From Argopecten irradians (Eukaryota > Mollusca > Bivalvia > Pectinida > Pectinidae), in the NCBI RefSeq assembly GCF_041381155.1, contig NC_091137.1, positions 15,185,765 through 15,249,764 on the forward strand: DNA of 64,000 nt. Direction: 5' to 3'. Below are positions 1 through 64,000 of the stretch, in pieces. Numbering within the stretch: the stretch's first letter is position 1; each line of letters starts with the position of its first letter. Made by a program: the position numbers and the translations under genes. The notes beneath the pieces were generated by a model that did not search any database, was not told the DNA's origin, and worked only from the letters and a program-made list of their open reading frames with translations.

Positions 1-1306
1 GTAAGTCATTGTCTTATACATAGGTAAGTCATTGTCTTATACATAGGTTAAGCATTGTCTTATACATAGGTAAGTCATTGTCTTATACATAGGTAAAGCA
101 TTGTCTTATACATAAGTAAGTCATTGTCTTATACATAGGTAAAGCATTGTCTTATACATAAGTAAGTCATTGTCTTATACATAGGTAAATCATTGTCTTA
201 TACATAGGTAAAGCATTGTCTTATACATAGGTAAAGCATTGTTATTCATTGTCTTATACATAGGTAAAGCATTGTCTTATACATAGGTAAAGCATTGTTA
301 TTCATTGTCTTATACATAGGTAAAGCATCGTCTTATACATAGGTAAAGCATTGTCTTATACATAGGTAAATCATTGTCTTATGCATAGGTAAATCATTGT
401 CTTATACATAGGTAAGTCATTGTCTTATACATAGGTAAAGCATTGTCTCATACATAGGTAAGTCATTGTCTTATACATAGGTAAGTCATTGTCTTATATT
501 ATACATAGGTAAAGCATTGTCTTATACATAGGTAAAGCATTGTTATTCATTGTCTTATACATAGGTAAGTCATTGTCTTATATTATACATAGGTAAAGCA
601 TTGTCTTATACATAGGTAAAGCATTGTCTTATACATAGGTAAAGCATTGTCTTATACATAGGTAAAGCATTGTCTTATACATAGGTAAAGCATTGTCTTA
701 TACATAGGTAAAGCATTGTCTTATACATAGGTAAATCATTGTCTTATACATAAGTAAGTCATTGTCTTATACATAGGTAAATCATTGTCTTATACATAGG
801 TAAGTCATTGTCTTATACATAGGTAAAGCATTGTCTTATACATAGGTAAGTCATTGTCTTATACATAGGTAAAGCATTGTCTTATACATAGGTAAGTCAA
901 TGTCTTATACATAGGTAAGTCATTGTCTTATATTATACATAGGTAAAGCATTGTCTTATACATAGGTAAAGCATTGTTATTCATTGTCTTATACATAGGT
1001 AAGTCATTGTCTTATATTATACATAGGTAAAGCATTGTCTTATACATAGGTAAAGCATTGTTATTCATTGTCTTATACATAGGTAAAGCATTGTCTTATA
1101 CATAGGTAAAGCATTGTCTTATACATAGGTAAATCATTGTCTTATACATAGGTAAAGCATTGTCTTATACATAGGTAAATCATTGTCTTATACATAGGTA
1201 AAGCATTGTCTTATACATAGGTAAAGCATTGTCTTATACATAGGTAAAGCATTGTCTTATACATAGGTAAAGCATTGTCTTATACATAGTTAAAGCATTG
1301 TCTTAT
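1..1306. repeat. 23-bp minisatellite carrying donor-like and acceptor-like ends
   Basis: About 55 head-to-tail copies of a roughly 23-bp unit, GTAAGTCATT followed by GTCTTATACATAG, with GTAAAGCATT as a second common variant and occasional longer units containing TATTATACATAG or TTATTCATT. It starts at the window edge, so its true 5' limit is not visible. It lies in the RAPGEF1 intron before the exon at 1366 and stops about 60 bases before that exon. Each junction reads ATAG|GTAAGT or ATAG|GTAAAG, which resembles an acceptor abutting a donor. Confidence 0.95.
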
Positions 1307-1365
1307 ACATGAGTATATTAAATGATTTGACTATGTTATCCTTTTAACAATGTTTTCTATCATAG

Positions 1366-2237
1366 ATTGGTCCAACAGCGATCACAAGAGAGCCTGCCCC
1401 CTGGTGGTGAAGGCGAATTCTCTCCTCCTCCATTACCAAATAAAGAAAACAGACGATCTCTTACCAACACCTTGGAAATCCTGTCTGGCATGCCAAATCC
1501 TTTGGGCCATGTGAGCCCAAACCAATCTCCACATAGTAGTGTGATTTATACAAACACTCCCTCAGAACTGTCGTCCAGTCTGGGACATATAACTCTCAGC
1601 AACCAATCAGATCAGAGTATATCTCCTCTTAGTCGGTCGCCAGGGAGTAGTATTGGGTCTGGCCTTAATCGGTCATCAGAGGACCTACTGGACTCTACAA
1701 GCCAAAATAGCAGTCGTACAAATAGCTTTTCACGAACGTCTTCTGAAGCTAGGATAGGTAGTTCTTTTAGTTCAAGTACAATGAGCAAAAGTTCGTCACA
1801 GTCAGATGGAACAGTAGACCAGATAAACCAATTAACAAAGGAAATTAATCGGCTGACGTCGGATATTGCTATAATGACCAAAAAGAATGGAAACCAGGGC
1901 GAACATTGTGATGGGCAGGAACCACCATCACTGCCCAAGAAACTGAATCGCCTGCCCTCCCAGTATGATAATATGAATGAGAGTGGCATCCAGCTCACAA
2001 CTGGCTCTGCAGGCAGCAGTCGAGTTGTTTCATATGAAGCGCGGATGTCGTCCTCCTCAACAAGTAGTTCACAGTCGTTTGCAGGCTTCCAAATGCAGAA
2101 GTCAAACACTATATCTTTTACACAGCGTACAAATTCCCAGGAAACATATTCCAGCTCGGAAACATTCTCTAGTGCGAGTCATTCTAGTCTGGAGAGTCTT
2201 CCAAAACCACCACCCCTACCACCAAAGAAACGTCACA
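1366..2237 (+). CDS. RAPGEF1: RAPGEF1 exon: Ser-rich region with CRK-binding motifs
   Basis: Acceptor TTTTCTATCATAG ends at 1365; donor GTAAGT begins at 2238; enters in phase 2 (one base before the TTG codon at 1367) and leaves in phase 1. It encodes about 290 residues that are very rich in Ser and Thr, with EPPSLPKKLNRLPSQYDN near the middle and PKPPPLPPKKRH at the very end. The second motif is a good CRK SH3 ligand and corresponds to the C3G segment KPPPLPEKK before an AYMQ stretch. There is no ATG near the start, as expected for an internal exon. The last bases, from CTACCACCAAAG to the donor, are the seed of the array that follows. Confidence 0.9.
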
Positions 2238-5200
2238 GTAAGTATTACCACTACCACCAAAGAAACACCACAGTAAGTATTGCCGCTACCATCAAAGAAA
2301 CACCACAGTAAGTATTGCCGCTACCATCAAAGAAACGCCACAGTGAGTATTGCCGCTACCACCAAAAAAACGTCACAGTAAGTATTACCACTACCACCAA
2401 AGAAACGTCACAGTAAGTATTACCACTACCACCAAAGAAACGCCATAGTAAGTATTGCTGCTACCACCAAAGAAACAGCCACAGTAAGTATTACCACTAC
2501 CACCAAAGAAACGCCATAGTAAGTATTGTGCTAACACCAAAGAAACGCCACAGTAAGTATTACCACTACCACCAAAGAAACGCCACAGTAAGTATTGTTG
2601 CTACCACCAAAGAAACGCCACAGTAAGTATTGTTGCTAACACCAAAGAAACGCCACAGTAAGTATTACCACTACCATCAAAGAAACGCCACAGTAAGTAA
2701 GTATTGCCGCAGTAAGTATTACCACTACCACCAAAGAAACGCCACAGTAAGTATTGCCGCTACCACCAAAGAAACGCCACAGTAAGTATTGTTGCTACCA
2801 CCAAAGAAACGCCACAGTAAGTATTACCACTACCACCAAAGAAACGTCACAGTAAGTATTACCGCTACCACCAAAGAAACTCCATAGTAAGTTTTGTTGC
2901 TAACACCAAAGAAACGCCACAGTAAGTATTACCACTACCACCAAAGAAACGTCACAGTAAGTATTGCTGCTACCATCAAAGAAACGCCACAGTGAGTATT
3001 GCCGCTACCACCAAAAAAACGTCACAGTAAGTATTACCACTACCACCAAAGAAACGTCACAGTAAGTATTACCACTACCACCAAAGAAACGCCATAGTAA
3101 GTATTGCTGCTACCACCAAAGAAACGCTACAGTAAGTATTACCACTACCACCAAAGAAACGCCACGGTAAGTATTGTTGCTAACACCAAAGAAACGCCAC
3201 AGTAAGTATTGTTGCTAACACCAAAGAAACGCCACAGTAAGTATTACCACTACCACCAAAGAAACGCCACAGTAAGTATTGCCGCTACCACCAAAGAAAT
3301 GCCATAGTAAGTATTGCCGCTACCACCAAAGAAAAGCCACAGTAAGTATTACCACTACCACCAAAGAAACGCCACAGTAAGTATTACCACTACCACCAAA
3401 GAAACGTCACAGTAAGTATTGCCGCTACCACCAAAGAAACTCCATAGTAAGTTTTGTTGCTAACACCAAAGAAACGCCACAGTAAGTATTACCACTACTA
3501 CCAAAGAAACGTCACAGTAAGTATTGCTGCTACCACCAAAGAATGCCACAGTAAGTATTACCACTACCACCAAAGAAACGCCACAGTAAGTATTGCTGCT
3601 ACCACCAAAGAAACGTCACAGTAAGTATTACCACTACCACCAAAGAAACTCCATAGTAAGTTTTGTTGCTAACACCAAAGAAACGCAACAGCAAGAATTA
3701 TTGCTACCACCAAAGAGGTTTTCGGATCAATTTATTCCATTGTGTTTAAGATATGGATTTTAAATCATAATAATATAATTTGAAACATCATATTTGCCAA
3801 TAACAATTACCATGGAAACATAATGGCAGAACATTGGGTTTCCTAGGTTTCAAATAAAGGGGCGGCACAAGGTTTTAGTTATTTCGGCTTAATTACAGTA
3901 TCAGCCTAATGTATGAGGTCACCTCAGCTCAAGTCTGATTTATAAACTCTGTATTACAGTACAAGCCTACATGCAGACCTTTGTGTATTACAGTACAAGC
4001 CTACATGTATAACTCAGTATTACAGTACAAGCCTACATGAAGACCTTTGTGTATTACAGTACAAGCCTACATGCAGACCTTTGTGTATTACAGTACAAGC
4101 CTACATGTATAACTCTGTATTACAGTACAAGCCTACATGTATAACTCTGTATTTCAGTACAAGCCTACATGCAGACCTTTGTGTATTACAGTACAAGCCT
4201 ACATGTATAACTCTGTATTACAGTACAAGCCTACATGAAGACCTTTGTGTATTACAGTACAAGCCTACATGTATAACTCTGTATTACAGTACAAGCCTAC
4301 ATGTAGACCTTTGTGTATTACAGTACAAGCCAACATGCAGACCTTTGTGTATTACAGTACAAGCCTACATGTATAACTCTGTATTACAGTACAAGCCAAC
4401 ATGCAGACCTTTGTGTATTACAGTACAAGCCTACATGTATAACTTTGTATTACAGTACAAGCCTACATGTATAACTCTGTATTACAGTACAAGCCTACAT
4501 GTATTACTCTGTATTACAGTACAAGCCTACATGCAGACCTTTGTGTATTACTGTACAAGCCTACATGCAGACCTTTGTGTATTACAGTACAAGCCTACAT
4601 GTATAACTCTGTATTACAGTACAAGCCTACATGAAGACCTTTGTGTATTACAGTACAAGCCTACATGTATAACTCTGTATTACAGTACAAGCCTACATGA
4701 AGACCTTTGTGTATTACAGTACAAGCCTACATGCAGACCTTTGTGTATTACAGTACAAGCCTACATGTATAACTCTGTATTACAGTACAAGCCTACATGT
4801 ATAACTCTGTATTTCAGTACAAGCCTACATGCAGACCTTTGTGTATTACAGTACAAGCCTACATGTATAACTTTGTGTATTACAGTACAAGCCTACATGA
4901 AGACCTTTGTGTATTACAGTACAAGCCTACATGTATACTCTGTATGCACACCTTTGTGTATTACATTGTACAAGCCTACATGTATAACTCTGTATTACAG
5001 TACAAGCCTACATGTATAACTCTGTATTACAGTACAAGCCTACATGCAGACCTTTGTGTATTACAGTACAAGCCTACATGCAGACCTTTGTGTATTACAG
5101 TACAAGCCTACATGTATAACTCTGTATTACAGTACAAGCCTACATGCAGACCTTTGTGTATTACAGTACAAGCCTACATGTATAACTCTGTATTACAGTA

Positions 5201-8200
5201 CAAGCCTACTCTGTATTACAGCAGACCTACATTTTAACTGTGTATTACAGTACAAGCCTACATGCAGACCTTTGTGTATTACAGTACAAGCCTACATGTA
5301 TAACTCTGTATTACAGTACAAGCCTACATGCAGACCTTTGTGTATTACAGTACAAGCCTACATGTATAACTCTGTATTACAGTACAAGCCTACATGTATA
5401 ACTCTGTATTACAGTACAAGCCTACATGCAGACCTGTTATTACAGTACAAGCCTACATGTATCAACTCTGTATTACAGTACAAGCCTACATGTATAACCT
5501 TTGTGTATTACAGTACAAGCCTACATGTATAACTCTGTATTACAGTACAAGCCTACATGTATAACTCAGTATTACAGTACAAGCCTACATGAAGACCTTT
5601 GTGTATTACAGTACAAGCCTACATGTATAACTCTGTATTACAGTACAAGCCTACATGTATAACTCTGTATTACAGTACAAGCCTACATGTATAACTCTGT
5701 ATTACAGTACAAGCCTACATGCAGAACTTTGTGTATTACAGTACAAGCCTACATGTATAACTCAGTATTACAGTACAAGCCTACATGAAGACCTTTGAGT
5801 ATTACAGTACAAGCCTACATGTATAACTCTGTATTACAGTACAAGCCTACATGTATAACTTTGTATTACAGTACAAGCCTACATGTATAACTCTGTATTA
5901 CAGTACAAGCCTACATGTATAACTCAGTATTACAGTACAAGCCTACATGTATAACTCTGTATTACAGTACAAGCCTACATGTATAACTCTGTATTACAGT
6001 ACAAGCCTACATGTATAACTCTGTATTACAGTACAAGCCTACATGTATAACTTTGTATTACAGAACAAGCCTACTTGTATAACTCTGTATTACAGTACAA
6101 GCCTACATGTATAACTCTGTATTACAGTACAAGCCTACATGTATAACGCTGTATTACAGTACAAGCCTACTGTATAACTCAGTATTACAGTACAAGCCTA
6201 CATGCAGACCTTTGTGTATTACATTACAAGCCTACATGTATAACTCTGTATTACAGTACAAGCCTACATGTATAACTTTGTATTACAGTACAAGCCTACA
6301 TGTATAACTCTGTATTACAGTACAAGCCTACATATATAACTCTGTATTACAGTACAAGCCTACATGTTTAACTCTGTATTACAGTACAAGCCTACATGCA
6401 GAACTTTGTGTATTACAGTACAAGCCTACATGCAGACCTTTGTGTATTACAGTACAAGCCTATATGTATAACTCTGTATTACAGTACAAGCCTACATGTA
6501 TACATGTATAACTCAGTATTACAGTACAAGCCTACATGAAGACCTTTGTGTATTACAGTACAAGCCTACATGTATAACTCTGTATTACAGTACAAGCCTA
6601 CATGCAGACCTTTGTGTATTACAGTACAAGCCTACATGCAGACCTTTGTGTATTACATTACAAGCCTACATGTATAACTCTGTATTACAGTACAAGCCTA
6701 CATGTATAACTTTGTATTACAGTACAAGCCTACATGTATAACTCTGTATTACAGTACAAGCCTACATGTATAACTCTGTATTACAGTACAAGCCTACATG
6801 TTTAACTCTGTATTACAGTACAAGCCTACATGCAGAACTTTGTGTATTACTGTACAAGCCTACATGTATAACTCTGTATTACAGTACAAGCCTACATGTT
6901 TAACTCTGTATTACAGTACAAGCCTACATGCAGAACTTTGTGTATTACAGTACAAGCCTACATGCAGACCTTTGTGTATTACAGTACAAGCCTATATGTA
7001 TAACTCTGTATTACAGTACAAGCCTACATGTATAACTCGGTATTACAGAACAAGCCTACTTGTATAACTCTGTATTACAGTACAAGCCTACATGTATAAC
7101 TCTGAATTACAGTTCAAGCCTACATGTATAACTCTGTATTACAGTACAAGCCTACATGTATAACTCAGTATTACAGTACAAGCCTACATGAAGACCTTTG
7201 TGTATTACAGTACAAGCCTACATGTATAACTCTGTATTACAGTACAAGCCTACATGCAGACCTTTGTGTATTACAGTACAAGCCTACATGCAGACCTTTG
7301 TGTATTACATTACAAGCCTACATGTATAACTCTGTATTACAGTACAAGCCTACATGTATAACTTTGTATTATAGTACAAGCCTACATGTATAACTCTGTA
7401 TTACAGTACAAGCCTACATGTATAACTCTGTATTACAGTACAAGCCTACATGTATAACTCTGTATTACAGTACAAGCCTACATGCAGACCTTTGGAAACT
7501 ACACCCAACCAAGTGCAATAACTGAGTGTGTGTATTCCCGACACTCAATCAACTTTTACGAGTCACAGTGGCAGAATCACCAGATGGAGCTACAGCCACA
7601 GATTTATCCACGCTCAAATACGATCAGTGTGATCTCGGACCTCAGCTCTGACTCTTCCTTTAGTGGAAGTGCTCCAAACAGTCCAATGATTCCTCCCCTT
7701 CCCACCAAACTCAGGGTAAGTCTTCCTCCACCAGGCTCATAGCAAATCATCACTATTAGAAAATCGTCTGTCATCCTCTTATATTATTATTTCTGAAGGT
7801 AAAATATTTTCGCAATTTCAGGGGATATTGCTATGATTGTCGAAATTTGATATACAAAATATTGAGAAATGGTTGAATTCACTTAAGATATTTGCGAAAA
7901 TTTAAAAACGAGAAATTTTAACCTGCGAAAAAATGGCTATACAGAATAATGGATCTATCACTTTTGATGATTTTATTTTTAAAAAGACAACCAAAAAGTC
8001 ATATTATTTTCATTGTTTCTTTTACAGGACAATGTTAATCGTGATAGTCAGTTGTCCACAACTTCCAGCCAGTCTGATTTCTCTGTGCCAGAGTACGCTG
8101 CTGATATGCCGCGGAGAAAGCTGCAAGTTTAATCGAGGGACCAACCCAGGGAGCAGCTTCAGATGTGTATGTTTCCATCTAGTTGTTATATCTCTGCCAT

Positions 8201-11200
8201 TAAATGGGAGCATGCAATGTCAGTCTTGTTCCATCATGTTCCCCTTCGTCGTGTTGCTAATGTCACATAACATTCTGTTCTAATTTTATATAAAAATAGG
8301 AGAAGGGGGGGGGGGGGGGATTTAGACTTACAAACATTTCTAATCACTGGTATATGAAGTGCTGATTGGAGGTTTGTTTTCAAAACAATTCAAGGTAAAA
8401 AATGATGACCTTGACCTTCATTCAAGGTCAAAGGGGTCAAATAGGCTAAAATCTTTAAAAACTTCTTCTCAAGAACCAGAAGAGGCCAGAGTACTGATAT
8501 TGGGCCTGTAGAATGCATGGGTGAAGGGCTACCAAGTTTGTTCAAATAAATGACCTTGACCTTCTTTCAAGGTCATAGGGGTCAAATAGGCTAAAATCTT
8601 TAAACGATTTCTTCTCAAGAACCAGAAGGCCTAGGGTACTGATATTGGGCCTGAAAATAGGATGCTGGGATGAAGGGCTACCAAGTTTGTTCAAATAAAT
8701 GACCTTGACCTTCATTCAAGGTCACAGGGGTCAAATAGGCTAAAATCCTTTAAACAACTTCTTGTGAATAACTAAGAGGCCTAGAGACCTGATATTAGGC
8801 CTGTGGCATGCTGGGATGAAGGGCTACCAAGTTTGTTCAAATGAATGACCTTGACCTTCATTCAAGGTCAAAGGGGTCAAATAGGCTAAAATCTTTTAAC
8901 GACTTCTTCTCGAGAACCAGAAGGCCCAGGGTACTGATATTGTGCCTGTGACATGCTGGGATGAAGGGCTACCAAGTTTGTTCAAAATGAATGACCTTGA
9001 CCTTCATTCAAGGTCAAAGGGGTCAAAGGGGTCAAAAAGGCTAAAATCTTTAAACGACTTCTTCTCAAGAACCAGAAGGCCCAGGGTACTGATATTGGGC
9101 CTGTAGGATGCATGGATGAAGGGCTACCAAGTTTGTTCAAATAAATGACCTTGACGTTCATTCAGGGTCAAAGGGGTCAAAAAGGCTAAAATCTTTAAAC
9201 GACTTCTTCTCAAGAACCAGAAGGCCCAGGGTACTGATATTGGGCCTGTGACATGCTGGGATGAAGGGCTACCAAGTTTGTTCAAATGAATGACCTTGAC
9301 CTTCATTCAAGGTCAAAGGGGTCAAATAGGCTAAAATCCTTTAAACAACTTCTTGTGAATAACTAAGAGGCCTAGAGACCTGATATTAGGCCTGTAGAAT
9401 GCTGGGATGAAGGGCTACCAAGTTTGTTCAAATAAATGACCTTGACCTTCTTTCAAGGTCATAGGGGTCAAATAGGCTAAAATCTTTAAACGATTTCTTC
9501 TCAAGAACCAGAAGGCCTAGGGTACTGATATTGGGCCTGCAGGATGCATGGATGAAGGGCAACCAAGTCTGTTCAAATAAATGACCTATGACCTTCATTC
9601 AAGGTCACAGGGGTCAAATAGGCTAAAATCCTTTAAACAAGTTCTTGTGAATAACTAAGAGGCCTAGAGACCTGATATTAGGCCTGTCGCATGCTGGGAT
9701 GAAGGGCTACCAATTTTGTTCAAATGAATGACCTTGATCTTCATTCAAGGTCATAGGGGTCAAATAGGCTAAGATCTTTAAACGACTATGTTGTATTGTA
9801 CTATTAGTCAGATGACCGTTAAGGCCCATGGGCCTCTTGTTTGTGGATGATAACCAGGACCGGAGTTCTAGGAGAAAAACAATTTAAGGTCTACCCTTAT
9901 TCCTGACTTCCCAGACATGCCTCTATAGACTACCCTAGACGTGTTTTTCATGTCGCCTCTAATCAACAAATCATCTAATACTGTGATGCCTAGTCGCCTC
10001 TAGTTTACAATCCTCTGTTACCATGGTCTTCACCTGTTAATCCATGTAATATCAGAACATCTCATCTTAACGACAGATATCTAAAACATCTCATCTTAAC
10101 GACCGATGTCTAAAACATCTCATCTTAACGACCGATATCTAAAACATCTCATCTTAACGACCGATATCTAAAACATCTCATCTTAACGACCGATGTCTAA
10201 AACATCTCAATTTAACGACCGACGTCTAATCCATATAGAGATTAATGAAAGCGTTAACTAACCTGGTCACACACTGCACACAGACTTACCGGTACTATAA
10301 CTTCCCTACCAGTACTGATATCTACCGTCCTTCTCTACTCTCCTGTTTTATATCGTGATAAATATCTAGTGAAAAATTAACAGATTATCATAAGTTGAAC
10401 AACACTATCATTCTTTATGTCATGTTATGAACAAACAAAGGATAACAATTGAAATGACTTTTACTGTGGTATAGCATATGTATAATATATTTATATTCTT
10501 CTGCAACTTGAATGCTTTCCATTAGAACATACAATGTATATGCTTATAATCTCTTGGTAAAGGGTCTGTTTGTCTATGAGAATGTTATAAGATTTGTATA
10601 TATAATATGCTATTGGTGGTACCATTTTATTCCCCAAAGTACCATTTACAAGTAATGCTTTAATGAGCGAGAGAAGAATTTTTAACACAAATGTAATATT
10701 TCTTTAGAAATTATTTCATGACAGTTTGAACATGTATATTGCTTTAAATAGTTCCTTGTAGAAGTGAATATTTGCTGTGATAAGGGCAATCCTTCCTTTC
10801 TGCTTTATAGCTTTGTCCCAAGTTGACCTAGAATTCAGATAGACTAGCTTATGGTGTTGATGCCCTGCAGTCCAGTGTAGCAACCCTTTAATTTCATGTT
10901 AGATTTAGGAAATTTCTGTTAAACAGTTCACATAAAGGGGAGATAATGACAGTTTACCCTATTGTTGATAAGACTGCTGGTAACTCATCATCAGTAAGCT
11001 TCTATAGTACTAATATCTGAAATCTACCATTATTAACTATTCACACTATGACAGGTCACTTCAGCTTGTAGAATCATGTCGCTATTATTAGTAAAATGAT
11101 CACACTTATTAAGGACTTAAGGATTTTAATTGATAGGTGAATAAAAGCCTTAGATGTACCTCTCAGTAGAGAGAATGGGAGGGAATGGATACTTTGTAAA

Positions 11201-14200
11201 CTACTAGGACGAGTTGGAGGGTCTGTTGTTTAAAACAATGTACTGTAGGACAAGATCAATTGCAAGCATTTTCAAATATAGCGAGTATATATAAGTAACT
11301 TTATTCAGCCAAAATCGAATTTCATTTGCAGACATAAAGTTGCAAACAATATGGTTATGTTTTCAAAGTTTTGGTTTAGAAATCCGTTAATTTTGTTTCT
11401 TAACATTTCCCGTCTAAGGGTCGGACACTGATTTGGCTTCATGTAATCAAGAAGGTGAGTGGTTAGAAAGTGTCATGTGACATATCTACTTGGCCAATCA
11501 CATCTGTTGTACCAATGTGTGACGTCAATGTTTCCCCACTCCTAACAATTTAATCAAAATAAATACCATTATGTGGTCTTATGAAAATTGAAAAGCGGAA
11601 CCTGTAAAAAAATACAGAATTTAAAAGAATAAATTCCATGGATTTAGTCAGGATTTGAGTGGGGAATCATTGTAATTGTGTATATTTCCTTAGAGCAATC
11701 ATCCAACCTCTGTGCATGTATGTACCATTATCGTGTGTGTCTAGCGCGATCATGCGAGCACATGTGTTGACTGTATGTGTGTCTATATATATATGTTTAT
11801 ATCCCTCCTCATGTACCACACATCATATTACACACATGCACACACTTAATGACACATGTTTATAATCGCATGATCTTTATTAATTACTGAATTATTTCTT
11901 ACAGAGATTACGGAAATGTTTTGACATGAATTCCATGTGTTTTTCTGCTGTCTATATTGTATTCTATTGATAATCTATAAATAGCCTATGACCTATACAT
12001 GAATGACTTGCATAAATTCCACGAGAATGAAGCATTGTGTTTTTATAATAAGAGCTTGTGTGTTGTATCAGTTTCGGAATACTTTAAGAGTATGAAAGTT
12101 CTGTCCATCATTAGAAAAATTTTCTTTTTTGTATATTTCATAGCTGTGAGATTCTGGTACAAAACTGATAATGATATAGTAAGTTATTTGTGATGGCATT
12201 AGAAAACAATTAAAAAAAAAAAAGAAAAATGAATGCATTCTCTGGATTTAATAAGTATTTGATATAAGAACTCAATCTGTCATTGAAAAAAGGCATCAGT
12301 AATTCATGTCCCCTTTCTCATTTAGAAATGTCTATTGCATGGACCTGGTGATGGTTTAGAGTGTAGACTATGGTAGAATGTGTATACATGGCTCTGGGTA
12401 TATACTCAATGATGAACTTCTGTATCTGCATGTAATGGATGTTATTCTGGATACTCGTCCATCTTTGTACTTTTATAAATTTCTTCTTCATTATCTTTGT
12501 CTCTAAACCTTTCTTCATTTTCTTATCATTTGTAAAAAGAATTCTTATTATAGATCATTTCAATTTAATTCAGATAATTAACTTCTTTTATCTTTCTTTA
12601 ATCACCTGCTATGATAATAAGGGAGATTAAGTTAACTATTGTATATACAATGAACATGCATTTGAAGAAATTATGTAACAATTGGTGAAAGGAAAATAGA
12701 CTGTATGGCATATAATGGTGTTTGGTTTTCTGAAATATTACACATCTTCCAATTAAAACATCGGCATGTCTGATATGACCAGAGAGATATACTGGTGTTC
12801 AGAGAGTTAATGATTAATATGAGTTATGTGCCCTTTTTTCAGAATTCATGTACCAGGAGGCCTTCCTGACGACATACAGAACATTCATATTGCCTCGTGA
12901 TCTCATAGACAAAGTCTTGTATAGATTCAACAAATTTCAGCGTGCAGGGGACAACAAAAAAAAGCGTCTGGCCAGAAATGGGTTTTCCCTTCTTGTACGG
13001 ATCATTGATGAGCTGAGGTTGGTGATCCTTTCTCTATTAAAACTATTCCTGGCATATTGTGGTTCTTAACCAAAAATAGAAAAAAAAAATTCTGTTCAAT
13101 ATCAGTTTCAACATTTTATATTGGGTACTGTTTTAAATTAATTGAATTAAACTAATTTCATTATTTAAAAAAAAAATTCTTTCGTTTGCCAGTCATGCTG
13201 AGCTTGAAGATCAAATCATACAAAAAATGATGGAACTTGTGTTTGAGCTGCTGTGTCAGGGGAATCTCATGTTGGCACGCATTCTCAGGAAAAAGATCAT
13301 TGAGAAGTGTGAGGCGAAGAAAGCTCACAGTGAAGTCGCACAAACAATGAACATCACCTCCTCTATATCTCTGGCCTCCAGGTAGGTACAAGGGGAGATC
13401 ACTCAATCTCCTGCATGTATGTCCTACAGACATTTTTGGTATCTCTTTAGGCTACTGTTAATGTTGTACCCTACATTTTGAAACTTAATGTACCGGTATA
13501 CAGAGGAAAAAACTTGATATACTGTAGATAAATATTACCATGGTACATACATATTGATCATACTGCAATCTAATTAACATACCAACTTATTTGTTGGTCA
13601 GCCTAATGTTACATGTTATATTTGTTGGTCAGCCTAATGATACATGTTATATTTGTTGGTTAGCCTAATTATGCATGTTATATTTGTTGGTCAGCCTAAT
13701 GATACATACATGTTATATTTGTTGGTCAGCCTAATGATACATGTTATATTTGTTGGTCAGCCTAATTATACATGTTATATTTGTTGATTAGCCTAATGAT
13801 ACATGTTATATTTGTTGATTAGCCTAATGATACATGTTATATTTGTTGGTCAGCCTAATGATACATGTTATATTTGTTGATTAGCCTAATTATACATGTT
13901 ATATTTGTTGGTCAGCCTAATGATACATGTTATATTTGTTGATTAGCCTAATGATACATGTTATATTTGTTGGTCAGCCTAATGATACATGTTATATTTG
14001 TTGGTCAGCCTAATGATACATGTTATATTTGTTGATTAGCCTAATGATACATGTTATATTTGTTGGTCAGCCTAATGATAACATGTTATATTTGTTGGTC
14101 AGCCTAATGATACATGTTATATTTGTTGGTCAGCCTAATGATACATGTTATATTTGTTGGTCAGCCTAATGATACATGTTATATTTGTTGATTAGCCTAA

Positions 14201-17200
14201 TGATACATGTTATATTTGTTGGTCAGCCTAATTATAACATGTTATATTTGTTGGTCAGCCTAATTATACACCTGTTGTATATTTTGTTATTTGTTGATAA
14301 TGATACATGTTATATTTGTTGATTAGCCTAATGATACATGTTATATTTGTTGGTCAGCCTAATGATACATGTTATATTTGTTGATTAGCCTAATGATACA
14401 TGTTATATTTGTTGGTCAGCCTAATGATACATGTTATATTTGTTGGTCAGCCTAATGATACATGTTATATTTGTTGATTAGCCTAATGATACATGTTATA
14501 TTTGTTGGTCAGCCTAATGATACATGTTATATTTGTTGGTCAGCCTAATGATACATGTTATATTTGTTGATTAGCCTAATGATACATGTTATATTAGCTC
14601 ATTAGCCTAATGATACATGTTATATTTGTTGGTCAGCCTAATGATACATGTTATATTTGTTGGTCAGCCTAATGATACATGTTATATTTGTTGATTAGCT
14701 AATGATAACATGTTATATTTGTTGATTAGCCTAATGATACATGTTATATTTGTTGGTCAGCCTAATGATACATGTTATATTTGTTGGTCAGCCTAATGAT
14801 ACATGTTATATTTGTTGGTCAGCCTAATGATACATGTTATATTTGTTGGTCAGCCTAATGATACATGTTATATTTGTTGATTAGCCTAATGATACATGTT
14901 ATATTTGTTGGTCAGCCTAATGATACATGTTATATTTGTTGATCAGCCTAATGATACATGTTATATTTGTTGGTCAGCCTAATGATACATGTTATATTTG
15001 TTGGTCAGCCTAATGATACATGTTATATTTGTTGATTAGCCTAATGATACATGTTATATTTGTTGGTCAGCCTAATGATACATGTTATATTTGTTGATTA
15101 GCCTAATGATACATGTTATATTTGTTGGTCAGCCTAATGATACATACATGTTATATTTGTTGGTCAGCCTAATGATACATGTTATATTTGTTGATTAGCT
15201 AATGATACATGTTATATTTGTTGATTCCCTAATGATACATGTTATATTTGTTGATTCAGCCTAATGATACATGTTATATTTGTTGATTAGCCTAATGATA
15301 CATGTTATATTTGTTGGTCAGCCTAATGATACATGTTATATTTGTTGGTCAGCCTAATGATACATGTTATATTTGTTGGTCAGCCTAATGATACATGTTA
15401 TATTTGTTGGTCAGCCTAATGATACATGTTATATTTGTTGGTCAGCCTAATGATACATGTTATATTTGTTGGTCAGCCTAATGAAACATGCTTTATTTGT
15501 TGATTAGCCTAATGAAACATGTTATATTTGTTGGTCAGCCTAATGAAACATGTTATATTTGTTGGTCAGCCTAATGACACATGTTATATTTGTTGGTCAG
15601 CCTAATGATACATGTTATATTTGTTGGTCAGCCTAATGATACATGTTATATTTGTTGGTCAGCCTAATGAAACATGCTTTATTTGTTGATTAGCCTAATG
15701 ATACATGTTATATTTGTTGATTAGCCTAATGATACATGTTATATTTGTTGGTCAGCCTAATGATACATGTTATATTTGTTGGTCAGCCTAATGATACCTG
15801 TTATATTTTTAGCTCACCTGGCCCGAAGGGCCGGTGAGCTTATGTCATGGCGCGGCGTCCGTCGTCCGTCGTCCGTCCGTCCGTCCGTCCGTCCGTCGTC
15901 CGTCTGTCCGTCAACATTTCCTTTAAATCGCTACTAGTCATAGAGTTCTACATGGATTGTAACCAAATTTGGCCACAAACATCCTTGGGGGAGGGGGAAC
16001 AGAACTTGTATAAATTTTGGCTCTGACCCCCCGGGGGCAGGAGGGGCGGGGCCCAATAGGGGAAATAGAGGTAAATCCTTTAAATCGCTACTAGTCATAG
16101 AGCTTTGAATAGAATGTAACCAAATTTGGCCACAAACATCCTTGGGGGAAGGGGAACAGAACTTGTATAAATTTTGGCTCTGACCCCCCCGGGGGCAGGA
16201 GGGGCGGGGCCAAATAGGGGAAATAGAGGTAAATCCTTTAAATCGCTACTAGTCGTAGAGTTCTGAATGGAATGTAACCAAATTTGGCCACAAACATCCT
16301 CGGGGGAAGGGGAACAGAACTTGTATAAATTTTGGCTCTGGACCCCGGGGGGCAGGAGGGGCGGGGCCAAATAGGGGAAATAGAGGTAAATCCTTTAAAT
16401 CGCTACTAGTCGTAGAGTTCTGAATGGAATGTAACCAAATTTGGCCACAAACATCCTCGGGGGAAGGGGAACAGAACTTGTATAACTTTTGGCTCTGGTC
16501 CCCGGGGGGCAGGAGGGGCGGGGCCCAAGAGGGGAAATAGAGGTAAATCCTTTAAATCGCTACTAGTCATAGAGTTCTCCATGGAATGTAACCAAATTTG
16601 GCCACAAACATCCTTGGGGGAGGGGGAACAGAACTTGTATAAATTTTGGCTCTGACCCCCGTGGGCAGGAGGGGCGGGGCCCATTAGGGGAAATAGAGGT
16701 AAATCCTTTAAATCGCTACTAGTCATAGAGTTCTGAATGGATTGTAACCAAATTTGGCCACAAACATCCTTGGGGGAGGGGGAACAGAACTTGTATAAAT
16801 TTTGGCTCTGACTCCCCGGGGGCAGGAGGGGCGGGGCCCAAAAGGGGAAATAGAGGTAAATCCTTTAAATTGCTACTAGTCATAGAGTTCTGAATGGAAT
16901 GTAACCAAATTTGGCCACAAACATCCTTGGGGGAGGGGGAACAGAACTTGTATAAATTTTGGATCTGACCCTCCGGGGGCAGGAGGAGGGGGGCCCAATA
17001 GGGGAAATAGAGGCAAATTCTATAAATCGCTACTTGTCCTAGAGTTCTGCATGGATTGTAACCAAATTTGGCCACAACCATCCTTGGGGGAAGGGGAACA
17101 GAACTTGTATAAATTTTGGCTCTGGTCCCCCGGGGGCAGGAGGGGCGGGGCCCAATAGGGGAAATAGAGGTAAATCCTTTAAATCGCTACTAGTCATAGA

Positions 17201-20200
17201 GTTCTGCATGGATTGTAACCAAATTTGGCCACAAACATCCTTGGGGAAAGGGGAACAGAACTTGTATAAATTTTGGCTCTGACCCCCTGGGCGCAGGAGG
17301 GGTGGGGCCCAATAGGGGATTTAGAGGTTAATATTAAAATTCCTTCAGAAAAGAAACAATGAACCTGTATTCAGAACATTACTTGGCATTACAAACCAGG
17401 TGAGCGATACAGGCCCTCTGGGCCTCTTGTTTTGATTAGCCTAATGATACATGTTATATTTGTTGGTCAGCCTAATGATACATGTTATATTTGTTGGTCA
17501 GCCTAATTATACCTGTTATATTTGTTGATTAGCCTAATGATACATGTTATATTTGTTGGTCAGCCTAATGATACATGTTATATTTGTTGTCAGCCTAATG
17601 ATACATGTTATATTTGTTGGTTAGCCTAATGATACATGTTATATTTGTTGGTCAGCCTAATGATACACGTTATATTTGTTGGTCAGCCTAATTATACCTG
17701 TTATATTTGTTGATCAGCCTATACTTAGTGATTGTTTACTTGTTACAGCCCGTCAGATCTCCTACACCTTAAGTCACACGATATTGCGGAGCAGATGACG
17801 TTGATGGATGCGGAGTTGTTCCAGAAAATTGAGGTAGGACTGATTTGATCTTAACTCAAATATAAGTACAAGGAAGTGTGATCTGATAGTGTTGATAGCC
17901 ATATATCATGATGAAGAACAGGGCCCAGTTCTACAAACAATTCTTTACTTAAAATTTCCCATTGGAAAGCATTATAGAATGTCCTAATTTGAGATTTTTT
18001 CCTTAGTTTTTGTTATGCTTTCGTTTGGAGAATTTTAAGTTAACTCTTGTTAAACTAGGCCAGATTCTATTTCATGACATAAATTTTTTTAGGGGAAAAC
18101 ATTCTAATAATTATTGAATTTGAAACAAATGTAAAAGAGGACAGAAAGGTAATAAACTGTGTTTTGTCTAGATCCCAGAGGTTCTTCTTTGGGCCCGGGA
18201 GCAGTCAGAAGAACTAAGTCCAAACCTGACAGAATTTACTGAACATTTCAACAAAGTTTCTTACTGGTAAGTACACATTGTTATGATATTACAGTCACTA
18301 TGGTACTTGAACCCTGTTATTCCTGTTTTTGGCAAAACTTTTAGTCCATCATAGTTGTTTACACTCTACTTTCTTTATCACATTCGCTGGTATCCTACCG
18401 TTGCAAAAGTGTGTTGATGACTTCTGGAGTCAAATAGTAATCATTATGTATAAATATGGATCCATGACCATAACTGACAAGTCGGGATATGAATTTATTG
18501 ATTTTGTCATCAGCTGTGGAGATTTCTAACGCTTACAATGATTTTGTTTTAGGTGTAGAACACAAATTCTTATCCAGGAAGAAGCCAAGGAGCGAGAAAA
18601 ATATTTAATCAAATTCATTAAAATCATGAGGGTAAGCTACCAATGTAAACAACATGCATCTATATATCTATAAATCTTCAAAGTGCTTTATTTAACACAA
18701 AAAATCAACATTAATTTGTTATTAAGAAATAAAGAATTTATAAACTACTTAATTGTCTGTGTCTTTTGGCTTATTAAGTGGTAACTTACCTTTCCCTTAA
18801 TTTGATTAATCTTTTTGACTTTAATAGGATCAGCGTCATTTTACTAACCACATTGGTTTACCCTCGACATTCCGCTTCCTTTCCACATTTGGATATCACA
18901 TGCTCTTTTTGTAGTGGTTATAAAATGAATATTGTTTGTAGGTGTAAGTAAATGAGCTAACATGATTAACGTATGATAAAACCACAATGTTGAACTGTCA
19001 GTTAACACTGATTTACCTTTTCCCTTAACACTTATAGCACCTGCGGAAGCTGAGTAACTTCAACTCCTACCTGGCTATCCTGTCAGCTGTCGATTCGGCT
19101 CCTATACGACGTCTAGAGTGGCAGAGACAAAACTTAGAGGTACAAAACTATAAAGTCTTATAGAACAGGCCCCACTGGGAGATTCAAATCAGGACGATTA
19201 CATTTGAAAGAAAAAAAAATTACGCAATTATAATTCATTTTTAGATTGACATAAAAGTAATTAAAATTTTCAAGCATGAAACAGAACCACATAATTAAAT
19301 GTTTTTGTAGTTTCTCCTTAAGACACATAACTATAACCCCTCAATTTTACTGTTTTAACTTGATATGTCAGTGCTTAAATGGTCTGGATTGTCGTCATAT
19401 GTTTCTTGGTAACTACGTTGTATTATTTTAATTTAGGCACTGAAGGAGTTCTGCCAGCTCATCGACAGTTCAGCATCGTTCCGTGCCTACAGACAAGCCT
19501 TGAGTGAGACAGAGCCTCCCTGTATACCATACATGTAAGTTGGTCATTGATAAGCTGATTGATCAATGTCTTAGGTAGAACAAAAACTTGTTAGTATGGG
19601 GTTGAGGTATCCAGTCATACTGTTGAGGCTGGCTGATGTCTTGTCTTGTCTGGCCCATAGATATATTTCAGAAAACCATTGATATTTTGAAGGCAGGTTT
19701 TGAAACGTTTATAAAGATTTTACATAGGCTTTTGATAAGGCTTTCTTATATTTTGTATGAGGTTTTGTTATCAATTTGTCCTCACCAGGAACCAGGGGAC
19801 AATAGATTGGGGCAGTATGTGTTGTGGTCACTGTGACCTTAATTTTGATGTTTGATTAACCTATAGGAAAAATCTTGTCTTCTTGTCTTGATGCAGTCTT
19901 CGTTACTATGGGGAACCAAAACTTTACATGGATTCATCTAGGCAAGAGAAATACAACTACCTACCAGAAACTGACTTATTTTGTGACGTTAAAAGTATAT
20001 ATAAACAAAGCAGAACTTTATGGACTGTATAACATGTACAATATTTAATTACAACAAGGACGTATATAAGAAGGATAAGTCACACTGGGGTTTGGGGAAG
20101 TCCAAGGCAGGCGCTTTTGTGTTTGTGTACTGACCGTGACGTTGGGCGACGACTGATTTTCCTTTGATATCCGCCGGCGCAGCCTTTGATGTAGCTTGCG

Positions 20201-21157
20201 GGTGCGAGGGTTACCGTCTTACTTTCTGAAGCGGGCCGTCATTTCATGAGCTGTCGTAATTTTTTAACGAAAATTTAAGACATATCCTCTTAAGTCTTCC
20301 GTCCTTAAAGCCAGTGATAAACGTTGTGAAATTAAATAAACTTTACATTGGTGTTTCGTCTGATTCGATAAGACAAATATTTGTTGAGAAAAATGGTTTT
20401 TATTCCCGGTTCATGGGCGTCTCGCGTGGTGTTTAGTAATGTTAAGAGACAGTAACAAATCTTTCTCACTTATAAATCCTTGATTACGATATTTGTTTTT
20501 TTCCACAGTGGACTGATCCTTCAGGACCTGACCTTTATAAATATCGGTAACCAGGACTTCCTGCCAGACAAAAACGTTAACTTCGCTAAACGTTGGCAAC
20601 AGTTCAACATACTGGATAGCATGAGGAGGTTCAAGAAATGGTAAATATCTGTCATCTGTGTAGTGAGGTCTGGTTTTTTCATCCCAATAAATCTTACTTA
20701 TTCCACACAACACTTTATAGGTGTATAACCAGGTGATATTAGATTGAAGTAATGCAAGATTTTTGCAGTAGATGCAAAATGAAGAATATAAAATAAAAAA
20801 TCACGTTTGAATATTCACGACAATGAATATCTGCTGTAACATTGAATATCAATTAACTGGGGAAAAAAATCTGTAAAAATGAAAGTTATAGTGAAACCTT
20901 GGTCATTTGGAGACAGCAGCACTTATGTCTTCTCGAGTGTGTCACATGATAAGTATACTACAGACATCTGATATACTACAACTGTATGTTTATATGACTT
21001 CTCTTTTTGCAGTAATTATGAGTGCAAAAGAAATGAAAAAATCATGACTGTGTTCAATAACTTTGAGGATTACCTCAGTGAAGAAAGTTTGTGGCAGATA
21101 TCCGAAAAAATCAAACCGAGAACAGTGAGGAAAAAAACAGAACCAGTGGAACCTTAA
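1366..21157 (+). CDS. RAPGEF1: RAPGEF1 (C3G)-type Rap guanine nucleotide exchange factor, 3' part, spliced
   Basis: Spliced gene, 5' end outside the window. C3G is the CRK-bound exchange factor that loads GTP on Rap1 (and R-Ras) at adhesions and receptor complexes. The parts visible are: a Ser-rich region with proline motifs (SLPKKL, PPPLPPKKRH, MIPPLPTKLR), where the P-x-L-P-x-K pattern is the known CRK SH3 ligand; a REM domain beginning YQEAFLTTYRTFI; and a CDC25 catalytic domain containing LTEFTEHFNKVSYW, NFNSYLAILSAVDSAPIRRL and KRWQQFNILDSMRRF. The chain ends KTEPVEP with stop 21155-21157, close to the usual C3G C-terminus. Eleven exons have clear acceptors and donors and join in phase; the link between the exon at 8028 and the REM exon is not fully resolved. 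Introns contain arrays at 1-1306, 2238-3715, 3950-7470 and 13590-17722 and transposons at 8380-9843 and 15811-17433. Identity is from remembered family sequence; the residue matches are dense and collinear. Confidence 0.93.
2238..3715. repeat. 35-bp minisatellite made of the preceding exon's 3' end and its 5' splice site
   Basis: About 42 copies of a 35-bp unit: CTACCACCAAAGAAACG, then CCACAGTAAGTATT, then ACCA or GCCG. The first 20 or so bases of the unit equal the last bases of the RAPGEF1 exon (coding LPPKKRH) and the rest is the donor GTAAGTATT with a few intron bases. Copies vary by single substitutions (ACGCCACAG, ACGTCACAG, GTTGCTAACACC). The array ends at about 3715 with a degenerate copy followed by unique sequence. 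Confidence 0.95.
3716..3949. other. Unique intron sequence between two arrays
   Basis: AT-rich sequence without open frames of note. It is the only non-repetitive part of the intron between the RAPGEF1 exons ending at 2237 and starting at 7471. Confidence 0.7.
3950..7470. repeat. 32-34-bp minisatellite made of the following exon's 3' splice site and first codons
   Basis: Roughly 100-110 copies of two unit types. Both begin TACAAGCCTACATG and end GTATTACAG. Type A continues TATAACTCT (32 bp); type B continues CAGACCTTTGT (34 bp). The RAPGEF1 exon that starts at 7471 begins TACAAGCCTACATGCAGACC directly after TGTATTACAG, so type B repeats the acceptor plus the first 25 or so exon bases. Runs of open frame in this array (for example 4081-5019) come from the repeat and are not genes. 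Confidence 0.95.
7471..7715 (+). CDS. RAPGEF1: RAPGEF1 exon: QAYMQTF region and third proline motif
   Basis: The acceptor is the TGTATTACAG of the last array copy; the donor GTAAGT begins at 7716. Enters in phase 1 and leaves in phase 0. Joined to the previous exon it reads PPPLPPKKRH-I-QAYMQTFGNYTQP, which matches the layout of vertebrate C3G (PPPLPEKK, then an AYMQ segment), so this acceptor rather than one of the upstream copies is the natural one. It continues with an IYPRSNTISVISDLSSDS stretch and ends SPMIPPLPTKLR, a further P-x-L-P-x-K CRK-type motif. Confidence 0.9.
8028..8126 (+). CDS. RAPGEF1: RAPGEF1 exon, 3' boundary uncertain
   Basis: A good acceptor, TTTCTTTTACAG, ends at 8027 and the frame continues in phase 0: DNVNRDSQLSTTSSQSDF, then SVPEYAADMPRRKLQ. 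A TAA follows at 8130-8132. No consensus donor lies before it; the only near candidates are a weak CAA|GTTTAA at 8127 and CAGA|GTACGC near 8091. Beyond the stop another frame reads SLIEGPTQGAASD up to a GTGTAT, so a frameshift or alternative donor is possible. The exon is supported, its end is not. Confidence 0.6.
8380..9843 (+). mobile_element. Non-autonomous element with about 10 tandem AGGTCA-rich units
   Basis: A tandem core of units near 150-155 bp, each with TGACCTTGACCTTCATTC, AAGGTCAAAGGGGTCAAATA and GGGATGAAGGGCTACCAAG. The right end reads GTCAGATGACCGTTAAGG, then CCCATGGGCCTCTTGTTT, the same terminus as the elements at 15811, 30359 and (inverted) 61713. The left end is unclear and a run of G at 8308-8319 precedes it. 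The element sits in the RAPGEF1 intron. The core-plus-conserved-ends layout recalls the molluscan pearl-like/Helentron-associated elements; class not proven. Confidence 0.7.
9844..11418. other. RAPGEF1 intron, mostly unique
   Basis: AT-rich intron sequence. Apart from the small array at 10063-10220 I see no exon with matching splice signals, although the C3G segment just before the REM domain would be expected somewhere here. Confidence 0.5.
10063..10220. repeat. Short 29-bp tandem repeat
   Basis: Five to six copies of AAAACATCTCATCTTAACG followed by ACCGATATCT or ACCGATGTCT. Confidence 0.85.
11419..11454 (+). CDS. RAPGEF1: Candidate RAPGEF1 microexon (36 bp)
   Basis: Acceptor-like TTTCCCGTCTAAG ends at 11418 and donor GTGAGT starts at 11455. 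In phase 1 it reads SDTDLASCNQE and leaves in phase 1, which is exactly what the REM exon at 12843 needs; the join gives NQE-E-FMYQEAF. Short length and lack of a recognised homologous segment keep this tentative. Confidence 0.4.
11455..12842. other. RAPGEF1 intron
   Basis: AT-rich unique sequence; small open frames here lack splice signals and coding character. Confidence 0.6.
12843..13017 (+). CDS. RAPGEF1: RAPGEF1 exon: start of REM (RasGEF N-terminal) domain
   Basis: Acceptor CCCTTTTTTCAG ends at 12842, donor GTTGGT starts at 13018. Enters phase 1, leaves phase 2. It reads YQEAFLTTYRTFI, then LPRDLIDKVLYRF and later FSLLVRIIDEL. The EAFLTTYRTFI block is the classical start of the REM domain and matches C3G closely. 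Confidence 0.95.
13193..13381 (+). CDS. RAPGEF1: RAPGEF1 exon: end of REM domain and linker
   Basis: Acceptor TTTCGTTTGCCAG ends at 13192; donor GTAGGT starts at 13382. Enters and leaves in phase 2. It reads HAELEDQIIQKMMELVFELL, then CQGNLMLARILRKKIIEKCE. The MELVF and LARILRK blocks correspond to C3G MELVFRL and LARVLRK. The linker to the CDC25 domain (NITSSISLAS) is short and Ser-rich. Confidence 0.93.
13590..15810. repeat. 31-bp minisatellite, each unit resembling a full 3' splice site (left part)
   Basis: About 70 copies of CCTAATGATACATG followed by TTATATTTGTTGGTCAG, with GATTAG as a common variant of the end. Each unit has a CTAAT that fits the yUnAy branch-point pattern, a T-rich run and a terminal CAG or TAG. 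It continues at 17434-17722 after a transposon that split the array. Confidence 0.95.
15811..17433 (+). mobile_element. Non-autonomous element nested in the 31-bp array
   Basis: Left end AGCTCACCTGGCCCGAAGGG, then CCGGTGAGCT, forms a hairpin; then a CGTC/CCGT-rich run (15853-15915), then about nine tandem units near 155 bp with AAATCGCTACTAGTCATAG, CCAAATTTGGCCACAAACAT and GAGGGGGAACAGAACTTG; right end AGGTGAGCGATACAGGCCCT, then CTGGGCCTCTTGTTTT. Array copies flank it on both sides, proving insertion into the array. Minus-strand open frames inside (16095-17081) follow the tandem unit and are not genes. Ends and hairpins resemble Helentron-associated molluscan elements; class is inferred. Confidence 0.85.
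17434..17722. repeat. 31-bp minisatellite (right part, after the nested element)
   Basis: About nine further copies of the CCTAATGATACATG / TTGTTGGTCAG unit. The array ends about 26 bases before the real acceptor CTTGTTACAG of the next RAPGEF1 exon. Confidence 0.95.
17749..17833 (+). CDS. RAPGEF1: RAPGEF1 exon: start of CDC25 domain
   Basis: Acceptor TTTACTTGTTACAG ends at 17748; donor GTAGGA starts at 17834. Enters in phase 2, leaves in phase 0. It reads PSDLLHLKSHDIAEQMTLMD, then AELFQKIE. The block HDIAEQMTLMDAELF is the start of the catalytic CDC25 domain (C3G: HEIAEQLTLLDAELF). Confidence 0.96.
18172..18266 (+). CDS. RAPGEF1: RAPGEF1 exon: CDC25 domain
   Basis: Acceptor GTTTTGTCTAG ends at 18171, donor GTAAGT starts at 18267. 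Phase 0 to phase 2. It reads IPEVLLWAREQSEELSPNLT, then EFTEHFNKVSYW. The FTEHFN..SYW block is the hallmark of structurally conserved region 1 of RasGEF domains. Confidence 0.97.
18553..18631 (+). CDS. RAPGEF1: RAPGEF1 exon: CDC25 domain
   Basis: Acceptor TTTTGTTTTAG ends at 18552, donor GTAAGC starts at 18632. Phase 2 to phase 0. It reads CRTQILIQEEAKEREKYLIK, then FIKIMR, which aligns with C3G up to KFIKIMK. Confidence 0.97.
19038..19139 (+). CDS. RAPGEF1: RAPGEF1 exon: CDC25 catalytic core
   Basis: Acceptor AACACTTATAG ends at 19037, donor GTACAA starts at 19140. Phase 0 at both ends. It contains HLRKLSNFNSYLAIL, then SAVDSAPIRRLEWQRQNLE. The NFNS and AILSAxxSAPIxRL stretch is the core of the exchange site. 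Confidence 0.97.
19437..19534 (+). CDS. RAPGEF1: RAPGEF1 exon: CDC25 domain
   Basis: Acceptor TTTTAATTTAG ends at 19436, donor GTAAGT starts at 19535. Phase 0 to phase 2. It reads ALKEFCQLIDSSASFRAYRQ, then ALSETEPPCIPYI. PPCIPYxG is a conserved RasGEF block split by this intron. Confidence 0.96.
19897..20032 (+). CDS. RAPGEF1: Possible alternative last exon of RAPGEF1
   Basis: A strong acceptor, TCTTCTTGTCTTGATGCAG, precedes 19897. Spliced from 19534 in phase 2 it continues PPCIPYI-LRYYGEPKLYMD and runs on through SSRQEKYNYLPETDLFCD to a stop at 20030-20032, 44 codons. It would give a protein lacking the last third of the CDC25 domain, so presumably inactive in exchange. No recognised homologue and no clear polyadenylation signal, but phase, acceptor and open frame all fit. 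It lies just before the small transposon at 20055. Confidence 0.35.
20055..20482. mobile_element. MITE-like element with CAAGGA ends
   Basis: Starts CAAGGACGTATATAAGAAGG and ends CACTTATAAATCCTTG. The ends are inverted copies of each other (imperfect), and a shorter relative lies at 50578-50680 sharing both ends and the internal GGCGCTTTTGTGTTTGTG. Flanks ATTACAA and ATTACGA suggest a 7-bp target duplication. It lies in the intron before the RAPGEF1 exon at 20509. Confidence 0.65.
20509..20640 (+). CDS. RAPGEF1: RAPGEF1 exon: CDC25 domain
   Basis: Acceptor GTTTTTTTCCACAG ends at 20508, donor GTAAAT starts at 20641. Phase 2 at both ends. It reads GLILQDLTFINIGNQDFLPD, then KNVNFAKRWQQFNILDSMRR. 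LxDLTF and NFxKRWQQFNILDSMRxF match C3G almost residue for residue. Confidence 0.97.
21013..21157 (+). CDS. RAPGEF1: RAPGEF1 last coding exon
   Basis: Acceptor TTCTCTTTTTGCAG ends at 21012. It reads NYECKRNEKIMTVFNNFEDY, then LSEESLWQISEKIKPRTVRK and KTEPVEP, stop TAA at 21155-21157. ALWELSLKIKPRN in C3G corresponds to SLWQISEKIKPRT, so the C-terminus is natural. Confidence 0.96.
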
Positions 21158-22074
21158 TACAGGTGGATGTTCTAAACAGGAAGTGGGACACTACACAGGA
21201 TGTGACCTTTTAACCTTTCACTGGAATGATCATAGACTTAGCCGGTTGTTCATAGGCGACTTGGTTTGATCAACCAGAAATTTAGAGAAGAAAGTGATAC
21301 AATTGACAGTGAGGTTAAATTACCAGGGGAAGTAACTCTGGTGGACAATGTAGAAGCATATCTAGATTACATGTTAGTTTGTGTGTAGTGTTGGTCGGTG
21401 CTACGCTTTTAGATAAGGATTATACTATTGGGACTTTCAGTGTAAGAAGATAAAAGAGTAATTAAGGAGAAATTGTCAGCTGACGAGGTACTTACACACC
21501 TAGCTTTATTTTAATTATTTCTCTAAAGACCACGGAAATTCAGTAGATAGAACAAGTTCATACAGAGACTCATGTAGAGTTTGGGAACTAAAACCGACGG
21601 CCTTTATATACAGCGGTTTGTTATGTAGAAAGTGGCCTTCATGACAATATTCTATAGTTTATAGAAGTTTTACCTATTCATGAAATACATGAGGGTCTTT
21701 TAACACAACGTTTTATTGCGTTGTGTAGGCATTGTTTGACATATGGCTGTATTTGTTTTGTGTAGGATATAAACCTTTTGCAACTTACAGTTCGAAGCTT
21801 TATGCATTTTGCTGTAATTATCGAAAATAAGTTCTGTCAGTGAACCGTACAGGATAGGCCTGTTATATGCAAAGTAGTTATGTTGGCATGACGACAGGGT
21901 ACTGTATATGCAAATACTAGTCCATATGTAGTGACATTAGGGCAGATACTAGGTGATGACAGCATGTTGACTCATCTCATTTTTATTGACCACAGTTATT
22001 CCAACCTATTGTTTGCCCCACTCTCTATACTATGTGTTTACTGTATCACACAGATCAGCCGTTATATTGATCAT
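21158..22074 (+). other. RAPGEF1 3' untranslated region or downstream sequence
   Basis: Non-coding sequence directly after the stop. I see no AATAAA before the array at 22075, so the 3' UTR may run into or past the array. Confidence 0.6.
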
Positions 22075-23362
22075 ACAGATTATAGAGATGAGATAGGTAC
22101 TAGTAGCTAGCTATAGAGATGAGATAGGTACTAGTAGCTAGCTATAGAGATGAGATAGGTACTAGTAGCTAGCTATAGAAGAGAGTATAGGTAGAGATGA
22201 GCTATATAGATGAGTAGGATAGAAGCTAGCTATAGAGATGAGATAGGTACTAGAGCTAGCTAGATGAGATAGGTACTAGTAGCTAGCTATAGAGATGAGA
22301 TAGGTACTAGTAGCTAGCTATAGAGATGAGATAGGTACTAGTAGCTAGCTATAGAGATGAGATAGGTACTGAGCTAGCTATAGAGATGAGATAGGTACTA
22401 GTAGCTAGCTATAGAGATGAGATAGGTACTAGTAGCTAGCTATAGAGATGAGATAGGTACTAGTAGCTAGCTATAGAGATGAGATAGGTACTAGTAGCTA
22501 GCTATAGAGATGAGATAGGTACTAGTAGCTAGCTATAGAGATGAGATAGGTACTAGAAGCTAGCTATAGAGATGAGATAGGTACTAGTAGCTAGCTATAG
22601 AGATGAGATAAGTACTAGTAGCTAGCTATAGAGATGAGATAGGTACTAGTAGCTAGCTATAGAGATGAGATAGGTACTAGTAGCTAGCTATAGAGATGAG
22701 ATAGGTACTAGTAGCTAGCTATAGAGATGAGATAGGTACTAGAGCTAGCTATAGAGATGAGATAGGTACTAGTAGCTAGCTATAGAGATGAGATAGGTAC
22801 TAGTAGCTAGCTATAGAGATGAATAGGTACTAGTAGCTAGCTATAGAGATGAGATAGTACTAGTAGCTAGCTATAGAGATGAGATAGGTACTAGTAGCTA
22901 GCTATAGAGATAGAGATAAGTGTACTAGTAGCTAGCTATAGAGATGAGATAGGTACTAGTAGCTAGCTATAGAGATGAGATAGGTACTAGTAGCTAGCTA
23001 TAGAGATGAGATAGGTACTAGTAGCTAGCTATAGAGATGAGATAGGTACTAGAGCTAGCTATAGAGATGAGATAGGTACTAGTAGCTAGCTATAGAGATG
23101 AGATAGGTACTAGTAGCTAGCTATAGAGATGAGATAGGTACTAGTAGCTAGCTATAGAGATGAGATAGGTACTGAGCTAGCTATAGAGATGAGATAGGTA
23201 CTAGTAGCTAGCTATAGAGATGAGATAGGTACTAGTAGCTAGCTATAGAGATGAGATAGGTACTGAGCTAGCTATAGAGATGAGATAGGTACTGAGCTAG
23301 CTATAGAGATGAGATAGGTACTAGTAGCTAGCTATAGAGATGAGGTAGGTACTAGTAGCTAG
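22075..23362. repeat. 31-bp minisatellite
   Basis: About 41 copies of TAGAGATGAGATAGGTACTA followed by GTAGCTAGCTA, with short deletion variants (GTACTGAGC, GTACTAGAGC). CTAGTAG and TAGCTAGCTA make each unit rich in small palindromes (ACTAGT, GCTAGC). Confidence 0.95.
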
Positions 23363-23739
23363 CCTCCATGTGATGAGTCTGTGGCAGTGTACTTAACTTA
23401 GTAGTGATATATACGTCAGGAGTTATATCCATTCACAATCACTTATAACTAATTAATGAACATGACGTCGTGTGCCTGGCTTTTTGTCATCATGGCAGAA
23501 AAATTGAATTTTGAATATATATGAGGAATTATTTATTACACTATTGTGTGTTGTAGATGTAGACAAAGTGTGTATAGATGTGTATGTAAGTAAGGAATGT
23601 TGGGCTTGACCGGTGCATTATTTATTGAAGTCTGATGTTAAAAATTGTTGAAGTTTTATATGGTGACTGTACACAAGTAAATGACACTTTAGCACATTAT
23701 TATGATGATCTGTGGTGGCTAAATGGTTAAGGTGACCTG
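23363..23739. other. Unassigned AT-rich sequence
   Basis: No open frame or repeat seen; may belong to the RAPGEF1 3' UTR. Confidence 0.4.
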
Positions 23740-25516
23740 ATGTATTATACCACACTAACTAAAGAGTTCTCACATTACAATGGTCCACAACAAATGTTAA
23801 AGGTGTTCTGACGTATTATACCACACTGACTAAAGAGTTCTCACATTACAATGGTCCACAACAAATGGTTAAGGTGTTCTGACATACCACACTGACTAAA
23901 GAGTTCTCACATTACAATAGACCACAACAAATGGTTAAGGTATTCTGACATACCACACTAACTAAAGAGTTCTCACATTACAATGGACCACAACAAATGG
24001 TTAAGGTGTTCTGACGTATTATACCACACTGACTAAAGAGTTCTCACATTACAATAGACCACAACAAATGGTTAAGGTGTTCTGACATACCACACTAACT
24101 AAAGAGTTCTCACATTATAATGGACCACAACAAATGGTTAAGGTGTTCTGACATACCACACTAACTAAAGAGTTCTCACATTACAATGGACCACAACAAA
24201 TGGTTAAGGTGTTCTGACATACCACACTTACTAAAGAGTTCTCACATTACAATAGACCACAACAAATGGTTAAGGTGTTCTGACGTATTATACCACACTG
24301 ACTAAAGAGTTCTCACATTACAATAGACCACAACAAATGGTTAAGGTGTTCTGACGTATTATACCACACTAACTAAAGAGTTCTCACATTATAATGGACC
24401 ACAACAAATGGTTAAGGTGTTCTGACATATCACACTAACTAAAGAGTTCTCACATTACAATAGACCACAACAAATGGTTAAGGTATTCTGACGTATTATA
24501 CCACACTAACTAAAGAGTTCTCACATTACAATGGACCACAACAAATGGTTAAGGTATTCTGACATACCACACTAACTAAAGAGTTCTCACATTACAATAG
24601 ACCACAACAAATGGTTAAGGTGTTCTGACATACCACACTGACTAAAGAGTTCTCACATTACAATAGACCACAACAAATGGTTAAGTTGTTCTGACGTATT
24701 ATACCACACTGACTAAAGAGTTCTCACATTACAATAGACCACAACAAATGGTTAAGGTGTTCTGACGTATTATACCACACTAACTAAAGAGTTCTCACAT
24801 TATAATGGACCACAACAAATGGTTAAGGTGTTCTGACATATCACACTAACTAAAGAGTTCTCACATTACAATAGACCACAACAAATGGTTAAGGTATTCT
24901 GACGTATTATACCACACTGACTAAAGAGTTCTCACATTACAATAGACCACAACAAATGGTTAAGGTGTTCTGACGTATTATACCACACTAACTAAAGAGT
25001 TCTCACATTACAATGGATCACAACAAATGGTTAAGGTGTTCTGACATATTATACCACACTAACTAAAGAGTTCTCACATTACAATGGTCCACAACAAATG
25101 GTTAAGGTATTCTGACATATCACACTAACTAAAGAGTTCTCACATTACAATAGACCACAACAAATGGTTAAGGTATTCTGACATACCACACTAACTAAAG
25201 AGTTCTCACATTACAATAGACCACAACAAATGGTTAAGGTGTTCTGACATACCACACTAACTAAAGAGTTCTCACATTATAATGGACCACAACAAATGGT
25301 TAAGGTGTTCTGACATACCACACTAACTAAAGAGTTCTCACATTATAATGGACCACAACAAATGGTTAAGGTGTTCTGACATACCACACTAACTAAAGAG
25401 TTCTCACATTACAATGGACCACAACAAATGGTTAAGGTGTTCTGACGTATTATACCACACTAACTAAATAGTTCTCACATTATAATGGACCACAACAAAT
25501 GGTTAAGGTCTCCTGA
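23740..25516. repeat. 66-71-bp tandem repeat, two length variants
   Basis: About 26 copies of AAATGGTTAAGGTGTTCTGA, then CATACCACACTAACTAAAG, AGTTCTCACATTACAATGG and ACCACAAC. Longer units replace CATACC by CGTATTATACC. The two length types occur in a mixed order. Confidence 0.95.
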
Positions 25517-26586
25517 CATTTTACCACGGGGCCCTCCACCTCTGGGTCTCATGTTGGAAACTCTCAGGACATACGATCAACTGTTTCATATTTTATTTCG
25601 TTTTAAGTGGTTTGCTTGTGTACAGCCACAGTTGTATATATAGTAGGCTGCAGTATTGAGTGCTGTAGTACTGGGTATGGTGCGATGTAATGTTGGAGGC
25701 ATTCATTCATTATGAGGTGACAAATGGGTGAACTAGTTTTAGTATGTAGCGATATTGTACAGCCATATTGAATGTGTTCATTGATGCTTGTATAGATATA
25801 CATATGTAATATATATGTTATAGAGCACTTGTTAGTGTCCACGCACCACAATGTACCATGTCCTGTTTATTTATATGTTATTATATTATTGACTAAGGGA
25901 TAGTTGTAATATCTCATTACCATTAGTTTGTCATAGTACATGTAGTTAGTGACCTATTTATTGAAGGGATTAAAGCATGACAAAGAGGGACAGGAGTATT
26001 GACAACCACTGGCCAATCTGACAGTTTAGAGCAGTAAATTATTCATTGTATAATATCAGATATACCACAAGTCATCTACCAATATAAAAAAGTCTTTTCT
26101 TGTCTCAACACATGGAACAAAAGACAGACACAGTGTTATCTTGAAACTTGGGCCAATACATTCAGTAATGACCCCTCCCCATTTATTTCTTGGGTAGGGA
26201 GGAAGCTTACTGCTGGTAAAATACAGTAGTACATGTATATGGAAATGGATGTAGGTAACAACTGACATACACTGTATGTACACTGGTGTCTGGCCTACAA
26301 TATGTCTTAGATAACTTTGTTCAAAGGTCAATGTTTTTTCACCAGTGTCAAGTAAAAATTTTATACACACATATATATATATATATGCAAGCAAAATCAT
26401 GATCTATTGGAAATATTCATCATGCAAAATGCATCATGACAATTCATAGGATTTGTAGCTTTTCCCCTCTTTCTCTTAAACTTTAATGAGGATTTACAAC
26501 CTGGTTTGGCCAAAGCTAATCTCCTACAGGGTCCTCAGGGAACTAAAAGTTGGATTGGAAGCAAGTTGTATCAGTCCTTGATTTAA
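25517..26586. other. Unassigned sequence
   Basis: Non-repetitive, AT-rich. Open frames on either strand are short and lack splice signals. An ATTAAA at about 25969 could serve as a polyadenylation signal for a plus-strand transcript; nothing firm. Confidence 0.4.
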
Positions 26587-26981
26587 AGGGCCACTACCTT
26601 TCCGAAACGGCTTTTAATTTTTAAAATAGGAATGTAAAACGAGATCAATAATTTTGTAGAGTCGCAGAAGTTATCAACTATACATTTACTAGCACACTTA
26701 TCATCACTTCAGAAATGTTTAATCAGAATAAACAAAATGTTAATTTTCATAACGCGGGTCGTTTTATGTTTCCCGCCGTCGTCCTAAATGCCGCGCGGTA
26801 GTTGACTATCACTGCGCCAGACGGCAAAACAGCGAAATGAACTGTTATCGTACATTAGACAGAGAATCTTGCATATGTTTGGTGTTGTAACCACGTCTTA
26901 AGCCATCGATATATATATTTTCTTTTGTTATTAATGTTTTTAAGAAACCTATAAATTTTGCTCCGAAAAGGTAGTGGGCCT
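26587..26981. mobile_element. TTAA-flanked MITE, copy 1
   Basis: Bounded by TTAA on both sides (26583-26586 and 26982-26985). Inverted ends AGGGCCACTACCTTTCCG and AAAGGTAGTGGGCCT. A closely similar element lies at 37143-37541; both share TTTTCATAACGCGGGTCG and TTTCCCGCCGTCGTCCTAAA inside. The TTAA target is typical of the piggyBac group; no transposase is present. Confidence 0.85.
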
Positions 26982-26985
26982 TTAA

Positions 26986-28014
26986 GGACATTTTACAGAT
27001 ACTAGACATCCATCAGTCGCTAGTGTGGTTCTACATTTGGAGGACCCTAGATAAATTATTGCATGATTCCATCCCTATTCCTTAACTAAAATGTTTCCAT
27101 AGACACAGTAAAGATTTTAAGTTTTCAATAGGAACAGTACAGATGATAAGTTCTTCAAATCTGTAATTTTTGCCTTTGGAAAATTTAAAATTAAGGAAAT
27201 TTCATCAGTTGAGGAAGGTTTGTGAAACTGAGAATTGGTTTTGTTTTATTGAACACAAATTTTGTCATAGTTTGTGGTCAGTTATGTTATAAAAAGAAAT
27301 GTAGTTATACTGCGCATTGTTGTGATAGAACTTATGCATTACAGAGATCATTTATACATTACAAATGTAGTATCATTCACACAAATCATTTTTGTAATTT
27401 ACATCAGACATTGTTCTGTGTTATTATGTTGGTCCTGTATAGGTGGTCAGGTCTGGGTATTATGTCCACATAATTGTACCAAGTCTGAGCAATGTTCCAT
27501 AGATCTGTATCACTTGGATGTTTTGTACTGGCAAAGCAAAAAAAATGGAACTGCTGATAATGGTTAGAGGTTAAACCCTCTCTTATAGAATTATCAATTC
27601 CAATACATCAATTAATGTATTGTTCTGCAAGAAAATTCAAGGTACAGAGGTGTGTACAATTTGAAATACCATCAAAGAATGTCACCTTCTCAATCATTGT
27701 GAGTAACTTAGAAAGATTTGGATCCACTCTGAGGGAAATTTGTATGAAAATAGTTATAATACAGGCTATAAATGGAGTGATAAATGTGAAGACTGGCAGG
27801 TAATAGTGTGTAAAGGGAGAGATATGGGGAGTATAATGTTAGATCATCTTTATCATGGTTTAGTGTCCATATGTAACAGCCATTGTTAATGTTTCCCTCA
27901 TTTCACCAATGTCTCAAGAGTATCACCGTTGTACTTACCACTTAGTAATACATTTCCCTCCCTCACAAATCTCTCAAAAGTCAACTACTCTATTACTTAC
28001 TATTTATCATACAT
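26986..28014. other. Unassigned sequence
   Basis: AT-rich, overlapping short open frames at 27222-27803 without splice signals or recognisable motifs. Confidence 0.4.
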
Positions 28015-28735
28015 ACTAAATCTCCCTCAATACTTAGTACTTACCACTAAATATCTCTTAATACTTAGTACTTACCACTAAATCTCCCTCAATACTTAGT
28101 ACTTACCACTAAATCTCCCTTAATACTTAGTACTTACCACTAAATCTCCCTCAATACTTAGTACTTACCACTAAATTTCCCTTAATACTTAGTACTTACC
28201 TCTAAATCTCCCTTAATACTTAGTACTTACCTCTAAATCTCCCTTAATACTTAGTACTTACCACTAAATATCCCTTAATACTGAATACTTACCACTAAAT
28301 CTCCCTCAATACTTAGTACTTACCACTAAATCTCCCTTAATACTTAGTACTTACCACTAAATCTTCCTTAATAGAATACTAAATCTTCCTTAATAGAATA
28401 CTTAGTACTTACCACTAAATCTCCCTTAATACTTAGTACTTACCACTAAATCTCCCTTGATACTTAGTACTTACCTCGAAATCTCGCTTAATAGAATACT
28501 TAGTACTTACCACTAAATCTCCCTTAATACTAAGTACTTCCCATTAAAGAATACTTAGTACTAACCACTAAATCTCCCATTAAAGAATACTTAGTACTTA
28601 CCACTAAATCTCCCTTAATACTAAGTACTTCCCATTAAAGAATACTTAGTACTTTCCACTAAATCTCCCATTAAAGAATACTTAGTACTTACCACTAAAT
28701 CTCCCATTAAAGAATACTTAGTACTTGCATCTAAA
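28015..28735. repeat. About 31-bp minisatellite
   Basis: About 24 copies of TAAATCTCCCTTAATACTTA followed by GTACTTACCAC, with variants containing AATAGAATACTTAG or CATTAAAGAATACTTAG. On the minus strand each unit shows GTGGTAAGTACTAAG, which resembles a 5' splice site; no exon was found next to it. Confidence 0.9.
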
Positions 28736-28869
28736 TCTCCCTCACAAGTCTTCCAGATATTTATTGCTTATTATTAATAACACATACTTACTGTATCTCC
28801 CTTCCCTCACAAATCGCTAGTAGGAAACTTGCAAACTAGATTCCCTTGCCTTACAATTCTCCCCCAGTT

Positions 28870-30060
28870 GGACACTCAAATAGTACTTATTATTGGTTAT
28901 ACATACTGTATCTCCCTCGCCTCACAGATCTCCCCCAGTAGAACACTCTAGTACTGTATCTGTTATACATACTGTATCTCCCTCACCTTACAGATCTCCC
29001 CCAGTAGAACACTCTAGTACTGTATCTGTTATACATACTGTATCTCCCTCGCCTCACAGATCTCCCCCAGTAGAACACTCTAGTACTTTATCTGTTATAC
29101 ATACAATTCATCCTCGCCTCACAGATCTCCCCCAGTAGAACACTCTAGTACTGTATCTGTTATACATACTGTATCTCCCTCGCCTCACAGATCTCCCCCA
29201 GTAGAACACTCTAGTACTGTATCTGTTATACATACCGTATCATCCTCGCCTCACAGATCTTCCCCAGTAGAACACACTAGTACTGTATCTGTTATACATA
29301 CTGTATCTCCCTCACCTCACAGATCTCCTCCAGTAGAACACTCTAGTACTGTATCTGTTATACATACTGTATCTCCCTCACCTCACAGATCTCCTCCAGT
29401 AGAACACACTAGTACTGTATCTGTTATACATACTGTATCTCCCTCACCTTACAGATCTCCCCCAGTAGAACACTCAAGTACTGTATCTGTTATACATACT
29501 GTATCTCCCTCGCCTCACAGATCTCCCCCAGTAGAACACTCTAGTACTGTATCTGTTATACATACTGTATCTCCCTCACCTCACAGATCTCCCCCAGTAG
29601 AACACTCTAGTACTGTATCTGTTATACATACTGTATCTCCCTCACCTTACAGATCTCCCCCAGTAGAACACTCTAGTACTTTATCTGTTATACATACTGT
29701 ATCTCCCTCGCCTCACAGATCTCCTCCAGTAGAACACACTAGTACTGTATCTGTTATACATACTGTATCTCCCTCGCCTCACAGATCTCCCCTAGTAGAA
29801 CACTCTAGTACTGTATCTGTTATACATACTGTATCTCCCTCGCCTCACAGATCTCCCCCAGTAGAACACTCTAGTACTGTATCTGTTATACATACTGTAT
29901 CTCCCTCGCCTCACAGATCTCCCCCAGTAGAACACTCTAGTACTGTATCTGTTATACATACTGTATCTCCCTCGCCTCACAGATCTCCCCCAGTAGAACA
30001 CTCTAGTACTGTATCTGTTATACATACTGTATCTCCCTCACCTCACAGATCTCCTCCAGT
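28870..30060. repeat. 66-bp tandem array with acceptor-like junctions and an open plus-strand frame
   Basis: About 17-18 copies of AGATCTCCCCCAGTAGAACA, CTCTAGTACTGTATCTGTTA, TACATACTGTATCTCCCTCA and CCTCAC. The length is a multiple of three, so a plus-strand frame stays open through several units (repeat of about RSPPVEHSSTVSV plus IHTVSPSPH). The pyrimidine run ending CTCACCTCACAG looks like a good 3' splice site in every copy. Confidence 0.93.
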
Positions 30061-30144
30061 AGAAAACTTACCACAATCCTTGTACAATACCTTCCCCAGA
30101 CCTAAAGTACTTGTTGGGCCAGATACATCACTTCCCTTTATTTA
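30045..30144 (+). CDS. Possible last exon of an unidentified plus-strand transcript
   Basis: From the last acceptor-like CCTCACCTCACAG the repeat frame leaves the array and continues with unique sequence: SPPVENLPQSLYNTF, then PRPKVLVGPDTSLPFI and a stop at about 30142-30144. The unique part has protein-like composition and no stop, but I found no upstream exon to join it to, no polyadenylation signal and no homologue. Confidence 0.25.
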
Positions 30145-30358
30145 ACCTTTAGACCTGTTGGTGTGTAAGGATTGGAGTGATGGATGATAGTTTACAAGTG
30201 TTGTAGTATCTTTAGCTGGTTACAATTCCGTTACTACTACCAACAAGGATATCCTCTCCACAATACAGACCCATACATGATTAATTTACTTCCATGTATA
30301 CAAATCAATATCAAAGCAAAACATCAGAAATGATTAATATGTCCTGATTAACCTTTTT

Positions 30359-31782
30359 AGGTCATCTGACCCGAAGGGTCAGGATGACCTATAGTCGTCA
30401 TGTTTCGTCCGTCGTCGTCCGCCGTGCGCCGTCCGCCGTCCGCCGTGCGTTAACTTTTCACATTTTGAACTTCTTCTCAAGTTCTACCAGTGCGTTTTGG
30501 CTGAAACTTGCATGAAATGATCCTGCCATGGTCCCGACAAAGTGTTGTTATTTTTCGGGTCGATCCGAAATTCAAAATGGCCGCCACAGCCGCCATCTTG
30601 AAAACACATTTTGAACTTCTTCTCAAGTTCTACCGGTGCAATTAGGCTGAAACTTGCATGAAATGATCCTGACATGGTCCCGACAAAGTGTTGTTATTTT
30701 TCGGGTCGATCCGAAATCCAAGATGGCCGCCAAAGCCGCCATCTTGAAAGCACATTTTGAACTTCTTCTCAAGTTCTACCGGTGCGATTTGGCTGAAACT
30801 GGCATGAAATGATCCTGATATGGTCCCGACTAAGTGTTGTTATTTTTCGGGTCGATCCGTAATTCAAGATGGCCGCCACAGCCGCCATCTTGAAAATACA
30901 TTTTGAACTTCTTCTCAAGTTCTACCAGTGCGTTTTGGCTGAAACTTGCATGAAATGATCCTGACATGGTCCCGACTAAGTGTTGTTATTTTTCGTGTCG
31001 ATCCGAAATTCAAAATGGCCGCCAAAGCCGCCACCTTGAAAACACATTTTGAACTTCTTCTCAAGTTCTACCGGTGCGATTAGGCTGAAACTTGCATGAA
31101 ATGATCCTGACATGGTCCCGACAAAGTGTTGTTATTTTTCGGGTCGATCCGAAATTCAAGATGGCCGCCACAACCGCCATCTTGAAAACACATTTTGAAC
31201 TTCTTCTCAAGTTCTACCGGTGCGATTTGGCTGAAACTGGCATGAAATGATCCTGATATGGCCCGACAAAGTGTTCTTATTTTTCGGGTCGATCCGTAAT
31301 CCAAGATAGCCGCCAAAGCCGTCATCTTGAAAATACATTTTGAACTTCTCAAGTTCTACCAGTGCGATTTGGCTGAAACTTGCATGAAATGATCCTGACA
31401 TGGTCCTGACAAAGTGTTGTTATTTTTCGGGTCAATCGGAAAACCAAGATGGCCGCCACAGCCGCCATCTTTAAAACACATTTTGAACTTCTTCTCAAGT
31501 TGTGCGATTTGGCTGAAACTTGCATGAAATGATCCTGACATGGTCCCGACAAAGTGTTGTTACATCTCTTGTTGATCCCAAATCGAAGATGGCTACCATG
31601 ACACTATATCTAATTAACTTCCTACATGTTAAGGCCCTTTGGCCTCTTGTTTGAAAGAAAATTTGTTGAAAGAAATTGAAAATGATCCTGACACGGTCCT
31701 GACAAAGTGACACCATATGAAATTAAATTTACTATTGCCAAGGTAGTCAGATGACCGTTAAGGCCCTTTGGGCCTCTTGTTC
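30359..31782 (+). mobile_element. Non-autonomous element with tandem core rich in AAGATGGCCGCC
   Basis: Left end AGGTCATCTGACCCGAAGGG, then TCAGGATGACCT, is a hairpin followed by a CGTCCG-rich run; the core is about eight units near 145 bp with TTGAACTTCTTCTCAAGTTC, TGGCTGAAACTTGCATGAAA and AAGATGGCCGCCACAGCCGC. Two termini follow: TTAAGGCCCTTTGGCCTCTT near 31630 and GTCAGATGACCGTTAAGGCC, CTTTGGGCCTCTTGTT near 31780. Many minus-strand open frames of 60-90 codons follow the tandem unit and are not genes. Confidence 0.8.
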
Positions 31783-33249
31783 TCTGATAAAATAAAAACA
31801 TATTTGGCTCTCCCTACAATAAACAGAGAAACCCTGTACTAGTTTGGTAATGATGATTAAACAAAATTCTATACATTTAGCTTGTTTACATACAAAAATA
31901 ATTTACTAGATGCTCAACTTGAATTGTTTTCATACCAAGATATGTTGCTTATGTTATAGAAATAAAATCTATTATAAAAAAAGTTTGCAACAGATACCTC
32001 AAACCTTGGAACCACCTAGATTTACAAAATACAAAGAATACAGTGTATATAACTTTATAGTACTAATCTTCCTGACTGTGCCTTGAATTGTAATGCAATT
32101 CAAGTTTTAAAAAAGTGCTTTTAACTTGGTTTTGTTATATTTTTGTTTTTTGTTAAAATTCATCCCACTTTATTTTAATTGCACATTTTGTCAAAAGAAT
32201 ATTATACAGCTTTCATATTTGAAAAATAGTGGAAGTACTTGGTGATTTACAAGCTTTATTTATGGTGATATGATTGTTTGATTGTGAAGGGATTTTCACA
32301 TGCTATGTTGCTTTTATCACAGTGTGACCAAAGATTTTAGAACCAGCATGATTGATCTCCCCTACAAAGTGATCTCCCCTACGCTCCGAACATCATTGAT
32401 AAATGAATAAAGGTAACTTGTTGTGGATGTCAATAATCAACTACCAAAAAAATTGTCATGAAATTGATGTTAAATTAACAACTTTATGCTGCATTTAACC
32501 CTATAAGAAAATATAACTGATAACTATATTGATATCATAAGTTTGAACATATAAATTATAAACATTGGTTTAAGTATTAAAATAAAGTCCTTTTCATAGG
32601 GTGTTCACCAAGGAGAAGCAGTAACACATTAAATTTGATGATACTTGTGTATCTGTTTATCTGTAGATAATGTTATACTGGTATGCTGCCAGATGTTTAT
32701 TTATTTATACAATGTTAATGAGTTACCAGTATTTATGCATATTAACCCTATGTAATTACGTAATGTAGTATGAACTTGTGCGTGTATTTACAAATATCCC
32801 AATGAATTTCTTTTCAAAAGTGTACATTTCGTTAATCATGTGTAAAGTATCAATAGGAGTGAATATTTAAAACCTTGTGTAATATTTGTGTACACTGTAT
32901 TATGTTATTTATACCCATCCATAGACTGTGGTACTGTATATCTGTGTCAGTTTTACAATGTGTTAATGGTGCATAGGTTTGTTATGTTAAATCGCTGATG
33001 AACCCATTCTTTGTCAATGTGATATTTCTTCCTTCTCCTCTCTCTCTATCCATGTGTTGTGTGTCCTCATCACTCTCATCTTCTCATTATCACAGACACT
33101 AAGCTGTACCAAGACATACAGAAATAACATAAATAAAACTGTCAATACAGTAGAGTCTTATTGTCTGTTATACAATAAAACATGATCCTAACCACATCCT
33201 GGGAACAACCTAATGACTTTGTTATATGCATGCTAATATACACAAGGGT
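31783..33249. other. AT-rich unassigned sequence
   Basis: No coding frames. AATAAA motifs occur near 32404, 32580 and 33130; a CTCATTATCACAG|ACACTAAG near 33090 could be an acceptor of an untranslated last exon, but this is weak. Confidence 0.35.
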
Positions 33250-33960
33250 TTTATTTATTGGGACTGCAGTCCTTATTGGGTCAAGCATACCTTTAGGGGA
33301 CAGTTAAAGGGACTGTGGTCCTTATTGGGTCAAATATGCCCTGAGGGGACAGTTTAAGGGACTGCAGTCCTTATTGGGTCAAGCATACCTTGAGGGGACA
33401 GTTTAAGGGACTGTCGTCCTTATTGGGTCAAATATGCCTTGAGGGGACAGTTAAAGGGACTGTCGTCCTTATTGGGTCAAATATGCCTTGAGGGGACAGT
33501 TTAAGGGACTGTCGTCCTTATTGGGTCAAATATGCCTTGAGGGGACAGTTTAAGGGACTGTCGTCCTTATTGGGTCAAATATGCCTTGAGGGGACAGTTT
33601 AAGGGACTGTCGTCCTTATTGGGTCAAATATGCCTTGAGGGGACAGTTTAAGGGACTGTCGTCCTTATTGGGTCAAATATGCCTTGAGGGGACAGTTAAA
33701 GGGACTGTGGTCCTTATTGGGTCAAATATGCTTTGAGGGGACAGTGAAGGGACTCTGGTCCTTAATTGGGTCAAGCATGCCTTGAGGGGACAGTTAAAGG
33801 GACTGCAGTCCTTATTGGGTCAAATATGCCTTGAGGAGACAGTTTAAGGGACTGCAGTCCTAATTGGGTCAAACATGCCTTAGGGTAAATTAATCCTTTA
33901 GGTACAATTAAAGGGACTGCAGTCCTTATTGGGTCAAACATGTCTTTAGGGGACGGTTAA
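33250..33960. repeat. 49-bp tandem repeat
   Basis: About 14 copies of TTGAGGGGACAGTTTAAGGG, ACTGTCGTCCTTATTGGGTC and AAATATGCC. Variants near the edges read ACTGCAGTCC. Confidence 0.93.
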
Positions 33961-34600
33961 AGGGACTGGGAGACCAGTGACATCAGCATCTAATGTGAAT
34001 GTTACACAGATCACTTTGAATTGGTGATGAATATGGTGCAGAGTTGACCTAAAACCAAGGCTCTTAATGATACCTTTATAAAGGACAATTGACATGGATG
34101 AAAGATGTTCCATCTTAAGATGTAAGTGCTGCACAGGCGACCTTTGATCAATAAAATCGATGTTTGTGTTGAGGTCGACTTTCTGGCCTGAGAAGTCTGT
34201 ATTTGCGTATATGACCTTTTGGTCAATGAAAATTGCATAGGTAATGAATGCTGTACATTTAATTTATTGTCCAATGACATAGGGAACTTTTGGACAATAA
34301 AAGTGACATTGGTATCTGCAATTGACCTTTTGGACAATAAAAGTGGCATTGGTATGCTGCAGTTGACCTGTGGGCAAATTAAATGTACATTGGCGGTGAT
34401 TGCTGTACTGTTGATTTGGTCAATACAACCAGCATACCGGGTGGGTGTATTCATGTATGTTTCAGTTTACATTGACTGGTATATGCTTTTCAGATGACGT
34501 GTAGACTAGTAACATTGAGGAGTATGCTGCTCGCTGTTGACGTTATGGAGTTTTGGCTAACGTTAGTGCATACTCTTAGCATAGACTTCAAAAATAGAAA
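33961..34600. other. Degenerate repeat flank
   Basis: Contains loosely repeated GACCTTTTGGACAATAAAAG and ACATTGGTATGCTGCAGTTG segments (about 34190-34400). Open frames on both strands overlap here and look fortuitous. Confidence 0.4.
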
Positions 34601-34609
34601 TTAACAAAT

Positions 34610-34623
34610 TTTATTTGTTTATT
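34610..34623 (-). terminator. Candidate polyadenylation signals of the 162-residue gene
   Basis: Two AATAAA hexamers on the minus strand (34615-34610 and 34623-34618), about 100 bases downstream of the stop at 34722. Confidence 0.5.
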
Positions 34624-34721
34624 TGTTTACTTTGCCAGTTACTTTTCAGTCACAATTCTAATTTTGTATCGTTATAAACAAAAAAGAAAAAGAAACGTTA
34701 ATTAAAGTTTGACATATTCGT

Positions 34722-34771
34722 TTATTCGTTGCTTTTGACCGGCGGGTATCTTGACAGAATCAGATTGGGAA
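34722..34771 (-). CDS. 162-residue protein gene, exon 5 (last)
   Basis: Acceptor TTTTTGTGTTTCAG; phase 1 in. Reads PNLILSRYPPVKSNE and stops at 34724-34722 (TAA). Confidence 0.75.
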
Positions 34772-37700
34772 CTGAAACACAAAAATAAACTCCGTCATTA
34801 TATTACATTTACTTATGGCTCCTGTTTCACACAGTGTATTTGGCGATATTAGAGATCTTTACATTTGCTACACCGACAGGAAAATGATTTTAGTCGGCAA
34901 GATACAGAAGATAAAACCTAGCAACATATAAAAAGACATGTATGCGGCAAACCAGTAAAGAATTCGATCATACTTAAAATACTGACGCAATGTACGGTGC
35001 TTTAATCATGGTCTCTAGCAATGTAGCTGTAATGACACACATATACGTTTCAAATTAATCAATCCGACCCTACCTATACCAGTGGCTGGACCGCCGGGCG
35101 GGGTGTGGCTGAACCGTGATGCTTTCGGGAAGTTGACGTCAGGTAATCGACCTGCTGGGTCGCGGTAGCTGACCCGGGATGTGGTGGTCTCCGTGTACAC
35201 GACGGCCGGGGCCTTACCTGGAAGTAATCATGGACTACGTTATCGTCACACCATAATTGTCATGACAAAGAAAACTTTGAAGCAATCTATTCATTTCTCC
35301 AGTCTACAAAGATATTATATGTAGCATCCACTATATTTTCCTTATTATAAGTCGCGCCTGAATAAGCTGAAAAGACCCCTTTTTATAACCCCCATCCAAC
35401 CCCCGTTTTTGTACACGTATAAACCGCACTAGAGTACAAGCCATGGTCAGTACTGACTGTAATCTGTCGGTAATTCGATAAAATGAAGATACATCTACAA
35501 TAATGTAAAAATATAATTGTCTGTGAAGTGTATATGCAGATATTGAAATTTCCAATTCACAATTCTGAGTCAATGAAGTTCAATTACTGGTTAATTTCTT
35601 CACTTTGAAACAGTAAAATGTATCTGGAAAGATTGAACGAAATAGATACGCTTATTAATCAAATATACCGTATAGCATTTTATACTGCGTTAGACCAATG
35701 TACATGTATATGTACATGTATACATATGGTATGTTGTAATCATGTACAATGCATATATAGTACATTTTAATTTTGCGCATGAAAAGTATTAATATCATCA
35801 ATTCACGATGATCGTTGTTAAGAAATGTTATTTTAATGTAAGACATTAGATCACTCGAAACAAAGTCTGCTCTAATAAGCCTAGGACGTTTTCCTCTGTC
35901 TGATAGCATAATGGAGCATGGTCGGTCTCCAATGTGTCGAATGGAAACATGCTTTATAATTAGTTACAATTCTACACATATCTGTGATAAAATTATCAAT
36001 ATTTGATACCTCGGTCACAACTATTATACGAAGACAACACGAATATACCATAGCCTTCCAAAACACACAGACATTCATGATCACTTACATAGCACACTGT
36101 CACCCTTACTAAATGACCGTATAGTTATGATAGGACATAAGTTTTCTATGTACCTAATTCGTTGACGTGTCGTATGAGAGGTCCACAGCTGAAGTTCACC
36201 CATCCTGGAATAGATCATACAAATCATATCAATAGATATAGTAATGTAGGCGGTAATCCAGTGTCCTAACAGTATCTAGATTTATACGAATTAAACTAGT
36301 CGAAAGATCTAGTAATCAACATTCAATTTAATTCATTTGTCAGTTTTGTTATAAGAAAATTATTCAATGATAGTCATAATTCAATATCACTTATCATTTA
36401 TGTATCAAGTAAGGGACTTACTTAGGTGGTCGACCATGGATGGAATCCTCCGGGATATTTTGTTGAAATCGGGGTGCCAAATACCATACGACTAAAAAAG
36501 ACACAGCAAATCATTATTTGTTAAAGATGCTCCACCGCCGACAGAGCATAAATGATATTCATTATTTGAACAATAATATGTGTTTAATCGTGTATATATA
36601 TATATATATATGTCTAATCAACACAAAAAAATTGCCTTTAGTGCATACGAAATCAGTACATCATTCCATAAAGGATATAGTGCGACGGATTTTTTTCGGG
36701 ATGCAAATAATCATTTTTGATATTTTTTACTTGAAGTAAAATTAGAAGCTCTAAATTTTCAACGATGGTAATGGTGTAAAGTAAGTAACTTTTGTAACTG
36801 AAGAAAAATACCAAATCGTCTGCTGCTGTTTTTGACAGTGAAAAAATACCATTTGTCAGCGGTGGAGCATCTTTAAACATTCTTTCAACCAAAGCATGCA
36901 ACAAAGCAGCGGAAAGCCAAGTCCCCTTATACGTAATAAAGGACTAAAACGGTTACCGCATCACAAGGTAACATTTGGGTAGCACCGGTACCATTGAATA
37001 CTAATTGGTTACTAATTTTAAGATTATAACAAACATCTTGGTGCCAACAAAATTGCACCGTTAAAATTATTGTTCGCTATACATACACTGAAATTCAACA
37101 TCTTGTGTGATCCTTAACAGTGTAAACCACGAATTCGTTTAAAGGTCCACTATCTTTCCGAAACGGCTTTTAATTTTTAAAATGGGAAAGTAAAACGAGA
37201 TCGATATTTTTGTATAGTCGCTAAAGTTATTAACTTACCGTTAATACTACACGTGTCATCACATTCTGAACAATTTGATTAAAATAAATAAAATGTTAAT
37301 TTTCATAACGCGGGTCGTCTTATGTTTCCCGCCGTCGTCCTAAATACCGCGCGGTACTTGACTATCACTGCGCCAGACGGCAAAACAGCGAAATAACTCT
37401 CCACTGTTATCAAACATTACGCAGGAAATCTTGCATATGTTTGGTGTTGTAACCTCATCTTAGGCCATTGGTATATATTTTCTGATGTTATTAATGTTTT
37501 TAAGAAACCTTTATGTTTTCCTCCGGAAAGGTAGTGGGCCTTTAAAGTATGTTCGCTATAATCAAGTTTACTTTATATGTGATAACCTTGTTGAACGTAC
37601 CGGCTTTTCCTGGCTAATTAGCTGGTATCGCAATCCCGGGGGGTGGGGATTCGCTACTCTTGTGGGAGACAGAATCCGTGGGAGATAGCGTGGTTTTGTT

Positions 37701-37774
37701 GTCTCGAACCCACCGTAGTCAGACAGGGTGGTACTGCGTGGTTTTCGGGTTCGCTTTGTGAAAACGTTTGCCAT
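34722..37774 (-). CDS. Five-exon gene for a 162-residue Pro/Arg/Tyr-rich protein of unknown function
   Basis: Complete gene assembled from five exons (37774-37601, 36491-36422, 36204-36154, 35217-35074, 34771-34722), all with GT-AG borders and consistent phases 0, 1, 1, 1. Start ATG at 37774 has a good context (AAAATGG). The protein is basic and rich in Pro, Arg, Ser, Thr and Tyr, with no signal peptide, membrane segment or coiled coil. Visible pieces are TLSDYGGFETTKPRYLPRIL, ANPHPPGLRYQL, YGIWHPDFNKISRRIPSM, WVNFSCGPLIRHVNEL, VVYTETTTSRVSYRDPAGRL and a C-terminus LILSRYPPVKSNE. Small, Pro/Tyr-rich, multi-exon proteins with short conserved patches are common among ciliary microtubule inner proteins; that is only a suggestion and I could not name a homologue. 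Codon structure and five matching junctions make a real gene very likely. Confidence 0.8.
35074..35217 (-). CDS. 162-residue protein gene, exon 4
   Basis: Acceptor ATTACTTCCAG, donor GTAGGG from 35073; phase 1 in and out. GC-rich compared with its surroundings. Reads KAPAVVYTETTTSRVSYRDP, then AGRLPDVNFPKASRFSHTPP and GGPATGI. Confidence 0.8.
   Translation of the reverse strand, partial: VRPRPSCTRRPPHPGSATATQQVDYLTSTSRKHHGSATPRPAVQPLV
36154..36204 (-). CDS. 162-residue protein gene, exon 3
   Basis: Acceptor GATCTATTCCAG, donor GTACAT from 36153; phase 1 in and out. Reads WVNFSCGPLIRHVNEL. Confidence 0.75.
36422..36491 (-). CDS. 162-residue protein gene, exon 2
   Basis: Acceptor TGTGTCTTTTTTAG, donor GTAAGT from 36421; phase 0 in, phase 1 out. 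Reads SYGIWHPDFNKISRRI, then PSMVDHL. Two other frames are open or nearly so; this one is chosen because it is the only one that joins exon 3 in frame. Confidence 0.75.
37143..37541. mobile_element. TTAA-flanked MITE, copy 2
   Basis: Flanked by TTAA at 37139-37142 and 37542-37545. Ends AGGTCCACTATCTTTCCG and GGAAAGGTAGTGGGCCT. Near-identical in layout to the element at 26587. It sits in intron 1 of the 162-residue gene, close to the exon 1 donor. Confidence 0.85.
37601..37774 (-). CDS. 162-residue protein gene, exon 1
   Basis: ATG at 37774; donor GTACGT begins at 37600; 58 codons, leaves in phase 0. The frame is open upstream of the ATG as well, but the first ATG with good context is used. 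Encodes MANVFTKRTRKPRSTT to QLISQEKP. The TTAA MITE ends 60 bases beyond the donor. Confidence 0.75.
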
Positions 37775-38914
37775 TTTCACAACAACGGATTGCAAAGACG
37801 GCTGTCGAATCCCGGGCTGCTGTTTCTAGTCCCAACCCAGCGGATATGCACCTATTCTACCAGTTCTTTACATCACTAGACATATGTTACAGGTATACAT
37901 TTACATCAGCAGGTAACTATGTAACGTCATAGCTTTATGACGTCATAAAATAGCCGAGTACAGGGTATTGTGACGTCACAATTGACTATTAGCCTGAATA
38001 TCTCTCAGTTTTTAACGTTAAGGTTAAAGAAACATTGGAATGGCTGTCTTTTTATTTCGCAAAAACTAGCATTATAACATTATAACATGATTGTAGTGAC
38101 TACAGATCATACAATAGATAGTTAATCGGTTGTGTGAATGGGTTTGGTTCACTTGTCGATATTGATAGGTTAATGAATGACAACAGTATTGTTTAATAAT
38201 TTTTAACATGGCAGAATAACGGAGATCTCAATTAAACAATACTTAAAGACAATCGTGAAATCGAATCAAAATGAGGACGATTTTAGAACATGTCGTCTTT
38301 TCAAGCGCAAAAACGAAAACGAACTTACGACTCAATCGTGATTTATCTTATGATTCGGGATAGATCCACAAGTCTTTGGTAAACGCGATGGTAAACTAAG
38401 GGGTGTTGTCTGTAAAAGGTTTTGTATCTTCACTTGCATAGAAAATTCAACAGAAGCATTTTGCAATGCACAGCAAAAATCCGTGGACATTTATTGGAAT
38501 GAGATGAGAATATCAATTTTCTGTATAACTACATGAAGTTGTTTTTAATATAGATATTTTGACGTGATAATATTTGTCAGTCATGCTGAGATTAAATTTC
38601 TCATGTACTGTTAGTTAAGCATGCTGATATGTATGCCAACACTTTTAACCACTATACATACAGTACCAAGACAATTCGATTATTAAAGTGTGGCACAATA
38701 CGTAATTTCAATTAACGGAGTATGGGGTAATTAACATTTTTAAAGAACTGTTTTTTTTCTGTTTCCTTTGTTTATTGTAAGGTAAATTCTGCCTTTTATG
38801 ACTTTAAAACACTTGCCCTGACTTGCACTGTTATTTCCTCAGCTTACTACCGGTATCCAGTCTGTAATACATTCCCTGTACGTACGGAGATAGTCGGGTA
38901 TATATCGATATAGG

Positions 38915-38966
38915 TATATAATTAGTTGTCCTTTTAAAGCTTAACGCCTGACAATCCGCTCAGTCA
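38915..38966 (+). promoter_or_regulatory. Candidate core promoter of the NmrA-like gene
   Basis: TATATA at 38915-38920 and a TTTAAA at about 38933 precede an initiator-like TCAGTC at 38960-38965. It would start the candidate non-coding exon ending at 39165. It lies about 1.2 kb from the divergent minus-strand start codon at 37774. Confidence 0.25.
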
Positions 38967-39165
38967 CTAGAACCATATAGAGAGTCGTCGAGGTGTGTCC
39001 GGGCCTGAAAGTTTTATTGAACCAGTAGCTAAGGAATTAAGTTCTATTATCGCACATGCGCCCTGTATTACGTTGCCACATGGTACTAAGATCTACCTTG
39101 GATTAGCACAGGAACTAAACTATAGTGGAGTTGTCCATTATAATTGTTTGATTCATCTGAATCAG
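38961..39165 (+). other. Candidate 5' non-coding exon (NmrA-like gene)
   Basis: Ends with a consensus donor TCTGAATCAG|GTAAGAG at 39165/39166. The next plus-strand acceptor with a gene behind it is GTTTCAG at 47102-47108, directly before the NmrA-like start codon, so this may be its first exon with an 8 kb intron. It could equally be part of a non-coding transcript. A short open frame (38995-39165) is not obviously protein-like. Confidence 0.3.
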
Positions 39166-42100
39166 GTAAGAGTTTTATTTTACTTCTTAACTTTTAAAAC
39201 ATGAAAACATATAAAGTATATATCTTGTCTCTATATATACATGTATTGTAAATGATAAGTCAGTTTTGTTTATGTTTCGATGAAAGGTTCGAGACAAACA
39301 TAATACACGACGTATCGTATTATCAGGGGACGCAATGTAAACTATAAAATATTATACAATATGTCGGCATCTGTGTCAGCTAATTATAACTGCCCTGTTT
39401 CTAATACTAAATAATTCCCACGTTTGATATTATAAAAATAGTGTGATTTACAGCGAGATATGCCATTCATGATTAACTACGTATGGCCTATAACATTACA
39501 TTAACACTATAACACCTGTTATCGATTACTAATCGATACAGATCGCCGATCACTGATACCCCATACCGTGTACATATCATCGTCCATTCATCACACTAAC
39601 AATTACCGTAAAAGATTTCCTTCTGTGTACAACATGTACTAAATGTTAGATCTTACGTTGATACATTAATGTCACAAAGGGATTAGGCACGGATTGTCCT
39701 AATAACTTACATTGTAAACGGCCTTCTCTTACAATATAAGTTTGACGCTGTTTTGAAATTTTGTTAAACCATTTGTTAAATGTTCATGTATAACTTCAAA
39801 GACATACATGTATTAAGCATTGAATTGCATTCAGCTGGCAATTATAAGATTATTATGTCAACTGGACAGCGGTAAATTCAACACGAAGAGCGCCAATGCT
39901 GTCCCTTTGGCATTCATAGTCCTATCATTGCCAACTGATTATATCTTGATACTTATTTCTACACTTGATAAAGATTGTTAGATAAAATCCCAAGATATTT
40001 TGCATCCAAAATGAATAAACAATTCATATTGTAACCAATGGAACGATCACTGACACGACAATGTTGACGTCACAATGATAATGACGTCAAGATAAGCAGA
40101 TGGCAGTTCATAACTGTTGAACATCAACCAATTGCGTTTGGTAAAGTTACATAGTGGAGTTATAGTGAAAATGATCCCGATGCACGACGTCCTGGGATCG
40201 TAACAAACTCAATAGCCCTGTATTCTATTCTGTCTATTGCTCTTTATGAATACTTTCTATGCTGATAAGTAGACAATATGATAGAAAACGATGCCAGAGT
40301 TTCTTTACTTTAAAGCTGGTCTTTATTCGCACGACTTCATATCCCTTTAAACTCTTTGTTTTATACACATTTTCGTTAATACCAGGTCAAATCTTTACAA
40401 CCGTCTGTATAACTTTCCACATAGCGCATTCAGTCAATCAAATCCATTGAATGGCTGAGTTCATTGGGGGACGACTTCATTGTTAACAATGATAGAGTTG
40501 TGTGTCGGTTGATATAGTGACGCGCATTGTTAATTGGGATAGATATACATGTCAGTAGTTTACTAGATATGTGATGGATATTATAGTTGACCATTCACCA
40601 CAACGTGAATTAATTTCGGCTTGTAAATGGCGACTGACAAAATTAACAACATATATATTTACACGACATGCATGTATAAGGTTTTTAATTTTTGTTTAAT
40701 AAAACCTGGACGTTATGACGTTTCATTATCAATAAGCGGTACTTTCGTGATTCGTAATTTATGGGTAATATAATGCCGTTTTATAAAAGATTGATTTATA
40801 ACTCAGGGTGGGGGTATCAATATGCTAACCATACTATAGATTTTTTTATGGCCGTGGGGAGGGAGGGGGTAGGGGTGTACTAACTTCGGTTTATGAAAAA
40901 TACGTTTGAAAATGGTCGATGAGGGTAGGTACATGTCGGTATTTAAAACTAACATTGGTTTTGGGTTTATGTTGTTCTGTACGGAATTAACCGATTTATA
41001 CGATCTACGTGGAGTTATAGATAAGACGATGACAGTAAATGTACAGTCTTTAGTGGACGAGAATTTGACAAGATTAATACCAAACTCATAACACTCAAGC
41101 ACCCCGGAATCCGGCGTTTCCATATATATCTCTACTAAGACAAATATTGATGTATAAATTGGCACCTTGTCCAGATCGCCTCCCCGGTTATTAATACAAG
41201 ATTTGTCTATAATATTTACTGCACAAATCTGATCCTACCTGATTAAATAACACACATCTATATATCTCTAGTTATTTAAACAGTGAATGTCTTCCTATCA
41301 GTACTCCAGGTACGCCTTGTCTTATTGATAAAGAAACGATATCATATAGCTTGCCCTGTAATCGATTCCGCTGTGTCGGGGTCATGTTCAAGCTTTCCTG
41401 CAGATCTATCAAGTTTTAATGGTATTCTTAATTGAAATACCATCGATTTTCATTGTATTGTCTGTTTATGGATGCACGGATATAATGCATCACTTTCAAA
41501 GAAATTAAAACTTGGTATATTCTGAATACCGAACGGGATGGAGCGTAATGAATCTAGGCGTCACTTGGAAAGGAACAATCTTTATAACAGGAATATATCG
41601 GTAATGGGGTTTGGTTTGTTGAAGTTATAACTTTAATGAACTAAAACTTGAGTGATTCATTTTTTAACTTTAAACGAAATATAACGATAATGACTGACGA
41701 TAGCAATTTGATTTTGAATAATAAATATCGTTCCCTTGGATATTAGGTATACCTGTATAGACATTCAGACTAGAAGTGATATGGACGGAACATTGATTTT
41801 GGCCATGACAAGTAATATTGATATCAATCAATTCACCTCTTTACCTCAGTAAAGTTTACTCAACTTTGATATAGAAATATGTACATAGAAATTATCAAAT
41901 GTCAGTTAGAAAACTCTGCTGATGTTATTGTCTTGGCACTGAAAACATAATGGGAAAAATTGTAACGATATCACTACAGGTACAACATAAGGATTGGTCA
42001 AGGCCTAGGTCTTTTCTACAAAAATGATTACTCATGTTCTGTCGTAGACCACCTTTATCAGACACCCAGATATGAGGAGACTATCCAAACTATCACACAG

Positions 42101-43302
42101 ACATCAAGCTAACGACACTTGGTTGATTTTTTCACACCACCACTTTAATTGAGGTAACGTTCCCATCGTCCTGTTTGAATGTCCTTTAAATGTCCACAGG
42201 ACAATAACTAACCGACTCATTCTACCTTTCTACCAGATAACATTATTCTTATACTAAACTGACTTTGGACTTCAGGGATTGTTTTATATAAGTTTCTGAA
42301 AAACTAGTAACATTAACAGTCTGAAAGGTGTGATACTAAATTTTCGCCGTTTTGGCTCTTGGAAAGCATTTCAAAATTGCTGACAATTCTAACAGGCCGA
42401 ATGACATGTATTACATGTTCCTGTATGTACATGACGATTGCACGAAACTATTCTCCACGACAATGGATGGCTATGGAGCAGGCTCCAATCGTGATGTATC
42501 CCGTTAGACATCATTGTTGTATCCTATATAGAAAGCCGAGGACTTTACTAAAGAAAAAAACATGATTCCGTAACTGCCATTGCAACATTGTAAATTGTGT
42601 TACAATACGTGTATTATACCCAGGATTTCTGACTTCTCTTTACCGACATAATGTTACACCAAAACCTTATAGCTAAGCCAAAAACAAGGGGTAATCAAAC
42701 AAGGTGTCTAAAGTCTCTGTGGACAGTAGAAATAGGTGTAAAACTGTTACTCATTGATCTTAGGTTCCCTTTATATTGAGAATGGTACACAGGTATATAC
42801 GCGTCGTATATTGTTTCTTTGTGTTTCCATACACGAATCGCCTCCGAAAACTTGGGTCAGAGCTAATCGTAGACACGAAAAATACCGCTACATATCATAT
42901 ATAGAATTACCTGTTTGATCACCATCCTTTAAAAACACTTTAAATCAAGCACGTTTGTTATGTCGTAGTAAGAGGTCTTTTCCCACAAAAACATTTTTGA
43001 ACATTAAAACTTTAGGAACTTACTAATGTCCCCAAATACAGAATCACATAGATCGTGAATGAAATACAGTTTATATACCGGTACATTTGGAAGCACCATT
43101 GTCAACTCTATAGACCATTTAAAGAGGTTTTAGTGCCTTGATAAACGAGAGCTAATCCACTCTCAACTTGGTGTATACATACATCATGTAGAGTATGATT
43201 TTAACGATATTTAACTCTTAAAACTCCCAAAATGATCCATGGACACTCTGGAAACTTCAAGTATAGATTCCTTTGGTGATGAGCACCACTTACGGTCTTC
43301 TT
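39166..43302. other. Unassigned AT-rich sequence, perhaps first intron of the NmrA-like gene
   Basis: No tandem arrays and no convincing exons. Short open frames at 40259, 40803-41165 and 42359 lack splice borders with matching phase. Confidence 0.45.
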
Positions 43303-46300
43303 AGGCCATGGGCTAGGAGGGTCCCACATGCACCCCCCCCCCCCCCCCAAACCTCCGAACCAATATTTTTCTGAACCCTTATGACCCACTGATCACAAAT
43401 CAAAGTGTTAACATTGCATAAGTTGGGATGAACTTCCGGTTATGACGTCATCAAGATGGCCGCCATCCCGAATTTCACTAAAAATTGAAAAATAGTCATA
43501 ACATTAACATTTTTCAACCGAAGTAGACAAATGAGGTATCAAAATGACCACAATAGAACAACAAATACATATCAGGACCAAAACATCCAATATATGTAGT
43601 GATTTCTACGTAGGAAATGAAAAAATCGGATTTAAAGCTCAAAAATGGTGATTTTTCAGCAAATTTTTCATATTTTGTTTGACACAGCAACAATGTTTCT
43701 CAACAGCAATCTATTATTTCTAATAAGTTTTTTGACCACTTGTCAATCAGTTTAAGCAACAAAAACAACCAAAACCAATGTTAACATCGTATAAGTTCCG
43801 GTTATGACGTCATCAAGATGGCCACCATCTCGAATTTCACTGAAAAATGAAAAATAGTCATAACATTGACATTTTTCAACTGTAGTAGACAAATGAGGTA
43901 TCAAAATGACCACAATAGAACAACAAATACATGTCATGACCAAATAATCCAATATATGTAGTGATTTGAACGCAGGAAATGAAAAAAAAAATTAAGCTCA
44001 AAAATGGTAATTTTTTAGCATTTTTTCATATTTGGCTTGACGCAGCAAAATTGTTTCCCAACAACAAATTATTATTCACAATCAGTTTTTTGACCTCTTA
44101 TCAATCGGTTAAAACAACAACAACAAAAATATATAGAAATACAAAAGAGAATTGTTATACCATCATTTGGTTTACAAAACATAACCGGATGCTGCATATG
44201 ATTGTTATTTTTTCCAAACCGCAAACACTACAGTTTCCTGGTGTCTTGGAATTTCCTGAATATAACATTGGCTATTGACGATTTATATCTTAACAAATTC
44301 GAATTTAAAGTTGGCTGAATATCTAAGTGGGACTTCAAAATAATCCATTTTCATGTTCGAAATTTTGTAGCTAGTAGCCTCTTAAACTGAATTATTACAG
44401 CAAAACGCCAACTAATAGCTATAGGGTATCAAATTAAAGTTCCGTAAATACCATGACACTTTTCGAAACATATTGTGTCTTTTAGAATGAGCACATCCAT
44501 TGTTTATTTCCTGTGCATAACGTAAGGAAATATAAGATGGTTACTACGGTGTCACATATTTCTTTCACTAGTTCTTAATGATAATCATTTTCGTTGTGCG
44601 TGCTTTCTCGCCAGAGTGTCGTCTTCGACCTCGGTGACCTGATGTGACATTGCATTACCGGGTTACCATCGTGGTTCTAACTTGCAACTGTCCATGGTCA
44701 GAGTTAAGATCAGAAACATCGGCTTCAGGGATGTGGGAGCTCTTCCTGTTTCCAACCTAGTTTCACCTAGATTCACATATCGTATATGATGTTCCAGACT
44801 TCCCAGGCATAATGGAAAAGACACCAGATCAACATTCTGCAGAGGGTTGAGTTGGTTCTCCTTAATTCGTATGAAGCACAATTCCTCATTCTTGTGAACC
44901 TCAGTGACCATAGGTAGCACAGGTGGATTCTTTGAGGTCATAAATGAGGTCTGCAGTGAAGTTTCACTCTTTGCCAAGTCTGGAAAGCACTTTAGAGAAC
45001 TTTTTACTAGAGAGTCTTCAATGGTCTCTTTGCGCATACACCAGATGTGCACCTTCTAGGGGGTAAGGAAAAGTCAGACCAATGAAAAACATTTAACATT
45101 TATGCCCTCATTAATGACCTCGATGATATCACCTGTGCCATTTATGGTTGCACGAGGGTCCACAAGATTGATGAATAGTACTTCATACGAATTATGGAGT
45201 TATGTGCTAAGGAGAACCTATTCCACAATTGGAAGAATGTGCATCTGGTGTAATTTCCATTATGCCGGAGAAGTCTGAAACAGCATATACGTACGATATG
45301 TTAAAATCTGAAAGAGATCCCACATCCCTGAACATGTTGTTCCCGATATGAACTCTGGCCATGGATTGGTCATAAAAGGCTAGAACAACACTGGTAATGC
45401 AGTGTCACATGAGCTCATCGACATCGAAGACGTCGATCTGGCTTTCGACGAATTGGATACTGATATCTCGAGTACTCTGATTCGGACTGCATGTACCAGC
45501 TACCAGATATGCCGAGTCTCTTCAGTGGATAGGTCAGTGAGGCGAGAAAGCACGCACAATGATAATGGTTATCATTGAGAACCAGTGAAGGACATATTAG
45601 TGACATTGTAGTAACCATCTGACATTTTGCTTATGCTATGCATAGCAAATAAACAATGAATGTGCTCATTTTCAAAGACACAAACGCTTTGGGAACTGTT
45701 AATGATATTAACGGAAACACAGGCTTAGCTTAGGTTACATTTGTTACGCTATCAGTAGGTGTTGTGTTATATTTGAGACGCTGCTAATCTACAAAATTGA
45801 GGGTATAACAATGATTCTTTTTTTGCAATTCTATATATTTTTGTTTTTGTTTTTTGTTTTTACTGATTGATAGGAGTTTAAAATAACTGATTACGAGTAA
45901 TAATTTGTTGTTGGGAAACATTTCTGCTGCGTCAAGCCAAGTATGGAAAATTTGCTGAAAAATCACCATTTTTGAGCTTAAAAGCTTATTTTTTATTTCT
46001 TTCGTACAAATCATTACACATATTGGATTATTTGGTCCTGATATGTATTTGTCGTTCTATTGTGGTCATTTTGATACCACATTTGTCTAATTTAGTTTAA
46101 AAATATCAGTGTAATGACTATTCTTCATTTTTTTAGTGAAATTCGAGATGGTGGCCATCTTGATGACGTCAAAACCGGAACCTATACAATGTTAACATTT
46201 GTTTTTATTGTTGTTGTTGTTTAAACTGATTGATAAGTGGTCAAAAAACTTATTAGAAATAATAGATTGATGTTGGGAAACATTTTTGCTGCGTCAAACA

Positions 46301-47023
46301 AAATATGAAAAATTTGCTGAAAAATCACAATTTTTGAGCTTTAAATCCGATTTTTTCATTTCCTACGTAGAAATCACTACATATATTGGATATTTTGGTC
46401 CTGATATGTATTTGTTGTTCTATTGTGGTCATTTTGATACCACATTTGTCTAATTTAGTTTAAAAATATCAGTGTAATGACTATTCTTCATTTTTTAGTG
46501 AAATTCGAGATGGTGGCCATCTTGATGACGTCAAAACCGGAACCTATACAATGTTAACATTTGTTTTTATTGTTGTTGTTGTTTAAACTGATTGATAAGT
46601 GGTCAAAAAACTTATTAGAAATAATAGATTGATGTTGGGAAACATTTTTGCTGCGTCAAACAAAATATGAAAAATTTGCTGAAAAATCACAATTTTTGAG
46701 CTTTAAATCCGATTTTTTCATTTCCTACGTAGAAATCACTACATATATTGGATATTTTGGTCCTGATATGTATTTGTTGTTCTATTGTGGTCATTTTGAT
46801 ACCTCATTTGTCTACTTCGGTTAAAAAATGTTAATGTTATGACTATTTTTCAATTTTGAGTGAAATTCGAGATGGCGGCCATCTTGATGACGTCATAACC
46901 GGAAGTTCATCCCAACTTATGCAATGTTAACATTTTGATTTGTGATCAGTGGGTCATAAGGGTTCAGAAAAATATTGGTTCGGAGGTTTGGGGGGTGCAT
47001 GTGGGACCCTCCTAGCCCATGAC
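43303..47023. mobile_element. 3.7-kb foldback element (giant imperfect inverted repeat)
   Basis: Left end CCATGGGCTAGGAGGGTCCC returns at 46998-47018 as GGGACCCTCCTAGCCCATG. The arms (about 43303-44620 and 45530-47023) are inverted copies, each with repeated blocks of about 355 bp carrying TATGACGTCATCAAGATGG, GTAGACAAATGAGGTATC and AAATACATATCAGGACC. The inner part (44640-45480) is also inverted but more diverged: a segment near ATGTTCCAGACTTCCCAGG returns as the complement of CCGGAGAAGTCTGAAACAGC. A 129-codon minus-strand frame (45052-44663) lies in the left inner arm; I see no transposase motif in it. The element ends about 85 bases before the NmrA-like exon. Confidence 0.8.
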
Positions 47024-47112
47024 CTATCTGCTTGTTCAAAAATAAATGTTCGAGTTAACCGAATACTCCAGTTTACATGTATTTAAGTCGTACGTTTATC
47101 TGTTTCAGAGCC

Positions 47113-47629
47113 ATGTCGAAAGTGTATGTGGTACTGGGAGTTGACTCGGCTGTAGGGGCAGCTGTAGCCTTCTACCTGTCCAAAGTAGCAACAGTGAAAG
47201 GCGTTCCTCTTGGGAGTCCTAGAGGGAAAGGGGAGGTAGACCCTCCGCCGGGAGTGGCAGTACATCGATGTGCACCACATGATGTTGGTTCTATGGAACA
47301 TATCTTAAGAGGATGTGATGGTTGTTTTGTATTTACGCTATCCGACTTTAGGAACGACCCCAGTAGTTTTATGGTGACCGAGGTAGAATACGGGAGGACA
47401 ATAGCCACTGCCAGTAATAAGGCACGTGTTCCCCACGTGATCTACTGTACAGAGCCTCACACGGGCGATATACAGGGAATCGGTGCTCGTCACATGATCG
47501 CGAAAGCCGAGACGGAACAATGTTTCAGAGTGGCTGACGTCCCCCTCACCCTCATCACCCTCCCCCGGAGGTACGAGGATACTCTCGACTACATGGCACC
47601 GGAAAAGGTCGGCAGAGATTTCGTCTTCG
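47113..47629 (+). CDS. NmrA-like protein, first coding exon
   Basis: An acceptor CTGTTTCAG ends at 47108, so an upstream non-coding exon is likely; the ATG at 47113 (GCCATGTC) is 5 bases inside the exon. Donor GTAAGC starts at 47630, phase 1. The exon ends KVGRDFVF; those codons and the donor seed the array that follows. Without splicing the frame stops at 47644-47646. Confidence 0.88.
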
Positions 47630-50522
47630 GTAAGCCAAAAGCGTAAATGGTCGGCAGGGATTTCGTGTTAGGTACAATAAAAGCGTAAATGGTCGGCAGG
47701 GATTTCGTGTTGGGTACAACCAAAGCGTAAATGGTCGGCAGGGATTTCGTGTTCGGTACGTCAAAAGCGTAAATGGTCGGCAGAGATTTCGTGTTCGGTA
47801 AGTCAAAAGCGTAAATGGTCGACAGGGATTTCGTGTACGGAAAGTCATAAGCATAAATGGTCGGAAGGGATGTGTTCGGTACAACAAAAGCGTAAATGGT
47901 CGGCAGGGATTTCGTGTTCGGTACGTCAAAAGCGTAAATGGTCGGCAGGGATTTCGTGTTCTGTAAGTCAAAAGCGTAAATAGTCGGCAGGGATTTTGTG
48001 TACGGAAAGTCATAAGCGTAAATGGTTGACAGAGATTTCGTGTACGGAAAGTCATCAGCATAAATGGTCGCCTGGGATTTTGTGTACGGAAAGTCATAAG
48101 CATAAATGGTCGACAGGGATTTTGTGTTCGGTAAGTCAAAAGCATAAATGGTCGGCAGGGATTTCGTGTACGGAAAGTCATAAGCGTAAATGTTCGACAG
48201 AGATTTCGTGTACGGAAAGTCATAAGCGTAAATGGTCGGCTGGGATTTCGTGTACGGAAAGTCATAAGCGTAAATGGTCGGAATGGATTGATTTCGTGTT
48301 CGGTAAGTCAAAAGCGTAAATGGTCGGCAGGAATTTCGTGTACGGAAAGTCATAAGCATAAATGGTCGGCAGGGATTTCGTGTTTAGTAAGTCAAAAGCG
48401 TAAATGGTCGACAGGGATTTCGTGTACGGTCGTATACGGATTGTCATAAGCGTAAATGGTCGACAGGGATTTCGTGTACGGAAAGTCATAAGCGTAAATG
48501 GTCGACAGGGATTTCGTGTACGAGAAGTCATAAGCGTAAATGGTCGACAGGGATTTCTAGTTCGTAATGTCATCAGCATAAATTATCGTAAAAGTTTTCG
48601 TGTTCGGAAAGCCATCAGGGCAGGGATTTCGTGTTCAGTAAGTCACCAGCATCGTCAAGGATTTCTTGTTTGACGTAAAATTTCATGTTGTTTCTAAGGT
48701 CTACGTTTCATAAAAGGAGTACCTGTAATTGTTGCGCCGACTGAATTCAACTCATAGAGGCGCTGAAACAAATGACTCTTTCTTGTTTAATGTAATTTTA
48801 CACATTTTGTCTTTATTTCAGAACTCCCGATGGACACCGAAATTCCCCTGAACATGATCAGCGTCCTGGATTTAGGGCCCATTATAGAGAAAATCTTCAA
48901 TGACAGGGCCAAATTCACGGACAAACGTGGGAACCGTGGTCCGATTAGTCTGTGTGGCAGTAAGGTATCCCGCCAGACGTTCGCTCAGTGTTTCTCCTAT
49001 AACATAAACGCTCTCAAGTTCTTCGACAAACCCGTAAGTAAAATGATTATCAAATAGTATGTTAGGGGCTACATAACCAAGGAATTTCAATGAACATGAG
49101 TTTTACCAAACACAGCGTTCTGCTAAACGCACACGTCCCTACTATAAGAGAAGGGAAATGACCACAGGGACCTGGCACGAAAATTTTTAACCAAACAGTA
49201 TACATATATATATTTATTACATAATTTGTTTACACCAATCTATATATGAAGAAATATAATATTTTCAACTATTACACCGACCGTTCAATAAAACCTTGTT
49301 ATATTGCACGGTTCGAAGTTATATTGCACGCTTCCATGGAAACGTTATATTGCACGGTTCGAAATGTTATATTGCACGGCTTTAGGAACACCTCGCTGTT
49401 GTTGTCTAGTTTTGTAGAAAACTTCCGAGGAATTGCGAGTAACAGTGAGTTACGTTATTATGACGTCACAAAGGTTCACGCTTAATTTCGCGCTGGATTT
49501 ATAGATCTCGAATCAAGCACGTCATGTAGACGTTTACTGTACCGAGTAAAGGACGGACACGATGAATGTATTAGATCAAAAGGCTGCAAGCAGGTCTAAT
49601 AATGTGAAAACAGACAATAAGACATCCAAACCGGAGTTACAACGTGACGTACGTAGGCTATACGTCAATCTTCAATAGGATATTAAGGTTTTTTCCGTAC
49701 GATACGGTGTTGTGATTTTGTTAAGTGATTGTCGTATTCGTTTTATAAAAAAAAATATTCAACTGAAAAACTGGTGATTATGTAATAAAACAAATATTCC
49801 ATGGTTACTGTGCCCTAGTTCATAATATTTACCCCTCGGTGATGGTAATCAACAAATGTTATATTGCACTCGACCTTTGGCCTCGTGCAATTTAACATTT
49901 GTTGATTACCATCACCTCGGGTTAAATATTATGAACTAGAGCACAATAAGCCATGAAATATTTGTATAATATATTATAGTATCATAGATACAATGATATG
50001 TATATATGTATACAGTTAGTTTTAAAAAATCGTGCCAGGTCCCTGTGGAAATGACGAAGAATCGTGTCTTGGACACGGGAAACGTAAACGCCCTCATATG
50101 TGATTTTGCATCGCCGTAAATCATGTCTTAGAAACCTCAATTTTAAATGTTTCTTGGAAATTGATAGTGCATATATATATTATGCCTCGACTTAAAACTT
50201 CGATTTTTGTTTACATTGATGTTAATTTCCAATATGGTATAGAATGTTATGGGTTTGATTCCAGGTAACACACGCAGCCTACCGCCAAGCCTCCCACACA
50301 CACCCATGGAAGGAGGACTACGCAAACATGTTTCTATTCTTAATGCGCACGCGCTGGGATCATATGTACAGTGACAAAATAACGCGTGAGCTCAACCCCG
50401 ATACCAGGTACTTTGAGGAATGGGTACAAGCAAACGCCCATGGACTTTATACAGTATTTACTGAGGTTAAACCCGAGGATAGACTTCGCTGGTGGTTTAA
50501 TCAGATTTACAAAATGAAGTAG
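47113..50522 (+). CDS. NmrA-like family protein (NMRAL1-type), three coding exons
   Basis: Complete coding sequence of 328 codons in exons 47113-47629, 48822-49033 and 50265-50522. NmrA-like proteins are atypical short-chain dehydrogenases that bind NADP(H) and act as redox sensors rather than enzymes. The N-terminus VYVVLGVDSAVGAAVAFYL is the Rossmann beta-alpha-beta unit, with the usual GxxGxxG loosened (G..sAvGaaV), so dinucleotide binding may be altered. CDGCFVFTLSDF and HVIYCTEPH correspond to the GAYATFIVTNYW and HYVVYSGLE parts of NMRAL1; PMDTEIPLNMISVLDLGPII and WKEDYANMFLFL match the C-terminal half (PMDGMSVSDLGPVV, DLANMFRFY). Length is close to the family norm of about 300. Intron 1 holds the 42-bp exon-edge array, intron 2 a hAT-like element. 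Confidence 0.87.
47630..48660. repeat. 42-bp minisatellite made of the preceding exon's 3' end and its 5' splice site
   Basis: About 24 copies of GGTCGGCAGGGATTTCG, TGTTCGGTAAGTC and AAAAGCGTAAAT. The first part equals the last 23 or so exon bases (coding VGRDFVF), the GTAAGTC is the donor, and AAAAGCGTAAAT the first intron bases. Variants TGTACGGAAAGTCATAAGCG lose the GT. The 42-bp period is a multiple of three, producing long minus-strand frames of a 14-residue repeat (about RPFTLMTFRTRNPC); these are not genes. Confidence 0.95.
48822..49033 (+). CDS. NmrA-like protein, second coding exon
   Basis: Acceptor TTTTGTCTTTATTTCAG ends at 48821, donor GTAAGT starts at 49034; phase 1 to phase 0. 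Reads LPMDTEIPLNMISVLDLGPI to NINALKFFDKP. Confidence 0.9.
49163..50047. mobile_element. hAT-like MITE with 8-bp target duplication and a central hairpin
   Basis: Inverted ends CACAGGGACCTGGCACGA and TCGTGCCAGGTCCCTGTG, flanked by GAAATGAC on both sides (49155-49162 and 50048-50055). An 8-bp duplication is the mark of hAT transposons. Inside are repeated TTATATTGCACGGTTCGAA segments (49305-49380) and a long palindrome (49785-49965). Lies in intron 2 of the NmrA-like gene. Confidence 0.85.
49785..49965. repeat. Long palindrome
   Basis: Two arms of about 80 bases: TTCATAATATTTACCCCTCG and GTGATGGTAATCAACAAATG on the left return as CATTTGTTGATTACCATCAC and GTTAAATATTATGAACTAG on the right, around a centre of about 30 bases (TTATATTGCACTCGACC onward). 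Confidence 0.85.
50265..50522 (+). CDS. NmrA-like protein, last exon
   Basis: Acceptor GGTTTGATTCCAG ends at 50264; phase 0. Reads VTHAAYRQASHTHPWKEDYA, then NMFLFLMRTRWDH and ends RLRWWFNQIYKMK with a TAG at 50520-50522. Confidence 0.9.
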   Translation, partial: VTHAAYRQASHTHPWKEDYANMFLFLMRTRWDHMYSDKITRELNPDTRYFEEWVQANAHGLYTVFTEVKPEDRLRWWFNQIYKMK

Positions 50523-50577
50523 GTCATCATGGCAACAGGAATACATAACAGTAAGACAATAACTTTCTAGGAAGGAG

Positions 50578-50680
50578 CAAGGACGTATATGAGAAGGATA
50601 AGTCACACTGAGTTTTGGGCAAAGACAGCGCAGGCGCTTTTGTGTTTGTGCACTGACCGTGACTCACTTATAAATCCTTG
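50578..50680. mobile_element. Short MITE-like element with CAAGGA ends
   Basis: Starts CAAGGACGTATATGAGAAGG and ends CACTTATAAATCCTTG; 103 bp. Flanks share GAAGGAG, a likely 7-bp target duplication. Related to 20055-20482. It begins 56 bases after the NmrA-like stop codon and so probably lies in the 3' UTR. Confidence 0.65.
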
Positions 50681-51735
50681 GAAGGAGTAAGGAGGACATT
50701 TACAGACCATTCAAAGTCAAGTCACCAAGCAGTACTGTTTAAAATCTGAAAAATGTGATACATCTACATGTAGCTCGGGTTATTCGTAATAGCATTGGTT
50801 TCTACACACGTTTGTACAAGACCGACAACTATACAGGAATCAATTGATATTTTATAGAGATGATACAATACTACTCAGTGATAGAAACTATATCCTGGAT
50901 ACCACATGTTAAAATTATTCTCTTACTGTAGCAAATTCTGTGGAATCTTGGAATCATTTTGCATACCTGGAAGGTACCAAAATTCGGACAGCTACCGAGT
51001 TTTTTCTGGCGCAATGCGAACGGTAACATTGGTGTCGTCACTTTAAATGTTATTACATCTCAAGTGTAATGTCAGTATATTAACGCGGATTGCTGTCGGA
51101 AATTTTAAAATGCATAGAGGTCATGTCAGACGAATTTGTCTACGAAGGTTTGGGTCTTAGCAAATTAGCGCCGTAAATGATACGGGCATAGGATTTCCAG
51201 TGAGATCTCGTGTAAAGCCAGTGCAGAATAGGACACTTATGAAAGAGTTTTATGGACCCAAGTCATCATTATGTCATCATTTGATTTCAGTTTGTTATCT
51301 TGTGTTATATCAATGGAAGTAGGAATGATCACTCCCATTTCATAATTGATTTGCTTCTTTCTCAGCGTCAATGTTAGTCTACAATCGTACTAAAGACTTT
51401 GCATACCAGTATTATGTTTTAATGTATAAATTTTATACTATACACGGGTACAGAAATAAAAACTTAACAGAAGCCTTCGAGTTGTTTTGGTATTTAAGTT
51501 GATGTCTTTAATGTGCCCTGTGGAAACAATTCCAATGGTAAATAGAAATACTATCTAGAAAATCACTTACCACAGGCACATAACGTTGTGAAAAAAGACA
51601 CCAATCACGTAAATACGTCTAGTAAATAATACTGCCGTTACAATTGTATGTCAATGCAAATCAGTTACAGCTTAAAATACTGTTAGGAAGACACCTGAGA
51701 GGAGCATCATGCAATTACAATGTGTGTATTGGATG
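50681..51735. other. Downstream region of the NmrA-like gene
   Basis: Non-coding. An AATAAA at about 51454-51459 is the first good polyadenylation signal after the stop and would give a 3' UTR of about 950 bases. Confidence 0.45.
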
Positions 51736-52056
51736 TATGAATTGGATTGAGACACGGAGAAGAATTGGATTGAGACACGGAGAAGAATTGGATTGAGACA
51801 CAGAGAAGAATTGGATTGAGACACGGAGAAGAATTGGATTGAGACACGGAGAAGAATTGGATTGAGACACGGAGAAGAATTGGATTGAGACACGGAGAAG
51901 AATTGGATTGAGACACAGAGAAGAATTGGATTGAGACATGGAGAAGTATTGGACTGAGACACAGAGAAGAATTGGATTGAGACACAGAGAAGAATTGGAT
52001 TGAGACACAGAGAAGAATTGGATTGAGACACAGAGAAGAATTGGATTGAGACACCA
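51736..52056. repeat. 23-bp tandem repeat
   Basis: About 14 copies of GAATTGGATTGAGACACGG followed by AGAA (or ACAGAGAA). The minus-strand frames through it (repeat SQSNSSPCLNPILL) follow the repeat and are not genes. Confidence 0.95.
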
Positions 52057-54309
52057 AGAACACTTCCAAGACTTCCAAGACATTTACCCCCCCCCCCTCT
52101 ATTTATTCGAAGCCAGTGGAAAGGGACAGAATGTGACAGACAAGCTACAGATCACACAAATCACAATCACACAATTCGGTGACATCTTTTAATCAATGAC
52201 AGAACAAGAATTCTAACATACAATTCCAAAAGGAAACGGAATTCCCTGACGTAGTGTTGGCCAATCATGATGTATTCAGTATCTAGGCTGATTCCGGAAG
52301 TTAATTGCGCAGATGCCCAATATGTGAAACAGCTAATGTATCAGCGTTGACTGTTTAGACTACCTTACAATACACACTCAGACACTCGTTCATGCAAAAA
52401 ATGGTGGTATGTTTTGTTGTAAATGACAAGGACTCAATGACTTTTTGGAACATTTTGGTGCCAATTTCATAAACATTCCTAAAACATAGAATTCTACACA
52501 GGAAAGCATTGTAGAAGTTTATAGATAGGATCCCCTTAGCTAATTTAATGCTTCTCATTGGAGAATTTTATGTTATGGAATTCCTTAAAGTTTAGGAATT
52601 TTGATGGTTAAGATTATGAAGAAGATATTCAAAGCACTTTGTATGCTTTTCAGGTGGTGAATTTCAAAAAGATCACAAAACTACTTGCACTACTAAATGT
52701 AACATATCTTAGTCATAATTATGCTAGTATTATTCCAGGCAAGTGTAAGGCCAATGCAGCTGGTGGAACTTGATAACTAGTATTATATAGCAAAACTGTT
52801 TGTACAATATAAATTATGTTTAAAATCATAGGTGCCATGGAAACATTTTCAAAAAAAAAAAAAAAATCACAACACTCCATAGGCTGCCCTTCCTTTACTT
52901 CCCCCCAAAGTTTCAGATGATTGCACCTGTGGAACTTGAACAGTTGAAAAAGTATATTTTAAGATGGAAACTTTGGCATCAATCCTACATCTTGGACTGA
53001 CAAAAAAACAACCAATATTTGGCGAAAACCATAATCACACTTGTAGAACTTGAAAAGAAATTTGAGATACTTCTTGTGCTGGAAAACTGTGATTGTCATG
53101 TTACAAAACAGCAGCGGCTGAAAAATAACAACACTGTACGAGTTGCTCTTCCTTTACACTCCTACAATTTTTACCAATCATACCAGTGAAACTAAAGCAG
53201 AAGTTTCAAATATGTTTTTCAAAATGGCAGCAGTGGTGGCCATCTTTGATTTTAGACTAAGACAAATAACAACACCTGGACCATCTAGGGATTATTCCAG
53301 GCAAGTTTCTGCTCATTTCTACTTGTGGAATTTGAGAAGGTCTTGTATTGGAAAACAGTGCACAATCATGTTAAAAAAAAAATGTTGTAGAAGTTGTGCG
53401 AAGTGTAATATTTTTTCTGCTACAACAGTAGATACAGGTTATCCTGACCAGCCACGTTAGATGACCTTCATTTTGTGATACAGCACAACAACAAAATTTA
53501 ACTTTAATTTATATAAGATATTTAATGATATAACAATTTTTGATTATAGTGAGTATTTTCTCATACACTGAAAATATGAACACTATTATAAAACACTAAA
53601 CTATAGTGAATATGCACACTTAAAAATATAATATAAATAAAATAAAATGCCATTTCTGTAACATTAACATCTAGTTTAAACAGAACATTTTTGTCAGTGT
53701 ACCTTGAATAGCAGAAAGTTTTTGTATTTTCATCAATTGGACTTTGACAATTATGAAGGTTATAAGACTAACAGTATCACAATACTAAAAGTGTCACATT
53801 TTACTGAACTATAGTAAAACTCACTTAGAACAAACATGAAGATGTATATATAAATTTTCTGTACAAGAAGTTTGTTGTATTGGTAGAAGGAATTGAAATA
53901 AACATTGTTTTAATTTTGTTATACATAACTTTGTTTTCAAACGACTCTGGCAAAAGGAACAGACTAACTTTTATTTAGAAAATGCTGTAAACATACTTAT
54001 CCTAGCACTGCTGCTTTTCGTGCTGACTTTGAAGTGCGGAGTCATGTACAGCCCTAAATTTAGTTTTTTTTCTGTATTGAACCTTTATGGTTTTTCACAT
54101 AAAGATGATATACAGTATATCATATGTATTAGTAAGCATACACGTTGCTGAAAACATTTAGATAAGGTGATGAGTGATTGGTTGAGTGTAAAATTGCTAA
54201 TAAAATGAGGTGAACAGACGCAAGAATGTATTTGTTATACAAAAATATTTGTTGTATAAAAATTACAGTACAAATAATTATATAAGTAGCAGTTTGACAC
54301 ATATACAGT
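52057..54309. other. Unassigned sequence with degraded transposon fragments
   Basis: A C-run at 52088, then AT-rich sequence. 52920-53460 holds fragments related to the 30359 element core (TTTCAAAATGGCAGCAGTGG, CTTGTGGAATTTGAGAAGG). No gene seen. Confidence 0.4.
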
Positions 54310-54478
54310 ACATGTACAAGTTCTGTTCCCCTTCCCCCAAGGATGTTTGTGGCCAAATTTGGTTACAATCCATGCAGAACTCTATGACTAGTAGCGATTT
54401 AAAGGAAATGTTGACGGACGGACGACGGACGCCGCGCCATGACATAAGCTCACCGGCCCTTCGGGCCAGGTGAGCTAA
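54310..54478 (-). mobile_element. Truncated copy of the AGCTCACC element
   Basis: Inverted relative to the copy at 15811. Contains AGTTCTGTTCCCCTTCCCC, CCAAATTTGGTTACAATCC, the GACGGACGG run and the hairpin end AGCTCACCGGCCCTTCGGGC CAGGTGAGCT. Only the 5' end and part of one core unit remain, a typical 5'-end fragment. Confidence 0.85.
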
Positions 54479-55428
54479 AAAACCTAAGCAAAAATTGCTA
54501 AAACCTTTCTTTTTTCTTTAGCAAAAAAGAAATATTTTTAGCAGAACGCACCTAGTGCCCGACAAAATTACTAAAAATATGAGTGATTTCTACAATAGCA
54601 TGTATAGCAAAATTTGAGATGCTTTTAATTGCTAAAAGTAAGCAAAACAAGAGCCCCATGGGTCTTAACAGTCACATGAGTTCGTTTAGAATGAAACAAA
54701 GACATATAAATACTAATATACTGGCCCTTGAAGTCGGTCAGTGATTTTATAAACTTGACTTTTTAATCTAAGAAGAGTATTTACTTCATCAAACCTGTGA
54801 ACTCAGAAATGTTTTTGAAATTTTAAGTCATTTTGACCCTGTTGGGCCCTGTTCCGCTGGTCCCCTAGGGGATCAGCGAGGACTGATATGGATGTTGAAA
54901 TACTATATCTCAGGCTAATAATTCTAATCAAGTTTGACTCGTTTCCTATGAAAATTGTGCAAATAATGTTCATAAATGTGTTTTTCATATATAAACTAAA
55001 GTAAACTTGACCCCCTCCCCAGGGGGAAATGTGAGACCCCAGGGTCATATAATTCACTTGTCTTCCATTAGCAAAATGCCCAAAATGCTATCCAAAGTGT
55101 GAGCACAGCTTTATATATGATATTTCTTTCTAAGTGAGTTTGTTATATTTAAAATTTATTGTAATGGTGTATTCAACTTATACATTATCGGTTGTTAAAT
55201 GAACAAAATCTTGAACATAAAGCATATAAAATATGCAATGAGTAAAATTCTGGTCATGGAAATTACAAGATAAAAGGAAAGAAATCAAAATCTCTATCAA
55301 ACCTGTTAAGTCTTTTTTTATTTTGGTCAGGAATATTTCCTGTTTCCATCAAGATCACTTGTAAGGGAGATAACTGTATAATGCTGAAAAGGTAACATGT
55401 TTTTCTACTGCAGAAAACCTGAAGCTGT
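54479..55428. other. Downstream region of the Schlafen-like gene
   Basis: AT-rich, non-coding. On the minus strand an AATAAA at 55322-55317, about 107 bases after the stop at 55429, is a likely polyadenylation signal. A degraded repeat fragment with CCCCCTCCCCAGGGG lies near 55010. Confidence 0.45.
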
Positions 55429-55527
55429 CTATATTACTGACTTCAGCTGATCAAGTTCCATTGATAGTTGTTTGAATTCCTCCATAAAAGCTTCCTCCTC
55501 TTCCAATATAATCAACTGTCTCATCTC
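55429..55527 (-). CDS. SLFNL1: SLFNL1-like, last exon (coiled-coil tail)
   Basis: Acceptor GTTTAATTAACAG; phase 0. Reads EMRQLIILEEEEAFMEEFKQ, then LSMELDQLKSVI, TAG at 55431-55429. Heptad-like Leu/Ile spacing suggests a coiled coil. The acceptor and the first bases of this exon are repeated in the array at 55528-56037. Confidence 0.75.
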   Translation of the reverse strand, partial: EMRQLIILEEEEAFMEEFKQLSMELDQLKSVI

Positions 55528-58500
55528 CTGTTAATTAAACATCATAAGATCATCTTCTGTTAATTAAACATCATAAGATCATCTCCTGTTAATAAAACAT
55601 CATAAGATCATCTTCTGTTAATTAAACATCGTTAGATCATCTCCTGTTAATTAAACATCGTTAGATCATCTCCTGTTAATTAAACATCATAAGATCATCT
55701 CCTGTTAATTAAACATCATAAGATCATCTCCTGTTAATTAAACATCGTTAGATCATCTCCTGTTTATTAAACATTGTAAGATCATCTGTTAATTGAACAT
55801 CGTAAGATCATCTCTTGTTTATTAAACATTGTTTGATCATCTCCTGTTAATTAAACATGAGTAAGATCATCTCCTGTTAATTGAACATGGTAAGATCATC
55901 TCCTATTATTGAACATTGTAAAATCATCTCCTGTTCTTTGAACATTGTAAGATCATTTCCTGTTAATTAACATTGTAAGATCATTTCCTGTTAATTAACA
56001 TTGTTAGATCATCTCCTGTTAATTAAACATTATAAGAGGTATAAACTGTCTTTGTGAAACTAATGGCTATATTATTCTATTGTTGATTCTTCTGTTATAG
56101 CAATTGTCAGTACATTGCCAAATCATTTGCTCTTTTGTTTTCATTTTGTCCCAAAATTTCAAACATGTGTAAGTACAAACCAATAAAAGCTTATAACTTC
56201 TGACAGTACTTAGTATGGTGGGACACCAAAATGGCTGGCAAATGTGCAGTTTTGAGAAGTAGAACATGGAATCATACCAGAGCAGTGAGTTGAGACGTGT
56301 GTGGTCCAAAACGATAGAAACATTCCCCATCTTTTAGTGTATGCATGATTCCATGAGACACAGGTTTAACAGCGACCTCTGCAAGATAGATATGTTTCTC
56401 AGCGAACAATTCATACTAAGATTAATATCGTAAAAAACCCAAAATCCATAAAGGCCCCTAGTCAACCATTTGGATCTGTGATCAGTCCTAAATTAGATAA
56501 AAACAATTGTAAGAGACAAGTGAAATGAGACTTTTCACTAAACAGTTCTATCTGAGAAAGTACAGTATTGGGGAACTTTAACTGACTTCAATCATAACGT
56601 TGACATGTAGGATCAAGATATAACATCGTTGAGAAAGACGTTTTCAACATTTTCTTAAATAGCTGTAAATATCAAGAGCTGGCAAACTGATAGTAAGTAC
56701 CAGGTTTGGATAAAGATGCATAAAATTGAAATTGAAAAAAAAAAGAAGAAAGAAATCTCCCCCTACTCACCAAATTAAAACTGTAAAATGCACTTGCCCA
56801 TTATATACAAGTGCTGACTAAACCCGCAAAAATATACCGATAGTTAAACATTAAAAAATATTTTCCTATTCCCATGGATTTGCTACAATAGTAAGACAGA
56901 TTTGAGTGTATGAAAACATTCGTTCATTCCCAGTATTACATGAAGATAAGTTTACTTACCAGCAACAAAGCGGTCTTTGATGGCTACGAGAGTGTTAGTA
57001 TGTTCATCGTGCTCCACGACAGGTGTATATATAACATCAAACATGGAGTGGAGAACACACGGGGAAATTTTATCTGACATCATCCGGTCTACGCCAATAC
57101 GGAACTCATCGCGATCATCTCGATTCATTTCCACACCTTGAACCGTACTAGAAATCCCGAAGTAGATCTTCCCTCCTTTCCCTGAGCAAACACAAACATG
57201 GATACATGCCATACCATTACAAAGTCCTTTCATACTACAAAATTAATAAATTTTGCCAAAGACACGCCAGTTTAAAATGGTGCAGAAAAGCAAGAGCACA
57301 AATAACATCCACCTATGTACAATCATCACCAAATAACTGTCCATGTGGGACACCTTAACCACTTAGCCACTACCAAGATTTAAATTATGCTTTTATTTCT
57401 TAGTGAATGATAGCCTACCACTGTTAAGGAGCCCACAGAGACATGCTTGGCGATGACAGAAGACGACACTTGAAGATGGATTTGTTTGGTCTTAGCTCAT
57501 GTGTAGTTATCATTTCTCAAACTCCACCTCAGAACCTTAAACATACAAACAAATAATAACACTCAACTAATAACAAATGTCATAATCATCATTGGCCTGA
57601 ATTAATTGATCAACATTTTCAGCCAGTTTTAAAGAAATAATGTGTCCAACATGAGATGAAATACAACTAGGGATAATTATGTATTAGTTTTAAGTTTTAA
57701 AATACTATTTCTTTGTTGCAAAAAAAAAATAAATTTTTTAATTCGTAATTCTAGTTTTGCTTTCAATAAAGAAATACGACTTGTTGTGTAACGATTCCAT
57801 ATATGGAAAAAAACATGTAAAGTAAATGTGTCCCATAAACAATACATCTCTATAATTACATATGACCACATTGATAAGGTAGAGATCTGATTTATAAGCT
57901 TACCCAATATGAAGGAATTGTTGGTTGTTTGTCCATAGTAATGTGTGGCGTCAATGGTTGTGACAGGCCTGGTAATGTCATCTGTAATAATACACAGCTA
58001 ATCAACACATAAATGTTGACGAGTGCTGGTTTACACCATTTAACTGAACATCAAAATTTACTATTTTTATGGTTTTTTCTAGCGAGTGAAGTTTTTTTTA
58101 TAACTTTGATCTGAAATGTAAATCACCATTACAGAGTTCAGATCTGATGTCCAATTAAACCAGCAAAATACAATATTCACATTACCACTGCACAGTTCCT
58201 TTATGTTGCTACTATGCCCCAATGTATAATATTTTCCAGTATTTACATTGGCAGTTAGGCTCTAGCGTACCGATACAAAAATCAAAAGGTTCAAAAGGTC
58301 AAAAAATGACTGGGGTTTACGTCAGTATGATAACTAACTGAAGAATATAATATATTCTGAAAATTGATCAATATGTTAATATATTCTTATTAAAATATTT
58401 GAAATTGATTGAAATGTTGTACTTATCGTTGTATATCCTGTTTCATCAATGGGACTAATTCATCTACTGTTATTGTTTAGTCGGTTGTCAGTGGCAACAT

Positions 58501-61500
58501 ACCGGAAGTTGCAAGAACTCAACTCTTTCGCGCCAAATAATTGGCTGTTGCATCAAATGATATTTTTCACTATACAAATGTATAACTTTTATTTTCATAC
58601 TTTATTTTTCACCTTTTTTTCTTTTGATAACGGGAATGACTATATTAAATGTAAATATAAGCATTGGTTGTCATATTTTTGACATGCATTGGTGTGTAAC
58701 ATACATTGGGTGTTCTAGCATATCTATCATGGTGCGCTAATGCTCACCATTGGCTATGCTAGAAAACCCAATGCATGTCAAAAATATGACAACCAATGCT
58801 TAAATGCAAGCAAAGTTACTGGCATATCATGATCACAAATAATTAGATGACAAGCACAGATCATTAAAACAGAAGTGCTTTAACAATCATAGTCATTGAT
58901 ACAGAACGTCACTACAAATGATGCTCTTTAATCTATTATAGATGATTTCTCTATAACGCAAATATTTGTCCAAAAGGTGACACAAACCTGAGTTTTCTCG
59001 TGTGTGTGAGACCAGGCATGAATCCTCTTCATCTGAATCATCAGACCAGGCTGTCTGTGAGAACATTCAGAAAATGTTGATAGATTTTAGGTCATGTGAT
59101 CTAATAACTAACTAATAAAGTTGCTCAACAATTCATGCTTTAATATAAAGTTTGATGACATCTACATTTGAAGTTATTCAGATAAGATGATGACGTCCAA
59201 GTATGATAGGACAAGATAAATGAGTTTAGCCCCAATCTACCCCTTTAATAACTGGCCCTTCAATAAAACAAATGTAGGGCAAAAGTCGCTCTTGATAAAA
59301 GCCCCTTACGTAAGCCCCTTCTTTATTTTTTGTTTTTTTTTGTTTTTAAATTTTGAAATATTTTATCAAGCCGTTACAGGAATGTTGGTGCTATCAGAAA
59401 AGAGTGTCAAACAAAATACATTGCATGTGCTGTGATCATTTGTATCCTTTGAATTATTGATATCAAAGAAGGATTAACAAAAGATGTACATATATGTTCA
59501 TATAGACATTTGAATGTTATATATAGAAGAAGCCATTAGTGTTTTCTTGATAAGACACCTACTTAACAGGCTAGACACCTACTTAACAGGCTTACAGCTT
59601 GATGTTTGTATAAAGGATTACGTACACTATATATTTAGTAAAGTATGTTCAATTCCAAAATATTTCTATTACATAGTGTCATAATTATTGAAACATAAAA
59701 ATAATTTTATAATTTTATATTTGTTTTCAATCAACCATTAAGTAAGTCAAATAATCCAGTAAATTTCTGCATTTGGCCTTATTTTAACCATATTTTAAAA
59801 ATTAGATTATTTAAAATGAAAATAATTTTTCATTACAAATTTTTTTTTAATATGAAGGGGCTTTTTTCCTCTTTTTCATTAGTATGGAGGGGCTTTTGTC
59901 CTTGGGGCTTATGTCCTAAGAAGCTTTTGTCCTGAGGGGCTTTTGTCCGTAGCGCTAAAGGTCAATCGGGATCAGCATTCATTAACTTAGCACAATCAAA
60001 ACTCTTAATTTCTTCAAACTTTAAAGTCTGATCTTAACATCTTTTTTATTTACAAATAAATAACAAGTTCTGATACATTGAACATGCAGCCAGTCTAAAT
60101 TTTATAATAATTAATGTGTTTAAAATGAGGGCCTGACAGCAATTATTCATACTCGTATTGTTCTTTTGGAGAGATATATACCCTGACGATTCATGCTTAC
60201 CTCATATAATCTTGACTGGAAGGATGCAGTTTTTGAGTTTATATCTCCTACACTATGAGCCTGAACAAACTTGACAAACTCACTGAAATTCAAATCTTCA
60301 ACATTAGCATTTTAATTTGCCTTCAAACTTCAAAAGTTTACATAGTAATAATAATAGAAGCCATGCAAAAGACAATCTCAGGGGAATATCATCATTCATA
60401 GCTTCAACTTGATTATTGTTTCATTGAAAAAATTATCATTTCTCCTCTATCTTTGTGTTTAAATACAAATCTAACTTCCTCATATTACACTACATACACA
60501 TTAACGGTACATAATATCTTAATTTTATAAGTTCTCATTTCTTGTCGCATCTGTTTGGATAGATATATGTGGGTTGTTTATAAAACAATTTAAAGGGACA
60601 ATTCAGTCTAAGAGTACATTAAAATTTGAATTTATATCGGAAACAAACCAGTTTTAATCGAAATTATATTAGTTGGTTTTACTGTGATATGCCAGAAAAG
60701 CCCACTGTCAAGAAATGTATATGAAATGTTCAAACTCGCTTGCTGTCCGCCATTACACATTGTGGACGGTCGTCTTGAATGGGGAACCCCGGCCATTGCC
60801 AGTGTAGTCAAGACATTTTGCCTAAAACTACTCAAATTGCTCTTACAGTAGTGTGTTTACGTTATTAGGTGTATGTTTTTGTCTAAATATAATTTCATCA
60901 ACTCCTGAGTGGTTATGCATTGCATTTATTTAAATGTATGTGACTTTGGCTCGGGGTATGGGTATACGTACAACATACATGTTATACCTGCTAAATCGTA
61001 TTGATCAACGATTTAGAATTTCAACGGCATAAATAAAAAATACATAAACAATGTAATGGAATTTGTCACTATTTCTTGTTATATGTTTAATAAGGAATGT
61101 AGAACAATACATTTATGTCATATTTTGCTTCGTGGTTATGTTACAGAATTAGCCTCACTGAATTGTCCCTTTAAGGATATATACACATCTCATATCATAT
61201 TTACTATATTATCATTTTTCCCTGTAAAAGGCAATGTTAGTAGCATTTTATTTATAATGCACATTACAGAGTTTTTTGCTCCTGGCCATTGGGTAGCTGT
61301 TAATCGTTATGTCACGAGTTTGTAAGTGTAACGTCATACAATGCAAAACATTCCTACACAAACTCAGATCGTAACACTTTTACGTACCTACCCACAACCG
61401 CAACTTACTCAGAATACTACATTGAGACACCAGATGCAGAAAAAATGAGATTTTCAGAAATGAATTTTATATCAACACTGTAAATTAGGGACAGCTGTCA

Positions 61501-63385
61501 ATTTTGCAGGGTCCTGTGTGTGCTTGACCTAAGTGACATTTTACAATGAAACAAACATGATTTAAGAAAACAATATCAACTATAGACGTAAACTCAATCA
61601 GGAAGGAATAGAGACAAACAAGAGAAATGTGATTACCACAATGTGTTTATAAGTGAAAACCAAAATTGTGCTTATTATATAAGTGGACACTATTTGACAG
61701 ATGGAACAATTGAAACAAGAGGCCCAAGGGCCTTAACGGTCATCTGACTACCTTGGCAATAGCTGTATAGGAAATTAATTAGATATGGTGTCATGGTTAA
61801 AAAATAAAAGCACTTGGTCATGACCATGTAAGGATCATTTAATGCAAGTTTTAGTTAAACTGCATGGGTAGAACTTCCAGAAGTTCAAAATGTGTTTTCA
61901 AGATGGCATCTTGGTTTTCGGATCAACCCGACAAATAACAACACTTTGTTGGGACAATGTCAATATCCTTAAAATCATTCAGACAAGTTCCAGCATAAGT
62001 TCAAACTATATTTTCAAGATGGCGGGAGTGGTGTCCATCTTGGATTTCAGATCAACATACAATATAAAAACAGTTGGTCACGACCATGACAAGGATCATT
62101 TCATGCAAGTATCAGCTAAATCACACTGGCAGAATTTGAGAAGAAGTTCAAAATTCAAGATTTTAGAATATTTGACCCCCCTGACCTTGATAGTTGGTCA
62201 AGGTCATTCATTTCAATAACTTTGGTAACCCTTCATCACAGCATGGCACAGGCCAAATATGAGTACCCTGGACGTTTTGGTTAGTTAGAAGAAGTCATTC
62301 AAAGATTTTAGCCTATTTGACCCTTGTGAACTTGACAGCAGGTCAAGGTCATTCATTTTCATAAATATGGTAGCCCTTCTTCCCCGCATGTTACAGGTAA
62401 AATATGAGTACTCTGGGCATAATGGTTATTGAGGAGAAGTCATTGAAAGATTTTAGCCTATTTGTCCCCTGTGATCTTGAAAGTAGGTCAAGGTCATTTA
62501 TTTTCACAACTTTGATAGCCCTTCATCCCCGCATGCTACAGGCCAAATATGAGTACTCTGGGCCTTATGGTTATTGAGAAGTGGTTCAAAGATTTTAGCC
62601 TATTTGACACCTGTGACCTGAAAGTAGGTCAAGGTCATTTATTTTCACAACTTTGTTAGCCCTTAATCCCAGCATGATACAGGCCAAATATGAGTACTCT
62701 GGGCCTAATAGTTATTGAGAAGAAGACATTCAAAGATTTCAGCCTATTTGACCCCTGTGACCTTGAAAGTAGGTCAAGGTAATTTATTTTCACAACTTTG
62801 GTAGCTCTACATCCCAGAATGCTACAGGCCAAATATGAGTACTATGGGCCTTATGGTTATTGAGAAGAAGTTGTTTTAATGAAAAGTTTACGCACGGCGG
62901 ACGGTGCATGATGACTATAGGTCATCCTGACCCTTTGGGGCTAGGTGAATACTTTATATAAAACTTTCGTACCTTGGACAGTTCTTGAGTTTTGGGTCTA
63001 GGTGAATACTTTATATAAATCTTTCGTACCTTGGACAGTTCTTGAGTTTTGGGTCTAGGTGAGTTTTGTTTAAATTTGGAGGGGATCTGCCAGAGTCACT
63101 TCTTCTCTGTCTGTCAAGTGAACGTTTTCGTTGGAGTGACAATGATGGTTCTGTGTCAATCTTGCGTACAAAGATACGAAGTAGATGTGTACAAGCGTGG
63201 TAAATCTTGCTTTTCGTGCTGCCACGCTGAAGTAGTACTTTCATAACAGTCTCAATACCTAAAGGCCAAGAATATCACTTGTTATAAACTAGCAACGTCA
63301 TTACCTGTGAGGCAGAAAGTAACTCATTTGTTTCACCATTAATCCCACAAAATTTTTGGTGCATTTCCCTAGAAACAAGTTTTAA
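55429..63385 (-). CDS. SLFNL1: Schlafen-like AlbA_2 protein (SLFNL1-type), spliced; 5' end uncertain
   Basis: Exons on the minus strand at 63385-63305, 63226-63030, 60282-60201, 59054-58988, 57981-57904, 57181-56960, 56378-56278 and 55527-55429 join in phase with GT-AG borders. The Schlafen AlbA_2 fold is a divergent nucleic-acid-binding domain; SLFNL1 is its short member with poorly known function. Evidence: KGGKIYFGISSTVQGVEM is the G-G-x-I-x-x-G-I strand-loop, followed by RDEFRIGVDRMMSDKISP, FDVIYTPV and the C-terminal DGECFYRFGPHTSQL, in the order found in SLFNL1; then a Glu/Leu-rich helix EEEEAFMEEFKQL as in the SLFNL1 coiled-coil tail. The N-terminal part is low complexity and acidic/basic. 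No start codon is securely linked, and the segment just before KGGKIYFG (EFK-type motif and NS) lies in a candidate exon, 57535-57419, that contains stops. Helicase parts of long Schlafens are absent, as expected. Confidence 0.75.
55528..56037. repeat. 29-bp minisatellite made of the next exon's 3' splice site and first bases (minus strand)
   Basis: About 18 copies. On the minus strand a unit reads TTTAATTAACAGGAGATGA followed by TCTTATGATG. The last exon of the Schlafen-like gene begins GAGATGAGAC directly after TTTAATTAACAG, so the copies repeat the acceptor and the first 7 exon bases. Copies farther from the exon are more diverged. Confidence 0.93.
56278..56378 (-). CDS. SLFNL1: SLFNL1-like, AlbA_2 C-terminal exon
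   Basis: Acceptor CATATCTATCTTGCAG, donor GTATGA from 56277; phase 1 in, phase 0 out. Reads EVAVKPVSHGIMHTLKDGEC, then FYRFGPHTSQLTAL. The DGExFxR block is typical of AlbA_2 domains. An upstream acceptor TTAATCTTAG would extend it (YELFAEKHIYLA) but breaks the phase from the preceding exon. Confidence 0.8.
56960..57181 (-). CDS. SLFNL1: SLFNL1-like, AlbA_2 central exon
   Basis: Acceptor TTTGTGTTTGCTCAG, donor GTAAGT from 56959; phase 1 at both ends. Reads KGGKIYFGISSTVQGVEMNR, DDRDEFRIGVDRMMSDKISP, CVLHSMFDVIYTPVVEHDEH. Best conserved part of the protein. Confidence 0.88.
57419..57535 (-). pseudogene. Candidate AlbA_2 exon with in-frame stops
   Basis: 117 bp between TATGTTTAAG and donor GTAGGC, phase 1 in and out, so it would fit between the exons at 57981 and 57181. 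In that frame it begins SEVEFEK, recalling the VEFK motif of AlbA_2, and ends ACLCGLLNSG, recalling VCAFLNSEGG, joining directly to KGGKIYFG. Between these two blocks are three stops (TGA, TAA, TAA), and other frames are open there. Either an exon broken by indels, or an assembly error, or chance resemblance. Confidence 0.4.
57904..57981 (-). CDS. SLFNL1: SLFNL1-like exon
   Basis: Acceptor GATTACAG-type (TTATTACAG), donor GTAAGC from 57903; phase 1 in and out. Reads DITRPVTTIDATHYYGQTTN, then NSFIL. Confidence 0.7.
58656..58803. repeat. Inverted repeat with nested hairpin
   Basis: AAGCATTGGTTGTCATATTT, TTGACATGCATTGG at about 58658 returns inverted as CCAATGCATGTCAAAAATAT, GACAACCAATGCTT at about 58768-58801. 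Between them TCTAGCATATCTATCATGG and GGCTATGCTAGA form a second stem. Lies in an intron of the Schlafen-like gene; probably a small foldback MITE. Confidence 0.8.
58988..59054 (-). CDS. SLFNL1: SLFNL1-like exon, acidic stretch
   Basis: Acceptor GTTCTCACAG, donor GTTTGT from 58987; phase 0 in, phase 1 out. Reads TAWSDDSDEEDSCLVSHTRE, then NS. The SDDSDEEDS run looks like a casein-kinase-2-type acidic segment. Confidence 0.7.
59055..60200. other. Intron of the Schlafen-like gene
   Basis: AT-rich. Contains AAAAGCCCCTTACGTAAGCC at about 59295 and AGGGGCTTTTGTCC repeats at 59890-59950, which are partly inverted copies and may bound a small element of about 650 bp. Confidence 0.4.
60201..60282 (-). 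CDS. SLFNL1: SLFNL1-like exon
   Basis: Acceptor AGATTTGAATTTCAG, donor GTAAGC from 60200; phase 2 in, phase 0 out. Reads EFVKFVQAHSVGDINSKTAS, then FQSRLYE. Confidence 0.72.
60594..61170. mobile_element. TTAA-flanked MITE
   Basis: Flanked by TTAA (60590-60593 and 61171-61174). Inverted ends AGGGACAATTCAGT and ACTGAATTGTCCCT. Same target type as the elements at 26587 and 37143 but different ends. In an intron of the Schlafen-like gene. Confidence 0.8.
61713..62948 (-). mobile_element. Non-autonomous element with AGGTCA-rich core, inverted
   Basis: Starts AAACAAGAGGCCCAAGGGCC, TTAACGGTCATCTGAC (the inverted GGCCTCTTGTTT terminus) and ends ACTATAGGTCATCCTGACCC, TTTGGGGCTAGGT (the inverted hairpin end). 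The core first resembles the 30359 element (AAGATGGC blocks), then about five units near 150 bp with GTAGGTCAAGGTCATTTATT and ACAGGCCAAATATGAGTACT as in 8380. It thus mixes both core types. Confidence 0.8.
62941..63060. repeat. 57-bp tandem duplication of an exon edge and donor
   Basis: Two copies with CTTTCGTACCTTGGACAGTT and CTTGAGTTTTGGGTCTAGGT. On the minus strand each copy contains the last bases of the exon ending at 63030 (coding PKLKNCP) and the donor CCAAG|GTACGAAAG. The copy farther from the exon borders the transposon at 61713-62948. Confidence 0.9.
63030..63226 (-). CDS. SLFNL1: SLFNL1-like exon, basic Ser/Arg-rich region
   Basis: Acceptor GTACTACTTCAG; donor GTACGA from 63029; phase 0 in, phase 2 out. 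Reads RGSTKSKIYHACTHLLRIFV, RKIDTEPSLSLQRKRSLDRQ, RRSDSGRSPPNLNKTHLDPK. A second acceptor, TTTGTACGCAAG before IDTEPSL, keeps the same frame and is an alternative start of the exon. Confidence 0.6.
63305..63385 (-). CDS. SLFNL1: SLFNL1-like exon, most upstream one in phase
   Basis: Acceptor CATATATTTTCAG, donor GTAATG from 63304; 27 codons, phase 0 at both ends. Reads LKLVSREMHQKFCGINGETN, then ELLSASQ. An internal ATG could in principle be the start. Confidence 0.55.
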
Positions 63386-63509
63386 CTGAAAATATATGCA
63401 ATATAATAAAATTGATTCAAACTATATAAAGTGTACATGCAGGTAAATATGATGACTTTTTACAATATCTATAAATAGAGCTTGGAGTTATCACTTGGAA
63501 ATAACTCAC

Positions 63510-63549
63510 CTGGTTTTATTTTGTTTGCTGTTGATTTTTCATGAGACAT
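63510..63549 (-). CDS. Candidate first coding exon of the SLFNL1-like gene
   Basis: ATG at 63549, MSHEKSTANKIKP, donor CCAG|GTGAGT at 63510/63509. It leaves in phase 1 whereas the next exon found needs phase 0, so an exon is missing or this is not coding. Confidence 0.25.
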
Positions 63550-64000
63550 TTGCACTGAGGTAAGAATTTATGTAAGTATTACATTTTCGCCAAAGTAAAT
63601 TTTTCAAAGTGAAAAAATTCAGAAGAAAGTTATTGTCATCAAAATGGTAGTGAGTGGAATGGTCTAATAAGCAGTAGACTTGTGAATAAAGCAGTAGAGT
63701 TATGTTGCATGATGATGGTAAGATTTGTCGCTGGTTATATCAAGTTTGGAGAGATTACCTTCATGGTGGTAAAATTTGTCTCTAGTCGTATCGTTTTTGA
63801 AGAGAATGTTACACAGACAATTCAGGCATGCCACCAAAGCATTGCTGGAGTCAGACGGAATCATCAGCAACTTGGAAATGACGTCTACAAAAAATCAGAA
63901 AATTAATTTATACTTATGGTTTACCTCCATCCATTTCTTCAACCATAATTCTTCAGTCAAAAGTGATAACTCGGAAAACTTATGCTTTATTTGAGTTCCG
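63550..64000. other. Unassigned sequence at the window edge
   Basis: Short plus-strand open frames (63682-63906, 63776-63994) overlap each other, with ATGATGGTAAGATTTGTCGC partly repeated as ATGGTGGTAAAATTTGTCTC; no splice support seen. Confidence 0.35.

Follow-up and report, generated by a model that had tools for sequence, protein, structure and literature searches.

Minisatellites across splice sites of scallop genes, probable counterparts of the "mirages" of amphioxus

Introduction

Why should minisatellites in different genes of the scallop Argopecten irradians start exactly at exon borders? For the 64-kb stretch of DNA analysed here (the window), it had been proposed that arrays begin at an exon border and that each unit carries the exon edge together with its splice site. 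TRF combined with reading of the junctions bore this out, as at five of the six places named the array straddles a splice site or duplicates it, and the assignment of the four main arrays to two plus-strand genes and one minus-strand gene was right. An additional array with a 23-bp unit fills the intron at the left edge of the window. These arrays most probably represent scallop "mirages", i.e., minisatellites born as a tandem duplication across a splice site, in which all copies but the one touching the exon would be intronic.

Results

Arrays in the RAPGEF1/C3G gene

Three arrays in the window (23-bp, 35-bp and 32/34-bp) belong to RAPGEF1/C3G.

1 to 1310, plus strand: right part of the 23-bp donor mirage, unit ATACATAG/GTAAGTCATTGTCTT (TRF, junction)
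1366 to 2237, plus strand: RAPGEF1/C3G coding exon (..PPPLPPKKRH), gene name from the downstream exons
2212 to 3716, plus strand: 35-bp donor mirage, about 43 copies, 26 exon-edge bases and GTAAGTATT
3945 to 7484, plus strand: 32/34-bp acceptor mirage, about 109 copies, in the same intron as the 35-bp donor array (TRF, junction)
7471 to 7715, plus strand: next RAPGEF1/C3G coding exon (homology, frame)
12843 to 21157, plus strand: further RAPGEF1/C3G exons, RasGEF_N and RasGEF region (homology)

The 23-bp array occupies almost the whole of its intron and starts where the previous C3G exon ends (L006:1508), 436 bases to the left of the window. The 35-bp array, in which 43 GTRAGT were counted, spans the exon end at 2237 and the donor GT at 2238. 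At the other end of the same intron, the acceptor AG lies at 7469-7470, and the array there carries TATTNCAG 100 times and the exon-start bases TACAAGCC 104 times. No straddling array was found at the curated borders of the exons in 12843-21157.

Arrays in other genes of the window

47109 to 47629, plus strand: coding exon of an NmrA-like protein (homology)
47603 to 48611, plus strand: 42-bp donor mirage, about 24 copies, 27 exon-edge bases and the donor
48822 to 49033, plus strand: next NmrA-like exon (homology)
55521 to 56037, minus strand: 29-bp acceptor mirage, 18 copies, unit TTAATTAACAG/GAGATGA
56278 to 56378, minus strand: preceding exon of the gene with the 29-bp array (junction, frame)
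62934 to 63062, minus strand: 57-bp duplication, 2.3 copies, 33 exon bases and the donor GTACGAAAG
63030 to 63258, minus strand: presumed coding exon with the duplicated end (open frame and splice signals alone)
28842 to 30068, strand and link to an exon undecided: 66-bp array (TRF)

The donor GT of the 42-bp array stands at 47630, and within the array many copies of the donor have decayed to GGAAAG. The 29-bp array adjoins the last exon of its gene, sharing just 7 exon bases with it, and its acceptor ends at 55528. The two-copy case at 62934-63062 belongs to a fourth gene. The 66-bp array had been named as a possible case; no exon was recognised there by inspection of the sequence alone. On the plus strand it holds no GTRAG and has an acceptor-like CAGTAGAA stretch in 17 units, and on the minus strand it holds 26 GTRAG beside a short open frame.

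Both kinds of boundary are thus hit, with donor arrays at 1-1310, 2212, 47603 and 62934 and acceptor arrays at 3945-7484 and 55521. Across ten curated cases the unit measures 23 to 63 bp, within the ~10 to 160 bp given for mirages, and in the seven curated donor cases it includes 8-34 exon bases. Transposon-borne repeats are ruled out as the source of the curated cases, because the units contain gene-specific exon bases.

Cases elsewhere in the genome

The original prediction also held that border-seeded arrays recur in unrelated genes, which was confirmed outside the window in myosins, enolase and an ALG3-like gene. Boundary-spanning tandem duplications were found at six borders in the window and its left flank, at four in myosin loci, and in the enolase and ALG3-like genes. 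The five myosin loci were fetched for their exons, and four of their 78 borders (three donors and one acceptor) carry an array. One myosin exon is identical at 101 of 101 positions to PDB chains, which we take to be those of A. irradians. Separately, a myosin acceptor at L070 lies in a 118-bp duplication, the copies of which extend far into the exon.

Among the first six forward GTAAGT arrays listed for the genomic sequence C1, three, counted without a matched control, sit at apparent donors of coding exons, and the other three showed no clear exon. The three genes are enolase, a gene that we presume to be ALG3-like, and an unnamed one, in which ~10 exon bases are imperfectly shared and the exon is known by its open frame alone. 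At many kinase loci the translation did not resemble a kinase; no array was seen at the ~9 exon borders, in six of the loci, that were judged clear by eye.

Reading frame and exon copies

The C3G intron 2238-7470 offers 4,300 donor-acceptor pairs (43 donors, 100 acceptors), a single one of which is open in frame. This is the outermost pair, donor 2238 and acceptor 7470, joining the exons 1366-2237 and 7471-7715. The frame is kept by one of four donors and one of 20 acceptor-like sites in the other introns, and in all three introns tested the exon-proximal site alone keeps it, splice-site use being read here from the frame rather than from transcripts. The proposal that such duplications are tolerated since the surplus copies are spliced out fits this outcome and is well supported. 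The frame test is also compatible with a trait of mirages, namely a regular mRNA despite the extra AG and GT.

Ten donor and three acceptor arrays were compared with their exon copies. A majority difference was defined, by a rule set afterwards, as a base present in at least 70% of copies and lying no closer than 5 bases to the far edge of the shared stretch. All seven such differences, found in four arrays (one in the C3G 35-bp array, two in NmrA, one in L070 and three in the ALG3-like gene), are synonymous. Positions below 70% were dropped (C3G 35-bp position 3, two in the C3G acceptor array, four in the L069 donor array, one in the L069 acceptor array and one in the two-copy case). Edge positions were dropped as well (NmrA position 3 and enolase position 2, both residue-changing if counted, and ALG3-like 0, 3 and 4), together with one ALG3-like gap; L077 did not align and was left out. 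Identity to the exon copy declines weakly with distance, rho being negative in six of the eight arrays scored, with nominal P < 0.05 in four of the eight.

Are exon borders hit more often than expected?

The original prediction took the recurrence at borders to argue for a mechanism or a selective filter and not for chance, and this stands in part. In its favour are an excess of tandem donor words and a 2-3 fold excess at borders over all loci. On the other side, the excess is not significant in loci that were not picked for arrays, acceptors show hardly any, and most arrays behind the word test are not tied to exons. The alternative is neutral placement alone, in which abundant minisatellites land on exon edges and survive there through splicing, the borders being nothing special; we regard this as a serious candidate, somewhat short of probable.

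The curated set, built on homology, open frames and splice signals, comprises 59 donors and 61 acceptors. It excludes the ends of terminal exons, and the 118-bp duplication at L070 is not counted, because its copies reach far into the exon. Dropped as uncertain were, in L071, both borders of the exon 4034-4201 (numbered on the reverse strand); in L072, the donor near 2789 and the acceptors near 2681 and 4540; in L073, the last donor (8692); and, besides these, the GC donor of the C3G exon at 8028 and an acceptor near 57182. Ten of the 120 borders (7 donors and 3 acceptors) are straddled vs 3.2-5.5 expected, i.e., 5.5 with an 80-bp zone (P 0.05) and 3.2 with a 40-bp zone that was picked after the arrays had been seen (P 0.002). 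Under circular shifts the mean was 4.7 straddles, with at least 10 in 46 of 3,000. In the window and its left flank, where counts are biased by the selection of the window for its arrays, 6 of 42 borders are straddled vs 1.3 (40 bp, P 0.002) or 2.4 (80 bp, P 0.04) expected.

Neutral placement gains from the abundance of the arrays: they take up 25% of a 108-kb sample that includes the window, so that borders are often hit by chance, and 4.4-4.7% of random intron positions have an array across them. The myosin borders, which were not picked for arrays, point the same way (4/78 vs 1.8-2.8 expected, P 0.1-0.3, not significant), as do the acceptors (3/61 vs 1.7-2.9). The donors, however, speak against it (7/59 vs 1.5-2.6). 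Four of the five arrays with at least three GTAAGT in the 108 kb sit at curated donors, three of the four lying in or beside the window.

Donor and acceptor words genome-wide

Tandem triples of a splice-site word were counted genome-wide vs those of the reversed word, in matches that are not equal to arrays and to which long arrays contribute more. Triples of GTAAGT number 83,105 vs 30,554. For the donor octamer AGGTAAGT there are 7,605 vs 855 triples (8.9-fold) and 52,563 vs 45,462 singles (1.16-fold), and for AGGTGAGT 4,178 vs 1,085 triples (3.9-fold) and 27,765 vs 16,647 singles (1.67-fold). Donor-word triples are therefore 7.7-fold (AGGTAAGT) and 2.3-fold (AGGTGAGT) above single-copy abundance, which again counts against neutral placement alone. 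The acceptor word TTTTACAG reaches 1.5-fold in triples, not normalised to single copies, and all its places among the matches listed form one 4.2-kb array. Likewise, 97 of the 100 AGGTAAGT places listed come from one array (C1:2890660).

Distinct arrays on C1 give a smaller excess. Six forward GTAAGT arrays lie in 1.6 Mb, vs six forward TGAATG arrays in 4.0 Mb and ten reverse ones in 3.6 Mb, i.e., only ~1.7-fold over both strands if the listing order is assumed, a figure that favours neutral placement. The local arrays with TGAATG triples (8400-9787, 15919-17332 and 62153-62871) are not at curated borders. The word test as a whole points to an excess for donors and hardly for acceptors, with most arrays behind it not tied to exons.

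It is unlikely, in our judgement, that the donor word itself rather than its position at an exon promotes tandem growth, e.g. through an internal short repeat. Such growth would suit the three of six C1 GTAAGT arrays with no clear exon and two of the three AGGTAAGT arrays examined, in which no exon was seen (28015-28742, minus strand, and C1:1099220; the third, the 23-bp array of C3G, is at a donor), as well as the presence of GTAAGTAAGT inside one 19-bp step of the 35-bp array. Nevertheless, the other three C1 arrays are at apparent donors; acceptor arrays exist that have no donor word; and donor units extend well into the exon.

A role of the arrays in splicing, e.g. with selection maintaining them as spare or decoy donors, is very unlikely. 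GTAAGT is intact in 40 of the ~43 copies of the 35-bp array, but its donor columns (93-100% conserved) behave much like its exon columns (76-100%), the 42-bp array keeps the T of GT in 54% of copies and GGTAAG in 4, and the inner sites tested break the frame. An assembly artefact is least credible of all: arrays are difficult to assemble and one assembly was used without reads, but the cases are independent, lie in several genes with different units, have copies differing among themselves and from the exon copy, and in some arrays number only 2-6 copies.

Discussion

The original prediction knew of no name for this phenomenon, but it has one. In amphioxus, "mirages" are described as minisatellite-like tandem duplications across the intron/exon boundary, 5' and 3', in Adh3, the globins BflGb6 and BflGb9, troponin C and PGBD5; AG/GT is kept in many copies, splicing is reported as regular, and length polymorphism and somatic instability are reported as well (PMC3087553, PMC3902484). 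The scallop arrays likewise span boundaries at 5' and 3' ends. They differ in their host, in size (~109 copies in the longest vs 3 and 6 in amphioxus globin haplotypes) and, as far as the available parts of these papers go, in the presence of arrays at both ends of one intron and in the genome-wide donor-word excess.

In the Rogers model, an intron is gained when an AGGT exon segment is duplicated in tandem, as in potato RdRp, vertebrate ATP2A1 and fission yeast (PMC4974935). There, too, splice signals are copied along with the segment, and the additional copies turn intronic. That model yields a new intron, whereas the scallop arrays enlarge existing ones and the working site is the outermost copy; in the C3G intron 2238-7470, the 35-bp and 32-bp units differ, and the donor and acceptor do not come from one AGGT segment. 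Human internal tandem repeats in segmental duplications are also minisatellites, some at exon-intron boundaries and altering gene structure (PMC2812944). They concern recent paralogues, and half of the variable ones are coding; a splice site in every unit, as in the scallop, is not described in the accessible part of that report. An abalone TSSK1-like intron minisatellite is not presented as a border case in the text available (PMC6905558), and the available portion of PMC12063269 has nothing on border-straddling arrays. In the open-licence literature, including that on bivalves, scallops and molluscs, the matches listed contained no scallop case. As far as this search goes, the phylum and scale of mirages reported here are new.

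We propose that a scallop mirage would start with a tandem duplication across a splice site and then lengthen via unequal exchange or slippage. The spliceosome would pick the exon-proximal site by exon definition, and the remaining copies would be nearly neutral intron, so that exon-edge arrays may survive where arrays within a coding exon would not. A donor bias of the arrays is plausible, not proven. The likeliest cause of the donor-word excess would be an exon copy that selection keeps intact and that re-seeds the array repeatedly; alternatively, the donor word may have a mutational bias, given its internal repeat AAGGTAAG.

A broader reading is that splice donors are favoured sites for the birth or the survival of minisatellites, with the selected exon copy keeping the intronic array alive and thousands of scallop introns carrying many near-equal sites of which the outermost alone works. 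Three cases in 1.6 Mb on one strand extrapolate to ~3,100 GTAAGT arrays at donors, with a very wide error. We hold this reading to be possible but short of an even chance, slightly below our earlier estimate, because the excess shrinks when distinct arrays rather than matches are counted and because the AGGTAAGT arrays tied to exons are few.

The scallop mirages extend a little-known curiosity of amphioxus to a second phylum and suggest that they are common enough there for study. An intron that holds dozens of near-identical donors or acceptors, one of them in frame, is a natural test of site choice by the spliceosome, and the arrays suggest routes for intron lengthening and possible border shifts. 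If confirmed by annotation, the donor bias would link selection on exons with the turnover of repeats.

Arrays at exon borders in the window

TRF gave 63 rows on the window, including the arrays of the original prediction; we inspected the junctions in the sequence and checked reading frames by script. Junction anatomy and frames bore out five of the six places at which arrays had been said to start at exon borders, 28842-30068 not being among these five. The five are as follows.

Exon end at 2237, C3G gene: 35-bp donor array, unit comprising the final 26 exon bases plus nine bases, GTAAGTATT
3945-7484, C3G gene: 32/34-bp acceptor array, ~109 copies, unit comprising the acceptor TATTACAG plus initial exon bases
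47603-48611, NmrA-like gene: 42-bp donor array
55521-56037, minus-strand gene: 29-bp acceptor array with only seven exon bases in common
62934-63062, minus-strand gene: 57-bp two-copy donor duplication

As GTAAGTATT directly follows the C3G exon end at 2237, and the next exon begins at 7471, preceded by TATTACAG, a single intron carries two different arrays, one at its start and one at its end. A 23-bp array at the left window edge, missed by the original prediction, begins in the left flank (L006), where a coding exon ends in ATACATAG followed by GTAAGTCATTGTCTT, and its repeats continue to window position 1310; arrays thus lie at three exon borders of one gene. Sequence similarity identifies this gene as RAPGEF1/C3G: a human C3G sequence matched six stretches within 17759-21142 (49-85% identity) and a seventh, at 41% identity, extending partly into intron, and a RasGEF_N domain match lies at 12818-13069. 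For the C3G exon that begins at 8028, a GC donor (GCAAGT, 8100-8125) may mark the end, as its frame hits a stop just beyond. The NmrA-like gene matched Pfam NmrA slightly under the curated cut-off (E 6e-6).

In the 66-bp (22-codon) array at 28842-30068, one plus frame is open over 353 residues (29084-30145), and the minus strand has donor-like GTGAGG in many units, adjoining a short open frame. A minus-strand array at 28015-28742 contains 17 GTAAGT and three AGGTAAGT, with no exon recognised there. Elsewhere in the window, one 31-bp minisatellite occurs at both 13588-15808 and 17438-17721, flanking a block built of 157-bp repeats (15919-17332) that looks as if inserted into it. A 145-bp tandem repeat family containing AAGGTCAAAGGGGTCAAATAGGCTAAAATC (8405-9787, 62153-62871; similar sequence on contig C1, L009:1-430) seems to be a dispersed element that carries internal repeats.

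Array copies, reading frames and splice-site choice

Donor columns of the 35-bp array are conserved at 93-100%, much like its exon columns (76-100%). Of the copies in the 42-bp array, only 54% retain the T of GT. Within the shared exon part, all seven majority array/exon differences, defined by a rule set afterwards, are synonymous (CGT/CGC, AGA/AGG, GTC/GTG, ACA/ACC, CTC/CTT, GGA/GGT and GAT/GAC). Identity to the exon copy falls weakly with distance in six of the eight arrays scored (nominal P < 0.05 in four).

When 43 GTRAGK donors were paired with 100 TATTNCAG acceptors in the frame of C3G exon 1366-2237, only one of the 4,300 pairs (donor 2238 with acceptor 7470) gave an uninterrupted reading frame across the following exon. 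In the NmrA-like gene, the first of four GGTRA donors was the only one to keep the frame; among 20 acceptor-like sites (AACAG, AATAG or AACAA) of the minus-strand gene, only the last did so. Since the frame survives at the outermost sites alone, exon-proximal choice is required for a normal protein, and we infer from these frames that the exon-proximal sites are the ones used. Exon definition, an established principle, would account for such a choice. Where 3' splice sites were duplicated experimentally, the proximal one was not always picked, according to one study (PMC5389562).

Cases outside the window

From 77 Myosin_head places, five regions (L069-L073; 42 kb) were selected for high exon number per little DNA and fetched. 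They contained four border arrays, with none in L071 or L072.

L069: 42-bp donor array
L069: 43-bp acceptor array
L070: 37-bp donor array, ..GTIIK followed by GTAAGT
L073: 63-bp donor array, ..VRHIFKLEQ followed by GTAATG

A myosin exon on contig C5 (L072:7422-7724) is identical at 101 of 101 residues to PDB 1DFK, 1DFL, 1B7T, 1KK7 and 1QVI, chains which we take to be from this species, the bay scallop Argopecten irradians; the host is thus a scallop rather than a lancelet. This muscle myosin gene has similar exons in tandem pairs (L072:2131-2747 and 3821-4632), probably mutually exclusive alternatives. In the C1 myosin gene, a 118-bp duplication (L070:4103-4345; 99% identical) covers the acceptor side of an exon. 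Its length is not divisible by three, and only from copy 2 does the frame stay open to the exon end. Splicing would therefore be expected to remove copy 1, unless the duplication represents an allele or assembly error.

Among the matches listed, we examined the first six distinct forward arrays of GTAAGT triples on C1, grouped by eye. Three adjoin apparent coding exons, one of them of enolase (by match to PDB enolases), one of a gene presumed to be ALG3-like and one unnamed (open frame only). No clear exon was seen at the other three. Among the matches listed, C1 also carries two very long arrays, of 38 bp with TTTTACAG (spanning at least 2624393-2628605) and of 41 bp with AGGTAAGT (at least 2890660-2897056).

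Recurrence at borders and chance

Recurrence at borders had been ascribed to a mechanism or filter rather than chance. We counted tandem triples of each word against its reversed word across 846 Mb (genome, 845.8 Mb), the match counts being weighted heavily toward long arrays. GTAAGT gave 83,105 triples versus 30,554 (local singles outside arrays, 69 versus 65), AGGTAAGT 7,605 versus 855 (singles, 52,563 versus 45,462) and AGGTGAGT 4,178 versus 1,085 (singles, 27,765 versus 16,647). Donor words are therefore over-represented in triples beyond their abundance. The acceptor word TTTTACAG gave 4,321 versus 2,927, without a single-copy baseline. Counted as distinct arrays on C1, with listing order assumed, there were six forward GTAAGT arrays in 1.6 Mb, and six forward and ten reverse TGAATG arrays in 4.0 and 3.6 Mb, respectively, reducing the excess to ~1.7-fold (both strands) or 2.5-fold (forward strand). 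The donor word itself could cause the triple excess; of the AGGTAAGT arrays examined, one lay at a donor and two showed no exon.

Arrays straddled 10 of 120 curated borders (donors, 7/59; acceptors, 3/61), with 5.5 or 3.2 expected depending on the zone (80 or 40 bp), and four of five local arrays with GTAAGT triples sit at curated donors. Restricted to the myosin loci, the count was 4 straddled of 78 borders versus 2.8 or 1.8 expected, which is not significant, and none of ~9 kinase exon borders had an array.

Among the matches listed in searches of the open-licence literature, none reported such arrays in molluscs. The scallop arrays fit the structural definition of mirages, the amphioxus term for minisatellite-like tandem duplications spanning intron/exon boundaries, and add to those known a host phylum, scale and a possible donor bias.
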